Source: Ulota crispa | Lineage: Eukaryota > Streptophyta > Bryopsida > Orthotrichales > Orthotrichaceae | Length of the DNA: 64,000 nucleotides | Assembly: GCA_963920765.1 (NCBI GenBank) | Contig: OY987242.1 | Span: 28,482,002-28,546,001, forward strand | Direction of reading: 5' to 3' | Shown here: piece by piece, positions 1 through 64,000 of the stretch | Layout of the letters: the number at the start of each line of letters is the position of its first letter | Position numbering within the stretch: the first letter of the stretch is position 1 | The notes under the pieces: model-generated | What the model saw: the letters and a program-made list of their open reading frames with translations, nothing else | Database searches by the model: none | What the model was told of the DNA's origin: nothing | Made by a program: the position numbers and the translations under genes

Positions 1-1057
1 TCAATAAGAAGTAGAGTATCCAAGCTTCATCATGGTGATCTTGGATTTTTGGTACTTTTTATTTGGGTGAGCAATAGACATGTTGCTCGAATTTGGAAGT
101 TGTTGGTTATACAGTAAGTGACTAGCACTATCCTTACAACATTTATTATTGTCATTCCGGTACTCTCTCAAGTATGGAAAAAGAAGCTGCATGATTGCAT
201 CCCATGATTCCCATCCTCTGATGGGTTTCTAATTTTAGCTCCATTCATTCATGAGAGAAGCGCAATTGCAGGAATGTTTGTGTGTTCAGCCCTGGCCACA
301 CCAAACACCAAATCTGCAGCGTCGAGGCCAATGATGGGATTTCAGAGATGTTGTGCTTCAACGCCAATCACCAGCCCCTGCATGCTGACCTGACCTCCTC
401 CTGCAACACACCGGCTGCACTGCACTGCAGAGAAGATAGTGAAGCTAAGGTAGGAGCATCCAATTGCAACACTAGCAATTCTGCGACATCTAAAAATAAA
501 CCTAAAGTAGACATTTTTGCATCCAAACAAGACATGCAAGTTGACATAAGAGAATAGAAATTGTGTAAGTGGCAATTTTTGATTGGGTGTGACATGCTCT
601 TTTTGTTATTGCTTTTTCAAAGGTCTAGTGTCCACAATAGGTTAGTCTACGGAGTTACCTTCAACAATTCATAACTTATTCATACGATCTCAGCAAATTC
701 CAAAACAATGTTGCTTAAATCTATACTCATTTCCTAACAAGCACATGCCATTACATTCTCAAAAGACCCTCCATATTACCACATCTAAGGTAAGTGCCAT
801 ATTTGGGTGCTTCTACCTTAGCACGCAAATTGCAAACCCACACTCCCACAGTATGACACTACTCTCGCACACCTAAAGTCCTGAACACTAGGAATTTTGT
901 AGTAAGGTGAGTACACCCAATGCCGACTCTTGCATATAATGCTGTCACATGTACACTGTAAGAACATTTAAATCTGAAATCTAAACCAGTCATAGATAGC
1001 TTATCATCTGTGACAATAATTACAAGACCGATATACTACACTGTGAACTGCATTTAG

Positions 1058-1302
1058 GTTGCCTTAGCAATTAGGTTGCCTCACTTTAAAGAGTTACCTA
1101 GTGACTCATCATTTGGTCACTTGAATGCGTATACATCTCTCTAGTTATTAGGATTTCACATGGTTTACAATCTGGAAGTTGCTAGTTTATTTTTCCGCAA
1201 CTTTGATGTTATTACCAGCTTACCAAGCCCCTTCAAATTTTGTCATTGCAATACTTATTGATGAGAATTATTGTAGTATCAGTAAGTATTTTTACAGTGC
1301 AA
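1058..1302. repeat. Dispersed repeat R, copy 1
   Basis: This stretch matches 31500-31731 over most of its length in the same orientation. Shared stretches include the phrase around GGATTTCACATG (1151-1162) and the ending at the TAGTATCA/TAATATCA region. The copies differ by many substitutions and small indels, so the insertion is old. No terminal repeats or target duplication were found, so the class is unknown. Confidence 0.6.
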
Positions 1303-2086
1303 AATGTCATGAAACTAGTGTGGGACAACCCTAAACGCAATAAAACGCAATATTGTATTCAGTGTCACATGTGGGCAGACTGGCAAATCTTCCTGTAGAA
1401 TTTGGCGGTGCGTTCCCACTTCCCAGAATGCTCGGAAGCAACTGCCCCAGGCCCCAGGGTCCTCCTCCGGTCTTCGGTGCTCCGAGCCTGCTGGTGCAGT
1501 GCAGCTTTTAGTAATAAACTTTGGGGTGATTCAGTACAGTTGTTCAGTTCCTCTAAGTCAACGACCGATTTTGTTATTTTGTTATTGGTTTTAACTCCTT
1601 GGATTCGCATTCGGCCGCTACATTGGATATTGTGTTTAGGTTGCCCCACACTAATTTCTTGACATTTTACACTAATACTTTTATAGTAATTTTTGTCAAT
1701 AATTATTACAATAAAAAGTTTGTAAAGAGCATGACAACAATAATGGTGTTCTAGAAAAACAAATTTGTGACGTCCATGTTGTAAGTCATGTGAATCCTAG
1801 AATTTAGAAAGTTGCATGTCCCTACAAATGGCCAAACAATGAGTTACCCTCTAAGCTAAGTTTCTTGATGAAACAATCATAACCCACCAAGATATAAAGA
1901 TGATTTGCTAGGTCATAAAGATAGTCATAGGTTTTCGTGGATAGTGATGATTGATATACACCATTTTATTAATCTACTTTAATGAATTCATCTCTGTAGT
2001 ACCATGGGTTTAAGAGGTGTCACCTCAATCACCTTTTAGCTTATTTTTTTGTTTTGTTTTGTTTCTTTTAAATTTAATATTACAAC

Positions 2087-2738
2087 TGGCCCTCATTAAA
2101 TGCTACCTCTTTTAATGTGATATCGCCCTAAACGTAAATGTTATGGATTTTTTACTTTCCAAATTTTTGGATTGAAAAAAGCTTTTAAAGTATTATTTTG
2201 TTTTTTAGGTACTACTATAGTGTAAAGACACTATTATAATTGTAGAGTTTTGTCATTTGTAGTTAGTACAAATGCCAAGACAATCATTGGCCACTCTTTT
2301 TAGCTACCAACTAGTAGTAGTCACTACATTCAATCACCAACTTATATATTTCACTAATTACATTGGGAAGTTCATACATTGACACTTTGTACATTTTATC
2401 TCTTATAAGGAGGTGGATGTTGCTTGAAGTACCATAAAGTTGTATTTGGCACAATTTAATTGCAATAATATTAGATATATTTCTAAAGCCAAAATTGATG
2501 TCAATTGAAAACAAAATTCTTTTGATTGGGCAATCAAGCACTAGACAAATAATCACCTATTCTTAGTTTCAACCATCTCACAAATAAAGCTTATTTCAAA
2601 ATGATTAACCTTATTTATTTATTGTAACTTTTGTAAAGATTTTTTACTAATATACTTTACTCTTTTATTATTAATTGTTATATCTCTATATGTGTTATGT
2701 TTTCTAAACTCTAGAGAGGTAACATTTAATGAGGGCCA
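2087..2738. mobile_element. Unclassified element with ~24 bp terminal inverted repeats
   Basis: The left end, TGGCCCTCATTAAATG at 2087, recurs inverted at the right end, CATTTAATGAGGGCCA ending 2738. The inversion extends into TACCTCT / AGAGGTA with one or two mismatches. The ~650 bp interior is AT-rich with no transposase. No target duplication was recognisable, so the superfamily is undetermined. Confidence 0.6.
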
Positions 2739-3634
2739 AGTGTTGGAGAGATGACATTTTTTATAAACATGGTATAGTCAAAGTCAACATATGAAATAGG
2801 ACACTCTTGCATTTCAATCAACTTTATCTATTGGAGGAGGAAAAAATGCCAAATTTTGAGTAGAATACCATATCATCTTCGTAGAGCCTCACGCTCACTT
2901 TTATTTGGCTAATGTACAGTGCCCTCCAACAAGTACGCCCAGCTTTGTCATTCAAAGAACTTTCCTTACATAGAACATAATTGGCATTTTTTTTGTTTTT
3001 AATCTTAGAAATTTGATCCTTATGCAATCTCAATCTAGCATATTAAATTTTGATTCCTCAAAATCAAAACCCTATTTTTGGTGAATTGTTATGTATTGAA
3101 TTCATGTTTTTACATGATAATTGATTGAAAAAAATTCGTGATAAGTTTTTGAGATTTGATTGCATGCGTATGTAGGAAACATCTCCACTCACAAATTCTA
3201 TGCTAAAAAGGACCCCCTTAAGTAACAATAATTTGAATTACAAATATTTCAATAGGATTCGTGATGTGCCCAAATTTTGAAATATAGATATTTCTCTATG
3301 ATATTCAAATTTTGCTATTTGATTCATACATTGTGACTAGGTTTGTACCTTTGCACATGATGTTATGTTTACTTGGTGAAAATCTTGTAAAAAGCTTGTT
3401 AAAAAATAAAGAAAGAGCAAGAGGACTCTGTTCAAAAAACATGAGGACTTATTGGAGGCCACCGTACAATATAAAATTTGACACTTTTGATCCATAGATA
3501 TATTTAGAGGATTAACACAAAAAAATTGCATAAGTAGTACTTGCATTTCCAAGTATGTGGTGTTGACATACATATGGACTATTGTATCTGAACAACTTGG
3601 TTTGGCACATCCTAGCCACATGTGTAAATTTTGA

Positions 3635-4715
3635 CCCCTAAAGGACCAACTGTCCCTCGGGGGACAAATGGGATTTTGGGCATGTACCTATGGCTAAATT
3701 ACTTTGTGTGATTTTTTGAAACTTTTATGGACAATGGGGAATTCAAAGATCTATGTGGGCATCTCATTTTTTCTTCATTCTGACATTTATTGAAGAAGTT
3801 ATTCAAACAAGGGAAGGCGAGCAGCCCAAAAATTTCTTAAAATTTGCATTTTATATAGGGAATTGCTAAAGCCACACGCCCGCATCCAAAATTGCTAACG
3901 CCACACCCCCAAGGTGTGCTTTGAGCATGATCTATGAGAATTTAATGTTAGTTTTTAAATTTAGATCAAAAGGGTTGTTTGACATTTATCATTCTAACTC
4001 TATATTCAAAAAAAATTGGAGGTGCTTGAATTTGAAACTAAAAATATAGGACTTTTGAAATATTTAAAGGAAAAACACATCAAAAAATGCCAATGGTGCA
4101 ATAAATGTTCAACAAAAAATTGCAATTGTTTTTCTTTCATTCAAGAAGGTGGTAATGTCTTGATTGAACAAATGATGGACCACTGGACCAAAAAAAAAAC
4201 ATTAAATTTGCAAAATACATGATTACAGGGGTGTGGCGTTAGTAATTTTGGGTGTGGCTTTAGCAATTCCCTATTTATATATATATATATGTATGAAATA
4301 GGTTCCTTAGACTTATATATAGGTGTGGAGCTTTGAATCATTCAATTTTGATAGATGGGATGAAAGTTATGAGAAGTTTTTGTTTGTAGGTAGGTATTGT
4401 TTCTATGAAAATCACATCTACCCGCAAACAAAAACTTCTCACAACTTTCATTTCATCAATCAAAATTGAATGATTCAAAGCTCCACACTATATATAAGTC
4501 TAAAGAACCTATTTCATACCTTCCCTTGTTTTCCATCGATTAATTTTTAACTTCTTCAATAACTGTCAGAATGAAGAAAAATTTAGATGCCCACGTAGAT
4601 CTTTGAATTCCCCATCATCCATAAAAGTGTCAAAAAATCACACAAAGTAGTTTATCCATAGGTACATGTACAAATTCCATTTGTCCCCCCAAAAGGGGGC
4701 TTGGTCCTTTAGGGG
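3635..4715 (+). mobile_element. piggyBac-like MITE, family A, copy A1
   Basis: The left end CCCCTAAAGGACC follows TTGA (3631-3634). The right end GGTCCTTTAGGGG precedes TTAA (4716-4719). The tetranucleotides differ at one base, consistent with an aged TTAA duplication. Both halves carry the same subterminal sequence inverted, for example GATCTATGTGGGCATCT at 3749 and AGATGCCCACGTAGATC near 4586, so this copy is a large fold-back. The TA-flanked element B1 is inserted inside it. It has no coding capacity. Confidence 0.85.
3858..4271. mobile_element. TA-flanked MITE, family B, copy B1 (nested in A1)
   Basis: The terminal inverted repeats GGGAATTGCTAAAGCCACAC and GTGTGGCTTTAGCAATTCCC are almost perfect and continue inward to about 40 bp through AAAATTGCTAACGCCACACC. 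The element sits between TA dinucleotides (3856-3857 and 4272-4273). That fits a Tc1/mariner-type duplication, but the flanking TATA tract makes the exact duplication ambiguous. Related copies are at 31733 and 39313. Confidence 0.8.
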
Positions 4716-5020
4716 TTAAACAAGACTCAACAAATCATATATCCTCAAGTATACTAAGGTTTCTAAAGAAAATCCTTTGTTCCTAATACAAAAGAATTGA
4801 AAGTTTGAATTCCTTGATAATTTGGCCTATTTTTTGATTTATTTTCAACAAATCTTGTCTTGAAGGTACACTATTCCAGCATCAATAGTGAAGGGTTGAG
4901 TTGGAAGTTAAAAGAGAGATAAAGATGTTAATTATTACATATGGCATCTTGTTAGATAACACTTGGAATGTCACTTTGACAATCTTTAGAGAAACTATTT
5001 TGCCATATAGGCGTTGTAAT

Positions 5021-5150
5021 TACTACAAGAAAATCACGGTCGAATTTACAAAAAGTTGACAAAGATTGTGACCTAATCTACAATATATTGTAGACTAGGT
5101 CACAATCTTTGTCAACTTTTTGTAGGTTCGACCATGATTTTCTTGTAGTG
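5021..5150. mobile_element. CACTA-like mini-element (fold-back)
   Basis: This 130 bp segment is almost one palindrome. The right end reads, on the minus strand, CACTACAAGAAAATCATGG. The left end reads TACTACAAGAAAATCACGG. CACTACAAGAAAA is the usual terminus of plant CACTA (En/Spm) transposons. The flanking triplets AAT and CAT agree at two of three bases, compatible with a 3 bp duplication. There is no room for a gene. Confidence 0.7.
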
Positions 5151-7345
5151 CATGAGGGAGGTTGCAAAGAAACAACCTATCCATTACAAATAGTAACCAG
5201 TGCTTGTGGTTGGAGTACATGCCAACAAAAAGTTTTGAAGCAATATTTTGAAGCACATTATTACGCATGACAAATGAACCAAAAAACGTGGTCAACAACA
5301 TCATGGCAACAACGGAGCTTGTTTAAAGAGGAAAAAGGAACATTTTTTTGTAGCAAAGAGGAGCACCAACTTTACAAAAGCTACCTATATGTCGTGTGAG
5401 ATCATATGCAAGAGAATTGATAGTGTATGCAAGCATTCTGGAGACAGATGAAGAAGTCTTATCAATTGCATTGGTCCATAAGGAGAAGAAAGAAACTAGC
5501 CAAATATTTGAAGACCATATGGAGTAACATCTAGCAGGACGTGACAAAATTCATTGGTGTGTACAAAGACATTCTTGGGGTGCAAGAGTCTAGGAGTGAG
5601 CAAAGCAACGTCTTTGATTGTGCATTCTAGTTTTATAAGAGCAAGCATCCAAAGCAACATTTTTTTTGTTTTGTAATTTGTTGGCTAATCCTTATGGACG
5701 TGTTTTATTGGACAAATTTGGTAGAGGAGTTTAAGCAAATTGCACTATTGTGTCTTTTATTGTGGCAATGCTAAAGGAGAGAGAGTCAATTTTTGTAGTT
5801 ACTAAATTTAATGCTAGCATTGCCAAATATGACAAGGACAACCCTGAAGATTTTACCTGAAGAAGCAAACAAAGAGGCTGTATTTACCCATTAGAAAAAA
5901 AGGCAATAAAACAAGACCTTTGGAATTGAACATTGAAGGAGGTGTCTTTAAGAGCTCAAACTTGTGCCATTGCACATATGAAGGTACCAAATTTGAAGAA
6001 AGCATAAATTTTGTAAGACCAAGTTGAGCTTTCAATTTTCAATATGTTTGACAAGGAAAAACTTTTTGCGCGTGCTCAAGAGTATTTGTAAATAAGGAGG
6101 GACAAGAAACTGATAAATCATTGCTAATGTGTTATCCAAGCAAAAGGGAGATTGGCAAGAGAAGAGGCAAATTAATGCAAAAAGGAAAAACAAATAATAC
6201 AAACCCAAAAAAGTCTTTGCCGAACGAAGCACACAATTTTCTTGCACCCTTGTTGTTGGATCTATATTCAAATTTGGTTATTGTAAAGACTACAATTGAA
6301 TTTTCCAATACAACACCCCAGCCATGAACTACTCTAGATGCAGCACCAACACACCTCTTGCTGCTAGCAACATTGGAGCAAAAGATAAAGGTGGAGAAAA
6401 CAATGCCTTCACAAAGAACAAGGTATTGCACCATGCATTGCAAGGAATATTCATGGCAAACGAGAAGCCTCAAGACTTGCCAACAAGCAATTTTGTCAAT
6501 CAACAGCACTTGTCTTTTTAGCTGCAAACGCACATTGCAAAGTTTCAGATTTTAAAAATGGCAACTAGAACATTTTTTCTTCAAACTCAATGTTTTTTCA
6601 AAAGGTGATGTTGCTAAATTTTGCAACTTGAGAGGTTCAAGAAAAAAAGTCCTTGAATTCATGTTTAGAAATTCAAATGATTCAAAATTAGCTCAAAGAT
6701 TATTTTTAACTATAGTTTTGCTAATTAGCATGTCATTTGGTGTTAAGATTTTTGTATTTGGCAATTATCACATTCATAGTATTTCAAGTACGCTTTTATA
6801 GAAAGTTGAAAAGGGGCACGGTTACCATGACCATGACCTCAACTTAAATGCATACTTGTAGATTGGGCTCAAAATTTTGGATTTGTCTCATTAATAGTTT
6901 AGGTTGAATGTGGTTGGTTGGGATTAATTGTGAATAAATGGGATTTCTTGGGATTTAGATCAGCAATTTTCAACTTGTTTTATCTAATATGCCACAATGG
7001 CTCAAACCGGGGCTAATTTGGGTTTTATTGCTTTGAACGCTAACTTGATTTGATTTGAACTACATAACAGTAAATTATAATAATTGAGATTAATGGAAGT
7101 TGTATGTTGTTACTTGTTGCTCTTGAATTAATAGTATTTGAATTTGGACGTATTACAATAATTGTGCTTGATGTTCAAGTGGATTTGACAATGCTAATGG
7201 AGTTTTGAGTAGTGATGCCACTCCAAAGCAATATTTCATTTTCCGTGTTGTAATCACACATAATGGTTGGGTCTTACTTCAAAGTACATGGATCTCAAAG
7301 AATTTGCATGAAGAATGCATTGCAACTTGCCGTATAACCTTTGTA
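5151..7345. other. Intergenic stretch, no recognised gene
   Basis: Several short frames of about 50-130 codons occur on both strands between about 5300 and 6550. None shows a domain I recognise, and they are broken by stops without good splice sites. It could be a decayed gene or transposon. I assign no function. Confidence 0.4.
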
Positions 7346-7349
7346 CTAA

Positions 7350-8298
7350 CCCCTAAAGGACCAAGCCCTTTTTTCTTTGAAAATCACTGAAAATTGTCAC
7401 TTTTGGAAGAATGAGTAGAAAGGTAGAAGAAAAGGCTTTTTTGAAAATTTAACCATAGGATCTTGCCCTAGACTATGGGAGGTACTTGTTGGAAAAAACT
7501 CAGCTCATTCTAGTTTGAGAGAAGTGAGATTTCACATCTGAAGTGAAAACAAAAGTTTTTTCACTGCTGCCCAAAAATTTCAAAAGCCTTTGATTGCCTC
7601 TAAATCAAAAAAATTGCTCTACACAAAGTTGAGGTTTATTTTTCCCATGTAGAAGACCAAGTTAGGTAAATGTGGGAGAATTTTCAAATGAAACAAAGGT
7701 GTAAATCATACTTTGTAAAATCCTGCAATGACGTAAAGTCATGAAATTTGCATATACACTAGGCAAAATTGGAGGATTTATGTAAAATTCAAAAACCCAA
7801 TTTACTTTGATCCAAATGGTGAAAACCAAGGAATCTTAGTCTACTACATCTTGGAAAAATAAAAGTCAGAAAACAAATTCACAAAGAGCTCAAAAAAGTA
7901 AAGCAACAAGTTTTACAAGGGGGAAAAGGAATAGAGGTTTGAGAATCCCATACCTACCCGCAAACTAAAACTTCTCATAACTTTCATCTCATCTATCAGA
8001 ATTGAATGATTCAAAAAATTTCACGTATATAAAAATCTAAAGAACCAATTTGAGATATTTATTAAAAAAAAACACAATTTTTGAATTTTTTTTGGGCTGC
8101 CTGCCCTCACCCTTTTTCAGAAATTCATGCATAACCTCTTCAATAAATGTCAAAATGAAGAAAAAATTAGATGCCCACGTAGATCTTTGAATTGCCCACC
8201 TTCCATAAAAGTTTCAAAAAATCACAAAAAGTAGATTAGCTATAGGTACATGCCCGAAATCCATTTGTCCCCCGAGGGGACAGTTGGTCCTTTAGGGG
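7350..8298 (-). mobile_element. piggyBac-like MITE, family A, copy A2
   Basis: Ends are CCCCTAAAGGACC (7350) and GGTCCTTTAGGGG (ending 8298). They are flanked on both sides by the same tetranucleotide, CTAA (7346-7349 and 8299-8302). An identical non-TTAA duplication is strong evidence that these are the true ends. Length is 949 bp, close to A3 and A4. The end carrying the palindromic subterminal block GTCCCC..GGGGAC is on the right, so this copy is inverted relative to A3. Confidence 0.9.
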
Positions 8299-8302
8299 CT
8301 AA

Positions 8303-10186
8303 AGAAAAATGATAAAAAAATTACTTCTGAAGCAAATAAGGTTTGCTAATTTTATTGGTGCAATAAAGTTTGTATTATTCAAGTGTGCTAACATCATTGA
8401 TGCAATAAGGTTTGTATTATTAAAATTTGAATTGTTAAAGTATGTAAAGTACACTGTTTTCCTATTGCTCATCTAATTTTGCATGATATTGCTTTGCCTT
8501 GATTGTGGCATTTTTGTAAAAATTTACATGCAAATTGTAGAAAAAGTAGTTGGGTAGCATATTTCTAAAATAGTCTGAATTTTTATTTTATTTTTAATTA
8601 CCATAAATTTTAACTGACGACAATGATTATCGTTTGTTGAACACCCATTGAATTTGTTCGCCATGATCTAATGAAGCATAGTCATTGATCTTTAACTAGA
8701 ATGGAGGCAAAATGTGAGTGGAAAATGAAAAACTTGTTACAATGGTTATCACAACATGAATATGGATTTGTGATCAAGAGTAAGGGATTACAACAAGATC
8801 ATCTGGCAAGTGGTTGTAAAGAAGCAAAGAGCCCAAATTATGCCTTCTTCACACAATTCAAATGATAATTAGCTTTTAATGATCACAGTAGGGTTGTGCT
8901 TCCAGCTACATAGGACATATGAATGTATCAAGAAGTAGATCCCATGCTTAGCATAAATTCAAAATTATATTTTAAAAGAAAAATGAATTTTAACTTCACA
9001 TGTCAAAACTCAAAACTCTCCTTATGCAAAAGATTAAAGAAGAAAAGAGACAAATTTAATCTAATGATGTTGTCACTGCTTTCATGAAGCCCAAAAAATG
9101 CATGCCAAATTCATTGCGATTGGTCAATTATGGCTTTTAAGATAATGCTCTTGTTTTGTAATTTTCTTAGAACTATTTATGTCAAGCCATTCAACAAGTT
9201 TTCCATCTCCAACACATGTAACATAAACTAATAAGCATGCCACTAAACTTCTTGCTAGATAGATATTCATTTGTCTGTCAATCACTGGAAAACTTATTTT
9301 GATTTCCGAAGATATGATTCTGGAGATTCCTGGTGATTCTAGGTGTGAACACGACATGTTCACACCTGAAATCACTGGGAATTTCTGGACTCATATCACC
9401 TGGAATCGAAATAATTTTTCTTGTGGATGTTAGTGTACGTGAGTTGATGCAAGAAAGAACCCAAAAAATAAACAATAATTGCTTTCATGATTCTCTTGAA
9501 AGCTTCTAATGTTGTATTTTCTTCCAATGTGCAGCATTTGTTTGTTGAATTTGAAAGAATTTTAGAAGCAAACATTGGCATACTTGATATATCTTTTCGC
9601 AAACATGGAAGGCCAAGCCTATTTGTGGCATTAAACTTTTGCAAAAATCAAGAATCACACTCACACATGCACTCTTGTTACATCCTATAACAACAACAAA
9701 CATTTGAGCATAAAAATAAAAGAATAGCTAAATAATCCTTAATCAACCATGCATGATCCAATTCCCTCTCACAATACACAAACCTTTTATCATTTTGGTT
9801 CCACTAATAATTGTAGCCTTCTTTGAAGAGACACAATCTATAGCTATGTGTTGCAAAAGCCCCACAAAAAAGTCCTCTTTTCCCTTGTTGTTTAAGTCTT
9901 TGAGGTCCTTCCAAATAGCTTCCTTGAATTGCAAACAAAACCTCCATCCCTTCAACAACTATGATCTCTGAAAATTAATTTAAATGCTCTCATGTTAAAA
10001 CTAAAAATAGTAGCTTTGTTACTACAACACTACTAGGACTACAAGATTGTCAAGGTTGTTGATTAAACCAATACCAAAGGTCCCCCATTTAGCAAGCTTA
10101 CCATTGGATCCCTCCACTTTAAATCCCACACCTCAATCAAAGGTGCCCATGCTTCCAACCCCATAGGCCTTACACTTTGCCTACAA
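8303..10186. other. AT-rich intergenic stretch
   Basis: No gene, RNA or repeat boundary could be supported. Short opposing frames near 9278-9703 look like chance frames. Confidence 0.4.
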
Positions 10187-11543
10187 GGTAGGAGGCTCGA
10201 AAAGCAACCATTTAACCCCTAAAAGACCAATTGTCCCCTCAGGGGACAAATGGATTTTGGGCATGTACCTATAGCTAATCTACTTTTTGTGATTTTTTGA
10301 AATTTTTTTTGAAGGTGGGCAATTCAAAGATCTACATGGGCATCTAATTTTTTCTTCATTCTGACATTTATTGAAGAAGTTATGCATGAATTTCTGAAAA
10401 AGGGCAAGGGTGGGCAGCCCAAAAAAAAATTCAAAAACTGTATTATTTTAAAATAAAAATCTGAAATTGGTTCTTTAGATTTTTATATTTGTGGAAATCT
10501 TTGAATCATTCAATTTTGATTGATGAAATGAAAGTTATGAGAGGTTTTAGTTTGCGGGTAGGTATGGGACTCCCAAACCTCCATTCTTTTAGCCCCTTGT
10601 AAACTTTGTTACTTTACTTTTTGAGCTCTTTGTATTTTTTTTTTACTTTCTTTTTCCAAGTTATAGTATACTAAGATTCCTTGGATTTTACCATTTGGAT
10701 CAAAGTAACTCAGATTTCTAATTTTACATAAATCCTCCAACTTTGCCTAGTGTATATGCAAATTTCATGACCTTACGACATTGCAAAATTTTACAAAGTA
10801 TGATTCACACCTCCAATGCATTTGAAAATTCTCTCACATTTACCCAACTTGGTCTTCTACATGGAAAAAATAAACCTCAACTTTGCATAGAGCAATTTTT
10901 TTGATATAGGAGCCATCAAAGGCTTCTGAAATTTTTGGGCAATAGGGAAAAAAACTCTATTTTTCACTTCAGATGTCAATATCTCACTTGTCTACTTCTA
11001 GAATGAGCTGCAATTTTTCCCACAAGTACCTCCCATAGTCTAGGGCAAGATCTTACGGTTGAATTTTCAAAATAATTTTTTTTCCTATCTTTGTACTCAT
11101 TTCCTTAAAAGTGGCAATTTTCAGTGATTTTCAAAGAAAAAAGGGCTTGGTCTTTTAGGGGTTAAGGGCTGATCTGCTTTTTCATGGTCTTCTCCATACC
11201 AAAAGATTTTTGTGTAATTTGCAAACAAAGAGAAATGGATGCTAAATGTAACCTAGTTTTTTTCATATTTTTGAGGCATTGTTGAATTGTTGATGAATTT
11301 TCAAAAAAAATTATAGTAGGTACCTATTTATGATTCTAGATCTCTCATAAACCGTCCTCCTATAATTTATAAAGAGATTAGGTGAAATCAAGACTTGTGA
11401 TTGACTCTTGCAATAAAAGGCACCTTTTCTTTTAAGACTAAGGAGGATCCATTTAGGAACAACCTCATATCCATTCTTGGACTACCTATGGGACTCATTT
11501 TTTGATAGGGGTCTGACAGGGGTCGCTTTTCAAGCCTCTTACC
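10187..11543. mobile_element. GGTAGG-ended element, family J, copy J1 (host of A3)
   Basis: The left end GGTAGGAGGCTCGAAAAGC at 10187 matches, inverted, the right end GCTTTTCAAGCCTCTTACC ending 11543, with two mismatches. TTAA follows on the right and ACAA precedes on the left, so the duplication is imperfect. About 950 bp of it is the later insertion A3. Without A3 the element is about 410 bp. Copies or fragments with the same end lie at 26147 and 58669. Confidence 0.75.
10217..11161 (+). mobile_element. piggyBac-like MITE, family A, copy A3 (nested in J1)
   Basis: TTAA (10213-10216), then CCCCTAAAAGACCAATTGTCC; the right end reads GGTCTTTTAGGGG, then TTAA (11162-11165). Length is 945 bp. 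Most of its length is the reverse complement of A2 and A4. A subterminal palindrome TGTCCCCTCAGGGGACA follows the left end. No coding capacity. Confidence 0.9.
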
Positions 11544-11547
11544 TTAA

Positions 11548-12790
11548 ACCTTGTATTGTCTTGCCAATGCATATGCTTTTACACTCTCAGCTCAAAGCCC
11601 AAGATATTGAAGAAAAAGAACTAATGCTTGAAAAACAAATTTGATATAGTCACAAAATTACATAGAATTGAACTAGAATGAAAGGCCCTTTTGTTGCCAT
11701 GGACCTTATTCCAATCTCATCGAAGTGTGAATATTTGAATGAACACATTTTCTTGCATAATCAACTTCACAATACTAGCAAAAGACAAGCCCAAGCACTC
11801 ATAAGAGACTACACAAAACCCAACCCTTCTATGGCAACTTGAAACAGGAATCCATTTTTTTGAGCCTATCTTTAAACCAAGATTCAACTCTTCAACAAAT
11901 TACACAACTCTCCGATTTTTTTGAACAAAAACAAACCACTCTTTTAATCAAAGGTTAGTTTATTTGTTTACTGATCATCAAGATTCCATTAGTCAATGTC
12001 AAAGAACTAGACATGCTTCAAAATGTAATTTCAGCAATGAAAGTCAAATTTGGCCGCATGCAAGCAAGGAGTACATGCAAAACGCAATAAAAGACGCTCT
12101 GCATAAGAAATTGCACTAAAATATGCTTACACTAGTCCATTAGACCAAGTTCATGTCCTCACTAAAACTCAGAAAGAGGGACATTTTCCAAAAGCCTTCC
12201 ACAATAAGCTTCTAAACAGTACTCACTACACTCCAACCACTATATATTTTACAAGGGTCTCTGGGCTCATGCCAGAAACCAGCCCTTCCAAACCCCGTCC
12301 TGGAAGCTGGCATTTTCTAAGGTACACTCAAAGCAACATTCAACATCACTAGTGTACAACCAGGGTCTTCACACCAGCCTGTTCCGAATCTCCAACCGAG
12401 CATGTAGGCCTGGGCGTTCTCCAGTACCAGCACTGCCTCCCTCTCAATCCCACGGCAACCAAAACCTCGGCTTCCATAACAATAACCAGCTAAATCAGTT
12501 TTTCCCAAATCATAGGTCTGTACAAAGCTACCAAGTGCTGGCTTCTGTTGTATTTCGAAACAGGGAGACTGAGTAGAAAGAGGCCTTTCCTTTCTCAGGG
12601 AAAAAGGGTATCCAAGATGCGCGCTCTAATGCTCTGACATCAACTTCCTGTGGCGTCTTGAGCTCCCGAACGGAAACATTGGAACTTCCAAGGTAAGGAG
12701 TTTAGGAAAAGTGCCAACCAAAGTGAAAAAAGGCGAATGGTCGGCACTGCACTGCTCCAGTTTGTTAGGATCATCTTCTGAAAACGTAAG
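11548..12790. other. Intergenic stretch and probable 3' UTR of the GST-hemerythrin gene
   Basis: The stretch next to the stop codon at 12791, roughly 12250-12790, is less AT-rich than the distal part and is the likely 3' untranslated region. No polyadenylation signal could be assigned with confidence. Nothing else was recognised. Confidence 0.4.
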
Positions 12791-15477
12791 TTATGTGTAG
12801 AAGGAGACAGCTCTGCGAGAGTACCAAGAGTCGTCCTGGTCCAAGCTGGGGCGAGACTGCACCCGGGCGTACGGGTCTCCCTGCTGGTGATCCATACTGG
12901 GTTTGTTGGGCACCCGGGAGTACTGCGGTCCACCCAGCGAGGGGACTCGGTCCACGGCCACCTTGCGAACGTTCTCGTAGTCGTCGTTGTGCAGGGCGTG
13001 TGCAATTCTCGGCAGCATGGCGTTCCTTTCGAGGTCGGAGGTGAACGACGTCATGAGCCCCAGGTACTGGTGCACTTCGTGCGGCTTCAAGCCTTCCAGT
13101 AAGTAGGGCAGCAACCTGGAATGCGTGGTCTCCATCACCACGAACGCCTGCACTACCATGGGCTGCTGCTTTTTCGTCCCGTATCCGGCTGCCTGCAGGA
13201 GCGGAAGCTGCTCCTTCTCTTCCTCCTTGAAGTGCTCCCTCACATGGACCTGCAAATTTCATATTCCAGCGTTTGTGAAAAAAGAAAAGAAAAAACTTGG
13301 TGATCACCATGCTTATAGCTATGATGTACCTCTCACACATGGAGCACAGCGTTTTACGGTTCTAATTGCATTCGCTTATCACTAATACAACACTCCTGTA
13401 GCATGTCAATAAACGTGGGAAACAATACGATTCAGCTAGACATAGAAAGGTTTCTACTTGTGAGATTGTACGAAAGCTTTGAATTTCAGGAAGATTAGCA
13501 ACAACATTAGATATTTGAGGTAAGTCTCTGAATTGCAAGTAGAAAGCACTGGTACTAACCTCGAAAGCTTCCACACGGTCGGCAAGAGAAGACAGTGCCT
13601 CCCGGTGATCACGGTTGCCTTGTCTCAATGCCATCACACCTTTGATGTCCTCCCGAATTCCATTCATTACGGGTAAATCTCGAGCATGGTCCCTTAGTGC
13701 GGATGCAGTCAGCGCTGTAACACCAAAACATGGTAAGAGTTAAGAAAATTCAGTTGCATGTGAAACTTTGGATCATTTAGGAAGCTTGAAGATGAGCAAC
13801 AGAAATACAACAGTAGAAAGAAGAAATCGTGCCCTACGTTTTTGAACGATTGAGATTGGTTTTAAACGTACAAAGTCATCATCAACCTACCAAAAGCGAA
13901 AATTTCGATTTAAGCAGGGCATTGTTGCTTTACCTTGGTTAGCAGATTCAAGAGCTGGGAAGACGATTCTTTCCTCCATCTGAGCATGCTCTTGCAGGAG
14001 CTCCAGCAAGCTATTGTACACTTTGGGTAGCTCTTTCAAACGCGTCCCAAAGACGGTTCGTTCCATCACATCCATGGCAGATTTCTTGTTAATGCCGTCA
14101 AACTCTTTCACCAGCTTCACAAAGGCGTCCAGATGCCAAACTATGCTCTTGTGCTGCAGAAGAGTCAAACTGATCACGGGCTGAGGGAGTCTCTCAATTG
14201 AGGATTTCGCTAGAATAGTCTTTGACAGATCTGTGCCCACTTGCACAGGTTTGTAGATCTTGAGCGCACTCATGGCAGACTTGTACGCTAACAACCTTGA
14301 GTACGAGGAGCTGATTCCAAACCCCCGGATGTACGTCACAAGGTCCATCAACGACAGAAAGGGTATGAGGTAAACATCCACCAGTGTGAACTTGGAGCCC
14401 AAGAAAAATTTACCCTTTCTCTCAAGCCCAGAATTTAAACGAGCCAGCGAGTCGTTCAACCTCAATTCCAAGGCGTCCTGTTGATATGGATCGCCGTTGT
14501 GTAATGCGTCTTCGATAACAGACGTAAATGTATCTCGAATGTACGATGCCCACTGTGCCACCTCCTTCTCCAGCCCACTTGGTACCAGTGGTGGATTCTC
14601 GAAATTCTCTTCAATGTAAGCCAGGATTGCGTCCACGGAGCCCGTGATTTTGTGATCCCCATGTTGAAAAACTGGAAACTTTCCATCTGGGCTCACAGTG
14701 GCGAAGTTTTCTCCTCTGCAATTCCGGAGATCGTCTGGCATCACCAAAGAGGCTTCCACTGGTACACCCTGCATAACAAACAACCAGGAATGCCAAAATG
14801 TTAGACACCCAAAATTTCATTAAAAATCAATGTAAACCTAAACTAATCTACCCAGAGCCAAATAACCCGTAGCAAGTCTTTTCAAGAGTCTAACATATTT
14901 CAAAGACAGCCAATTACTGCTTTGAAGCACAATTGCAGACACAACAGAGGTATATAACACTAAAATCCTTAGGGTCCTATTCCCGTGCTACCAATTCTAG
15001 ATTACTTTTGCTCACACAATTCGTTAGCACTTCAATTAGCAAAGTTAGGTGCAAGCATGACTTTGCTGAATATTGACGACCATCGCTCTTTGAATGGAAA
15101 CGGGGTTGCGCATTATCACCATGTCAATAGTGGTCCATAACCTACTACTTAGATGTTTCACAAAAAGTCGGTAGAAATGTTCAGATGTGCTAAAATGCTT
15201 AAAGGGACATAATGGTATCCTCTTGCTGTGAAAGAATCCACGTGGAGATAGACTCATTGTAGATGGGAGAAAACATGATTTGAGAGGCAATGAGCGTTAC
15301 CTTGTGGAGAAGGGCGATGCGTACACGTTGTGTATAAGGACAAGTAACATCGCCAACCAGTTTCACTTTTCCTTCCTCGTCATCTATGTAGGCTGGCGAT
15401 GACTGCCACGACGGCACCACAGCAGATTTCGAATTCTCCACTCTCTGACGAACTTGCTTCGCACAGCATGCTCCCAT
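12791..15477 (-). CDS. GSTH: Glutathione transferase-hemerythrin fusion (GSTH class)
   Basis: Four exons join in phase: 15477-15301, 14768-13934, 13714-13560, 13249-12791, giving 541 residues. All introns are GT-AG. Residues ~38-120 form the thioredoxin-like GST N-domain, with the active-site motif C46-P-Y-T-Q-R and the cis-Pro segment K89-F-P-V-F. The usual Glu-Ser glutathione-binding pair is Gly102-Ser103. Residues ~125-250 are the helical C-domain, with a T187-x-x-D190 capping motif. Two hemerythrin/HHE-like blocks follow: ~260-337 (H265, H271, H320, E324, E325) and ~338-480 (H347, H395, E399), likely di-iron ligands. The tail from ~485 is polar. The start MGACCAK resembles an N-myristoylation signal with adjacent cysteines. 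A GST-hemerythrin class is known from Physcomitrella. The likely role is redox or iron-linked glutathione chemistry; the substrate cannot be told. The ATG at 15477 is the first in frame. Confidence 0.9.
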
Positions 15478-18400
15478 TGTGTATAACTTTGCACAGCTAG
15501 TTTCACCTGTGAGTCTCCTATTCTCTTGAATTGACAAAAGAAACCGTCACTATGAAGATGCTCAAATCATAAAGAGGCTAATGAACAACCGGCCACTAAA
15601 CACGGCCATAGCTTTCTTTATCTCCCTCTCGCTCACTTTTCACCGGAGAAATCGATACTAATGCAGGTCGTGAATAGTTCCTCTACAGATGCATGTCAAG
15701 CACCGATTCAACGTCCGTAAGAATAACCAGCAGGTTCGTTCCATCGCTCTTCAAATTTCAGCAACCAGGCTCAACGCAAACTCTATAGTTCTGAATTGCC
15801 TGGAGAGAAAGAAACACAAAAAAAGATCGTTAGCATCAGGCCGAACAAGAAATATGTCATGTTGCGAAACGTTGCTTGAATACCCGAAAATTATCATCAA
15901 AGTCTAGTAGCAGAATAGCACCCCCAAGGTCGAAAAATACTCTTAACCTCTTGATTCTTTCAAAAGATTCATCCCCTCTTTCTTTTACTCAAAAAGTTAA
16001 CACCTCCCACTCACCCCGAGCTCAACGTTCTTTGTTCCGAATTTTGAAGCGTGCGGTATACAATAATAAAGCACACGCTAGGAGGATGATACATGGAGGC
16101 CAGCATCAGAAAGAAAGTCACTTAAAAATTTGACAAGTGACGATGGCATGAGGAGGATCTCAAAGAGAAAAAAAGTAGAACCAGGCACACACACACAAGT
16201 GTCGTGACACTCAAGACCAAGCCACCACCACAAACGAAGATCGTTCAACGCCTTCTCCTACTCGTAAAACTATCCCCAAAACCTCGGCGTCCAATAACCC
16301 CTCCAGGCCTCGATACCAATACCATCATCATCAACACAGCAGCAAACAGCTACTGTCAAAAAAGGCGAAAGAAAACATGCACCAAAAAAACGTCATACCT
16401 TGGAAGAGATGGGCTGCCTCAAAAACGACCCAATTCTGGAGCTCGACGTTGTGGTGGCTAACCCTCTTGAAAACGTGGCTGTAAACACGATTACAGGGAT
16501 TGCACCCAATCTCGCAAAGCTTGGGATTCCCGAAAGGATGCACGCAAGCAAGCAAACTAAGTTAGAAACGTGAGAGGTGAAAAGGGTTGATCAACTTGTG
16601 GGCTGTGGCTGGCTACAGAGGTGGCGTCAACGACGTGCACAGTAAATGCGTGACAGAAGAAGGGGCAGTAGTAAGTTAGGGTGTGATCTAATTGCGCCCG
16701 AGTCTCCGCGAGTGTCCGACTAATCTGGGTGGTACAAACTTTCATCCAGTCTCGGGAGGATTGTCTGGGGTTTCTCTGGCTCTCTGTGGCCGCGATCTTG
16801 GTGCAGAAGGCGATAAAACAAGGGGGCTTTATTTAGGGTTGCCTCGAGATACTCTTCTCCAGGTGGCACCTCATGATTAGGTCATTAGGTGCCTCGTATT
16901 CTCCTTGCAGCCTCTATTGTAGGCGAGTCTGCGAGCCTGCAGGCGTGGCTGACACCTCCGCTTCCGTCCTTTTTGCTCATCGGCTGCGTCGGATTGTTCC
17001 TTTGCTATGCTTTCTCATCCACAGAATTCATCCACTTCTGCAGGAGTGCAGGGGAACTGGTATGTTTCTTCTTGGGAATGATGCGGTTTTTATTTATGAA
17101 GGCAGGGACTGAGCCAGGGGAGACCTTGGGGGCTGTTCCCATTCTGTGTCGCACGTCCCACCTCTCTATACTCCCAGTTCGGCTCCATGTTCCCACGTTG
17201 TTGGCCCAAGTATGATTTTCGCTTTTGGCTCAAGGGGCTAATAAAAGTTGTTGGAGCATCGCCACCGTAAATGCAAGAACAATTGTAAACGTGATTGTTG
17301 CGGGAGGGGAGAATTTTTGAGCTCCACTGCATTCATGTCAAACCCTTTCCCGTTTTCTTGAGCAACGCTACAAGCTCCCGTCCACGCCACTTTCAAGCTT
17401 GTTTCTATCCCATGCAAGAGCCTCCACAACAACTCTATCCTTTGACAATGGAGGAAGTATTCTCCTTCATGACGTCATTAATGATGTAAAAGCAATTGGA
17501 GGAGGCTTTAAAAAGGAGTGTCACGCGGATTGGAGTGGGGCACTTCCTGGAGAAGGGGAGATGGAAAGGCAACATTATCACAACTACACTCTAGAAAACC
17601 CTTTTTCCGTTCCCGATCACGTTGGCACGGTGGCAGTGCTCTTAAAAAACTATAATTTTCAAATTTAATACTATAAAGTTCACGTGTTATTTGGCTATAA
17701 AAAATTTTGGTAGAAATCTTGCAAAGGCACCTTAATAGTGTAAAGTATGATAAATATTTTTTACAATGACTTGGAAATATGAACAAACAAGAAAAAGATG
17801 TTAATTTTTTGTGGCATTTTTCTGCAACCTATGTTTATTCTAACTACATGTTTCATTTTATGTGTAACAATCATAGTCGATGTTGGAAGAAACTATACTG
17901 TAAAAAAAGTACATACCGCTACAAGCATGATTTATTTATCACAAACAACCACATTATCATTGTGAGTTTGGCATTGATTTAGTTTTCTTTGTTTAAAATG
18001 ATTGCTGTTTTCTTCCTTTGGATGAAGATGATTGAGTGTAGATCATGTAAAAATTGGATTTTTTTAAATCCATAGATGACAATGCCATCAGAAATAAAAC
18101 TTCTAAAGTGGTTGTTTAGTTCATAATCCAAGTGTAATTACAGAAATGGGCTTTTTAGGATTAAATGAAAAATTATGTGTTTCGATTATTATGATTTGAC
18201 TATTCGGCCTTTGCAAAGGATTAAAATGTTTAAAAATGAGGTTGAGTTTTTTTATGTTGATAGGGTTCATTTCTAAATTATGCATTTGGATGAACAACCT
18301 CATTTAAGGTATTGTAAAATTAAATCACACACTAGAAACCAATCTCATTTACAAAGTCTTAAATTGGCATACGTGATAGAAAAATCAAGGAAATGTCATG

Positions 18401-20034
18401 TAGTGCAACTTCAAAGAACAATTTAGTAATGATTTTCCAAAAGAAATTTGTAAAGCATGTCCTACAATTCATACCCTTATGGTTTGTTCTACTATGGCAC
18501 TACTATTGCACTCAATAATATTTACCAAATGTTCTTATAAAAACATTCAAATTTTTAAGTCCCTCTTCACTCACAACAGAAATATTGCTTTATGGCTTTC
18601 TTGTGTGGCATGAGAAAATTTTGTCAATTCCATGAGCATATTTTTTCTCATGTTTCCTTAAAAAGGTAATCCAAGGCTCAAAAAATATATTATTAATTTC
18701 AAATAGGTCAACGTTTGAACTTGGGTAAATTCATATGCAAGCAAGAGACAACTTGGCAAAATTCTTAGTAGCCGAAGAAAAGCAAAGCACAAGCAATTCC
18801 CATGGTAGCTACAAGCAAAATGGGAGTAGCCTAAATTGTATAATTTGGGTTATAAGGGAACGCAACAAGATACCAACTATTTTCACACTAACTCATTTTT
18901 ATTGTACTAGCATTTGTTGAACTAAATTTATTCCTTCTTGAATGTCAACCTCCATAGTGAATAAGTAAGAGAAACTTTTATCTCCTTATAAAAAATTACT
19001 TTGTTTTGAAACGGAGGTGTTCAAAAAAAATTAATTGGGTAAAATTTTTTAACATGTTCTACTTATGTAATGAAGAAACAACTTAATCTCACTAGGTATT
19101 CTTCTATTGTCTTGTACGGAGTATCTTTCAAAACTTATCCTTATAAACTCCAATTATGGTCATTGCTCATGTTAAATTGAGTGTTTTTTTTTGTGGTTGT
19201 GTATTTTCTGAAGCGTCTTCATTTCATTGAACTAAAAAATATTGATAGAGCCAATTAATGTAAAAATCGTTATGTTCAAAAGGTAAAAATTTATATGAGA
19301 TCACATAGAACATTAGATGGATGAAAAAACCAGTTTTTATACAAATTTGACATGTTAGAATTCACGCGTTGTGAAAAATAAGGGTTCGAGGATAGTTAGA
19401 AGGGAAAAAACCTTTAAATTTGAATTGGTAATGGAAGTAGGTAAACACATGATACCATCAATCGAGGTTGTTGTTTGTTGTGTTTTGATGCAAAGCCTTT
19501 CTTGAAACTTTTCTCCTTATAATTTCATCCTAAATTCCTAAAAACTTACAAAAAATTGTTTCAATATTTTGGCAATTAACCCTACAAAAATAAAAATGCA
19601 TTATGTACTTAGATTTTGTGAATCAACCTTAGAACTCTAGAATTTGGTGGAAGACAAGAAAACCATGATGTGAAATTTTCATATGATATTTTTAAATTTG
19701 AAAGTAAACAAAATTTGAACCTGGAACTTATGGGAGTGTGTCCCACGAGATGAAAGAAAAGGTCCTCAAACTAACATACGTTTTATTCGTGTTTTGTAAT
19801 CAAGACTGCATTTGAATTAAGTTTGTGGAAGTATGACTTCTCAATTGATACAAAATAATTCCTTGTAGATCAGTTTTTTAATTTCAAACACCAATGGTAA
19901 ATGTAGCACACCAACATTAATCCTTACAGCAAATCACTAAATATGCTAAGTTCATGACTTGCCAATGACATTTAATTATTCAGTTTGGATGAACAAGGGT
20001 GGCACATATCACACCCTCAACTTGTTTGTTTTGT
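15478..20034. other. Upstream region of the GST-hemerythrin gene and unassigned sequence
   Basis: About 15478-17600 is less AT-rich and probably contains the promoter and 5' UTR of the minus-strand gene; no promoter element was assigned. Short plus-strand frames at 15689-17215 lack recognisable domains. From 17.7 kb onward the sequence is AT-rich and I see no gene or bounded repeat. Confidence 0.4.
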
Positions 20035-20038
20035 TTAA

Positions 20039-20962
20039 CCCTTTAGTGACAGTCAACCATTTGGGGGCATCTCAAATCTTCACTATATGGTCTGCAAAAC
20101 ATATTCAAGGATAAAGTATGTGTTTCTAAAATTAGATTGGACCAGACATATCAAAGCTATAAACTTTGGCAACATGAATATATATATAAAAGTTTAATTT
20201 ATCGGAATAATTCCGTGTGAGGATTGTGAGAAGTTTGATGATCCAAAAAAATTTGTTGTGCTAAAACGTGAGACACTCTAACTAATTAGTGTCAATTGTG
20301 CAATTGAAACTTTTGATAGTGGTGAAATTTGTAAAAGTTATTGCTCCATTCTAGGTTACTGCTCTTCTAAAAAATACAAAATTCGAGTCAATTTGTGCAT
20401 TTCACGGCATGATTTGTGAAATTGAGCATTGGAAGAATACGAACATGGCCACACATACACGTTTGAATACAGCATGCATGGAACATGTTTCCACAAAATC
20501 CGATTGGTCAATATCATCTACATTGGATGTCATTTGAGGTACAACGTCCCACATTTAGCATTGCAAACCTTTGGAGCCTAAAATTTCATGGAATACGCAA
20601 TGTTGTAGCTAAAATACGCCACAAGTAGAACTTCTAAATAAACCATGCATCTTTCGCACAACTACTAGAGAGTTAGTACCAAATGCTTTGGGTGCAATAT
20701 GTGGGCTTTGGGGCCATGTCACAGTTGCACTGAATTAGTATTTCATTTGTTACACCCATATGAGATTCCCAGCTTCATATGTAAAACACGCATAGCTACC
20801 ATGTTTCTTTATGCCTTGCTTTGAAATTTGTTCAAGTAGGAGCACAAGTTGATGCCCCAACTCTGTTACGTTTTGTGTTTTTGCAAATTAGATAGAACAA
20901 AGATGACAAGAGCCACGGAGTACCAAAATCAACCCAAAAGTGGTCAACCGGGCATTAAAGGG
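20039..20962. mobile_element. piggyBac-like MITE, family F, copy F1
   Basis: TTAA (20035-20038), then CCCTTTAGTGACAGTCAACC. The right end reads GGTCAACCGGGCATTAAAGGG, then TTAA (20963-20966), which is also the left target copy of the next element, E1. The first ~8 bases of the ends (CCCTTTAG / CCCTTTAA) are inverted repeats, followed by a partial match. Length 924 bp, no gene. Confidence 0.75.
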
Positions 20963-20966
20963 TTAA

Positions 20967-21303
20967 CCCTTAAACATCGAGGAGGACAAAAAAACGTCCT
21001 CTTCCTCTGAAAAAATGTTATGCGTGACAAGAATCATTTAATTTTTTTTAGAAGTGAGCATAAACACATGGTGGCAAAAATTTATCTCATTAGATGCAGT
21101 CATATTTTTAGATAACCCAGATTGTGAGAAAATTCAAAGTGGCAGTGTTAGGACCCAAGTTGTTCTTATTGCAATTTTTATGGGGCAGCAAGTACTATTG
21201 ACTTTTGCAACCTTTAGAGTCAACACTAATGGTGCCCACCTTTGAAAAAACTGTAGAAGCTACAGTGTGGGGAGGCCGCGGTCACTCGCCCAATGCTTAA
21301 GGG
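20967..21303. mobile_element. piggyBac-like MITE, family E, copy E1
   Basis: It begins CCCTTAAACATCGAGG directly after the TTAA shared with F1 and ends CGCCCAATGCTTAAGGG before TTGA (21304-21307), one base off TTAA. The interior aligns with E2 and E3, for example the shared segments around AACACATGGT and CCCAAATTGTGAGAA or close variants. Length 337 bp. Confidence 0.85.
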
Positions 21304-21307
21304 TTGA

Positions 21308-22097
21308 TTTTGTAAATAAATAACATAATCATCTTCAAGACAGGATGAAATGTTAATTCATAATACATAACATGCTCCACATTGACATTACCTTATACAT
21401 GTTCAATAAGCAAATAAACAATATCCTCTAAGGTAACACCACCCATAACCGACCATTTAACAAACCTGACCCTATGTATCCAAGGTTTAGATTTCAGAAA
21501 TAAATACCCTGAATATACAGGAGTCAAGTTTGTGACACAGTCGGAAATGGGTGGGACTACCTTAGTGGATAAGCCCAATTCCCTTAACTTGGAAAAGGTA
21601 GTTTTGTTTTCTTTACTTTTGGATTTAATAAAGTACTCCATTCACCAATAAGCAATAAGCAATAATGCTCTGAAGGTTAATCTCATTAATATAAAAAGTA
21701 ACCGAATATCATAATGACCCCTGTGGAATGTCAACCCTTAATATTGGATGCAAAATAAACACTAACTGTAGACTGTCCTAATTGATGACCTCTAGAAAGA
21801 TAATAACAGGGTGCAATTGGGGATTAAGTTGGACGTTAAATGGGTGCATTCATGAAGGCTACAAAGAAACTCTATTTTGTTTTATAGATATTTTTCAATT
21901 AGAGCTTTTGTTATGTTAGCTCTTCAACCGTCTACAAATGTCTTTTTCTTAATGTGCATTAGATGAGTTTTAAATTCGTTTTATAGAAACTTGTGACCAT
22001 TTAATTATGCATAAAATATTCAAGCAACCTCTTTTTGCTTTGTAAGCATTTTCAAATGTGTAAAAAGTCTTTATCACTTCACTTGCCCAAGAAGCTA
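21308..22097. other. AT-rich spacer
   Basis: No gene or repeat boundary seen. An 82-codon minus-strand frame (21393-21641) has no recognisable domain. Confidence 0.35.
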
Positions 22098-22101
22098 TTA
22101 A

Positions 22102-22329
22102 GGTAGTGTGTTTTAATTGCGTTCATGCTCTAATTGCATTTGACTTTAGGAACGAGAGATATTTTAGATGAAATATCTATGATTGTCACTGATGAGTTAG
22201 GTAGGCTTAGCATATTGCTAAGCCTACCTAACTCATCAATGACAATCATAGATATTTCATCTAAAATGTCTCTTGTTCCTAGAGTCAAACGCAATTAGAG
22301 CATGAGCGCAATAATTAGAGCACACTACC
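22102..22329. mobile_element. Near-perfect fold-back element with GGTAGTGTG ends
   Basis: Two arms of about 105 bp are nearly perfect inverted copies around a short centre (AGGCTTAGCATATTGCTAAGCCT region, 22202-22222). It is flanked by TTAA on both sides (22098-22101, 22330-22333). Because the junction is itself palindromic, a TA duplication with AAGGTAGTGTG ends is equally possible. No coding capacity. Confidence 0.8.
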
Positions 22330-22333
22330 TTAA

Positions 22334-23189
22334 ATGTATAAGTCCAATTCAAGTGGTTGTCTTATTAGTTGCAATCCAAGTTGCAATCCAAGGGACAATC
22401 CAAAGTCTCATTAAATTCTTAAAACTTGATTGGCCTAGATGTTGAAAACTTAAACCAACACCTTCTATGCTATGTTCCAAGTCCCAAAACCCATTCCATT
22501 CAAAAAATGCCTACAAGGCATCACTCTTTCTATGTTATACATCTAAAAAATCAAAATTTGCCCTAAAAGTTGGATCTAGCAAAATGAAATGACTGTTTGA
22601 TAGCAAGTTCCAAGTTCCAACATATTTACACACAAAAGATTCAATAACTTTTTCAAATATTTGATTTAGCCCCTTGATGACCCCATTAACAAAGTTGGGA
22701 GATGGCGTGACTGGGACTTAAGGTAGTAGCACCCATAAGCGCCAATGTCCCCATAACCATCACCTCTAAAATCTTGGAGAATCTATGAAAGTGAATAGAT
22801 GTCATTTCAAGGATGTACAACATGTGAACATGAAACCTTAATGTTGGTATTAGGTGCAATTGCAGTTGGCTTTTTAAAAATTCACAACTTATTCTCATAG
22901 TGTCCAATTAATACATTCAAAAGTGCAAACTCATCATTTTTTTCTTGCTAATAGGATCCTATAATTTGCTAGATGTTTATTAATAGTCATCATGTTGAAA
23001 ACCCTTAATTTGACGATTATGGGTGTTGCTACCTTATAGAGTTGGGACGTCGGACTTGGTCTATGCACCACCCCCAATGAACGTTCCCAATGGTGGTGGC
23101 GCTCAAAGGACGTGTTCTATATGGACCACGGGGAAAATTTATTTTTTTGACTTGTTCTCATTTTTGTGATTCTCATATTTTTGCATCAC
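22334..23189. other. Spacer without recognised features
   Basis: Only chance frames (for example 22686-22907, minus). No repeat boundary or RNA gene seen. Confidence 0.35.
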
Positions 23190-23193
23190 TTAA

Positions 23194-23568
23194 CCCTTAA
23201 ACGCCTAAGCGGACAATTATCGTCTGCTGGCCATTAAAAAAACACTATGTAGAGCAGAAAAATGTTGTTTTTTGTTTTTTTGTTTTTTTGCAAAAGTGAT
23301 TAGAAACACATGGTCCATCAGAGAACACAAAAAACTATTTCATTAAATGCACTTATATTTTTAAGTAGCCCAAATTGTGAGAAATTCAAAGTCATGGGGT
23401 TATGTCTCGGCCAAGCTGCCCTTATTGTAATTTTCATGAGAGCACCATACACTATTTACTTTTGCAACTTTAAAAAAAATTTAACTAGAGTGCACCACTG
23501 TAAATGTCATTGTTCATTGTGCAATGCTGCAAATGGGCAGGCACGGCGATCACCCCGGCGTTTAGGGG
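23194..23568. mobile_element. piggyBac-like MITE, family E, copy E2
   Basis: TTAA (23190-23193), CCCTTAAACGCCTAAGCGG at the left; CACCCCGGCGTTTAGGGG at the right, then TTAA (23569-23572). Ends are inverted repeats over about 13 bases. The interior resembles E1 and E3. Length 375 bp. The frame 23310-23678 runs through its edge and is not a gene. Confidence 0.9.
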
Positions 23569-23764
23569 TTAAGTTATACCTTGGTTTTGGGCACATTTCA
23601 GGCATACTTCTTGCTCATGTCTTTCATCATTCCCCTTCGCTCGTTACATTAGATTCGTTGAATAAAACATTTACATGAAGTAATATCAATTGTCCGTGAT
23701 TGTCACCAATTGATTTAAATTAGCATGATCTTGTTCAACTCATGAAACTAAGTTTTGTGATCAA

Positions 23765-25494
23765 CCCCTAAGGACCAAGGAGCCCACTTTGGGCTTTTTG
23801 GATACTTGGGCATGCACTTTTTGTGTAAGTATTTGAGATAAAAATATGAAAATAAGTGTATATGTGCTCATATTGAAAAGCTTCTATTCCTCTCAAAAGA
23901 AATTGGAAATGAATCATTTTTGAGTGAGGCATGGTATCATATGTGATTTAGGTCAGGCATCCCTAAATAAAATCAAAAATAAAGAGATTGGGAAGGGTGT
24001 TGCCCACAAAGTGTTCAAAAGCACTTTATCGTGGTTTGGTCAATCAGCAAAATTTAAAGTCAACTCTCCTTGACTACGTAATAACTTCTATTTCACTTTT
24101 TATTTATAGGAAAAATTTCCTTTGCCAAGTACTCTATATGATGTTCTAGGTTTACACTGTACAGATTTTGTAATTGAGGTTTATAACTATAAGAATCTCT
24201 TTCATGAAGCTTTCTTAGTGTAATGACAATTTCAACAAAATACTTCTAGCTTCCAAAAAAATTCCACTATGTTTTAAGCATTGGATGATCATGAGATTTG
24301 TGAGGCATATAGCCAATTTTATGCTCTACAAGAAAGTCAAATTGCACAAGAAATTCATGAAGTGGAAGATATCATTTTGGATGGCCAAAATAAAAATTGA
24401 CACTTTAAGGAAGCTTCAAAAAAAGTTTTAATCCTACTTTGATTGTTATTATCTAATGAAATATGCCCTTACAAAGTCTGAAATTTTGAGAGAGTGTACC
24501 GTAGCCTACAACTTAATTTCATTCACTATGTTGTACATTTCAAGAACCTAGGCATCTTATAGAAAAAAAATAGTATTTTAGAATCTTATATCACTAACAT
24601 TTAATTCTTACTCAATCCCAATCAAGCATACCAGATTTTGGGTTTCAAAAAACAAAAATCCTATTTTGGGTGAATTATTTGACATAATATCCATGGTTTT
24701 GCATGATAAATGATTAAAAAAATTGGTGATGAGTTTTTGACATTTGATTGCATGGATGTGTAGGAAACATCCATACATCTTTCTTTCTAACAAGCATCTC
24801 TAGAAAAAATTAAAATTTCTTCTAGATGTAGATTTTAATGTTGAAGTGATTACAATCAAATCTTGTAAATTATATAATTATGCGTGATAATCAAACTTTT
24901 CTATTTGACTTCTACAATGTAATTAGGTTTGAATCTTTGAGCATAATAATATGGTTATTTTGCCAAAATCTAGCTAGAAAAATACAAATTTATATTTAAC
25001 AAGATTTGATTGTCATCACTTCAACATTAAAACCTACATAGAAGATTTTTTTTGGAGATGCTTGTTAGAAGGAAAGATGTGCGTATGGATGTTTCCTACA
25101 CATCCATGCAATCAAATGTCAAAAACTCATCACCAATTTTTTTAATCATTTATTATGTAAAACCATGAATATTATGTCAAATAATTCACCAAAAATAGGA
25201 TTTTTGTTTTTTGAAACCCAAAATCTGGTATGCTTGATTGGGATTGAGTAAGAATTAAATGTTAGTGATATAAGATTCTAAAATACTATTTTTTCCTATA
25301 AAGTGCCTAGGTTCTTAAAACGTACAACATAGTGAACAAAATTAAGTTGTAGGCTGCGGTACATAATTAAGTGACAAAGTAAATCTTACAATTGAATTAT
25401 TGAAAAACATTCAAAATTTGATCCACTAATCATTTCATTGAGGGAGGTTAGTTTCATGCCATTTGAGTATGTAAACACAAAGGAATTTTGGGGG
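23765..25494. mobile_element. Probable piggyBac-like element, family H, copy H1
   Basis: The left end CCCCTAAGGACCAAGGAGCCC follows TCAA (23761-23764) and resembles the left end of H2 at 33788. The proposed right end is the GGGGG before TTAA at 25495-25498, which is shared with G1. The two ends match only over CCCC/GGGG, so the right boundary is tentative. A large palindrome (24497-25375) occupies the interior. Confidence 0.45.
24497..25375. repeat. Long inverted repeat inside H1
   Basis: Two arms of roughly 380 bp (about 24497-24880 and 24990-25375) are inverted copies with few differences. For example TAAATGTTAGTGATATAAG near 25256 matches the complement of 24584-24602, and the segment ATTCTTACTCAATCCCAATC near 24603 recurs inverted near 25235. 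A centre of about 110 bp separates them. No terminal motif or target duplication was assigned. Confidence 0.75.
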
Positions 25495-25498
25495 TTAA

Positions 25499-26142
25499 CC
25501 CCTCAAGGCCTAAAAAGACCAAAAATGTCCCTCCTTGTTTGTAATTTTGGATGCTAAATTTCTTCATGATTAATTAAAATGATTTCTTTTTTTTTCATTT
25601 CTTGTTGAAGTCTTGTTTCAGTATCAAAAGTCTGATTTTGAAGATGACTAGTTACTATTTTTATATTTAAGATTTTGTGCATGGGTGTCCATTGCAAATC
25701 TTCACTTTCTAGTGTTGAGAGCTCTTGGAAATGAGCCTAAAGTACACTAGAACTTGGAGAAAAAATCACATTAGAAACTTAATTTAAAAATTTGTGGAGT
25801 AGATTTTAAGAAGCCATAAATTGATTAGGGTTACACATGTTGTACTTTACATACTTGTATTTTTTTGGTATCCTCAATTTTAAATTTTAGATTTGAAAAG
25901 AGGACTGAAAGACTTCAAATCACTTTCACAATTTTAACACCTTTTTGATCAAATGTTATGATCTTTCAATCCATAAGTGATAATGTTATGTTTTCTTTTC
26001 CTATGTGATCTCTAACATATCTAGTTTGAATTTGTATGGTTACAATTTTTTTATAAATGATGCAACTTATCAAAATGTTGACATTTTGTTCATCCAAGAA
26101 CAGATTCTAAGATACTCGAGAAAGTGCATGGGCCTTGAGGGG
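25499..26142 (+). mobile_element. piggyBac-like MITE, family G, copy G1
   Basis: TTAA (25495-25498), CCCCTCAAGGCCTAAAAAG at the left; GCATGGGCCTTGAGGGG at the right, then TTAA (26143-26146). Ends are perfect inverted repeats over CCCCTCAAGGCC. Length 644 bp. It is related over its whole length to G2, in opposite orientation, and serves as the empty-site comparison for the palindrome inside G2. Confidence 0.9.
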
Positions 26143-26146
26143 TTAA

Positions 26147-26200
26147 GGTAGGAGGCTCATGAATTGACCATATAAGGGAAAGAGGACATCTATGGAAACA
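26147..26200. mobile_element. Family J left end, fragment
   Basis: GGTAGGAGGCTCATGAATTG directly follows the TTAA at the right edge of G1 and matches the left end of J2 (58669). No matching right end was found downstream, so this is a fragment, or G1 inserted at the edge of a J copy; its true extent is unknown. Confidence 0.5.
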
Positions 26201-26772
26201 TCAAGCTAGCTTAGAAGTTTGGAAATATTTTTGGTAGAAAGTCAAAGAAGAAACAATTATATCTTTATTTGGATTGAGTTTTTTAAGTTGGTATGAACTA
26301 AATACAATTTTTCATAGCAAAAGGCACATATGTAATTGTTTTGGATCATAGGATGTAGCACTCATGGTTTAAAAGCAATTTGTAAATAGAGCACATCAAT
26401 CCAAAAAGCAACCACCACAAAACTAAGGATGCTCATATAAGTCCTTTAAAGCATGCAATCACCCATTCCATATTCTAATACTCAAATTATGATTGAAAAC
26501 ACTTTTTTTGTTATCTTAGTATGACATATATCTATATTTTATTCAAAGAAAATTCTCAACATAATTATGACCAATAAGCACATTGAGTAGTAGCCCTTAT
26601 CACTCTGTTGATTCTCTAAAACCGTGCATGTACAAGGAAAACTTCTCAACATAAAAAATGTGATCCATTTGAGAAGCTCCCTCCACTATTTTGGCAGCTC
26701 TACTTGAGGAATACTAAATTCCTAAACAGAATTTGAACATTGTAAGTTACCTCTTCATTATTTGTACATTAA

Positions 26773-27677
26773 CCCTTTAAGGACCACACCCATTTTCACA
26801 AAATTCACTAAAAATAGGGGCTGTAAGCTTAAATGTGCAATTAACTCAAATATGGACCCATTTTCAATAATCCAACCATACAAATGGGAAGTACACCTTG
26901 TTCACTTTAAAGCACCAAAGTTTTAGCTAGATCTATTGTTGGAGTTGAAACATTATAATGATTGAGTGAGCCGTATGCGGATAATCTCTAGTGTTTCATG
27001 CTTGTGTGGTTTTGAATGTTACCACTTCTTGTAGGCTTTGATTGAAAAGAGCCTAACATTTCTAGAAAGCAGAGTTTCCCACCTTTCCAACAAGACTAGT
27101 TTCACATAAAATAGACAAAAATAGCAATCACAAGGTGTAGCTAAGTGGACAAAAAGGGTCAAAAATCCCACTTTCTTTGCTATCCTAAAATAGTTCTATA
27201 AGAAATTTGATAATTATTTTGGAAAATCCAATTGGTGAAAACAATTAGGAATTGACCTAAAATGTAGGATGACAAATTTTAAAGATGAAATGACAACACC
27301 ATTTCAGTAGATCTCCAATACTACAATTATACGACTCTTGTATATGAAAACAAGACATGCATATTTCTTAAGCAATTTGAATTTTTTAGAATTGTGCAAT
27401 TGAAATTTGATATTCTTCTTGGATGTTTGATGTATTGTGTTGTTGCTTTGATGCTTCTTTGACAAAAAATGGATACATATTTTGAAGCCATGCCGTATAA
27501 ACACCATTATTTATCAACTCACATACTCAATTACATTTTTGTTTTTTTAGATGGATGCAAAATTCTTGTGATCACATGCGTTCTTCAAGACCAACTTCCA
27601 AATTATTAAGAAATTTCAACCTACAGGCCAGAAACCATTCCCAGCGACCAAAATATGGTCACATGGTCCTTAAAGAG
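26773..27677 (+). mobile_element. piggyBac-like MITE, family I, copy I1
   Basis: TTAA (26769-26772), CCCTTTAAGGACCACACCC at the left; CATGGTCCTTAAAGAG at the right, then TCAA (27678-27681). Ends match inverted over CYCTTTAAGGACCA. Length 905 bp. Copy I2 (35007-35905) is its reverse complement over most of its length. Confidence 0.85.
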
Positions 27678-27743
27678 TCAAGGAGTTCAACATTTACCCT
27701 TTCCATGTATGTAGTTAGGACATGTTGAGGACAATCTGCTTAA

Positions 27744-29227
27744 CCCCTCAAGGCTCATGCACTGTCCCGAGTATCTCATAATCTGTTCTTGGATGAACAA
27801 AATGTCAACATTTTGATAAGTTGCATCATTTATAAAAAAATTGTAACCATACAAATTCAAACTAGATATGTTAGAGATCACATAGGAAAAGAAAACATAA
27901 CATTATCACTTATGGATTGAAAGATCGTAACATTTGATCAAGAGGGTGTTAAAATTGTGAAAGTGATTTGAAGTCTTTCAATCCTCTTTTCACATCTAAA
28001 ATTTAAAATTGAGGATACCAAAAAAATATGAGTGTGTAAAGTACAACATGTGTAACCCTAATCAATTTACGGCTTCTTAAAATCTACTCTACAACTTTTT
28101 AAATTAAGTTTCTAATGTGATTGTTTCTCCAAGTTCTAGTGTACAATTAGGTACCAACTATCTACAAATTGCCAATTTGAGCTAGTTTTTATTAAAACAT
28201 GGACTATAACTGGTTCATTTTGGTAGGAAAAAATATCATTGCATCCTTATGCAATATAAAGCAAGTACACCAAATTTCAGTTCCAAAAAATCAAAACTCC
28301 ATTTTTAGTGTATTATTTTGTAAGAAATTCATGGTTTTACATGATAATTTATTGAAAAATATTGGTAATGAATTTATGAGATTTGATTCCATGGATATGT
28401 AGGAAACATCCATACATACATCTTCCATGTTAAAAAAAATCCCCTTAAGTACTTTGAGCTACAAAAGATTCAATGAAACTTGTGATAGGACCATGTTTTG
28501 TATAACACTTTTTTTGGTTTATGAAAATAAAATATTGTTGTTTGACTAAAATATTGTAACTAAGTTTGTATTTCTAGACATTGTATATTGTTTACTTGAT
28601 GAAAAAATATATGTTTTACAAAATTTGGGCCTATCACAAGTTTCATTGAATCTTTTGTAGCTCAAAGTACTTAAGGGGACATTTTTTATCATGGAAGATG
28701 TGCGTATGGATGTTTCCTACATACCCATGGAATCAAATCTCATAAATTCATTACCAATATTTTTCAATAAATTATCATGTAAAACCATGAATTTCTTACA
28801 AAACAATACACCAAAAATGGAGTTTTGATTTTTTGAAACTGAAATTTGGTGTACTTGCTTTATATTGCATAAAGATGCAATGATATTTTTTCCTACCAAA
28901 ATGAACCAGTTATAGTCCATGTTTTAATAAAAACTAGCTCAAATTGGCAATTTGTAAAGAGTCGGTACCTGTTTACCCGACTGTACTTTAGGCTCATTTC
29001 TAAGAGCTCTCAACACTAGAATGTGAAGATTTGCAATGGACACCCTTGCACAAAATCTTATATAGAAAAATAATAACTAGTCATTTTTAAAATCAGACTT
29101 TTGATAATGAAACAAGACTTCAACAAGACCTTAAAAAAAAATTATTGTAATTAATCATGAAGAAAATTTAGGCATCCCAAATTACAAACAAGGAGGGATA
29201 GTTTTGGTCCTCTTGGGCCTTGAGGGG
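27744..29227 (-). mobile_element. piggyBac-like MITE, family G, copy G2 with nested palindrome
   Basis: TTAA (27740-27743), CCCCTCAAGGCTCATGCAC at the left; TTGGGCCTTGAGGGG at the right, then TTAA (29228-29231). The outer parts align with G1 reversed. The extra length (1484 versus 644 bp) is mostly the palindromic insertion 28149-28970. Confidence 0.9.
28149..28970. repeat. 822 bp near-perfect palindrome nested in G2
   Basis: Ends AGGTACC...GGTACCT enclose two arms of about 370 bp that are nearly identical inverted copies. Two 67-codon frames, 28199-28402 plus and 28717-28920 minus, encode the same peptide with three differences (P/S, S/G, D/G). That reflects the palindrome and is not evidence of genes. 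G1 lacks the insertion, so it is younger than the split of the G copies. No clear target duplication was seen. Confidence 0.85.
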
Positions 29228-29231
29228 TTAA

Positions 29232-30650
29232 TCACAACTAATTTCAAAAGAATTCAGAAAAGAGGGACAAAAGTGAATTACATGCAAATCTTATTAACCT
29301 TTCAAAATAAATTATACTGAAAATTTCCAAGATTGGTAGTCCTTAAAAAGGGCTTGATACCAGGGTCTTTTTTTTTGGTTTTAGACAGGCAGCTTCTCAA
29401 GCCACGTGGCAAATTTTTGTGGTGCAGATATGGCCACACAAGAATATTTCTTAGTGCAAAATTAGGTTGCAAGTGTTTACATTTTGAGCTTGTTGATTAT
29501 GACCAATTTTTTCTAAAATCAAATATTGGTGTTGCAAGAATAATTTTTTTGAAAACATGGGTTGCAAAATTCAAACATTTATAGCAAAAGAGACATTATC
29601 TCAAAGAAACTTAAGGGCGACTTGATTTTCAAATAATACGACTCCACACACTGTGAAGATCACTTTTTTTTTCCTAAGTTCCTAATTGACTGGCTACAAA
29701 CAACAACATATTCGTTTTTTTAATGCTTAGCAGGCATCTAGAGTTGGAACGTTGAACAATATGTGACACCAAGACACTATTTTTTCTTCATTTTTTTGTA
29801 TAAGCTTGAAGCTTGAATCAAATTTTTGTAGCTTTCTGGCTTTTTAAAGCTTAATGATACATTGCACAAATATTGCACAAACCTGTTTGTAGAACTAGGA
29901 TGCCTTTTTTTACAAGCAAGGGTGAGAAGAATATGCCCCTATTCTTGAACTCAACCAATATTATCTCCCCCCACTTTTCGAATCTGAACATGAACTCAAA
30001 ATTCCCAATTTCACTTTCGACGTGGGATATTTACTTGCATATTTTGATTGTTGAAAAATCTGAACTTTTTCACCCAGGCCTCACAAATGCGTATGAGTAG
30101 CATTCCGAACCTTCAAAAAACGGATTATCAGCAAATAGTGAATCGTTTCTTTTGTATTCTTGTTTTTACACAAATGAAAGGAAATTCATTCTAATAAAAA
30201 AAGTACATGAAACCGGCCTATGAAGTATTGCTTTGAGCACCTCCTACTCTAGGTCATACTCTGTAGATCAGAATCATCAAACGAATGTCCCATTCAGATG
30301 TGGGTCCTGTTTTGGGTTAACTTCTAAAATTGGGTACTCCACTAGTGCCATGAAGTCACCGGTGCCATTAAGACGGAGATAAACATGGCCATTCCTCCTT
30401 TTTAGTGTTTTATTTGTGAGTTCCTTTTGCATGGCACAGAATGGAGTTCCTATTGCAACTTGCAAGTGCCCCAGACTTTAATGACTGACATGCAAATTAG
30501 GATCCCAGGCCCTTGGACTTTTGCTCAAAATATCCTCGTCATCTATGGACACTTGCTCAGAAAGTTGCTACTCATGGATACCCGAGCAAAGGTTTCATGC
30601 CAAGTTTTATTTTTACCCTCCTTGGTATTAACGTAAAAACTGAAGAATAG
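29232..30650. other. Spacer without recognised features
   Basis: Several frames of 60-83 codons occur (29333-29584, 29873-30100, 30427-30636). None has a recognisable domain or splice context. No bounded repeat seen. Confidence 0.35.
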
Positions 30651-30652
30651 TA

Positions 30653-30998
30653 CTCCCTCCGTCCCAAAATGATCTTCTTGTTACACAAAATGTTATAAGA
30701 TTAAGCTTGAAAAGAATCATTTTTCAAAAAAATTTGATTTATGAATAGAGTTTGATGTCCTCTTATTGTTTTGAAAATTTGAGTTTTGAATTAGTTTTCA
30801 AAGTGCTTGAAAATTGAAAATTTGAGGCATTTTTGAAGAGCACCGGTGGCCACTCACTTGATAGCATGGAATTGGTTAGCATACCCATACTTTTGAACTG
30901 TGTGCAAGTGTAGCTAGCTCCCTTCCTCCCCTAACAAGAAGATCATTTTGGGACACTAAAAAAAATCCAATAAGAAGATCATTTTGGGACAGAGGGAA
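30653..30998. mobile_element. Stowaway-type MITE
   Basis: The left end CTCCCTCCGTCCCAAAATG and right end CATTTTGGGACAGAGGGAA are inverted repeats of the classic Stowaway (Tc1/mariner) terminus. TA is duplicated at 30651-30652 and 30999-31000. The subterminal block AAGATCATTTTGGGAC occurs twice at the right (about 30938-30953 and 30975-30990), a local duplication. Length 346 bp, no gene. Confidence 0.92.
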
Positions 30999-31000
30999 TA

Positions 31001-31499
31001 TTCATTTTCTTGATGTTCCTCAAAAACTATATGTAAAGCCCTTTAGTAGTAGTAAAACTCTCAATGTTATGAGTAGTATTAGTGACTATGACTTGAATTT
31101 TCTTTTATTTTGTCTTTATATTTCAAATTTGATTTTTTTTAGAGCATCTCCAATGGTATGTCAAATTGGTCTCATGGTTTTTTCAATGCCAATGGGAGAC
31201 AAAAAGAGCTCCACAGTAATATTGCATTTTTCATTTCAAAATCCCTTGACATGCAACCCTCCTTTTAGGATTTTCATACTTAGATATTTTGCAAGAATAC
31301 TAATTAGCCTTGTTTATCATTTGGGGCACCTTTACAAATTTTGATGAATATCGTTCAACATGTGTAGAGATGGCATTTTGTATTTTTCTTCAATGCCAAT
31401 TATCGTACCCCTTGTATCATTGTGTCAATCAATGTTGCAGAAGTTTTTTGAAAATTACTAGCTCACATGAGTCATTTCTTGTATTTGAGACACTCAATA
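31001..31499. other. Spacer without recognised gene
   Basis: AT-rich, with a 91-codon frame at 31069-31344 of no recognisable family. The phrase AGAGCATCTCCAATGG at 31141 resembles a motif common near plant MITE ends, but no partner end was found. Confidence 0.3.
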
Positions 31500-31731
31500 C
31501 ATTTAGTTTGCCTTAACAATCAGGTTGTCTTACCTTGGAAAGTTACTACATGACAGTGCTTGGTCACTTGGAGGCACATGCAACTGTCTAGATATTAGGA
31601 TTTCACATGATTTACAACTTGGAAACCAATAGTTTGTTTTTTTGCAACTTCAGTGTAGTTGTCAATATCTTTACAAAATAATATTCTAACTATTACTTAT
31701 AAATGCTACTATAATATCAATGAGTATTTAT
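31500..31731. repeat. Dispersed repeat R, copy 2
   Basis: Diverged copy of 1058-1302 in the same orientation. It ends where the TA-flanked element B2 begins, so B2 may have inserted at its edge. Confidence 0.6.
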
Positions 31732-31732
31732 A

Positions 31733-32139
31733 GAGGAGATTGTTAAAGTCACATCCAAAATTGCTAATGCCACACCTATGTGAGCATGTAAGTTGAGAAT
31801 TATATGCTATTCTTTTTATTCCAGTGGTCCATCATTCATTCCATCATGGCATTATCACCTCTTAAAAAAAGAAAAAGAAAAATACAAACTTTTATTGAAC
31901 TTTTATCACAACATTGCTATTTTTTAAATGTAATTTTCTTCAAGTTACTCAAATGTCCTATATTTTTAATTTCAAATTCAAGCTCCTCCATTTTTTTCAA
32001 ATATAGACTTAGAATGATAGAGGTGAGACAAATCTTTTGATTCAAATCAAAATAATCAGCATCAAATTCTCACATTTCATGCTCAGAGCACACCTTTGGG
32101 TGTGACGTTAGCAATTTTGGGTGTGGCTTCAGGGTTCCC
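31733..32139. mobile_element. TA-flanked MITE, family B, copy B2 (diverged)
   Basis: The left region GGAGATTGTTAAAGTCACATC and right region TTTTGGGTGTGGCTTCAGGG...CCC correspond to B1 with several mismatches. The interior shares GCTCAGAGCACACCTTTGGG-like sequence with B1 and B3, inverted. The extreme ends are degraded. It abuts C1. Confidence 0.7.
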
Positions 32140-32143
32140 TTAT

Positions 32144-33076
32144 CCCCTAAATGCCCAAGGGTGTTTTTCTTGTTTTCGGAAGGTAGGTTTGAAATTTTTG
32201 ATTTGTCCTTGTAAGATCATTATTAAACATCAAAATAAAATTGTAACCATTGAATCTTGAACTTCAAGACTTCTAAATGGCGCTACCCAAAAAGAATCCA
32301 TAATGGCCGTGCGGATTTTAAGATATTTGCATTTGAATGACGATGAGAATATAATTTTTTGCTTTTTTTTGAGCTGCCCAAAACTTCTAATGCAAATTGG
32401 CAACTTCTAGATACAAAATTGGAAAACAACCACTTAGATTGCTTTAGTGTTTATTGTTGTTACTTCAATATCAATGGCCCCCCTTCCAAATCCATGACCA
32501 CAATTTCACAAATGAGCCTACAATGCAATTGCCAAAATGTAAATGTCTAATACAAAGAAATTTTTAGCTCCAATTATTAACCAATCATTATGAATGAAAG
32601 AATTTTCAATGGTGAAAGGATTCTAAATTTTATAACAAAGACATTCCAAGTGAAATTAGTCCAAAAGCACTTTTGGATTTTTTTAGATGTCAAAATTTTA
32701 ATAAAAAGGCCCTTTTTGCCCAAGGGAGTGCCCAAGGGAAATCTTCACCTTTTGCTCAACTTGATGCCCGCCTTTTCAATGTGGCAACTTCTCATAGGCT
32801 CCATGACACTATTCACAACACTATTCATGACACTATTCATGATACTATTCATGACACTATTCATGTCACAAAATGTATGCTTGTAGTTAACCTTCCACCA
32901 AAAACAATTGGAATAAGATATGGAGGAAGTTGAATTTGAACGGTGAAGTTAACTTGAGTGCGCAACTTTTCCAAAAAAAAGAACCTAAAAATGATACAAT
33001 CCGTACCTTCAACAGGGTTTCAAAAAATTTTGAAGTTTTTTGGACACCCAAATTGGGTGCCTTGGGCGTTTAGGGG
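32144..33076 (+). mobile_element. piggyBac-like MITE, family C, copy C1
   Basis: CCCCTAAATGCCCAAGGGTG at the left and GGTGCCTTGGGCGTTTAGGGG at the right are inverted repeats of about 17 bp. Both flanks are TTAT (32140-32143 and 33077-33080), an identical non-TTAA duplication that fixes the boundaries. Length 933 bp. It contains a short minisatellite (32801-32865). C2 (58662-60368) is a longer relative carrying nested insertions. Confidence 0.92.
32801..32865. repeat. 15 bp minisatellite, about four units
   Basis: Repeats of CATGACACTATTCAT with single-base changes, inside C1. In C2 (near 60089-60130) the corresponding stretch has only two or three degenerate units, so it has expanded or contracted since the copies split. 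Confidence 0.85.
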
Positions 33077-33080
33077 TTAT

Positions 33081-33783
33081 ATAATGTAAAATGTAGGGAA
33101 ATTAGTGTGGGGCTTCAATGTAGAGTTTTTACAAATCTGTTCCAGGTACTATTTCCTTACTTATATACTATAATTAGAGCAATTGCATGGAAATAAAGCT
33201 TTGGATTAGTATAAGCTTGCTAGAGGCTCAATTTGATGCTTTTAAAACCCAGTTCCGCTCCTATAGATTTAATCAAATTAGCTAGTAGACTGCCATATTC
33301 TAAGTACGTATCATTTGACAAGCCAAATATTTAGACAACAAAGAGCCTTTTTTGTTCTCTTAAAAATTCAATCTTTCTCAAATTCCTCACAGACCCAAGG
33401 CAACAACCAAGTTTTTTATTTGTTTTTATTTTCCAATCTTCATCAGGCCTCAGCACTCCCTCTCAGCAAAGCCGGAAAAATAACTGTAATTACAGTACAT
33501 GAACATGGCAATTTGGACGGTGGAAGACAAGAAACTAACCGAGATAACATTCACTGTTTCCTTAAAGAAAGCGTGTGCAGATGAAACTGATGACTGTACC
33601 CGTAAAAGCAGCCAAATAAGCATCTCAACAGGGCTTTTCTATGGTGTTGGTGGGGTAGGAGAAGTTTTGTTTCTGTAACAACTTTTGTCAGAAACTTATC
33701 TCTTTTTGACACTTGCTACCTTAACATCAAACGAATTGGATGAAAAACATAGACAAAATCGCCAAGTCCCTCTCAAAGATATA
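33081..33783. other. Spacer without recognised features
   Basis: An 89-codon frame at 33315-33584 has no recognisable domain. No repeat boundary seen. Confidence 0.35.
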
Positions 33784-34002
33784 TTAACCCTAAAGGACCA
33801 AAGAGCCCAATATGCCCAAATGGGGTTCTTAGAGGTGTAAAAGTAAACAAAAAAGGCATTGCATGTTTAAGTTTTGGTCTGCCACTCAAGTTCAAATGGA
33901 GCTAAAAGTCCAACTAAACTTTTGGATCAACTTGTTGTTCCTTGAAATCTCTAAATTTTGCACCCAAAAATTTGAATCTACTATTTTTAATATTAAAACT
34001 AT

Positions 34003-34412
34003 GGGAATTGATATGCGTACCACACCTTCTTGACTATCCCACCACACCCTAGGGTAAATTTTAGATTTCTACCATCAAAACTTAAAATTTGAGAATTTGG
34101 AATTCAGATTTGGACTCAAAGATTGTGATTTTGTCTAGAATCACAAAAAAAGTTCTAGTTGAACAACACCCAATGAAAAAGCTTATCTTTTTTATAAACA
34201 AAAGTAAAAGTAATACTTTCCCTCAAGCTAAGCTTTTTCATTGGATGTTGTTCAATTACAACTTTTTTTTATGGTTCTAAACAAAATCCAAGTCTCTAAG
34301 TCCTAATATGAATTCTAAATTCTCAAATTCAGGTTTTTGATGGTAGAAATCTAAAATTTATCCCGGGGTGTGGTGGGATAGTCAAGAAAGTGTGGTACGC
34401 ATATCAATTCCC
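34003..34412. mobile_element. MITE family K, copy K1, with 9 bp target duplication
   Basis: Ends GGGAATTGATATGCGTACC and GGTACGCATATCAATTCCC are perfect inverted repeats, and the whole 410 bp is a fold-back. The identical 9 bp TAAAACTAT flanks both sides (33994-34002, 34413-34421). A 9 bp duplication suggests the Mutator superfamily. It lies within H2. Confidence 0.88.
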
Positions 34413-34642
34413 TAAAACTATTAATGGGAGTGTATATAGGCATTGTACATTGCATTGTGGATGGAGGAATTTTGGATGGGATGGGTTGGAAGTCCACACT
34501 CCTATGTATAGAGGAGAAGGTTTGTGATGTGACACTTTTTTTTCTCTCAATTGGGCAAGTTTTTGTAGTTCTAAAGTAGTGAGCCAGCTAGATCCACTTA
34601 ATTTGAATGACCATAAGTTTTGGAGTTTTTTTCCCATTTGAG

Positions 34643-34645
<3 letters not shown>

Positions 34646-34681
<36 letters not shown>
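34646..34681. repeat. Poly-T tract, 36 bases
   Basis: An uninterrupted T run inside H2. The length could be affected by sequencing or assembly. Confidence 0.95.
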
Positions 34682-35006
34682 CATCAAGTATAGCTAGACA
34701 CGGTCTCATGGGATCAACCATTAGGCAATTTTATTTTTTTGGGAAGAAATCACATCAAAGTCCAAAATCCATATTGTGAACTACTACCCAAATTATCAAA
34801 CATGAGATTCACAATGGTGGGGATTTTGCAAATTTAGTTGGATTTGAAATCAGACTAGCCTTAAACTTTTGGTTTATAGTTGGGTGTAGAATGATTGGTT
34901 TGGATTGTGTGAATACTTGTTCAACTTTCTAAAAATTGAGGGAATGTGTTGAAGGTTCCATATTGGAGGTATGCTAAATTTTCTTAGCAAGACGCTTTGG
35001 GGTTAA

Positions 35007-35905
35007 GGACCACGCAACCATATTTTAGTTGCAGGGAGTGGTTTTTGGCCTATAGACTAATTGCTTAACAATTTGGAATTTGGTTTTGAAGAACGCATGT
35101 GATCACACAAATCTTTCATCCATCTAAAAAAATAACAATGGAATTGGGTATGTGAGTTGATAAATAATGGTGTTTATACATCATGACTTCAAAGTACGTA
35201 TCCATTTTTTTTGTCAAAGATGGATCAAAGCAACAACACAATACATCAAATACCCAAGAAAAATGTCAAGTTTCAATTGCACAATCCTAAAAAATCTCAA
35301 ATTGCTTAAGAAATATGCATGTCTTGTTTTCCTATACGGTAGCAATATAATTCAAGTATTTGAAGATTTGTTGAAATGGTGTTGTCATTTCATCTTTAAA
35401 ATTTGTCATCCTACATTTAAGGTCAATTCTTGAATGTTTCACCAATCAGATTTTTCATAACAATCACCAAATTTCTTGTAAAACTGTTTTAGGGTAGCAA
35501 AGAAAGTGGGATTTTTGACCCTTTTTGTCCACTTAGCTACACCTTGTGATTGTTATTTTAATCTACTTTGTGTGAAACTAGTCTTATTGGAAAGGTGGGA
35601 AACCCTGCTTTCTAGAAATGTTAGGCTCTTCTCAATCAAAGCTTGCATGAAGTGGTGACATTCAAAACCACACAAGCATGAAAAACTAAAGATTTTCCAT
35701 GTACTGCTCACTCAATCATTATAATATTTCACTTCCAAAGATAGATCTAGTTGAAATTTTGAGAAATTACAATGAACAAGATTTCCTTTGCATTTGTACG
35801 GTTGGATAATTAAAATTGGGTCCATATTTGATTCAACTGCACATCCAAATTTATTACCCTGGATTTTAGTGGATTTTGTGAAAATGGCTGTGGTCCTTAA
35901 AGGGT
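35007..35905 (-). mobile_element. piggyBac-like MITE, family I, copy I2
   Basis: The right end GTGGTCCTTAAAGGG precedes TTAA (35906-35909) and matches the left end of I1 inverted. The left side begins GGACCACGCAACCATATTTT right after the TTAA shared with H2; the expected leading CCCTTTAA is not separable from that junction. The interior is the reverse complement of I1. Confidence 0.75.
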
Positions 35906-35909
35906 TAAG

Positions 35910-38900
35910 CGCTCCCAAAGTAGGATGACATTGCTCATAGTACATAGTTTTTGGACGAACAAGCCCACATGGATGATTCTATCTAAATTTTCATTACTTG
36001 CATGCATTTCAGGGTACATGTTGATCGAACGTTGAATATAGGAAAATTTAATCCTTTTGTGAGTGTTCACAAAACATCATTCTAAGGATGGATCCAACTA
36101 TCCAAGTATTGGAAGGCTCGGTTTCTCCAAATGATTTTTTCGTTTAAACCAATTTGAATTATAAAAATATATAAATTGCCTACTTTTAGGAGTACCTTGT
36201 AATCAGTTGTGAGGTTTTAATTGAGAATTTTGATTTGTAAACATGCTGGAAATGCACCCGGCTACCTTGAATGTTGTTGGTATATTGAAAAATCCAAAGT
36301 CATCTTAGTTTGTAGATATGCCCAAAGGAATTTTATGACCCTCTAAGGACCAGCGTTCTCTAAATTGGCTGAATTTAGCAAGATTGCTATCAAAATTTTC
36401 TTGTAGCTAAAAAAAAATGTAAGCTTTCCAGTGTTAAATTTGAAGATTTTAGCTTTTTAGCAGTGTTTTTAGCCACTGGTGCTAAAAGTGAAAATCATAT
36501 TTGGGATCACTGCTAAGGACTACAAGCCTACTATCATGGGATTTTTTTCAGTTCCCTGCAGGCCTATGCGAAGTCCGATTTTATTTCAGTATAGGAATCT
36601 TCAAGAAAAGAAACACAGAAAACGTGTGCCACATAACCAGCTTTCTGATGCAATAATTTGTGCAAATTTTTGACTAAATGATTATCAAGCTACGAGGTGA
36701 AATTATTTTACACCCTAATTGAATAATTGGATAGCTGGCAAACCTTTAGGAAATTAAGGTGTTTTTCAAGTTCAAGAGTAATTTTTGTCAACACTGGTAG
36801 AAATAAGGTGATGGGGCACCAAGTTACAATGTTAGAAGTTGGAGCCCTAGGCCCACAGCTCGAATTGAATTTTTTCACATGCTATGCTTGAGCATAGTTC
36901 ATCATCCAAAATTATAGTAAATTATTTGTGTCTCACAGCTTGTGCAAGTTCATAATTTGTTCCAAAATGCAAATGAAGATTAGTGAAAAACAATTCAATG
37001 AACATGTACTCAGAAATATTAAGATTTTTGGTTGGCTAACTTGCTTATGTTGGAACACACAGGAATAAACTAGACATGTGTTTGTGTTTGAAATCACTAA
37101 TCCAAATTCTATGAATGTTGACTAGCATTGAAGGTATCATTACAAGCGTGTGTGAAAAAAATCAACCTTTTAAAATCAAAATATTAGCATTGCTATTGCG
37201 TGCCAAGTTCATTTTACAAATCTAAAATTCATTCTTTTATTTATTAGGGATTTTAGGAATCACGTTTCTAGAATTCGATTTCTCAAATTAATTTGGTACT
37301 TTTTCAGTATTCCAGGTCATGTAACTGAATTTTAGTGAAAATGACATGTCTTTACTAGATTAGTGCAAAGGAGTCTTGTGCTATTAAATTCTCACACCAA
37401 TTGAAATAAAACTAATCACATTTCTTTGTTATACCTTTGTGTATACTAATTTTATAATGATTTAAAATTTTAACCTTAATAATGTAACCAAACAAAAAGC
37501 CACACTAAATCATATATTTCTCAATAATGAGTGAAGCACATGTAAAATTAGAGTAGCCTATATGATTAAAACTGATTGTAAAAAGGAACATCATTAGAAC
37601 ATTATTTTAGGATTTTCATAAAATGCTCTAGTGATAGAAGAAAATGACCTTTCCTTTTACAAAGTTCAAATGACTAAAGGTGGGAATATCCAAAAGTTAT
37701 GTATTTTCAAACCTAGCTCTATTAGGGCCAAATATCAAAAGTCAAATTGCTATTAGCTTCTTCAAGAAAAGTCAACTTCAAGTTGGATATCAATTTCGAT
37801 GTTCCAAAGAACCTATAAATTGTTGCCTATTAAATATTTGCAAATATCAACGAAGTAACGTAAATCAATACATCAAATATGAATGAATAGATAGACATCC
37901 AATGTATTTTGTTTTCAGTACTACTTTTGAAACCCACTTTGAGTTAACACATAATTCATTGGAGGAATTAAAATCAAAACAATTGAAACTTGTATTGTTT
38001 ACATAGATTGTGAAGGCTGAAATTTGATTCAAATCAAGGAAAATGATTAGGTTTTAATATAAGTGCCTAGTGGTATTGTACAATCTAAAATTCGCACACC
38101 CTAAGTATAAAATGCAAATCACATGTTGCAAATCGTATTTGGACATTGTGGTAAATCATTGTTGTTTTGGTTTATATTTTTTCTAGAACAACGCTATTTT
38201 TGAGCATAAAACAACAAGCCATGAGCATTGAGTCAAGATTTCATGAGCTAAGATTGAATATGAGCTCAAAATCAATGAAAATACTAAAAATTGACAAGTT
38301 TTTAAGAGATTAAAGTTTAAAATGCACAATTATAGGGTCCTATGTACATGTTTATAGGTGAAATTTAGTACTTTGACAAAAAAAATCCAAACTCACAACT
38401 CACAGATCCCTGCTCATAGTATAGCATCCCTTGTTAATTTGCAACATCCACAAAACTCATTGTAACCATGAGGAATGGAATCCATGATCATGTAGTCAAA
38501 CTTCAAATTTTCTTGTTTTGTGAACTTCAACTTGTTGCCATAGGTGGATGTATTTATTCCTTTACAAATATTAGAGGTGACATAACTTATATTGAGTAAA
38601 AAGAAGATTCCATGTTTTCATAAAGTGTTAAAAAATGTCTATGAACCTTGAAGAAAAAGTGAAAAAGAAGTTCATATCACATACAAAATATTCTAAAACT
38701 AAAATTAAAAAAAATACATGATGTGTAATGAATTATAAAGTAGAACATCATGGTGCAAATCAAGGTACTAGATCATTTTAAAATATATGGTTACAAGTGT
38801 TTAAGTTCAAATTGTAATAAACTATTACTAAATTAAAAAAAACCTCAAATGATCAAGCAAGTTGTTACACGCCCATTTTAGCCTGATTCACTTTGTAGTA

Positions 38901-39312
38901 ACTCTTAGATAGAATTTTGTAGTAAAACAATAAATTATCAATTGTATTAGGGATTAAAAACAAGGCAACTAACCCAAACCTTGGTTTTAACTATAAAAAG
39001 GTTGATCCAAGAGGAGAAGGCTATGTTTTCTTAATGCCTTGTTGCTTGTCATCCTTGGTTAAGGATTGTCATTGTTTTATTTGATGAAGTATTATTTAAA
39101 TGGTGATAGTTGTGAGTAGAGCCACATGCTTGTTCACATTATAATTACTTATAGTTAAGTGTTGGTTGAAATGATAACCTTTTCCTCAATCAATGACCAA
39201 GACCATATGTTGTGTAGAATAGAGATTCCAAGACATTAGGATAAACTATCAAATTTTCTCAAACACTTGGGTGCAGAGAGAATTGGAGAACATGAAATGT
39301 TAATGTTCTATA
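35910..39312. other. AT-rich spacer
   Basis: No gene recognised. CCCTCTAAGGACCAGCG at 36339 after ATGA resembles a piggyBac-like left end, but no matching right end was found, so it is at most a fragment. The rest is AT-rich with only short chance frames. Confidence 0.35.
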
Positions 39313-39722
39313 GAGAATTGCTAAAGTCACACCTAAAATTGCTAAAGCCACACCCCAAGGTATGCTTTGAGCATGAAATGTGACAATTAAATGCTGATTT
39401 TTTTGATTTGGATTAAAAGATTTGTTTCACCCCTATCATTCTAAAACTATATTCTAAAAAATTGGAGGTGCTTGAATTTGAAACTAAAAATAAAGGATTT
39501 TTGAGTTATTAAAAGCTAAAATACATTAAAAAAAATTTGCAATGGTGCCATAAAAATTCAACAAAATTTTGTATTTGTTCTTCTTTCTTTCAAGGAGGCA
39601 ATAATGCAATGATTGGATGAATGATGGACCATTTGAATTAAAAAAAATAGCATTAGATTCTCAAAATACTTACTCACAAGGGTGTGGCGTTAGTAATTTT
39701 GGGTGTAGCTTTAACAATTCCC
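39313..39722. mobile_element. TA-flanked MITE, family B, copy B3
   Basis: Ends GAGAATTGCTAAAGTCACACC and GGGTGTAGCTTTAACAATTCCC are inverted repeats with a few mismatches. TA flanks both sides (39311-39312, 39723-39724). It aligns with B1 along its length (410 versus 414 bp), same orientation. Confidence 0.85.
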
Positions 39723-39827
39723 TATTATATATTGTCAATCAGTTTATCAATTAACAGAAGTGTACACTTGAGAAAGCTTGAACTTGTTGGTACAGCTCAA
39801 TAGTAAAACTAAATGATTGGATTTTTA

Positions 39828-40190
39828 CCCGATAAATGCATAGGCGGATGCAAAATGTCTGCTTCATCCCAAAAATTACTTTGCAGAATGGAAAAAAGCT
39901 TGTTTTTCATTTGAATATTTTTTCAAAAAAGAATATAAACACATTGTTCATCATGGAAGGCAAAAAATTCAATCATATTTTTAGGTAACCCAAATTGTGA
40001 GAAGATTCAAAGTCATGGTATTAGGTCTCATGTTATCCTTCTTGCAATCTTCATGATGGCATTATGCACTATTAACTTTTACAACTTTTGGAAATAATAT
40101 TATAATGACTAGTCAATTGCCACATCAATGTAGAACACTGTAGAATATTGCAGAGGGGCTAGTTGTGCTAACCAGCCCAACATTTACGGG
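39828..40190. mobile_element. piggyBac-like MITE, family E, copy E3
   Basis: CCCGATAAATGCATAGGCGG at the left and CCCAACATTTACGGG at the right, flanked on both sides by TTTA (39824-39827, 40191-40194). The identical non-TTAA duplication fixes the ends. The interior resembles E1 and E2. Length 363 bp. Confidence 0.85.
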
Positions 40191-40215
40191 TTTAAATAAA
40201 AAGACACTAAACTAA

Positions 40216-40626
40216 GGGAATTGATATATGCATGCCGGGGGTTGATATTTGCACACCCTCTTGGAGTAAGTTTTAGATTTCTATCATCAAAAAGTTGGAT
40301 TTGAGAGTTTTGAATTTGGATTTGGACTTAGAGACCATGATTAAGTCTAGAGCCACAAAAAAAGTTGCAATTCAACAACACACAATGAAAAGGCTTATTG
40401 TCTTTTACAAACAATAGTAAAAGTAACACTTTTCCCCTAGCTAATTTTTTTCATTGGGTGTTGTTGCATTGTAATTTTTTTTAATGGTTCTAGACTAAAT
40501 CATGATCTCTAAGTCCAAATCTGAATTCAAAATTCTCAAATTCAGCTTTTTGACGGTAGAAGTCTAAAACTTACCCCCACGCGGGGTGTGCAAATATCAA
40601 ACCCTGGTGTGCATATATCAATTCCC
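40216..40626. mobile_element. MITE family K, copy K2
   Basis: GGGAATTGATATATGCATGCC at the left and GGTGTGCATATATCAATTCCC at the right. The 8 bp TAAACTAA is identical on both sides (40208-40215, 40627-40634). The 411 bp interior is homologous to K1, including the AATGAAAA(A/G)GCTTAT centre. The duplication is one base shorter than in K1, perhaps by a small deletion. Confidence 0.85.
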
Positions 40627-40634
40627 TAAACTAA

Positions 40635-42375
40635 AATGCTAAAATACACCTTACGGGCTACCATGTTATTTTACGATATTCAATCAGAAACCAAGTACAA
40701 TGGTGCCTCAATAAGATGAAGGTATCCAGACAACATATTCATTTCATATAAGGAAAACATTCATTGTAACCAAACACATTTTTTGTAATTCCCCAACCAC
40801 CAGAGATAGTCATCTCCTTTATCTTAGCGAAGCATTTTTTCTTATAAAGGTTCATCTTAAAGAGGCACAACTGTACTGTGACTTGAACTTATACTCAACA
40901 ATTTTAGAGATACCACTAACAAAGCTGCACACCAAAAACTGTACAAGAAAAATCATAATTAATCATTCTCTTACAGGTAAGTGGAAAGGTCGCTCTTGGA
41001 TGTATGCCTGCATGAAAGGAAGTGAAATACTGTAGTACGTACTCAGCTAATTCGAGTAGCACCAGTACAAGTATACATTGCGCCCTCTAAACTCCAGTAC
41101 TGACACTTGAGAGTATTCTAAGTTCAAGTAGCAAATAGGCTTAGAGCAGGATAATGTCATGTTGTACAAGTCCAAGAGCCATGTTCCATGATGCATTGCT
41201 GTACTACCAGCTATGAAAATCCTCCCACCTTATATTAGTCCTTTTAACATTTTTCTGGTATAAATCTTGAACACTTTTGTGTGCATTTAATTTATAATCA
41301 AAATTGAACAAGTTTGTTTCACTTTAGAAAACCAACTTTTCCAGTTCAAAACATGGTTGGCTTGAATTCAATTTCAAAACAAATAAGATCATTGTAAAAT
41401 ATCTTTATAAACAAGCACAATTAGAACCTTACATCATAAACATAAAGGAAAAAAACTATTGTTGTTTTTGTTTCATGATCAATTTTAAAAGAATACTGAA
41501 TCTTAAATTTTATTGATAAGTACTGGTGAGTGCAACGATAAATCCAAACATATGAATATGATCTAAAGGTCATATTTTACATTTCTTTTTTGAAATTTAT
41601 CAAACAAAGTCCAAAGATGATAACCCAAATACAAAACATATGTATGCAACTCAATATTGGGAGATCTCCCTATGTTTTTGCACACAGTTGGGAGTTGTAC
41701 GAATGGCTCAGATTTAGTTAAAAAGTGCATTTCAGAGTATCCCCTGGTTATGAAGGGGTCAAGCAATCCCACCTGAACTGACTCCCATGAAAGTTGTACA
41801 CGTTAGGTGAAGTATCTTGTTTGTCAGAAGTGTACCGTACGTGGATCTATGGAAAAGTATAGATTGCAAAAAGGAAAATTCGTCAGTGCTTTTCAGAGTA
41901 GCCACTTCCGTTGTTACATGGTATGAACAGAACTTGCAATTTTCACATTCTACAAACACACTTTCAACTGTGGAACTAGTAACCATGAGGAAAGTAACTG
42001 TTCTCAATGTTAAAAAAACATTCATCTTCATGCTTTGTGATTCTAGGGACTCACCTTCCTTGGCCGATACGTCTTCCATAGATTCTTATGATAGTATCAT
42101 TCGATAATTTGCAACAAACAACCTTCACACCTCAGTAGTAGCAAGGTAATATAAAGAGGCACAAGTTTCCTTCTGTAGTTTTGAGAAAACGTCCTTATAA
42201 ATAAGGAATACATTATTCAGATATAGTCAAATCAAGGGATCCCTCATGCAAGGACCATGTCTACACTACTTGCCAGTGACATGAAATTGCAAGAACATCG
42301 CTTTTTTCCTGGCGTACTTCTAATGATTCATGAATAGTAAATATATATCAGGTTTGCTCTGAGGAACCAACCTAC
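40635..42375. other. Spacer and probable 3' UTR of the PHT4;5-like gene
   Basis: The part nearest 42375 is probably the 3' untranslated region of the minus-strand transporter gene. Opposing frames at 41759-42107 have no recognisable domain. No repeats with clear ends. Confidence 0.35.
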
Positions 42376-45300
42376 CTAAGAGTCAAAACTCTGGGGCTTA
42401 CTGCTAGCGAAGACATTCCACACTACCGTCCCCGTTAAGTAAAAGAAAATTGATGGCGCAAAAAGTGCAAGCTGCACAACCAAACAAGAGATTGTCAACA
42501 ACATCGTCAAGATTAAGATCCAAACTAGAGAATAAGAATTCGTGGAAGGGGGAACCCCGATTAGAGTGTAGTGAGATGTTGATATAGCTTCTAGTTGCTA
42601 CCTAATCACGTCCGGTAAATTCAAGGTAGCCAATTAGAGTGTATCAATCTATCTGCCATACAATCAAGCATGGAACAAAAGGAAAGGTGATGGCAGCTGA
42701 CTACCCGAAAGTAAACCGACTCCGATGTCAAATGATAAAACCGTGTTTCCTCAGTAAAAATTAGACTACTTCAGAAACTTGTAGACAGCGCCATACAGCG
42801 AGCCTTTGTCATCCAAAACTAGTCTAAAATTCCTGAAATAGTCTATTTTGACAAAAAATCTGGCTGATAATGTTCAATGAATACAAATTCTGGTAGTGTT
42901 GCTTACATTCCATGAATGCGTCCTGTCCAGGATAATTCCCACGAGTGCGACGCCCAAAACCCCCGGGATTGCTCCTACAGTGTTGGTAATTCCCTGTGTC
43001 CAACATCCATCACCGACATCAAAGACAGAAGAAATGAGGTATGACATCCCAAATTAACCTCTTAAAAGGTTCACAGGACTTTATACGTTTCACTCTAACA
43101 GGATCAGCACCATTTCAGCAAACAAAGTTTCAAGGTCGTAAAGGTGAGCCTACGAAAACTTCGACAAATTCAACTGACATTTTAAGAAACAATGGGATTT
43201 TTCGCACAAGTCAATTCTTTCCGTCTTGGTGATACGTGTTTTTCTGAGCAGAAAGAACAAGCTCTCTGCTAACGAGATCCAAAACCTAGTGGCTTTTGCA
43301 TTTGTAAAACGATCTAGTTTAAGTGAAGCCTTGGTTTGAAAGAAATATGTAAAGGGAACCTTACCAGGAGGAGACTGGCATATTTTGGGGATATGTCTTG
43401 ATGTGTACAGTACAACCCTACACATCATGAGCAATGTCAGCTGCTGTGCGAACCTAACCTTAAAGTGCCCGAATATTGACAAGTGACCACTATTGTCATA
43501 GCTGAAAAACTTGAAATAGATTCTTTTGGGAAGCTTCAAGAGAAGTAACAAAGTGTACTCGTAGAACAAAGAAATATTACCTTACATTAACCCCTAAAGG
43601 ACCGCGGCCTTTTTCTGTGAATTTCAGTGTAAAACTGTCACTTTTGGGAGAGTGAGTAGAATAGAAAATAAAAACTTTTTTCGGAAAATCCAACTGTAGG
43701 ATCTTGGCCTAGACTATGGGAGGTACTTCTTGGGAAAAAATCAGCTCAATCTAAATGTTGAGGAGTGAGATATTTACATCCAAAGTGAAGAAAAAAGTTT
43801 TTTTCTTTACTGCCTGAAATTTTCAGAAGCCTTTGACCATTGATAACCCAAAAAAATTACTCTACGCAAAGTTGAGGATTTTTTTTTATCATGTCCAAAA
43901 CCAAGTTAGGTATGTGTGGGAGAATTTTCAGATGAATTGGACATGTGGATCATACTTTGTAAAATCCTGCAATGCCAGAAGGTCTAGAATTTTACAAATA
44001 CACTAGGTAAAATTGGAGGATTTATGTAAAATTTAGAAATCTGAATTACTTTGATCCAAAAGGTGAAAACCAAGGAATCTTAGTCTATTACAACTTGGAA
44101 AAAAAAAAGTAAAAAAACAAATACACAAAGAGCTCAAAAAAGTAAAGCAAAACGTTTTACAAGGGGGAAAAGGAATAGAGGTTTGGGAGTCCCATACCTA
44201 CCCGCAAACTAAAACTTCTCATAACTTTCATCTAATCTATCAAAATTGAATGATTCAAAGATGTCCACGTATATAAAAATCTAAAGAACCAATTTCAAAA
44301 AAAAAAAAAAAAAAATTTCAATTTTTCTTTTTGGCTGCCCGATAGTCCCCTATTTTTTAGTTATTCATGCATAACTTCTTCAATAAATGTCAGAATGAAG
44401 AAAAAATTACATTCCCATGTAGATCTTTGAATTCCTCACCTTCAATAAAAGTTTCAAAAAATCACGCAAAGTAGTTTAGCCATAGGTACATGCCCAAAAT
44501 CCCATTTGTCCCTAGAAGGGACAACGGTCCTTTAGGGGTTAACGAGTGACAATAATATACTGTAGAAATTAGCATAACAATCTACTGAACAACCTAATTT
44601 TAGCTTGGACATTTAGGAGTTACATTAAACGAATGAGACATTCAACTTGTCAAGCAAAGACCAGGACAATCAAGGTGATTTATGAAACATCAAACTAGGT
44701 ACAGTAGTGCCTGGTTAACATGAAGGCATCTGGACAAAATTTCTTTTCATCTTATGGAAGCATTCACCATAGCAAAGCCATGCTTCTAGACTTCCTCCCT
44801 GCATGTGGGGTGCCATAAAGGCAAATTTCTCTTACGTAGACACTTTTTGTTCATAAAGTAGCCCCTGGACATTAATGCAAGAGGTGCTTTTTTCTTATGG
44901 AAACATTTTTTCTTACCCAGGCAAAGAACACGTGTTCTTGGCCTGACTGGGACAGTCATGTTAGGGGAGCATTTTTGTTACATAGGTTAATCCTATGGAG
45001 GCACCACTGTAGTAGAAATAGTGAATTGCAGTTTCGAAAAACTACGTAACTTGGGGATGTAGGAACTGTACCAGCAAGAGTAAAACTTGATAAACCCATG
45101 CCTGAAGTGAGAATAGCAATGTCCACCCAGGGATTAACTTTTGGAGATACCATGGCAAAAGCCATGCATGTAGCAGCTGATAGAAACCCAATCGATTGAC
45201 AGACTTTCCTGATCTGACACGCACAGAGCAAAGCCCAGCCTTAATAGAGTTCCAAGTGAGAGCGATCTCATATACCCAAGTTGCTAAAGTAACCAAGCTA

Positions 45301-48300
45301 ATCCTTTAATAACTCAACAACGAAACTATACTAAAAACCAATGGCATACTTAAAACCATCACTTCTGTACCACTGGCATACATTTGAAGGACTTAAAAGT
45401 AAAAGAGTGGTACATTGTGTTGGTTATTGATGTGTTTATTGTTTTTGGGTATGCTTAACTTAGCTCCGTTTCATACTCTCCATAAACAATGAAATCCCAT
45501 TAACCAACATTGCCCCTCAACATCTTTTCTAAAAAATGACATGAGTGGCTTAAGTATCTACTACAAATCCAAGAGTCAAGCACAGAATGTTACCAGAGTA
45601 ACGTCATATCCACGGGAGATATAGTAATCAGCAAGAGGACCTGCAACACTTGTCACTGCAACTGATGCCAAGGGCGGAAGTATAGATACCTGAAATCCTC
45701 CACAGAGTTATAGTTCAGAAACCTATATCAACAAAGCCATGCACCAGGAAAGGCGGAGAAACGGACATTGATTCAGGGCTTCAAAAACATTCTGGAAAAG
45801 CAGACCTTCAAAATCTGGGCACTTAAGAAGAGCTGAATGCAGTGGAATTACACGGGAGGCTTTTTCGGAGTAATTCTAGGAAAATCATTAACTGATCAAA
45901 ACGCATTCGCGTGGTTGCAAATCACTCTAGCAGGAAAATACAGAAAAAAAACCTGAGAAGGCTCACCAAAGCTGCATTAGTAAGATCAAGATGGAGCTCT
46001 CGACTGCAACACGCCAACAATGATCAACATCAGCGATGGCCTCAATTATAGTCTCATTTACTCACCGCAGCGGATGTATACTAGAAAATAATAAAAACCC
46101 CACATTAAAGCATTCCAAGGATTTCCATAGCAATTGGCAATCCAGAAGACTCACCTAAAATAAGTCGGGAGCCATGCAAGAAGAGTATAATGTCCCCAAT
46201 TGCCACAAAAATGAGCATAGATCATAGCCCACACAGCAGGACTTTTGGAGAAGGCCTTCCAAGGTATCTTCTGCAAAAAAGTAAAAAATTGTCTGTTTAA
46301 TGGGTGATAATGACAGCAGATTCTCAGATTTAAAAGACACAAAACCATAAACAAAGGGATTAGAAGATATTCTCGACAACAGAGAGAGAATTAAGTACAT
46401 TTAAGATTGATTCATGAGCTTTCAACCCAATCGAGTGAAACCACAAAGCTAAAATGATAAGCAAACATTGTAGATTATAGGCACAGAACCAAGAAAGCAT
46501 TATATTAACAACGAGAAATAACAAATTTCCAATTTGTATATCTAAAACGAACTTACGTTATCAGGGGATGTGTTAGCTTGAGGAGGTGAGGGTGCTGTGC
46601 CGCTTGAGTCCTCTGTAGGTTGTGGGTGTCTTTGCAGCAAATTACCATTATTGTTACTAATAGAACCATTACCGCTACCTGCTTCTGTCACACTAACTTT
46701 GCTGATGAGATGTTCAACAAAAGAAGCATAAGCATGTGCTGACTCAAGAGAATGTACGCATTAATAAAAAAGCTATATAAATGCAAAATGAATCCATTTA
46801 AAAAGAAGAGGGAAGTAGAATACCCAAAGAAAATAACATACCAGAATTGTCTAGAGTGGGCTTAGGTGACTCGAAATCGGTAGGATTGTTTCCTAACATT
46901 GATGACCCCACTGCACTTTCAAACAGAAGACACCTGTTCCACTCCAGCGATCAAATCAGCGGCAAACAACACTTTTGGGAACCACATTAGTCATGTTTAA
47001 TGACCAATACTGGCAGAGAACATCATTACGTAGAATGCAAGTACACTGGATCAACTTGTGCAAAGTGATACATGACGCTTGAAGAGGTCAATTGTAATTT
47101 CTTACCATATAATTCCAAGGATGCCAAATGCGTAAAAAACCGACTCCCAGCCAAAATGCTCAATCAGAACTGGGGCTAATAGGAGCCTGCATCCACCATG
47201 CGTGAGTTAGTGTTTCAACGGGTTGCTATCAAAAACATTGTCAACACATTCAAAATGAGGAAAATGCATTTTGATGTCGTCCATTTGAAGTAATATTACT
47301 GTATATCATCAAGAGAATAGAAGTGAGAAGAATAGTGAGTACCCAAAAACGCTACCAACGTTGAGGCCACCAAAAACAGTGGCCACTGCTCTAGAGCGCT
47401 CATTCAAAGGCATTGCCCTGCATAAACCCCATTTTCATCGTTAGGGCTCGCTTCACTCTAAACCCTTCCTGTTTGGAATGAGGGAAAAAAATTCGTAGTA
47501 TTGTAAATTCTTGGAATTAAAAGATAAATTTCTTCAACCTAGCCTTAAAAGGCGAGCATTGTGCAAGTAGTGACCTGGCTATTAGATCTGTAGCAGCTGC
47601 TGGTGAAAGTCCTTCCCCAAGTCCAACCTGCAAGTGAATCCCAGCATGCAAGTTGTCAAGGGATAATCATATCTGATGGCTATTACATTCTAACCACTCA
47701 AAGGTAGTAAATACATTGCCATGGGTTTAAAAATCATCAGATTACAATGCAAGTGCCATCCAAATGTAAATATTGCTCAAGATTCTATAGAACATGTATA
47801 TTGAACTTGTTGTAAGTTGTCAAAAAAACATTGTAGCTACTGTAACACGAATTCGCTACACGTGGTAGACTCGACCAAATTATTCGAGCCACTTCAACAA
47901 AAAGCAAAAGATGAAGAAAAAAATGATGATTCAAATATGCGAGTTGTAGGAATTGAGACACACTTAAAAAGGCTTCCGTGAGATTCCTCATGCATGCAAT
48001 ATTTATTGTTCAACGGTAGTCTAGGCTCACAACTGGGACTTACTTCAAACTTCAACAAACAGTGACTTATTCATACAGCATCCAAATATCACATGTGTTG
48101 TAAATCGAAATCCTATAAAAAATGGGGACAAGGCTTCGCAATTTCTTTTAAAAATAAATCTAAAAAAACTAGAACCAACTCTAAGAACGAAACCCATTCA
48201 AAACAGTTGGAAGCGCACGTGCAAGGGTTCCCTTGCTTCCCTAAAATCTGAGCAACAAGGGCCTGAAACAGGACCGTGCAAATTGTGGAGCAATGAACAT

Positions 48301-50362
48301 ACCAGGAAACGACAAAAAAGAAGAAGCGGAAGTATCCTGGCGGTACTTGGCACAACTGCTGTGGCCACAGACCACATCAACACCCCTGCGCGCAGCACTA
48401 TCCTGTATACCCATGTCATATATAGAAATCCCTCTTCAGTTACGTGGCTCACATACGCAAAGCAAGTACACATTCTCAGAAAAGGTCCCGAAGCCAAACA
48501 CTGTTATTAGAACATAACCAGAGGATATGCATCATGAACACCTGCGGCTAAGAACCCTACGGCCAAGCTCGAAAGCATAACTGCATAAATGGTACTATAA
48601 AACAAAGTTGAACACAGTAGCTACGATTTCAAACTGTTCTTGCATTTTCACCAAATACACCATATACCGTGGACCATGGTGATTACGACATCTCAAATTA
48701 TATACGTTTTTCAAATTTCGTGCGTTACTTTTGGCCACCTTGGAAGCCGCAAAGTAGCTTACAACCTTCTTAGACATCATGGTTGTTAGCCACATTAGAT
48801 ATTCACCCTGTTGCCATTGAACATGTAAAGTACATGATGTATTTGTGTTGAGAATTGTTTCGACTAGCAGCGATCTTCATTGCGAACTTGGGAGAACAGG
48901 GAGGTGTAACACTTACTGGCCAGAGAATGCTTTGGCCAACCATCCACCGGGAATCTGACTAATACAATAACCCCAAAAGAATGATGACTGCACCAGCCCT
49001 GCAGTCGTGGAGTTCCAGCCCAGCTGATGAGACATCGGAATGATGGCCACACTCATATTCACCTGCAAAAACAGCACTTGGTCTCAGAAAGCCGTCCTGC
49101 ACTTGACAGAGTTTTAAGGACGCAGAACATTCTGAAAACATTATAACAGCAATCAGCAACAAGAGAAAACCTCACAACACTAGAAGGTAAGATTAATATA
49201 CACTAAATCTAAGGTTTGGAATTCATTCACGCGACGATCCCTTTCCTGCAGATTGAAAAGTCACTCTCTTAAAATGCAAGTGTCATCCACACACGTGACT
49301 TGTAAGAAGTGAGATGATTTTAGATTCAACTATATCTAAGTACAACGCTTATGGTTCAAGGGTAGTCTACGCCTACTTCAAACTTCAACAATTCAATTCT
49401 TGTTCGTAAGGATCCAAGGAAAACATACTTCGCGCGAAAGAAAAGTCCTCAAAACTGGGATAGTAAGGAGTTCAGGGGACGTTGCGATGTCCTATTTGAC
49501 ACCAGAAAGGATTAACCACACAAGCACTGTTCTGATGATCACTGCTCGTGGAGAGAAACAACCATAATCCCATGGAACAATCACTCCTCACTAATCCTAC
49601 CGTAACAGGATTTGCATAATGAATGGTCTCCCAGTTAGGGTATGAGGTGTAACCCATAAAAAACCACGAATTCATCATATTGTGAAATAGTTAATTCAGG
49701 TGGGGCCAAATTTCATCTCATTAGAATCAGTGAAACATGTTGCATGTGGAAGTCAATAAATAAAGAAGATTGAACAGAACAAAGCCCTAATTCAAAACTA
49801 CAAGAAAGTTGACCGCCTTCCAAGGATTTAGGCAGGAGCACCAGAGAGAGTGAAGGCCAAGGAAGAGAACCCATACCTTATCCATGTTGCAGATAACAAA
49901 TGCAAAAGCCGTGGTCAGGATGAGCTTGACTCTTGGAGGCAAAGTTCCCCACGACGTAATGGAGCCGACCACGTCTTGGGCAATCGTCTCTGACGCTTCC
50001 GAAACCACCTCTGGCTTTTCTTCATTATCTTCTCCCACATCCGCCTTTCCATGATCTTGTTGTACTTGGTCGTCCCTCACCGGAACGTCGGGAGGAGGAG
50101 AACCGTAGGCTCGACAAATTGAAAATTTTCTATCCCTAAGGCATTGCGAGGATTCATTCTGGAACAGCGGATCGAATTTTTTGCTTCCCAAAGACAAACG
50201 CTGCCTGCATATTCTGATGTGCGTAGATTTCCTATTCGAAACCGGCCTGGCACTCTGTCCCCTGCACTTCCCATTGTGTGATAGAAGCTCTAGAGCACTA
50301 TTTCGCACCAAAGAACTAGTAGGATAGTGCACACCAGTCGAATTCGACAAGAGCGCCCTCAT
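42376..50362 (-). CDS. PHT4;5: Plastid anion/phosphate transporter, PHT4;5-like (MFS)
   Basis: Fifteen exons keep one frame for 613 residues: 50362-49877, 49062-48917, 48402-48303, 47627-47575, 47417-47343, 47186-47106, 46933-46842, 46738-46557, 46270-46155, 46003-45967, 45689-45594, 45213-45072, 43417-43365, 42993-42907, 42471-42376. All introns are GT-AG. Residues 1 to ~130 are Ser/Arg-rich, like a chloroplast transit peptide. Then comes a 12-helix major facilitator fold with PHT4 signatures: CNMDKVNMS, QSSFFWGY, GLGEGLSPAAATDLIAR, PLNERSRAVA, PAVWAMIYAHFCGNWGHYTL, CTHQDISPKYAS, GITNTVGAIPG. The membrane-half linker (~314-405) carries an Asn/Ser/Pro-rich stretch. The closest family I can recall is Arabidopsis PHT4;5, about 517 residues. 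Expected role: phosphate or organic anion transport across a plastid membrane. Intron 12 holds the MITE A4. The first in-frame ATG is at 50362. Confidence 0.92.
43591..44538 (-). mobile_element. piggyBac-like MITE, family A, copy A4, in PHT4;5 intron 12
   Basis: TTAA (43587-43590), CCCCTAAAGGACCGCGG at the left; GACAACGGTCCTTTAGGGG at the right, then TTAA (44539-44542). Length 948 bp, same orientation as A2 and collinear with it. It lies wholly within the intron between exons 45213-45072 and 43417-43365, so splicing need not be disturbed. Confidence 0.93.
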
Positions 50363-51134
50363 GACGCCTCCTGGAGTATGCCCACACACACTCACAAAAT
50401 TCACCTCGTTCCACCAACCAATTGCTACTGAAAAAAATAACACACTAAAACCTTGTTGAAGAAGGGTCTCTCAAGAGGAGAACCACCTTAATAACCCTTG
50501 TCTCCAAATCAAATGGACTGAGTGGTGACTCTGTATATTGGAGGTTTGTACGAGATTGCTTCCAGAGAATTTCGAACAGCTCACAATCTGTCAAACAGAA
50601 ACATTCAAGAAAAAGACAATTTGAATGAGAATCGTGATGTAATTCAAACTTTGCAACACCAAAGTCATCATTCAGCTCCGACGCTTTTAAGACGAAATGT
50701 AAACTACACAGCGAGAATTTGGCTTTCAAATCGGGAACAACGACAACCTGACAGAGTTCGGATCAGCTGTAAGTTAGTCCAATTCGAGAACAGGTCCAGG
50801 CGGTCGTAGCGACGGGGAATTCGCATTTGGATTGATCCGAGGAAACATGATTAGGGTGCCGGAAGAGCGCCAGGAGGTCTCCCGGAGAAGGGAGCATTGG
50901 AATTTGGCTATGGTGCCGTAGTTGATTCACTTGAGATCCGTTTTCTAAACAAGCGGTCAGGATATACTCGAATGATACGATCTAATGGCGACAAGGTTGT
51001 GTACGTGTCGATAAAGAATGGGTGGGATAGTGTGTTCAATGTACCAATCAAGTATTTATATTCCCTAGTTGACGCCTTGATTGATACCCGCTGTGCTACT
51101 TACATCGCTGTCAGGTGGTGTCTGGGTGACCGAC
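50363..51134. other. Upstream region of the PHT4;5-like gene
   Basis: Probable promoter and 5' UTR. A pyrimidine-rich TTTTTTTCAG on the minus strand (about 50439-50430) could be a 3' splice site of a 5' UTR intron. Nothing further was recognised. Confidence 0.35.
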
Positions 51135-51138
51135 TTAA

Positions 51139-51209
51139 CCCCTAAATGCCCACGGCACCCAATTTGAGTGTTTTTAACACTGAAAGTTGATACCGTGGGT
51201 AGTTAGGGG
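51139..51209. mobile_element. 71 bp piggyBac-like mini-element (family C ends)
   Basis: TTAA (51135-51138), CCCCTAAATGCCCACGG at the left; CCGTGGGTAGTTAGGGG at the right, then TTAA (51210-51213). The left end and next bases (CACCCAATTTGAGTG) resemble the terminal ~35 bp of C1 and C2, so this is a remnant consisting of little more than two ends. The right TTAA is shared with A5. Confidence 0.85.
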
Positions 51210-51213
51210 TTAA

Positions 51214-52382
51214 TTTCTAAAGGATCATTGTCCCTCTGCAGGACAAATGGGATTTTGGGCAAGTGCCTACAGGTAAATTACTTTGTGTGGTTTTCTGAAA
51301 CTTTTTTTGAAGGTGAGGAATTCAAAAACCTACGTGGGAATGTAATTTTTATTTTATTTGAGTGTCAAACAAAAAAGTTATACATGTTTTTTTGAAAAAT
51401 GGTGTTCGAGGGGCAGCTTGGGCAAGTACCTCCCTTTGTAAGTAGCAGAAGGGGTAGCTTCCAAGGGCAAGAAAATTTAGTAGATAGAAACCTTGGGTTG
51501 CCTTGTCTTAGCCTAGCTTGATAGCTTGAATTGACACGAAGAGGGGGCTGTAGCTAGCCATGTGGAGAATAATGGGAAGTAATTGTCATTGGACAGGCTA
51601 TTTGAGGAATGTGGAGTTATTAGGGTACCAATTTTGAGACTGTAGGCTTGCAGGGGGAGGCTTGTGGCTGATGCATGAAGAATGGAGGAGTACTGGTTAG
51701 GTTATTTAAAGGCAAGGAAACTAGGGGTGGGCCATGTGAAGGAAGGTACATGGAGTGGGGGGGATGGGCCCATTTTGTGAGATCCTAACCCCTCTATTCC
51801 ATGTGCCCTTCATAAAATTTTACATTTTAAATTTTTGAGCAAGTTTTTTTTAAGGTTTTTTTAAATTTTTAAATTTTTATGTGGTAAAAATTTGAGATTC
51901 CTCAGTTTTCACCGTTTAGATTGGTATGATTTGAACTTCTCAATTTTGTATAAATCCTCCAATTTTTCCTAATGTATATGCAAATTTCATGACCTTATGG
52001 CATTGCAAGATTTTAAAAAGCATGATTCACACCTCCAATTCATTTGAAAATTCTCCTACACATACCTAACTTGTTCTTCTACATGGGAAAAATAAACCTC
52101 AACTTTGCGTAGAGCATTTTTTTTGATATAAGAGTGGTCAAAGGATTCTAAAAATTTTGGGCAGCAGTAAAAAACACTTTTTTTTCACTTCAAATGTCAA
52201 AATCTCACTCCTATACATCTAGAATGAGATGATTTTCTTCCCTCATGTACTTTCCATAGTCTAGAGCAAGAACTTCTGGTTGGATTTCCAAAAATAATTT
52301 TTTTCCTACTTTTGTACTCACTCCCCCAAAAGTGGCAGTTTTCAATGCCTTTCTCACGAAAAAGGGCTTGGTCCTTTAGCGG
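51214..52382 (+). mobile_element. piggyBac-like MITE, family A, copy A5 (diverged)
   Basis: It starts TTTCTAAAGGATCATTGTCCC after the TTAA shared with the 71 bp element and ends GGCTTGGTCCTTTAGCGG before TTAA (52383-52386). The left terminal CCCC is mutated to TTTC and the right GGGG to GCGG. Internal and subterminal sequence matches A3. A GGGTAGC-rich insert of about 350 bp (51410-51790) is absent from the other copies. Confidence 0.8.
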
Positions 52383-52386
52383 TTAA

Positions 52387-52430
52387 CCCCTGAGCGCCCA
52401 CACGGAAACCGAGAAAATGAGGCCAAGGGG
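52387..52430. mobile_element. piggyBac-like left end, family D, partner not found
   Basis: CCCCTGAGCGCCCACACGG directly follows the TTAA at the edge of A5 and matches the left end of the complete D element at 60728. No inverted partner was found downstream, so this is a fragment or a copy with a degraded right end. Confidence 0.55.
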
Positions 52431-54973
52431 ACCATACTAGAAAACATTGTATGCCCCGAGTTGGGAACTTAGATTGGGGAGGATTCACCACTAAAATAGC
52501 AAAAAGGGTACTTGATGCACCCAATCGGAAATTTGTAGAACTTTTGATTGCACCATTTCGGAAATTATAATAGTCAAAATACAATTGACTATGTGGCAAC
52601 CGGCCAATTTTGGGGGAGTCCATGGCTATGGATGCAAAAATTCATGCCTTAGAGAAGGCTTCTTTTGATGAACTTTAGGCAGGGGGTGCGATTTACAAGT
52701 ATCTTGCTTGCTGCCAAATTTGGTGATGTTCTGACATCCGGAGGGTGCTTTTTTAGAGGCCCAAAGTTGCTAGGCTCACACGACATAGTGGACAATAGAC
52801 GGGGTACGGGTAAAGGCTTTGACCTTCACAAGGGCATGGCTCCCAATAGTACAGTTGCAAAACTGTTCTTTAGTCTAAGCCATGTGTGCCAAAACACCCC
52901 TAACGGTATGGAATTGGCCATAGCCGGTGGTCTCTACCCTCACACCTAAACCCTAAATTGCATGAAATGAAGGTTTAGCATATTGTTGTCATACTTGACT
53001 TGCACAATCCATACTTGTACGAGTGGTGAAACCCCCATCACTCACTATGTGACATGAGAATAATACCATATCCTAAACCCAAGTATAATTCCATGACAAT
53101 ACACCCATGATTGGGACTCCATTTCCTGCAAAGTCTGATCTTGGGAGGCCAGAATCAGGCCTGTGTGGCGCTCAAGAATAATACGCAGTATTCCCATTGT
53201 TGAGGAATCCTTCCAGACCTCAGTCCCCATTTCCGAACCTTCTGATCCCCAAACCTCCAAAAGTACCTTCCCCTTTTCCAAACCTCTCTCATTTCCGAAC
53301 CTCACTCCATTCCAAACCTCCCACTTCAAGAACCACTCATTTACCTCCATGCTTGAATATTGATTCAATTCTGTCCCATCATCACCAAATACTCCAGCTT
53401 TTTCCTTCGAATCCCGTTTCTTGCTGCGCTTCACTTTACAACAATGTAACATCGATTTTGTACAGCAATGCCGAGCTTTCCTTCAACGTCAAGCCCCTAA
53501 ATTGTGAAAACCCTCAAATAGTTCAGGATGATATTTTACGACTGCAACCGATAGCTCTTGTGTAAATTGAATGTAAGTTACCAAACTGAACATTCACTCT
53601 GCTCTTTGTATAAAAGAACTTCTCAGAAGCGTCCGAGGGTTGCATCATTTGTCGCCCTGCTGCAAAACCGCGAAGTACTCCCACATGCACATTCAAAGTT
53701 TGAATGTGAGTAAGTTACCGGCTGCCATGGCCTCCTGTTCCCATAGCTAGCTCACCTCACCTTTGCTTTGATAACGAAAGTCCTTAATTAGCTCGAACTA
53801 TACTCCAACCATAGGATGCTTCCAGAGAAACAAGACACGCGAGAAATCACGATCTGAGCCTAGAACTCTGTAACTTCGACGAGTCATTTTGGAAGTTAAA
53901 GCGAGGGCAATGAGTGCACGATTCGGAAAGAACAAAAAACAGCTGATTATAAGTAGAACAAGCTTCCCCTCCGCCTCACAATGAGGACTTACAGCCGGCT
54001 TTGTTCATTTCCTCCATAACAGGAAGGAGCTGAGGAATTTACCGATGCATGTCTCGACCTGCCTCGTGTGGATTGAAGATCAGCACATGTAGTAAAAGGC
54101 TGAGAAGTGAATAAGAAGGTCAAAATTATCAATGATCAGATATAGCACTCGTGAATCGTGATCCTCTCGTGGCAGATTCCAATAACATACTACAACCCCC
54201 GACTTACTGAAGGACATCTGTTGAGGATCTACTCCCCCAAGAGAAGAGACTTGGCTGACTTCTCCTGAATGGTGGAACATGGGAAGAAGAGGTGGAGACA
54301 GAACTGGATCCAAACTGGCCGACGCTGAAAGGGACCAGACGCATGTAAGGAAACGGCTGCAACTGCTCGATTCATATCAGACACAGATGCTGTACGAAGT
54401 ATGTGTCTCAATTTGAATGATCACGTATTCCAGAAACAGCGCTAAATTAACAACCTCAAACATGAACAAGAGGAGGATGAGACATTTAGGAACGAGACCC
54501 TCGATCCCCTCGACATGTGTGACTCTAGATTTGCCCCATTCATGCAGAGCACGAGCTATTCGTACTTTCGACATTGCCCGTCACTCGGGGGATTTTGCGC
54601 TCCACAGTACTGTAGGCCAGGGTGCGAAAGGACAGCGGAACCGCCTCATTCACAAAGGCTGGCCAATGCAACATTCAAGAGGATGATCCAACTCCGCTTG
54701 AAGTCGGGAGCAAAGCCAAAGCTCTCAGAAACGGAGGAGCTAGAGGTCATGCTCTTGTGAGCAACAAATGCGCTACGCTCCTTAAGACACACTACAGCTG
54801 GAAAGTCGCACGCACAATAAACTATTCTGCAAGAATCCTAACGTTGACCAATTCTAATAGTATGAAGCGCTCCCAAAGCACTCTGGAGCTGAGCAATCTC
54901 GATACTCCATTTGAGTGCAACGGCCTGATGAGACTCCGTTCCTGACATGACAAGCTGGCTGCTTCTACCGCAA
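52431..54973. other. Spacer and probable 3' UTR of agmatine deiminase
   Basis: No gene recognised. Between about 53215 and 53340 there is an imperfect tandem series of TTCCGAACCT / CCCAAACCTCC-like units, which produces long frames on both strands (53045-53565) that I do not regard as genes. The last few hundred bases before 54974 are probably 3' UTR. Confidence 0.4.
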
Positions 54974-57159
54974 TCACCAGGCGGCGGGGTGCTGCTGTGT
55001 GATGCAGTGGATGTTGCCGGCGTTCAGCACCACCTCCCGCGAGCTCACCCCGACCACCTTGTACTCCGGCCCATACGCTTCCTGGATGATCTCCAGCGCT
55101 CGCTTGTCCGCCGCCGCTGCCACGCCGCCGAACTGCGGCACCACCACGCCACCGTTGGCGCAGTAGTGGTTGATGTACGTCGACGGCAGCCGCTCGCCCG
55201 CAATGCGCGGCACAAACCCCTTCTCCACGTACCCCTTTGCCAGCCCGTTCGCCTCCTTGAAGGTACGGAACAGCGGCGGCGGCCGCGGCAGCTTGATCAC
55301 CTCTAGCTTGCGCCCCTTGGCGTCCGTGGTGCTCGTCAGCCGCTCGTACGCGTCCATCGACACCTCGTACTGCGGATCGTCGTGGTCGTCGGTCCACGCC
55401 AGCAGCACCACGCCCGGGCGCACGAAGCAGCAGAAGTTGTCCACATGGCCGTTCACCACGCCGTCGTCGCCCATGATGCCGCGCCAGAACCAGATGACCT
55501 TCTCGAGCCCCAGGTAATCCTTCAGCACCCCCTCGATGCCCGCCTTGACCAGCTGCGGGTTGCGCGACGTGTGCAGCAGGCACTCCTCCGTGCACATCAG
55601 CGTCCTGCAATGCATGCCCATTCACAATGCCATCTGTCAATGCAGCAGCAGCTTGGTTGCAACGATCAAAGTGATCACATTGTGATGCAGGTACAAATGA
55701 CTTGTGATCATGCTATATAGAATGATCTGCGGAGATTACAATTTCCAACAATCCTTCAACAAAATGACCTGAGCATCAGTCCATTGGAGCTGCGTGCAGA
55801 GTCGTCAATCAGATTGCAATTAGACGCGGTGACCAGAGCTTGAAGTCGAGAAGTGCTGGCATGGCTTACCCTTGGCCGTCGGAGTGGATGGAGCCGCCCT
55901 CTAGGTGGATGGGTGCCTCGAATACCTCCAGGCCATTCATCTGCAGCAATGCTCGCCCCGCGTTGTGGTCCTTGTCCCAGGTGGGCATCATGGTGGGCAA
56001 GCCCAGCTTCTTCTTGAGCAGCCCGCCGTAGCAGTCGTAGTCCCAGTGCACTCCGGCTACCACCCGCTTCCCCGTGGCAGGGTCGTCCTTGGCTATGCAC
56101 TGCCGCCCCAAGCCGCACCAGATCATCGAGGAATCAGGAGAATTTCAGTTACATCGGAACTCATTCACGATCTCGCGAAAGGGGAACATGATCAATTCCC
56201 CGTGTCTACCATAGTAATTAAAATGCAGATGAATCATCGAACATATTGAATGCAGCAAGGAGCAAGAGATCTGATGCTATACTCAGCAGGAGAGCTTACC
56301 GAGGGTCCCCAATCGCGGGTCCAGCCGTCCTCAATTTCAAGCTCCACGACGGTAACATTGGGCGCGTCCTTGAGATACTCGCGGGCAACCGCCGCCGGCT
56401 GCAAGTGATCAAAATGGGTAAACAACACAATGAAATATAATCAACTTGTCACCAGGAGCTCTATCACGAGAACAGGATCGCAGCAACAAGTTAGCTATCT
56501 AAAATTGACTGAGCATGGATGCGGAATTGAAGAGTGGAACTGCAAAAAGCGGCTGTTATGATGTGCCAGGATCCCATAGGATAAGCAGTTTAACCCTTTA
56601 ACGACGAGGGTTCTGAATACACACTAGAATTCGACCCATTTTCTGGTTGCCTCGCCATTAAAGGGTTGTTAACTCATGATGAATGTTGAGCTGCTGCTGC
56701 TGCTGCGGTAGCTCGGAGTTACTCACCTCGCCCGGGTGAGCAAACATGGTGAGCGGCTCGAACTGGGAGATGGCCTTGGCGATGGCGGCGTACTGCGCCT
56801 GCGCCGGCTTCGCATTGTCCCTCCACAGATTGCCGTCGTACGGCCACCCCATCCAGCACCCCGCGTGCTTCTCGAATTCCCCTGTCGCCAATCACCACGT
56901 CCGGCCAATTTTTACCAAAATCAGCGACCACGCGTACTCCACGGTAGACATGGCACGCATTCTGGACTGATCATATTTAGAAACGGATGAGCACATGAAA
57001 CGCTAGAACTAATTCTCGAGACACCCACAGGAAGCTCGAATTTTAGCAACTGAACATCAAACTACGTTTCTCCCCGGCATGGCGGACACAAATTAGAACC
57101 CACGTACCGGGCATGGTGTACCCCAGCTCCTTGGGAGTAGGCTTCGTAGCCGCCGCCAT
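54974..57159 (-). CDS. AIH: Agmatine deiminase (agmatine iminohydrolase)
   Basis: Five exons join in phase to 388 residues: 57159-57108, 56881-56727, 56398-56300, 56099-55870, 55604-54974, all GT-AG. Arabidopsis AIH is about 383. The enzyme hydrolyses agmatine to N-carbamoylputrescine and ammonia in the arginine-decarboxylase route to putrescine. Visible family motifs: GYTMP and WMGWP (27-31) then WRDN; W-T-R97-D98-W-G-P; LEGGSIHSDGQG (168-179); GDD-VVNGHVDNFCCF with H232 and D234; and GNIHC379ITQQ with the expected catalytic Cys. The active-site loop reads RDWGPS where the Arabidopsis enzyme has RD-GPT. Exon 4 was started at the CAG acceptor before TGC (56099), which preserves phase; reading further upstream would add residues with no counterpart. 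Exons are clearly GC-rich compared with the transporter. Intron 2 contains a 72 bp MITE. No transit peptide; probably cytosolic. Confidence 0.93.
56594..56665. mobile_element. 72 bp piggyBac-like mini-element in AIH intron 2
   Basis: TTAA (56590-56593), CCCTTTAACGACGAGGG at the left; CCTCGCCATTAAAGGG at the right, then TTGT (56666-56669). Ends are inverted repeats over about 15 bp. The right flank differs from TTAA at two bases. The end sequence resembles family F. Confidence 0.75.
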
Positions 57160-58657
57160 GGCCGCGGAGAAGAAACTCTGGAGACACAGGAGCATAAATC
57201 CATTCCACTTCCAATTAGCCCTTACTTCACCCCAAGCATTCCACAGAGAAAATCGGACAGCATGCATGGCATAGGTCTTCTTTCTAATTAGCTACAAGGT
57301 CACCAGAGATGAACAAAACTGTGAACATACCGGAAGTAGCAAAGTTTGAAGAAGCGGTAGCTGGCTGGGAATTCACGAAGTGTGCGTACTGGAAAATTGA
57401 ACGTTCTGCAGAAAAGATTATGCTGCCAGAGAAGGTGAGCTCGAGAGAGAGAGAAAGACTGGTCAAGACTGAATTGAATTATGTGAAGAGCTTGCACAAT
57501 GGACCGCCGGATTTATAGTATATCTGACGGAGATGGACAAGCTGCAGCATCTTGTACCTTGTCTCCTTCAAATCCGGAGGATCTAACTTTTCTACACCCA
57601 CGCCAGGAACCGTAGACGAATCTGGAACTTGGAATCTGCACCCGAATCAGCGCCTCGTACTTAGTCTTTTTGTGGTTGTGCCTTCGTTCTAGCTACTGGA
57701 GTGGAATCCGTTTAACTTAACTTAATTCTGGCTCAAGAGGTTTGTGAGCTTCTAAAAACTTTATTCGAATGTCAGCGGAATCTTGAAGAATGTTACCGCT
57801 CTCCACAGATTGGAAGTGCATGCCTGATGAACGGGATGGCTCTCTCTTGTTAGCTGAGCTTTCTGTGAAGGAGCTTCTAGTCGATTAGAGCTCCAGCTCC
57901 GTTGTTGGGGCTTTGCCTTGGTCACCAGCCCGAAGAAGATTTGCTGCGGTAACGTCCTTGGTCAGCATGCTACGTGGAGCATCTCCTTCTATTTCCTTCT
58001 TGAGTCTCGAGTCTCCACATACAGTGGCCTTGTGGCCTTTTTTCATCATCCATGAGGCTCTTTTTTTATCATCCATGTTTAGGGTGCGACAATTTTCAGT
58101 AACATCGATATGCCACATCCCATTTACTAGACCAGTTCACAGAGAAACTGGGCAGCTTGCTCTGATGCAAGGGTTCTGTGACTTTGGCTTGCATAGGCGC
58201 ATGGGTGGTGGCCAGTATGCCAGCAATTGGATGTTTTCCAGTTTGCAAGTTGTCCCATCACTACACCCCCAAGTTTCACTGGTGCTTGTAAGTCGGGTAT
58301 GTGTCCTCCTTTTTCCAACTTTTTGATCCAATGACACCCTAGTAACATGCAGGTCATGCAGCTGGTCTCCCTTCTTCGATGCGGGATTTTTGTCCAGTTG
58401 TAAATTTATTTCTTGGGGCGGGATAAGGTGCTCTCCACGCCCTATTGCTGGGCCTCAGTGCATGCCTGCTTCTATTATTTTGCAGTAGCAGAGCCGCAGA
58501 GCCTTTCTTGAGGCGGGATATTTGTCTGTATGCAGTTTATCCCCATGGTACCTCCTGGATGCGGGGTTTGCACGACTGGTAGCATGAACATGTGGAGTTC
58601 ACCTGGCTTCCTCTGGCAGGGCTTGGAAACGTGCTGCTCAGCCACACCGTGAGGGAT
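57160..58657. other. Upstream region of AIH and unassigned moderate-GC stretch
   Basis: 57160-57600 is probably the 5' UTR and promoter of AIH. Between 57.9 and 58.65 kb the sequence is less AT-rich, with recurring GCGGGATTTTTGTC-like phrases, but I recognise no gene. A 137-codon frame at 57913-58326 has no domain I know. Confidence 0.35.
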
Positions 58658-58668
58658 TTAACCCCTAA

Positions 58669-58992
58669 GGTAGGAGGCTCATAAACCGACCATCTAAGGG
58701 CTGAAGCTGAATTCTGGGGAGGTGGAACTTATTGAAATATTTTTGAGTAAATTTTTCTTGAAAGAAAAGAAGATTTAGCATCTAACCCAAGTTGTTTTGT
58801 ACTTTTTGGAGCTTTTTGGAATTAGTTATGAAATTTTGAAGCTAAAGTGACATAGGGCTTTAAAACCACCCACCTCTTCAAATGTACACTATTTGTACAT
58901 TTTGGAAACTTGTGAAAAAGAGCATGTATAAGAGGAGTACATTTTAGAAGGTGGGCGGCTTAAGAGCCTAGACAATTTATGAGCCTCCTACC
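58669..58992. mobile_element. GGTAGG-ended element J2 nested in C2
   Basis: GGTAGGAGGCTCATAAACC at the left and TTTATGAGCCTCCTACC at the right are inverted repeats of about 17 bp. It splits the C2 terminus CCCCTAAATGCCC, with CTAA on the left (58665-58668) and TTAA on the right (58993-58996). The undisturbed C1 end shows CTAA as the original target, so a 4 bp duplication with one later change is supported. Confidence 0.88.
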
Positions 58993-59276
58993 TTAAATGC
59001 CCAAGGGTGCTTTTCTTGTTTTTGGAAGGCAATTTTCAAGTTTTGTATTGTCCAAGATCATTATTAAACATCAAAACAAAATTGTAACCATAGAATCTTG
59101 AACCTCAAGGCTTCTAGATGGTGCTATCCAAAAAAAATCCAAAATGGTCATGTGAATTTTAAGATATTTGTGATTGAATGTGTATGAGTATGGATTTTTT
59201 TGGTTTTTTTGGAGCTGCCCAAAACTTCTAATGCAAATTGGCAATTCTTGGATACAAAATTGGGAAACAACCGTTT

Positions 59277-59704
59277 GAGAAAATGTGGACTCACGAGAGG
59301 GTTGCCAGGAAATGGTTTAGGGGACCCAACATTGCATTTATTTTGTCCTTTACCCCTATTACTGTTTCAGGGGTACACTCAAAGTGCCAGAGGAGGGCAT
59401 AGGTGTTGGTACAAGAAAATCCATATTCAAATAGCCCAGGTCATGTAGTTTATTGTTATATTTTTAAAGTATTAGGGGTACACTCAAAGTACTAGAGGAG
59501 GGCAGAGGTGCTGGTACAAGAAAATCCATATTCAAATAGCCCAGGTCATGCAATTTATTGTTATAATATTACTTGTCCTACTCGGAAGTTAGAGAAGGTA
59601 GCAACATGTTTGTGTCAGGTAAGATGTACTTAGCTCATGTAGGCCTCTGTTAATAGCTGAAGATGTCAATCCTTGGCAGCCCTCTGGCAAGTCCAAATTT
59701 TCTC
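59277..59704. mobile_element. Inserted element with GAGAAAAT ends, probably Mutator-like
   Basis: Absent from C1 at the same site. Ends GAGAAAATGTGGACT and AGTCCAAATTTTCTC (with an intervening mismatch) are inverted repeats, with further matching GAGGG-TTGCC / GGCAGCCCTC inward. Beyond the right end, 10 extra bases (TAATGCATTT) before collinearity resumes imply a target duplication of about 9-10 bp, now diverged from the left flank ACAACCGTTT. Inside is a tandem duplication of about 105 bp (59370-59474 and 59475-59572). Confidence 0.7.
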
Positions 59705-60235
59705 TAATGCATTTAGGATGCTTTAGTGTTTACTGTTGTTACTTGAAAACAAGTGGCCCCCCTTCCAAATCCGTGACCACAATTTCACAAATTAATGAGC
59801 CTGCAACACAATTGTCAAAGCGCAATCGCCTAATACAAAGAATTTTTTTTAGCTTCAAGTCTAGACCAAAAATCATTATGAAAGAAAGAGAATTAAATGG
59901 TGAATGAATCCTAATTTTTATAACAAAGACGTTCCAAGTGAAATCAGTCCAAAAACACTTTTAGATTTTGTTAGATGACAAAAATTTCAGTAAAAGGGCC
60001 CTCACTGCCTAAGGGAGTGCCCAAGGGAAATCTTTACTTTTTCTCAACTTAATGCCTGTGTTTTCAATGTGACAACTTGTCATAGGCTTTGTGACACTAA
60101 TCATGACACTATTTACAACACTACTCAAGACACAATAGGTATACTGGAAGTTTAACCTCCACCAAAAACAATTGGATTAAGATATAGAGGAAATTAAAAT
60201 TGAGCACTAAAGTTAACTTATGCCCACAACTTCTC

Positions 60236-60236
<1 letters not shown>

Positions 60237-60278
<42 letters not shown>
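60237..60278. repeat. Poly-A tract, 42 bases
   Basis: An uninterrupted A run inside C2; the homologous site in C1 has a short A run. Length may vary with sequencing or assembly. Confidence 0.95.
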
Positions 60279-60279
<1 letters not shown>

Positions 60280-60372
60280 TAAAACAATCAAATCTACTCC
60301 TTCAATAGGGCTTCAAAATTTTCTGGAATTTTGCGAACACCCAAATTAGGTGTCTTGGCACTTAGGGGTTAA

Positions 60373-60723
60373 AGTACAAGTGGTGAGTAGTGCATAGTGA
60401 CTCATCAAGTATTGGGGCAAGATACAATGGCTTTCCTACCTAGAATTTACAAGTTTGGTTAACCTGTCCTGATTAATGTGTAAATTCCACATCTAGGATA
60501 AGTATGATGAAGTACAATAAGGACCAGTTTCCTTGGGCTCTGCTTGACCTAGTATCCCGAAGCCCTCCAAGATTTTCCATGGCCACTAACTTTGCGCTGG
60601 AGGTCCAAGACTAGGGTCCAGGCTCTGGCGTTGTTTTTTAGGCTTTGCGGGGTTGGAAGGCCTAGACCCCTCCTATCTTGGATCCTCACTTTTTGAAAAC
60701 TTTTAGAAATTTATCCATGTAGG
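60373..60723. other. Spacer
   Basis: No gene or repeat recognised between C2 and the D element. Confidence 0.4.
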
Positions 60724-60727
60724 TTAA

Positions 60728-60953
60728 CCCCTGAGCGCTCGGAGTTGTTTTAGGGTTTAGAAGAAAATGGGGGGTTTAATGGCCATCAAAGCTTAAAGAA
60801 TTACATCCAAAAAAAGTGACGGTAGGATTTGAAAAAAGACTATCTTCTCCGCTGATCGAGACCAACCAAGATTGTTTTCACCGTACTAAGAGAAAAAGTG
60901 AGATCAGGTGGTGGTCCCCAACGACAGAATCCCATTGCTGGGGCGCTCAGGGG
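60728..60953. mobile_element. piggyBac-like MITE, family D
   Basis: TTAA (60724-60727), CCCCTGAGCGCTCGGAG at the left; GCTGGGGCGCTCAGGGG at the right, then TTAA (60954-60957). Ends are perfect inverted repeats over CCCCTGAGCGC. Length 226 bp. A second left end of this family is at 52387. Confidence 0.88.
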
Positions 60954-60957
60954 TTAA

Positions 60958-61407
60958 TAAAACAATCTAACTTTAGTTACATCTATTTTACATTATACCG
61001 GTAGATTGCTAAATTCCTGCACGGGGAGCGGCACAGAAGCGGCCAGTTCCCAGCCCGGAACCCCATCCCCGGGTTGGGTTGATGATGGTGCCATACCACG
61101 CTCTCGTTTCAGACGTCCTGAGCAGAATTTGCCGGCCACTCACTTCCTATGTCCGGTTGACACCTGTATCCAAGGGACAGACTGGCGAATAACTGCCTCC
61201 GCCGCTTCCAAGCCACCGCAAATCCGGTTCTCGAAGGGTTTTGATCATACCCTCTTGGGTATCAACGGATCTCGCCTCCGATCCGGCGTTTGGAGCTCTG
61301 TGGAGCTCTGGCTCTTGCGTCTGGCTATGGCGGAAACCTGTTGACGAAACCCCAGCTTTGCGTTCTTCGGCTCCTGTTTTTGGTGTACTCCGTCAACGGC
61401 GGCGCCT
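60958..61407. other. Probable 5' UTR/promoter of the F-box-like gene
   Basis: Moderately GC-rich, unlike the adjacent repeats. It contains upstream frames (61006-61344) that could be 5' UTR. No specific promoter element was assigned. Confidence 0.4.
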
Positions 61408-64000
61408 ATGGCTTCTCACGTGGATAGCGACGGCGATGACAGTGACGGAGATTATGATGATGATGCCTCTCTTTGCGACTTTCTTGAGTCCGAAGTGTTG
61501 GGAGATGAGGAAGCTGGTGACGTCGACGTTGTTCCGGAGACGGATGCTCAAGCCGAAAATGCTGTTGCGGTGACGCAGGTACTTATCAAATTCTGTAATT
61601 TTTTGTGCTATTGCAGCAATATTACTATGAGTACTGTAGTCATTCTCGTTCAATGAAACGTTGTGATGTTTTGCGATGGTGCTGTGAAGTTTGTTGTTAG
61701 TGCGATATATACTTGTCTTGATATTCGATGCGTTTTTAGCATCAATCTGGTTTCTTCATTTTCCGCATAATTTTTGGCATTATTTTACGGTGGATATATT
61801 GAGTCATTTTTGCTTGTAGAATCGTTTGGACTTCCTGTCTTCTAATTCTTCAGGAAATAGAGATTGTGTTTTATTAAAATGTTTTATCTTGGAAGGTTGC
61901 TTGGGAAATTAACCGTCAACTCAGTTTTTAGAAGCTTGCAGTTGCATCTTATTATAGATGTATGTATGTTCATCTTCTCATATTGAGGATCAAGTCTATC
62001 AAGCTTCTCTGATTATGAACTATGATTTGAGAGGTTCTCACATACTGGGCTTTTATACGGGCAACTTGATGTAACTCTGTCTGCACGCAGCTTCTGTTCG
62101 AATAGCCTTTGTGATTTGTTTTAATGGTGGTGATATGTGTCTGCGATAATTAAGTGTATCGTGGCATCCTGTGTGCACTTCTGATGATCCTTATTTAAGT
62201 TACTCAAATCTATTTCCTGTCCAGCGATCCAAGCAAAGTGTCATATGTCCTTCCAGTGGAAATAGCGTCAGCCTGACATTGTCATGCATGATGAAGTTCA
62301 TGTCATGTCATTGTTTCGTTTTGCTGCTTTTTTCCAGTAGATTTTATTTGGATCTAGACGATCCAATATCAATTTGTTACGTTTCCTTCATGCGTTTAGT
62401 TATATTAAAGATCGTTTAGATGCAAAGAGACTATGTCTTTTTATGAGATACTCTCCCCCGCAGTTATCGGTTTACAAATATCCTTTCGTAGGCAGCTCAT
62501 CTGCGGAATGTCTGTTAGAGTGTTTCGTGTAACAGATGTTGCAATTTAAATTGAACTGTATTGAATTGTTTATTTGATTTGCCATCAAACACGTTAATGT
62601 AGAGCCGTCCACGTAATCTGTTCTGAAGGTAGGAATTGGATGTATCGTTCATGTTCTGTGAGTAGTCCATTAGTATCTGATGCGTATTCAGAGAAGTTGC
62701 GGAACTTGACCACCATTGATATGGTGCTGGATGCTAGACCTGGCTTCCACACGTCGTTCATCAGCTGACTTCCCTGCCTGCCCCTCAAGCTGGAGCCTGT
62801 GCAGTCCCTCAACCAGGTTGATATGGTACTGCTCTTCTGTACCCCTAGTAGAATGGTGCGTGGTGTTTCTGATTTGAACAGTTGCCCCTGAGTGGGTGGT
62901 ATTCTGGACTAGCCAGATTCGTCTGGTCACCACAAAGACACCTTTTCTACACAGTTGTGAGCTTGTTTGTATCGTCTTCATGCTTTCGAGCATTTCTCGT
63001 TTTTCCTCTGGGTAGGTACCTCCTGACGGTGGAGAGTTTCAAGTCAGCATTCAGACCGGGAGTTTTGGAAGGGTTCCACCAGAATTATTTCAAAATATAC
63101 TGCGGTTTCTTTCATCAGAGGTACCTCATATTTCACAATTAGCTTTGACTCTTTTGGGGTACGAATTGATGCGTGCCTTGGTGTCTTATCATAGTATCAT
63201 GCCAGTATGGATATTTGACAGTTTGTGTTTCAAAGTAGAGAAGTCCAGCTGATTCGATATCCTTCTGACGTGAATGTGCAATGGTTGTAATATTTAACGC
63301 CAATTCTATTTCAGGACCTGTCAACTTGTACAAGCGTTTGCCGCTTTCTTCGGCGGGCTGCGTCAGACGAGATTCTCTGGCGAAAACTGTGCGTCCTTTA
63401 TCCTCTATCAACCTGATTTACTGCTCATGGATAAGTAGGGCTTCAACTTTTTCTTCCCAGATCGTAGTGCTTTAAGAGGATAAAATCCCTTGTGTAAGAT
63501 CTTATTTCTTTGCTTGTCTGTGGTAATCTGGGGATTTCATCACCATGAGTGGAGAAGTTTTTGAAGAAACTACCTGAGTACCATAAGGGAAACGACATGT
63601 TTTTTTAGTGCGCCTTGTTGAGGTGGTATACAGAAAAGTGACTCTTATCCATGCGAACCTCCTAAAGTTGCTCAGGGAATATTCATTATTGCGAAGTTGT
63701 CCATTTACAGGTATTGTCTGAGATGGGGTCCTCCTGCAAGACCAAATGGTCGTAAAAAACCCCGGGGAAGCGCTTGGAAGAAATTATACTTTGAGGTGAG
63801 TGAGAAGTTCCTTTGCCTGCTCTTCAACATGGTTAACATTATATCATGCTTGTTGTCGTAGCGAAGCTGGACGTCGATTAGGTCTGCCTGGCATATTCCT
63901 GCATATTTGTCTCTTTTTATCATGTCTCTTCTGGAAAGGTCCATATCCTAATCGCTATAATGAACGTGTTCTTTGAATTGTAAGCTTTGAGAAGGGTCTA
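61408..64000 (+). CDS. F-box-like protein, 5' portion (runs off the window)
   Basis: Three exons keep one frame: 61408-61578, 63315-63388, 63711-63795; further exons lie beyond the window. Exon 1 begins MASHVDSDGDD and encodes 57 mostly acidic residues (Asp/Glu-rich). Exon 2 encodes DLSTCTSVCRFLRRAAS then DEILWRKL, the second half of an F-box (the segment that helps contact SKP1). Exon 3 encodes YCLRWGPP and a basic stretch, ending WKKLYFE. The donor after exon 2 was set at CT|GTGCGT because it alone keeps phase with exon 3. The first F-box helix (usually LP.E/D..L..IF) is not visible; it may be missing or in an exon I overlooked in the 1.7 kb first intron. The expected role is substrate adaptor of an SCF ubiquitin ligase; the target is unknown. 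The ATG at 61408 opens the acidic frame. Confidence 0.65.

Follow-up and report, generated by a model that had tools for sequence, protein, structure and literature searches.

piggyBac-superfamily transposons and their probable non-autonomous derivatives in the moss Ulota crispa

Results

Elements with CCC-starting ends occupy TTAA sites

The window, by which we mean the whole 64-kb stretch of U. crispa DNA analyzed, contains 15 two-ended elements together with single ends, all with CCC[C/T]T...AGGG-type termini situated at TTAA or near-TTAA tetranucleotides. They are listed below by position and strand, with left and right flanks separated by a slash.

3635..4715, + strand: family A element A1; 1081 bp; TTGA/TTAA; holds the segment 3840-4282
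7350..8298, - strand: family A element A2; 949 bp; CTAA/CTAA, a duplicated variant tetranucleotide
10216..11161, + strand: family A element A3; 946 bp; TTAA/TTAA; the query for genome-wide copies
20039..20962, + strand: two-ended element; TTAA/TTAA; ends CCCTTTAGTGAC / CCCTTTAATGCC, alike at 12 of 20 bases
20967..21303, + strand: two-ended element; TTAA/TTGA; the TTAA at 20963-20966 also flanks the neighbor at 20039..20962
23194..23568, + strand: two-ended element; 375 bp; TTAA/TTAA
25499..26142, + strand: family F element F1; 644 bp; TTAA/TTAA
26773..27677, + strand: family E element E1; TTAA/TCAA; ends CCCTTTAAGGACC and GGTCCTTAAAGAG; has copies in the genome
27744..29227, - strand: family F element F2; 1484 bp; TTAA/TTAA; contains a nested palindromic element of about 840 bp
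32144..33076, + strand: family G element G1; 933 bp; TTAT/TTAT; both ends match the transposase-bearing element L012:1871-7608
33788..33803, + strand: single end CCCTAAAGGACCAAAG at TTAA; the family-A motif minus one base
35004..35904, - strand: family E element E2; one clear end, on the outer side, with AGGG/TTAA; the inner end is either degenerate or interrupted
43591..44538, - strand: family A element A4; 948 bp; TTAA/TTAA
51139..51209, + strand: 71-bp element beside A5; TTAA/TTAA; shares the TTAA at 51210-51213 with A5
51214..52382, + strand: family A element A5; TTAA/TTAA; left end degenerate, TTTCTAAAGG instead of CCCCTAAAGG
52387..52402, + strand: single end CCCCTGAGCGCCCACA at TTAA, immediately 3' of A5
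56594..56609, + strand: single end CCCTTTAACGACGAGG at TTAA
58662..60368, + strand: family G element G2; TTAA/TTAA; a 328-bp TA-flanked insert in the left terminal repeat and a further 438-bp insert
60728..60953, + strand: two-ended element; TTAA/TTAA; CCCCTGAGCGC ends; left end identical at 14 of 16 bases to the 3' end of the transposase-bearing L025

Flanking tetranucleotides are identical in 12 of the 15 two-ended elements (CTAA/CTAA at 7350-8298, TTAT/TTAT at 32144-33076 and TTAA/TTAA at ten others) and differ by one base in three (3635-4715, 20967-21303 and 26773-27677), which bears out a preliminary description of this sequence that had reported CCC-starting ends at TTAA or one-base variants. 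We counted 50 CCC[CT]T ends adjoining TTAA or a one-base variant in the window (30 left, 20 right), against a mean of 17.3 and a maximum of 27 in 60 first-order Markov simulations; judged by that mean, about one-third of the 50 may be due to chance. Six end pairs have at least 15 of 20 bases in common, compared with none in the 60 simulations. With nested inserts included, the elements account by coordinate arithmetic for some 13-14 kb of the 64 kb. One common segment recurs at 3840-4282 (inside A1), 31725-32126 and 39295-39732, and is perhaps that named D in the preliminary description. An Rfam search of the window returned no matches.

The genome encodes piggyBac-type transposases

Profile searching of the genome for DDE_Tnp_1_7 (PF13843), with 116 of 528 candidates scored, gave 120 matches on contigs C1 to C11, all above the curated cut-off and the best at E = 1.3e-73. 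None of the 120 falls within the window, in keeping with the earlier statement that no element there encodes a transposase. The autonomous partner anticipated elsewhere in the genome has its counterpart in these DDE_Tnp_1_7 transposases, which occur with matching ends, although internal stops interrupt most copies. Fourteen control genomes, which need not include plants, gave no PF13843 matches; this count is therefore no test of plant distribution.

When one transposase copy was compared with PDB proteins using phmmer, it matched 6x67_C (Transposase; E = 3.6e-20) and piggyBat 9c0f_C (E = 1.4e-16). Of 26 aligned copies, 25 keep the catalytic aspartate D268, 18 keep D346 and 20 keep D447 (piggyBac numbering), these residues being changed or missing in the rest; D346 is replaced by N in seven, and a D450-type residue is kept in 22. 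A C-terminal finger of the form C-x2-C-x7-C-x2-C..C..H lies 177-207 nt past the domain at 13 of 20 loci, and on the opposite strand at 0 of 20. Among 16 copies compared, protein identity to the nearest neighbor ranges from 43% to 84%.

Coding elements end at TTAA, and their ends follow transposase clade

Two pairs of paralogous transposase-bearing elements, L009/L018 and L022/L024, are about 90% identical within each pair over alignments of 5.0-5.3 kb. Each alignment starts at the target tetranucleotide before CYC (TTAA; TTCA for L018) and stops at the junction of GGG with TTAA or one base beyond it; the exceptions in the two pairs are the TTCA, one of four left flanks, and CTCC at one left end. 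Both ends are recognizable at 8 of 20 transposase loci, the other 12 having fewer than two recognizable ends, and at the eight the left and right ends belonging to the same transposase agree better than shuffled ones (1 of 20,000 shuffles). Transposase identity also correlates with 3' end sequence across the 16 usable loci of 26 (Mantel r = 0.53; 0 of 20,000 permutations), a recognizable 3' end being absent at 10. The correlation persists when one of each near-identical pair is removed (r = 0.50; 7 of 20,000; 13 loci).

Window families A and G share sequence with transposase-bearing elements

Positions 1-546 of G1 match L012:1871-2420 (83%), and its last 132 bp (802-933) match L012:7478-7608 (70%); these are the two ends of a 5.7-kb transposase-bearing element, L012:1871-7608. 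The 3' end of family A is that of L051 (A2 504-949, 80%) and L054 (A4 500-948, 74%), and it matches the 3' end of L011 in collinear patches that reach the terminal base (76-81%). No 5' match of family A to any coding element was found. Many of the 28 loci contain stand-alone A copies, whole or partial, and the region of L051 and L054 that separates the domain from the A-like stretch aligns only patchily, so the A-like 3' ends of these two loci might conceivably be truncated A copies. For families E and F, and likewise for the small two-ended elements, the tie to transposases is through end sequence only. Shared sequence would thus place families A and G with the L011/L012/L051/L054 transposase group, while ends would place the CCCCTGAGCGCC class with L010/L025/L026/L056 and family E with L013/L021.

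Kolobok, Sola3 and some Chapaev elements also duplicate TTAA, and TTAA alone cannot separate these superfamilies. The window elements could in principle descend from one of them, with the piggyBac transposases as unrelated neighbors, and for families beyond A and G the tie to piggyBac is by ends only. However, a PF13843 gene lies between ends matching G1 (both) and A (3'), paralogous coding elements terminate at the same motif, and end sequence follows transposase clade. We rejected the other TTAA superfamilies because the parents examined encode piggyBac (PF13843); such an origin is largely refuted for G and A, and is very unlikely for the elements as a whole. The piggyBac assignment made in the preliminary description, for which a parent with another transposase would have told otherwise, thereby stands.

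Genome-wide copies duplicate TTAA

The 275-Mb genome has 25,820 exact TTAA plus end motifs (CCC[CT]TNARNGMCC), about 13,000 in each orientation, whereas the reversed pattern occurs 3 times; on this control and the simulations, we rejected a chance origin of the end motifs. Of 10 family-A copies, 8 have exact TTAA on both sides, as do 3 of 6 in family E; the remainder are at least one base off on at least one side. Of 5,336 perfect A-type termini, 4,495 (84%) directly follow exact TTAA. Clear empty sites were obtained for one of ten tested family-A insertions. For this insertion, all eight sites fetched hold a single TTAA, the empty site equaling the filled site minus the element and one TTAA; in families other than A, duplication is read from flanks alone. 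Flanks and empty sites, both proposed as checks in the preliminary description, therefore agree with its reading.

These data also bear on whether the elements are MITEs of PIF/Harbinger (TTA/TAA) or Tc1/mariner (TA), misread since TTAA contains TA, TTA and TAA. Such MITEs are common in plants, according to PMC12550479, and a TA-flanked family is inserted in G2. Nevertheless, whole variant tetranucleotides are duplicated (CTAA/CTAA, TTAT/TTAT), exact TTAA precedes 84% of perfect A-type termini, the empty site keeps one TTAA, and the parents encode piggyBac transposase, which leaves this origin most improbable; variant tetranucleotides and empty sites led us to reject TA or TWA target duplication.

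Family-A copies deviate by about 4-9% from the majority sequence of the family (16% for A4) and differ from one another by 12% on average, so the family-A burst was not recent. Contamination or very recent transfer from an animal, in which piggyBac is best known, is scarcely credible given matches on each of contigs C1 to C11 and copies that are diverged, decayed and tied to the thousands of ends in both orientations; an ancient transfer into this lineage may have taken place, being compatible with the same evidence.

A conserved block lies upstream of the domain at most transposase loci examined

At 17 of 20 transposase loci, a conserved block with a motif around W-RYLFYRQIAKLLGW is located 1.4-4.5 kb before the catalytic domain. 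The three loci of the 20 at which the block was not detected are L011, L012 and L016; L011 and L012 are in the transposase group to which families A and G are linked. Searches found no Pfam match (two proteins) and no PDB match (one protein). The genome contains 91 matches to the block, of which 36 are followed within 8 kb, on the same strand, by a scored PF13843 match. One orphan block (L058/L062) has acidic coding sequence that by eye resembles that upstream of other copies, and the next 4 kb gave no significant tblastn match with 26 transposases (best E = 0.051). We read orphan blocks as putative truncated copies.

Discussion

We conclude with high confidence that the window elements are non-autonomous derivatives (MITEs and copies with internal deletions) of DNA transposons of the piggyBac superfamily resident in the same genome. 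The coding elements are TTAA-flanked, measure about 5-6 kb and have CCC[C/T]T...AGGG ends; their product is a DDE_Tnp_1_7 transposase of the DDD type whose C terminus bears a cysteine-rich zinc finger. By analogy with the known piggyBac mechanism, this enzyme would cut at the terminal repeats, after which the donor would be rejoined at TTAA and the copy would insert at a new TTAA, duplicating it. Small copies retaining only the ends could be mobilized in trans. Terminal-repeat variants differ between transposase clades, and window families can be assigned to clades.

piggyBac has been described mainly in animals; that of Trichoplusia ni targets TTAA and has ends starting CCC. The moss elements resemble it and piggyBat of Myotis in their DDD catalytic domain, C-terminal cysteine-rich finger, TTAA target and CCC ends, but differ in having a plant host, coding elements of about 5-6 kb, an upstream block at most loci and the terminal motif given above; the T. 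ni element is given as 2472 bp in PMC10140906. Daphnia Pokey, as described in PMC4912750 and PMC3849761, likewise belongs to the piggyBac superfamily and has non-autonomous derivatives, the MITEs mPok1 and mPok2, in an animal rather than a plant host. Pokey has a target in rDNA. The window elements share with the usual plant MITE classes short length, lack of coding capacity, high copy number and terminal inverted repeats, and are set apart from them by duplicating TTAA and by having piggyBac parents.

A survey of 207 plant genomes, four bryophytes among them, distinguishes five kinds of MITE plus Micron, and its available text contains neither TTAA nor piggyBac (PMC12550479). Without a piggyBac class in that scheme, such elements have perhaps been misfiled or overlooked in plant annotations. 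The preliminary description held that they are seldom described in land plants. This fits the literature searched, in which no paper on native bryophyte piggyBac appeared among the matches listed (titles and abstract openings), but needs qualifying: papers assert in general terms that piggyBac occurs in plants, a fern repeat table gives 1,230 PiggyBac copies, and a Stipa genome paper has one mention of piggyBac (PMC8319324). The kind of element is already known; what is unusual is the abundance of native piggyBac elements, MITEs included, in a land plant, and the conserved upstream block.

A broader reading, to which we give slightly less than even chances, is that mosses, or this moss lineage, have their own long-resident branch of piggyBac, that the transposase in most of its clades has an added upstream domain without a counterpart in Pfam or among solved structures, and that clades with co-varying ends spread thousands of MITEs, so that piggyBac became a leading DNA-transposon class of a plant genome. 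The absence of a detected block at L011, L012 and L016 makes this reading somewhat less likely.

A large, old and diversified piggyBac population in a land plant brings three questions within reach of testing: whether plants inherited piggyBac by vertical descent or acquired it by transfer, how the transposases of different clades evolve together with their terminal repeats, and what role an extra upstream domain would have. A plant-derived piggyBac might also become a tool for plant genetics.

TTAA-flanked elements in the window and across the genome

The abundance of TTAA elements reported in the preliminary description held up when we scanned the window (C1:28482002–28546001), which has a GC content of 37.7%. 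We found 50 CCC[CT]T ends adjoining TTAA or a one-base variant of it, against a mean of 17.3 and a maximum of 27 in 60 simulated sequences, and pairs of ends alike at 15 or more of 20 bases numbered six in the window and none in the 60 simulations. Self-comparison and inspection of ends yielded 15 two-ended elements (family letter A denotes the same elements as in that description). The flanking tetranucleotides are the same on both sides in 12 of these and unlike by one base in the other three. Two elements are flanked by duplicated variants, CTAA/CTAA at 7350–8298 and TTAT/TTAT at 32144–33076, which is direct evidence for a four-base unit of duplication. A family-E element at 35004–35904 and the single ends in the window are incomplete. 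Genes in the window include agmatine-deiminase-type (PF04371) and GST sequences.

We searched the assembly (274.8 Mb in 157 contigs, ten of them 15.8 to 41.4 Mb and an eleventh, C11, at least 5 Mb) with a family-A query of 946 bp (10216–11161). This gave at least 45 matches from the best 40 scored of 9,318 candidate places, and most of the matches listed, the query aside, cover nearly all 946 bp at 87–91%. Family E gave at least 40 matches from the best 40 scored of 2,400 candidates. TTAA stands on both sides of eight of ten fetched family-A copies, the remaining two having ATAA/TTAA and AAAA/TCAA, and of three of six fetched family-E copies, the others being one base off on one side. The end motif TTAACCCYTNARNGMCC occurs 12,933 and 12,887 times on the two strands, compared with 2 and 1 for its reversed control, and 4,495 (84%) of 5,336 occurrences of the terminus CCCCTAAAGGACCAA lie immediately 3′ of TTAA. 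With two TTAACCCYTNARNGMCC ends apiece, these would amount to some 13,000 elements; the estimate leaves out mutated ends and includes remnants that keep a single end. Family-A copies (n = 13) differ by about 4–9% from their majority sequence (A4 by 16%) and by a mean of 12% from one another; the family-A burst is therefore old.

Empty sites of a family-A insertion

We joined the flanks of each of the ten family-A copies at a single target site and searched the genome with all ten as one query. Among 45 matches (best 40 scored), 44 span one junction, that of copy L032, with query and genome match lengths equal in 43 and one base apart in one. We fetched eight of these 44 matches, and all eight read CTCTTTAAAAATTC with a single TTAA, whereas the filled site reads ...CTCTTTAA|CCCCTA...TAGGGG|TTAAAAATTC; this insertion thus duplicated TTAA. 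The remaining match covers a portion of another junction (L037). None of the 40 scored places matched the remaining eight junctions, and this does not speak against those insertions.

piggyBac transposases and their ends

The genome contains at least 120 matches to PF13843 (DDE_Tnp_1_7), from 116 of 528 candidates scored, on every contig from C1 to C11; a few genes are split across two matches, and none of the 120 listed falls inside the window. Stops are present in most, so many transposase copies are dead. A PDB search with one copy returned 6x67_C ("Transposase", E 3.6e-20) and 9c0f_C ("piggyBat transposase", 1.4e-16), both alignments running through the catalytic motifs. The three catalytic aspartates are retained in 25, 18 and 20 of 26 aligned copies, and 13 of 20 loci have a cysteine-rich finger 3′ of the domain, against 0 of 20 on the opposite strand.

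D346 is replaced by N in seven of the 26 transposases. Among family-A copies L029–L038 and A2–A4, the substitutions seen most often relative to the majority sequence are C>T and G>A (289 of 836). Methylation-driven decay is a possible cause of both.

Comparison of 20 ten-kilobase loci around transposases delimited coding elements in two pairs: L009 and L018 (90% over 5,029 bp) and L022 and L024 (89–93% over about 5.3 kb). For each pair, similarity begins at the target tetranucleotide preceding CYC, which is TTCA in L018 and TTAA in the other three loci, and ends at GGG|TTAA or one base beyond. Eight of the 20 loci retain two recognisable ends; in these, left and right ends resemble each other more within than between loci, with one of 20,000 shuffles as good. 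Transposase identity correlates with 3′ end similarity (r 0.53, 0 of 20,000 permutations; based on the 16 of 26 loci whose 3′ end is recognisable), also after removal of one of each pair more than 70% identical (r 0.50, 7 of 20,000; 13 loci).

Family G is tied to a coding element at both ends. Positions 1–546 of G1 (32144–33076) match L012:1871–2420 at 83%, positions 802–933 match L012:7478–7608 at 70%, and the L012 transposase domain sits between these stretches; G1 is thus an internally deleted relative of a coding element. For family A, the last ~445 bases, terminal base included, are shared with transposase loci L051 (A2 504–949, 80%) and L054 (A4 500–948, 74%; A2 504–862, 78%). Collinear patches of the same stretch reach the terminal base in a third, L011 (A2 706–773, 76%; 896–949, 81%), and in all three loci the transposase-bearing element terminates 3′ with this A-like stretch. 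Many of the transposase loci also hold stand-alone A copies, the 5′ half of family A has no match among the coding elements examined, and only patches align between the domain and the A-like stretch; for these reasons a truncated A copy at those ends is a less likely alternative. For families E and F and the small elements, the end motif is the only link to coding elements.

A conserved block upstream of the catalytic domain

A conserved block, about 120 codons long, precedes the catalytic domain in 17 of the 20 loci (L013 being included via its match to L021), as at L014:2425–2790. No such block was detected in L011, L012 or L016, the first two of which are the loci examined from the group parental to G and A. 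The block matched no Pfam family (two proteins searched) and no PDB entry (one protein searched). It has 91 matches in the genome, 36 with a scored transposase 1.4–4.5 kb downstream and 55 without one within 8 kb downstream. We read it as a predicted N-terminal exon of these transposases.

Other repeats and organellar sequences

Further repeats occur in and around the TTAA elements:

28145–28981, near-palindromic (foldback) element of about 820–870 bp, nested in F2
24495–25363, near-palindromic (foldback) element of the same size range
34003–34412, palindromic element of about 410 bp
40215–40627, palindromic element of about 410 bp, related to the preceding one
3840–4282, segment of about 400–440 bp, first of three copies (78–82%)
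31725–32126, second copy of this segment
39295–39732, third copy of this segment

F1 represents the empty site for the foldback element in F2; the two aligned arms overlap by five bases, pointing to a short target duplication of a different type. The segment present three times has GGGTGTGGCGTTAGTAATTTT repeats at one end, and one copy lies inside A1. Another MITE, with ends AGGTAGGAGGCTC, occupies about 58667–58994 at a TA within the left terminal repeat of G2, of which G1 has the uninterrupted version; similar sequences begin at 10186 and 26146. It is probably Tc1/mariner-like, with a TA duplication. Elsewhere in the assembly, 46 of the 48 matches to PsaA/PsaB are on nuclear contigs rather than on the plastid-like contig C157 (112,500 bp), mostly as fragments, which looks like many plastid-to-nucleus insertions. 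The PsaB encoded on C157 has its highest scores with PDB entries 6l35/7xqp, 8htu and 7ksq/7kux (1710–1712 bits), photosystem I of the moss Physcomitrium, followed by 9lut (1673.5 bits). The contig set and window GC are also similar to those of the moss Straminergon stramineum, which has 11 chromosomes and 37.0–37.5% GC in the entries listed (PMC11992514). The host is accordingly a plant and probably a moss.

Relation to known elements

The piggyBac interpretation proposed in the preliminary description was right: coding and non-coding elements share matching ends, and the transposase carries piggyBac catalytic and finger motifs. TTAA duplication is documented by empty sites for one family-A insertion and by flanks for further copies, and transposase-bearing elements with such ends occur elsewhere in the genome. 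By the known piggyBac mechanism, the transposase would excise elements through hairpins, the donor would be repaired seamlessly to TTAA, and short copies would be moved in trans.

Available text of several articles places piggyBac in plants in general terms (PMC10813416, PMC8086355, PMC10140906), a plant review counts it among class II superfamilies (PMC10794571), and a fern repeat table gives PiggyBac 1,230 copies and 122 kb (PMC6890710). A MITE survey of 207 plant genomes, including four bryophytes, describes five superfamilies and Micron, and "TTAA" occurs nowhere in its available text (PMC12550479). A moss paper (PMC10619864) was rejected as a record, the word in its available text being "piggybacking". 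Among the open-access records listed, judged by title and opening of the abstract, we found no report of native piggyBac in a bryophyte; subscription journals lie mostly outside this literature, and prior reports may exist. The kind of element is already known, namely piggyBac and its MITEs; its unusual features here are the host and scale, the way ends and transposases vary together, and the additional block upstream in most loci.
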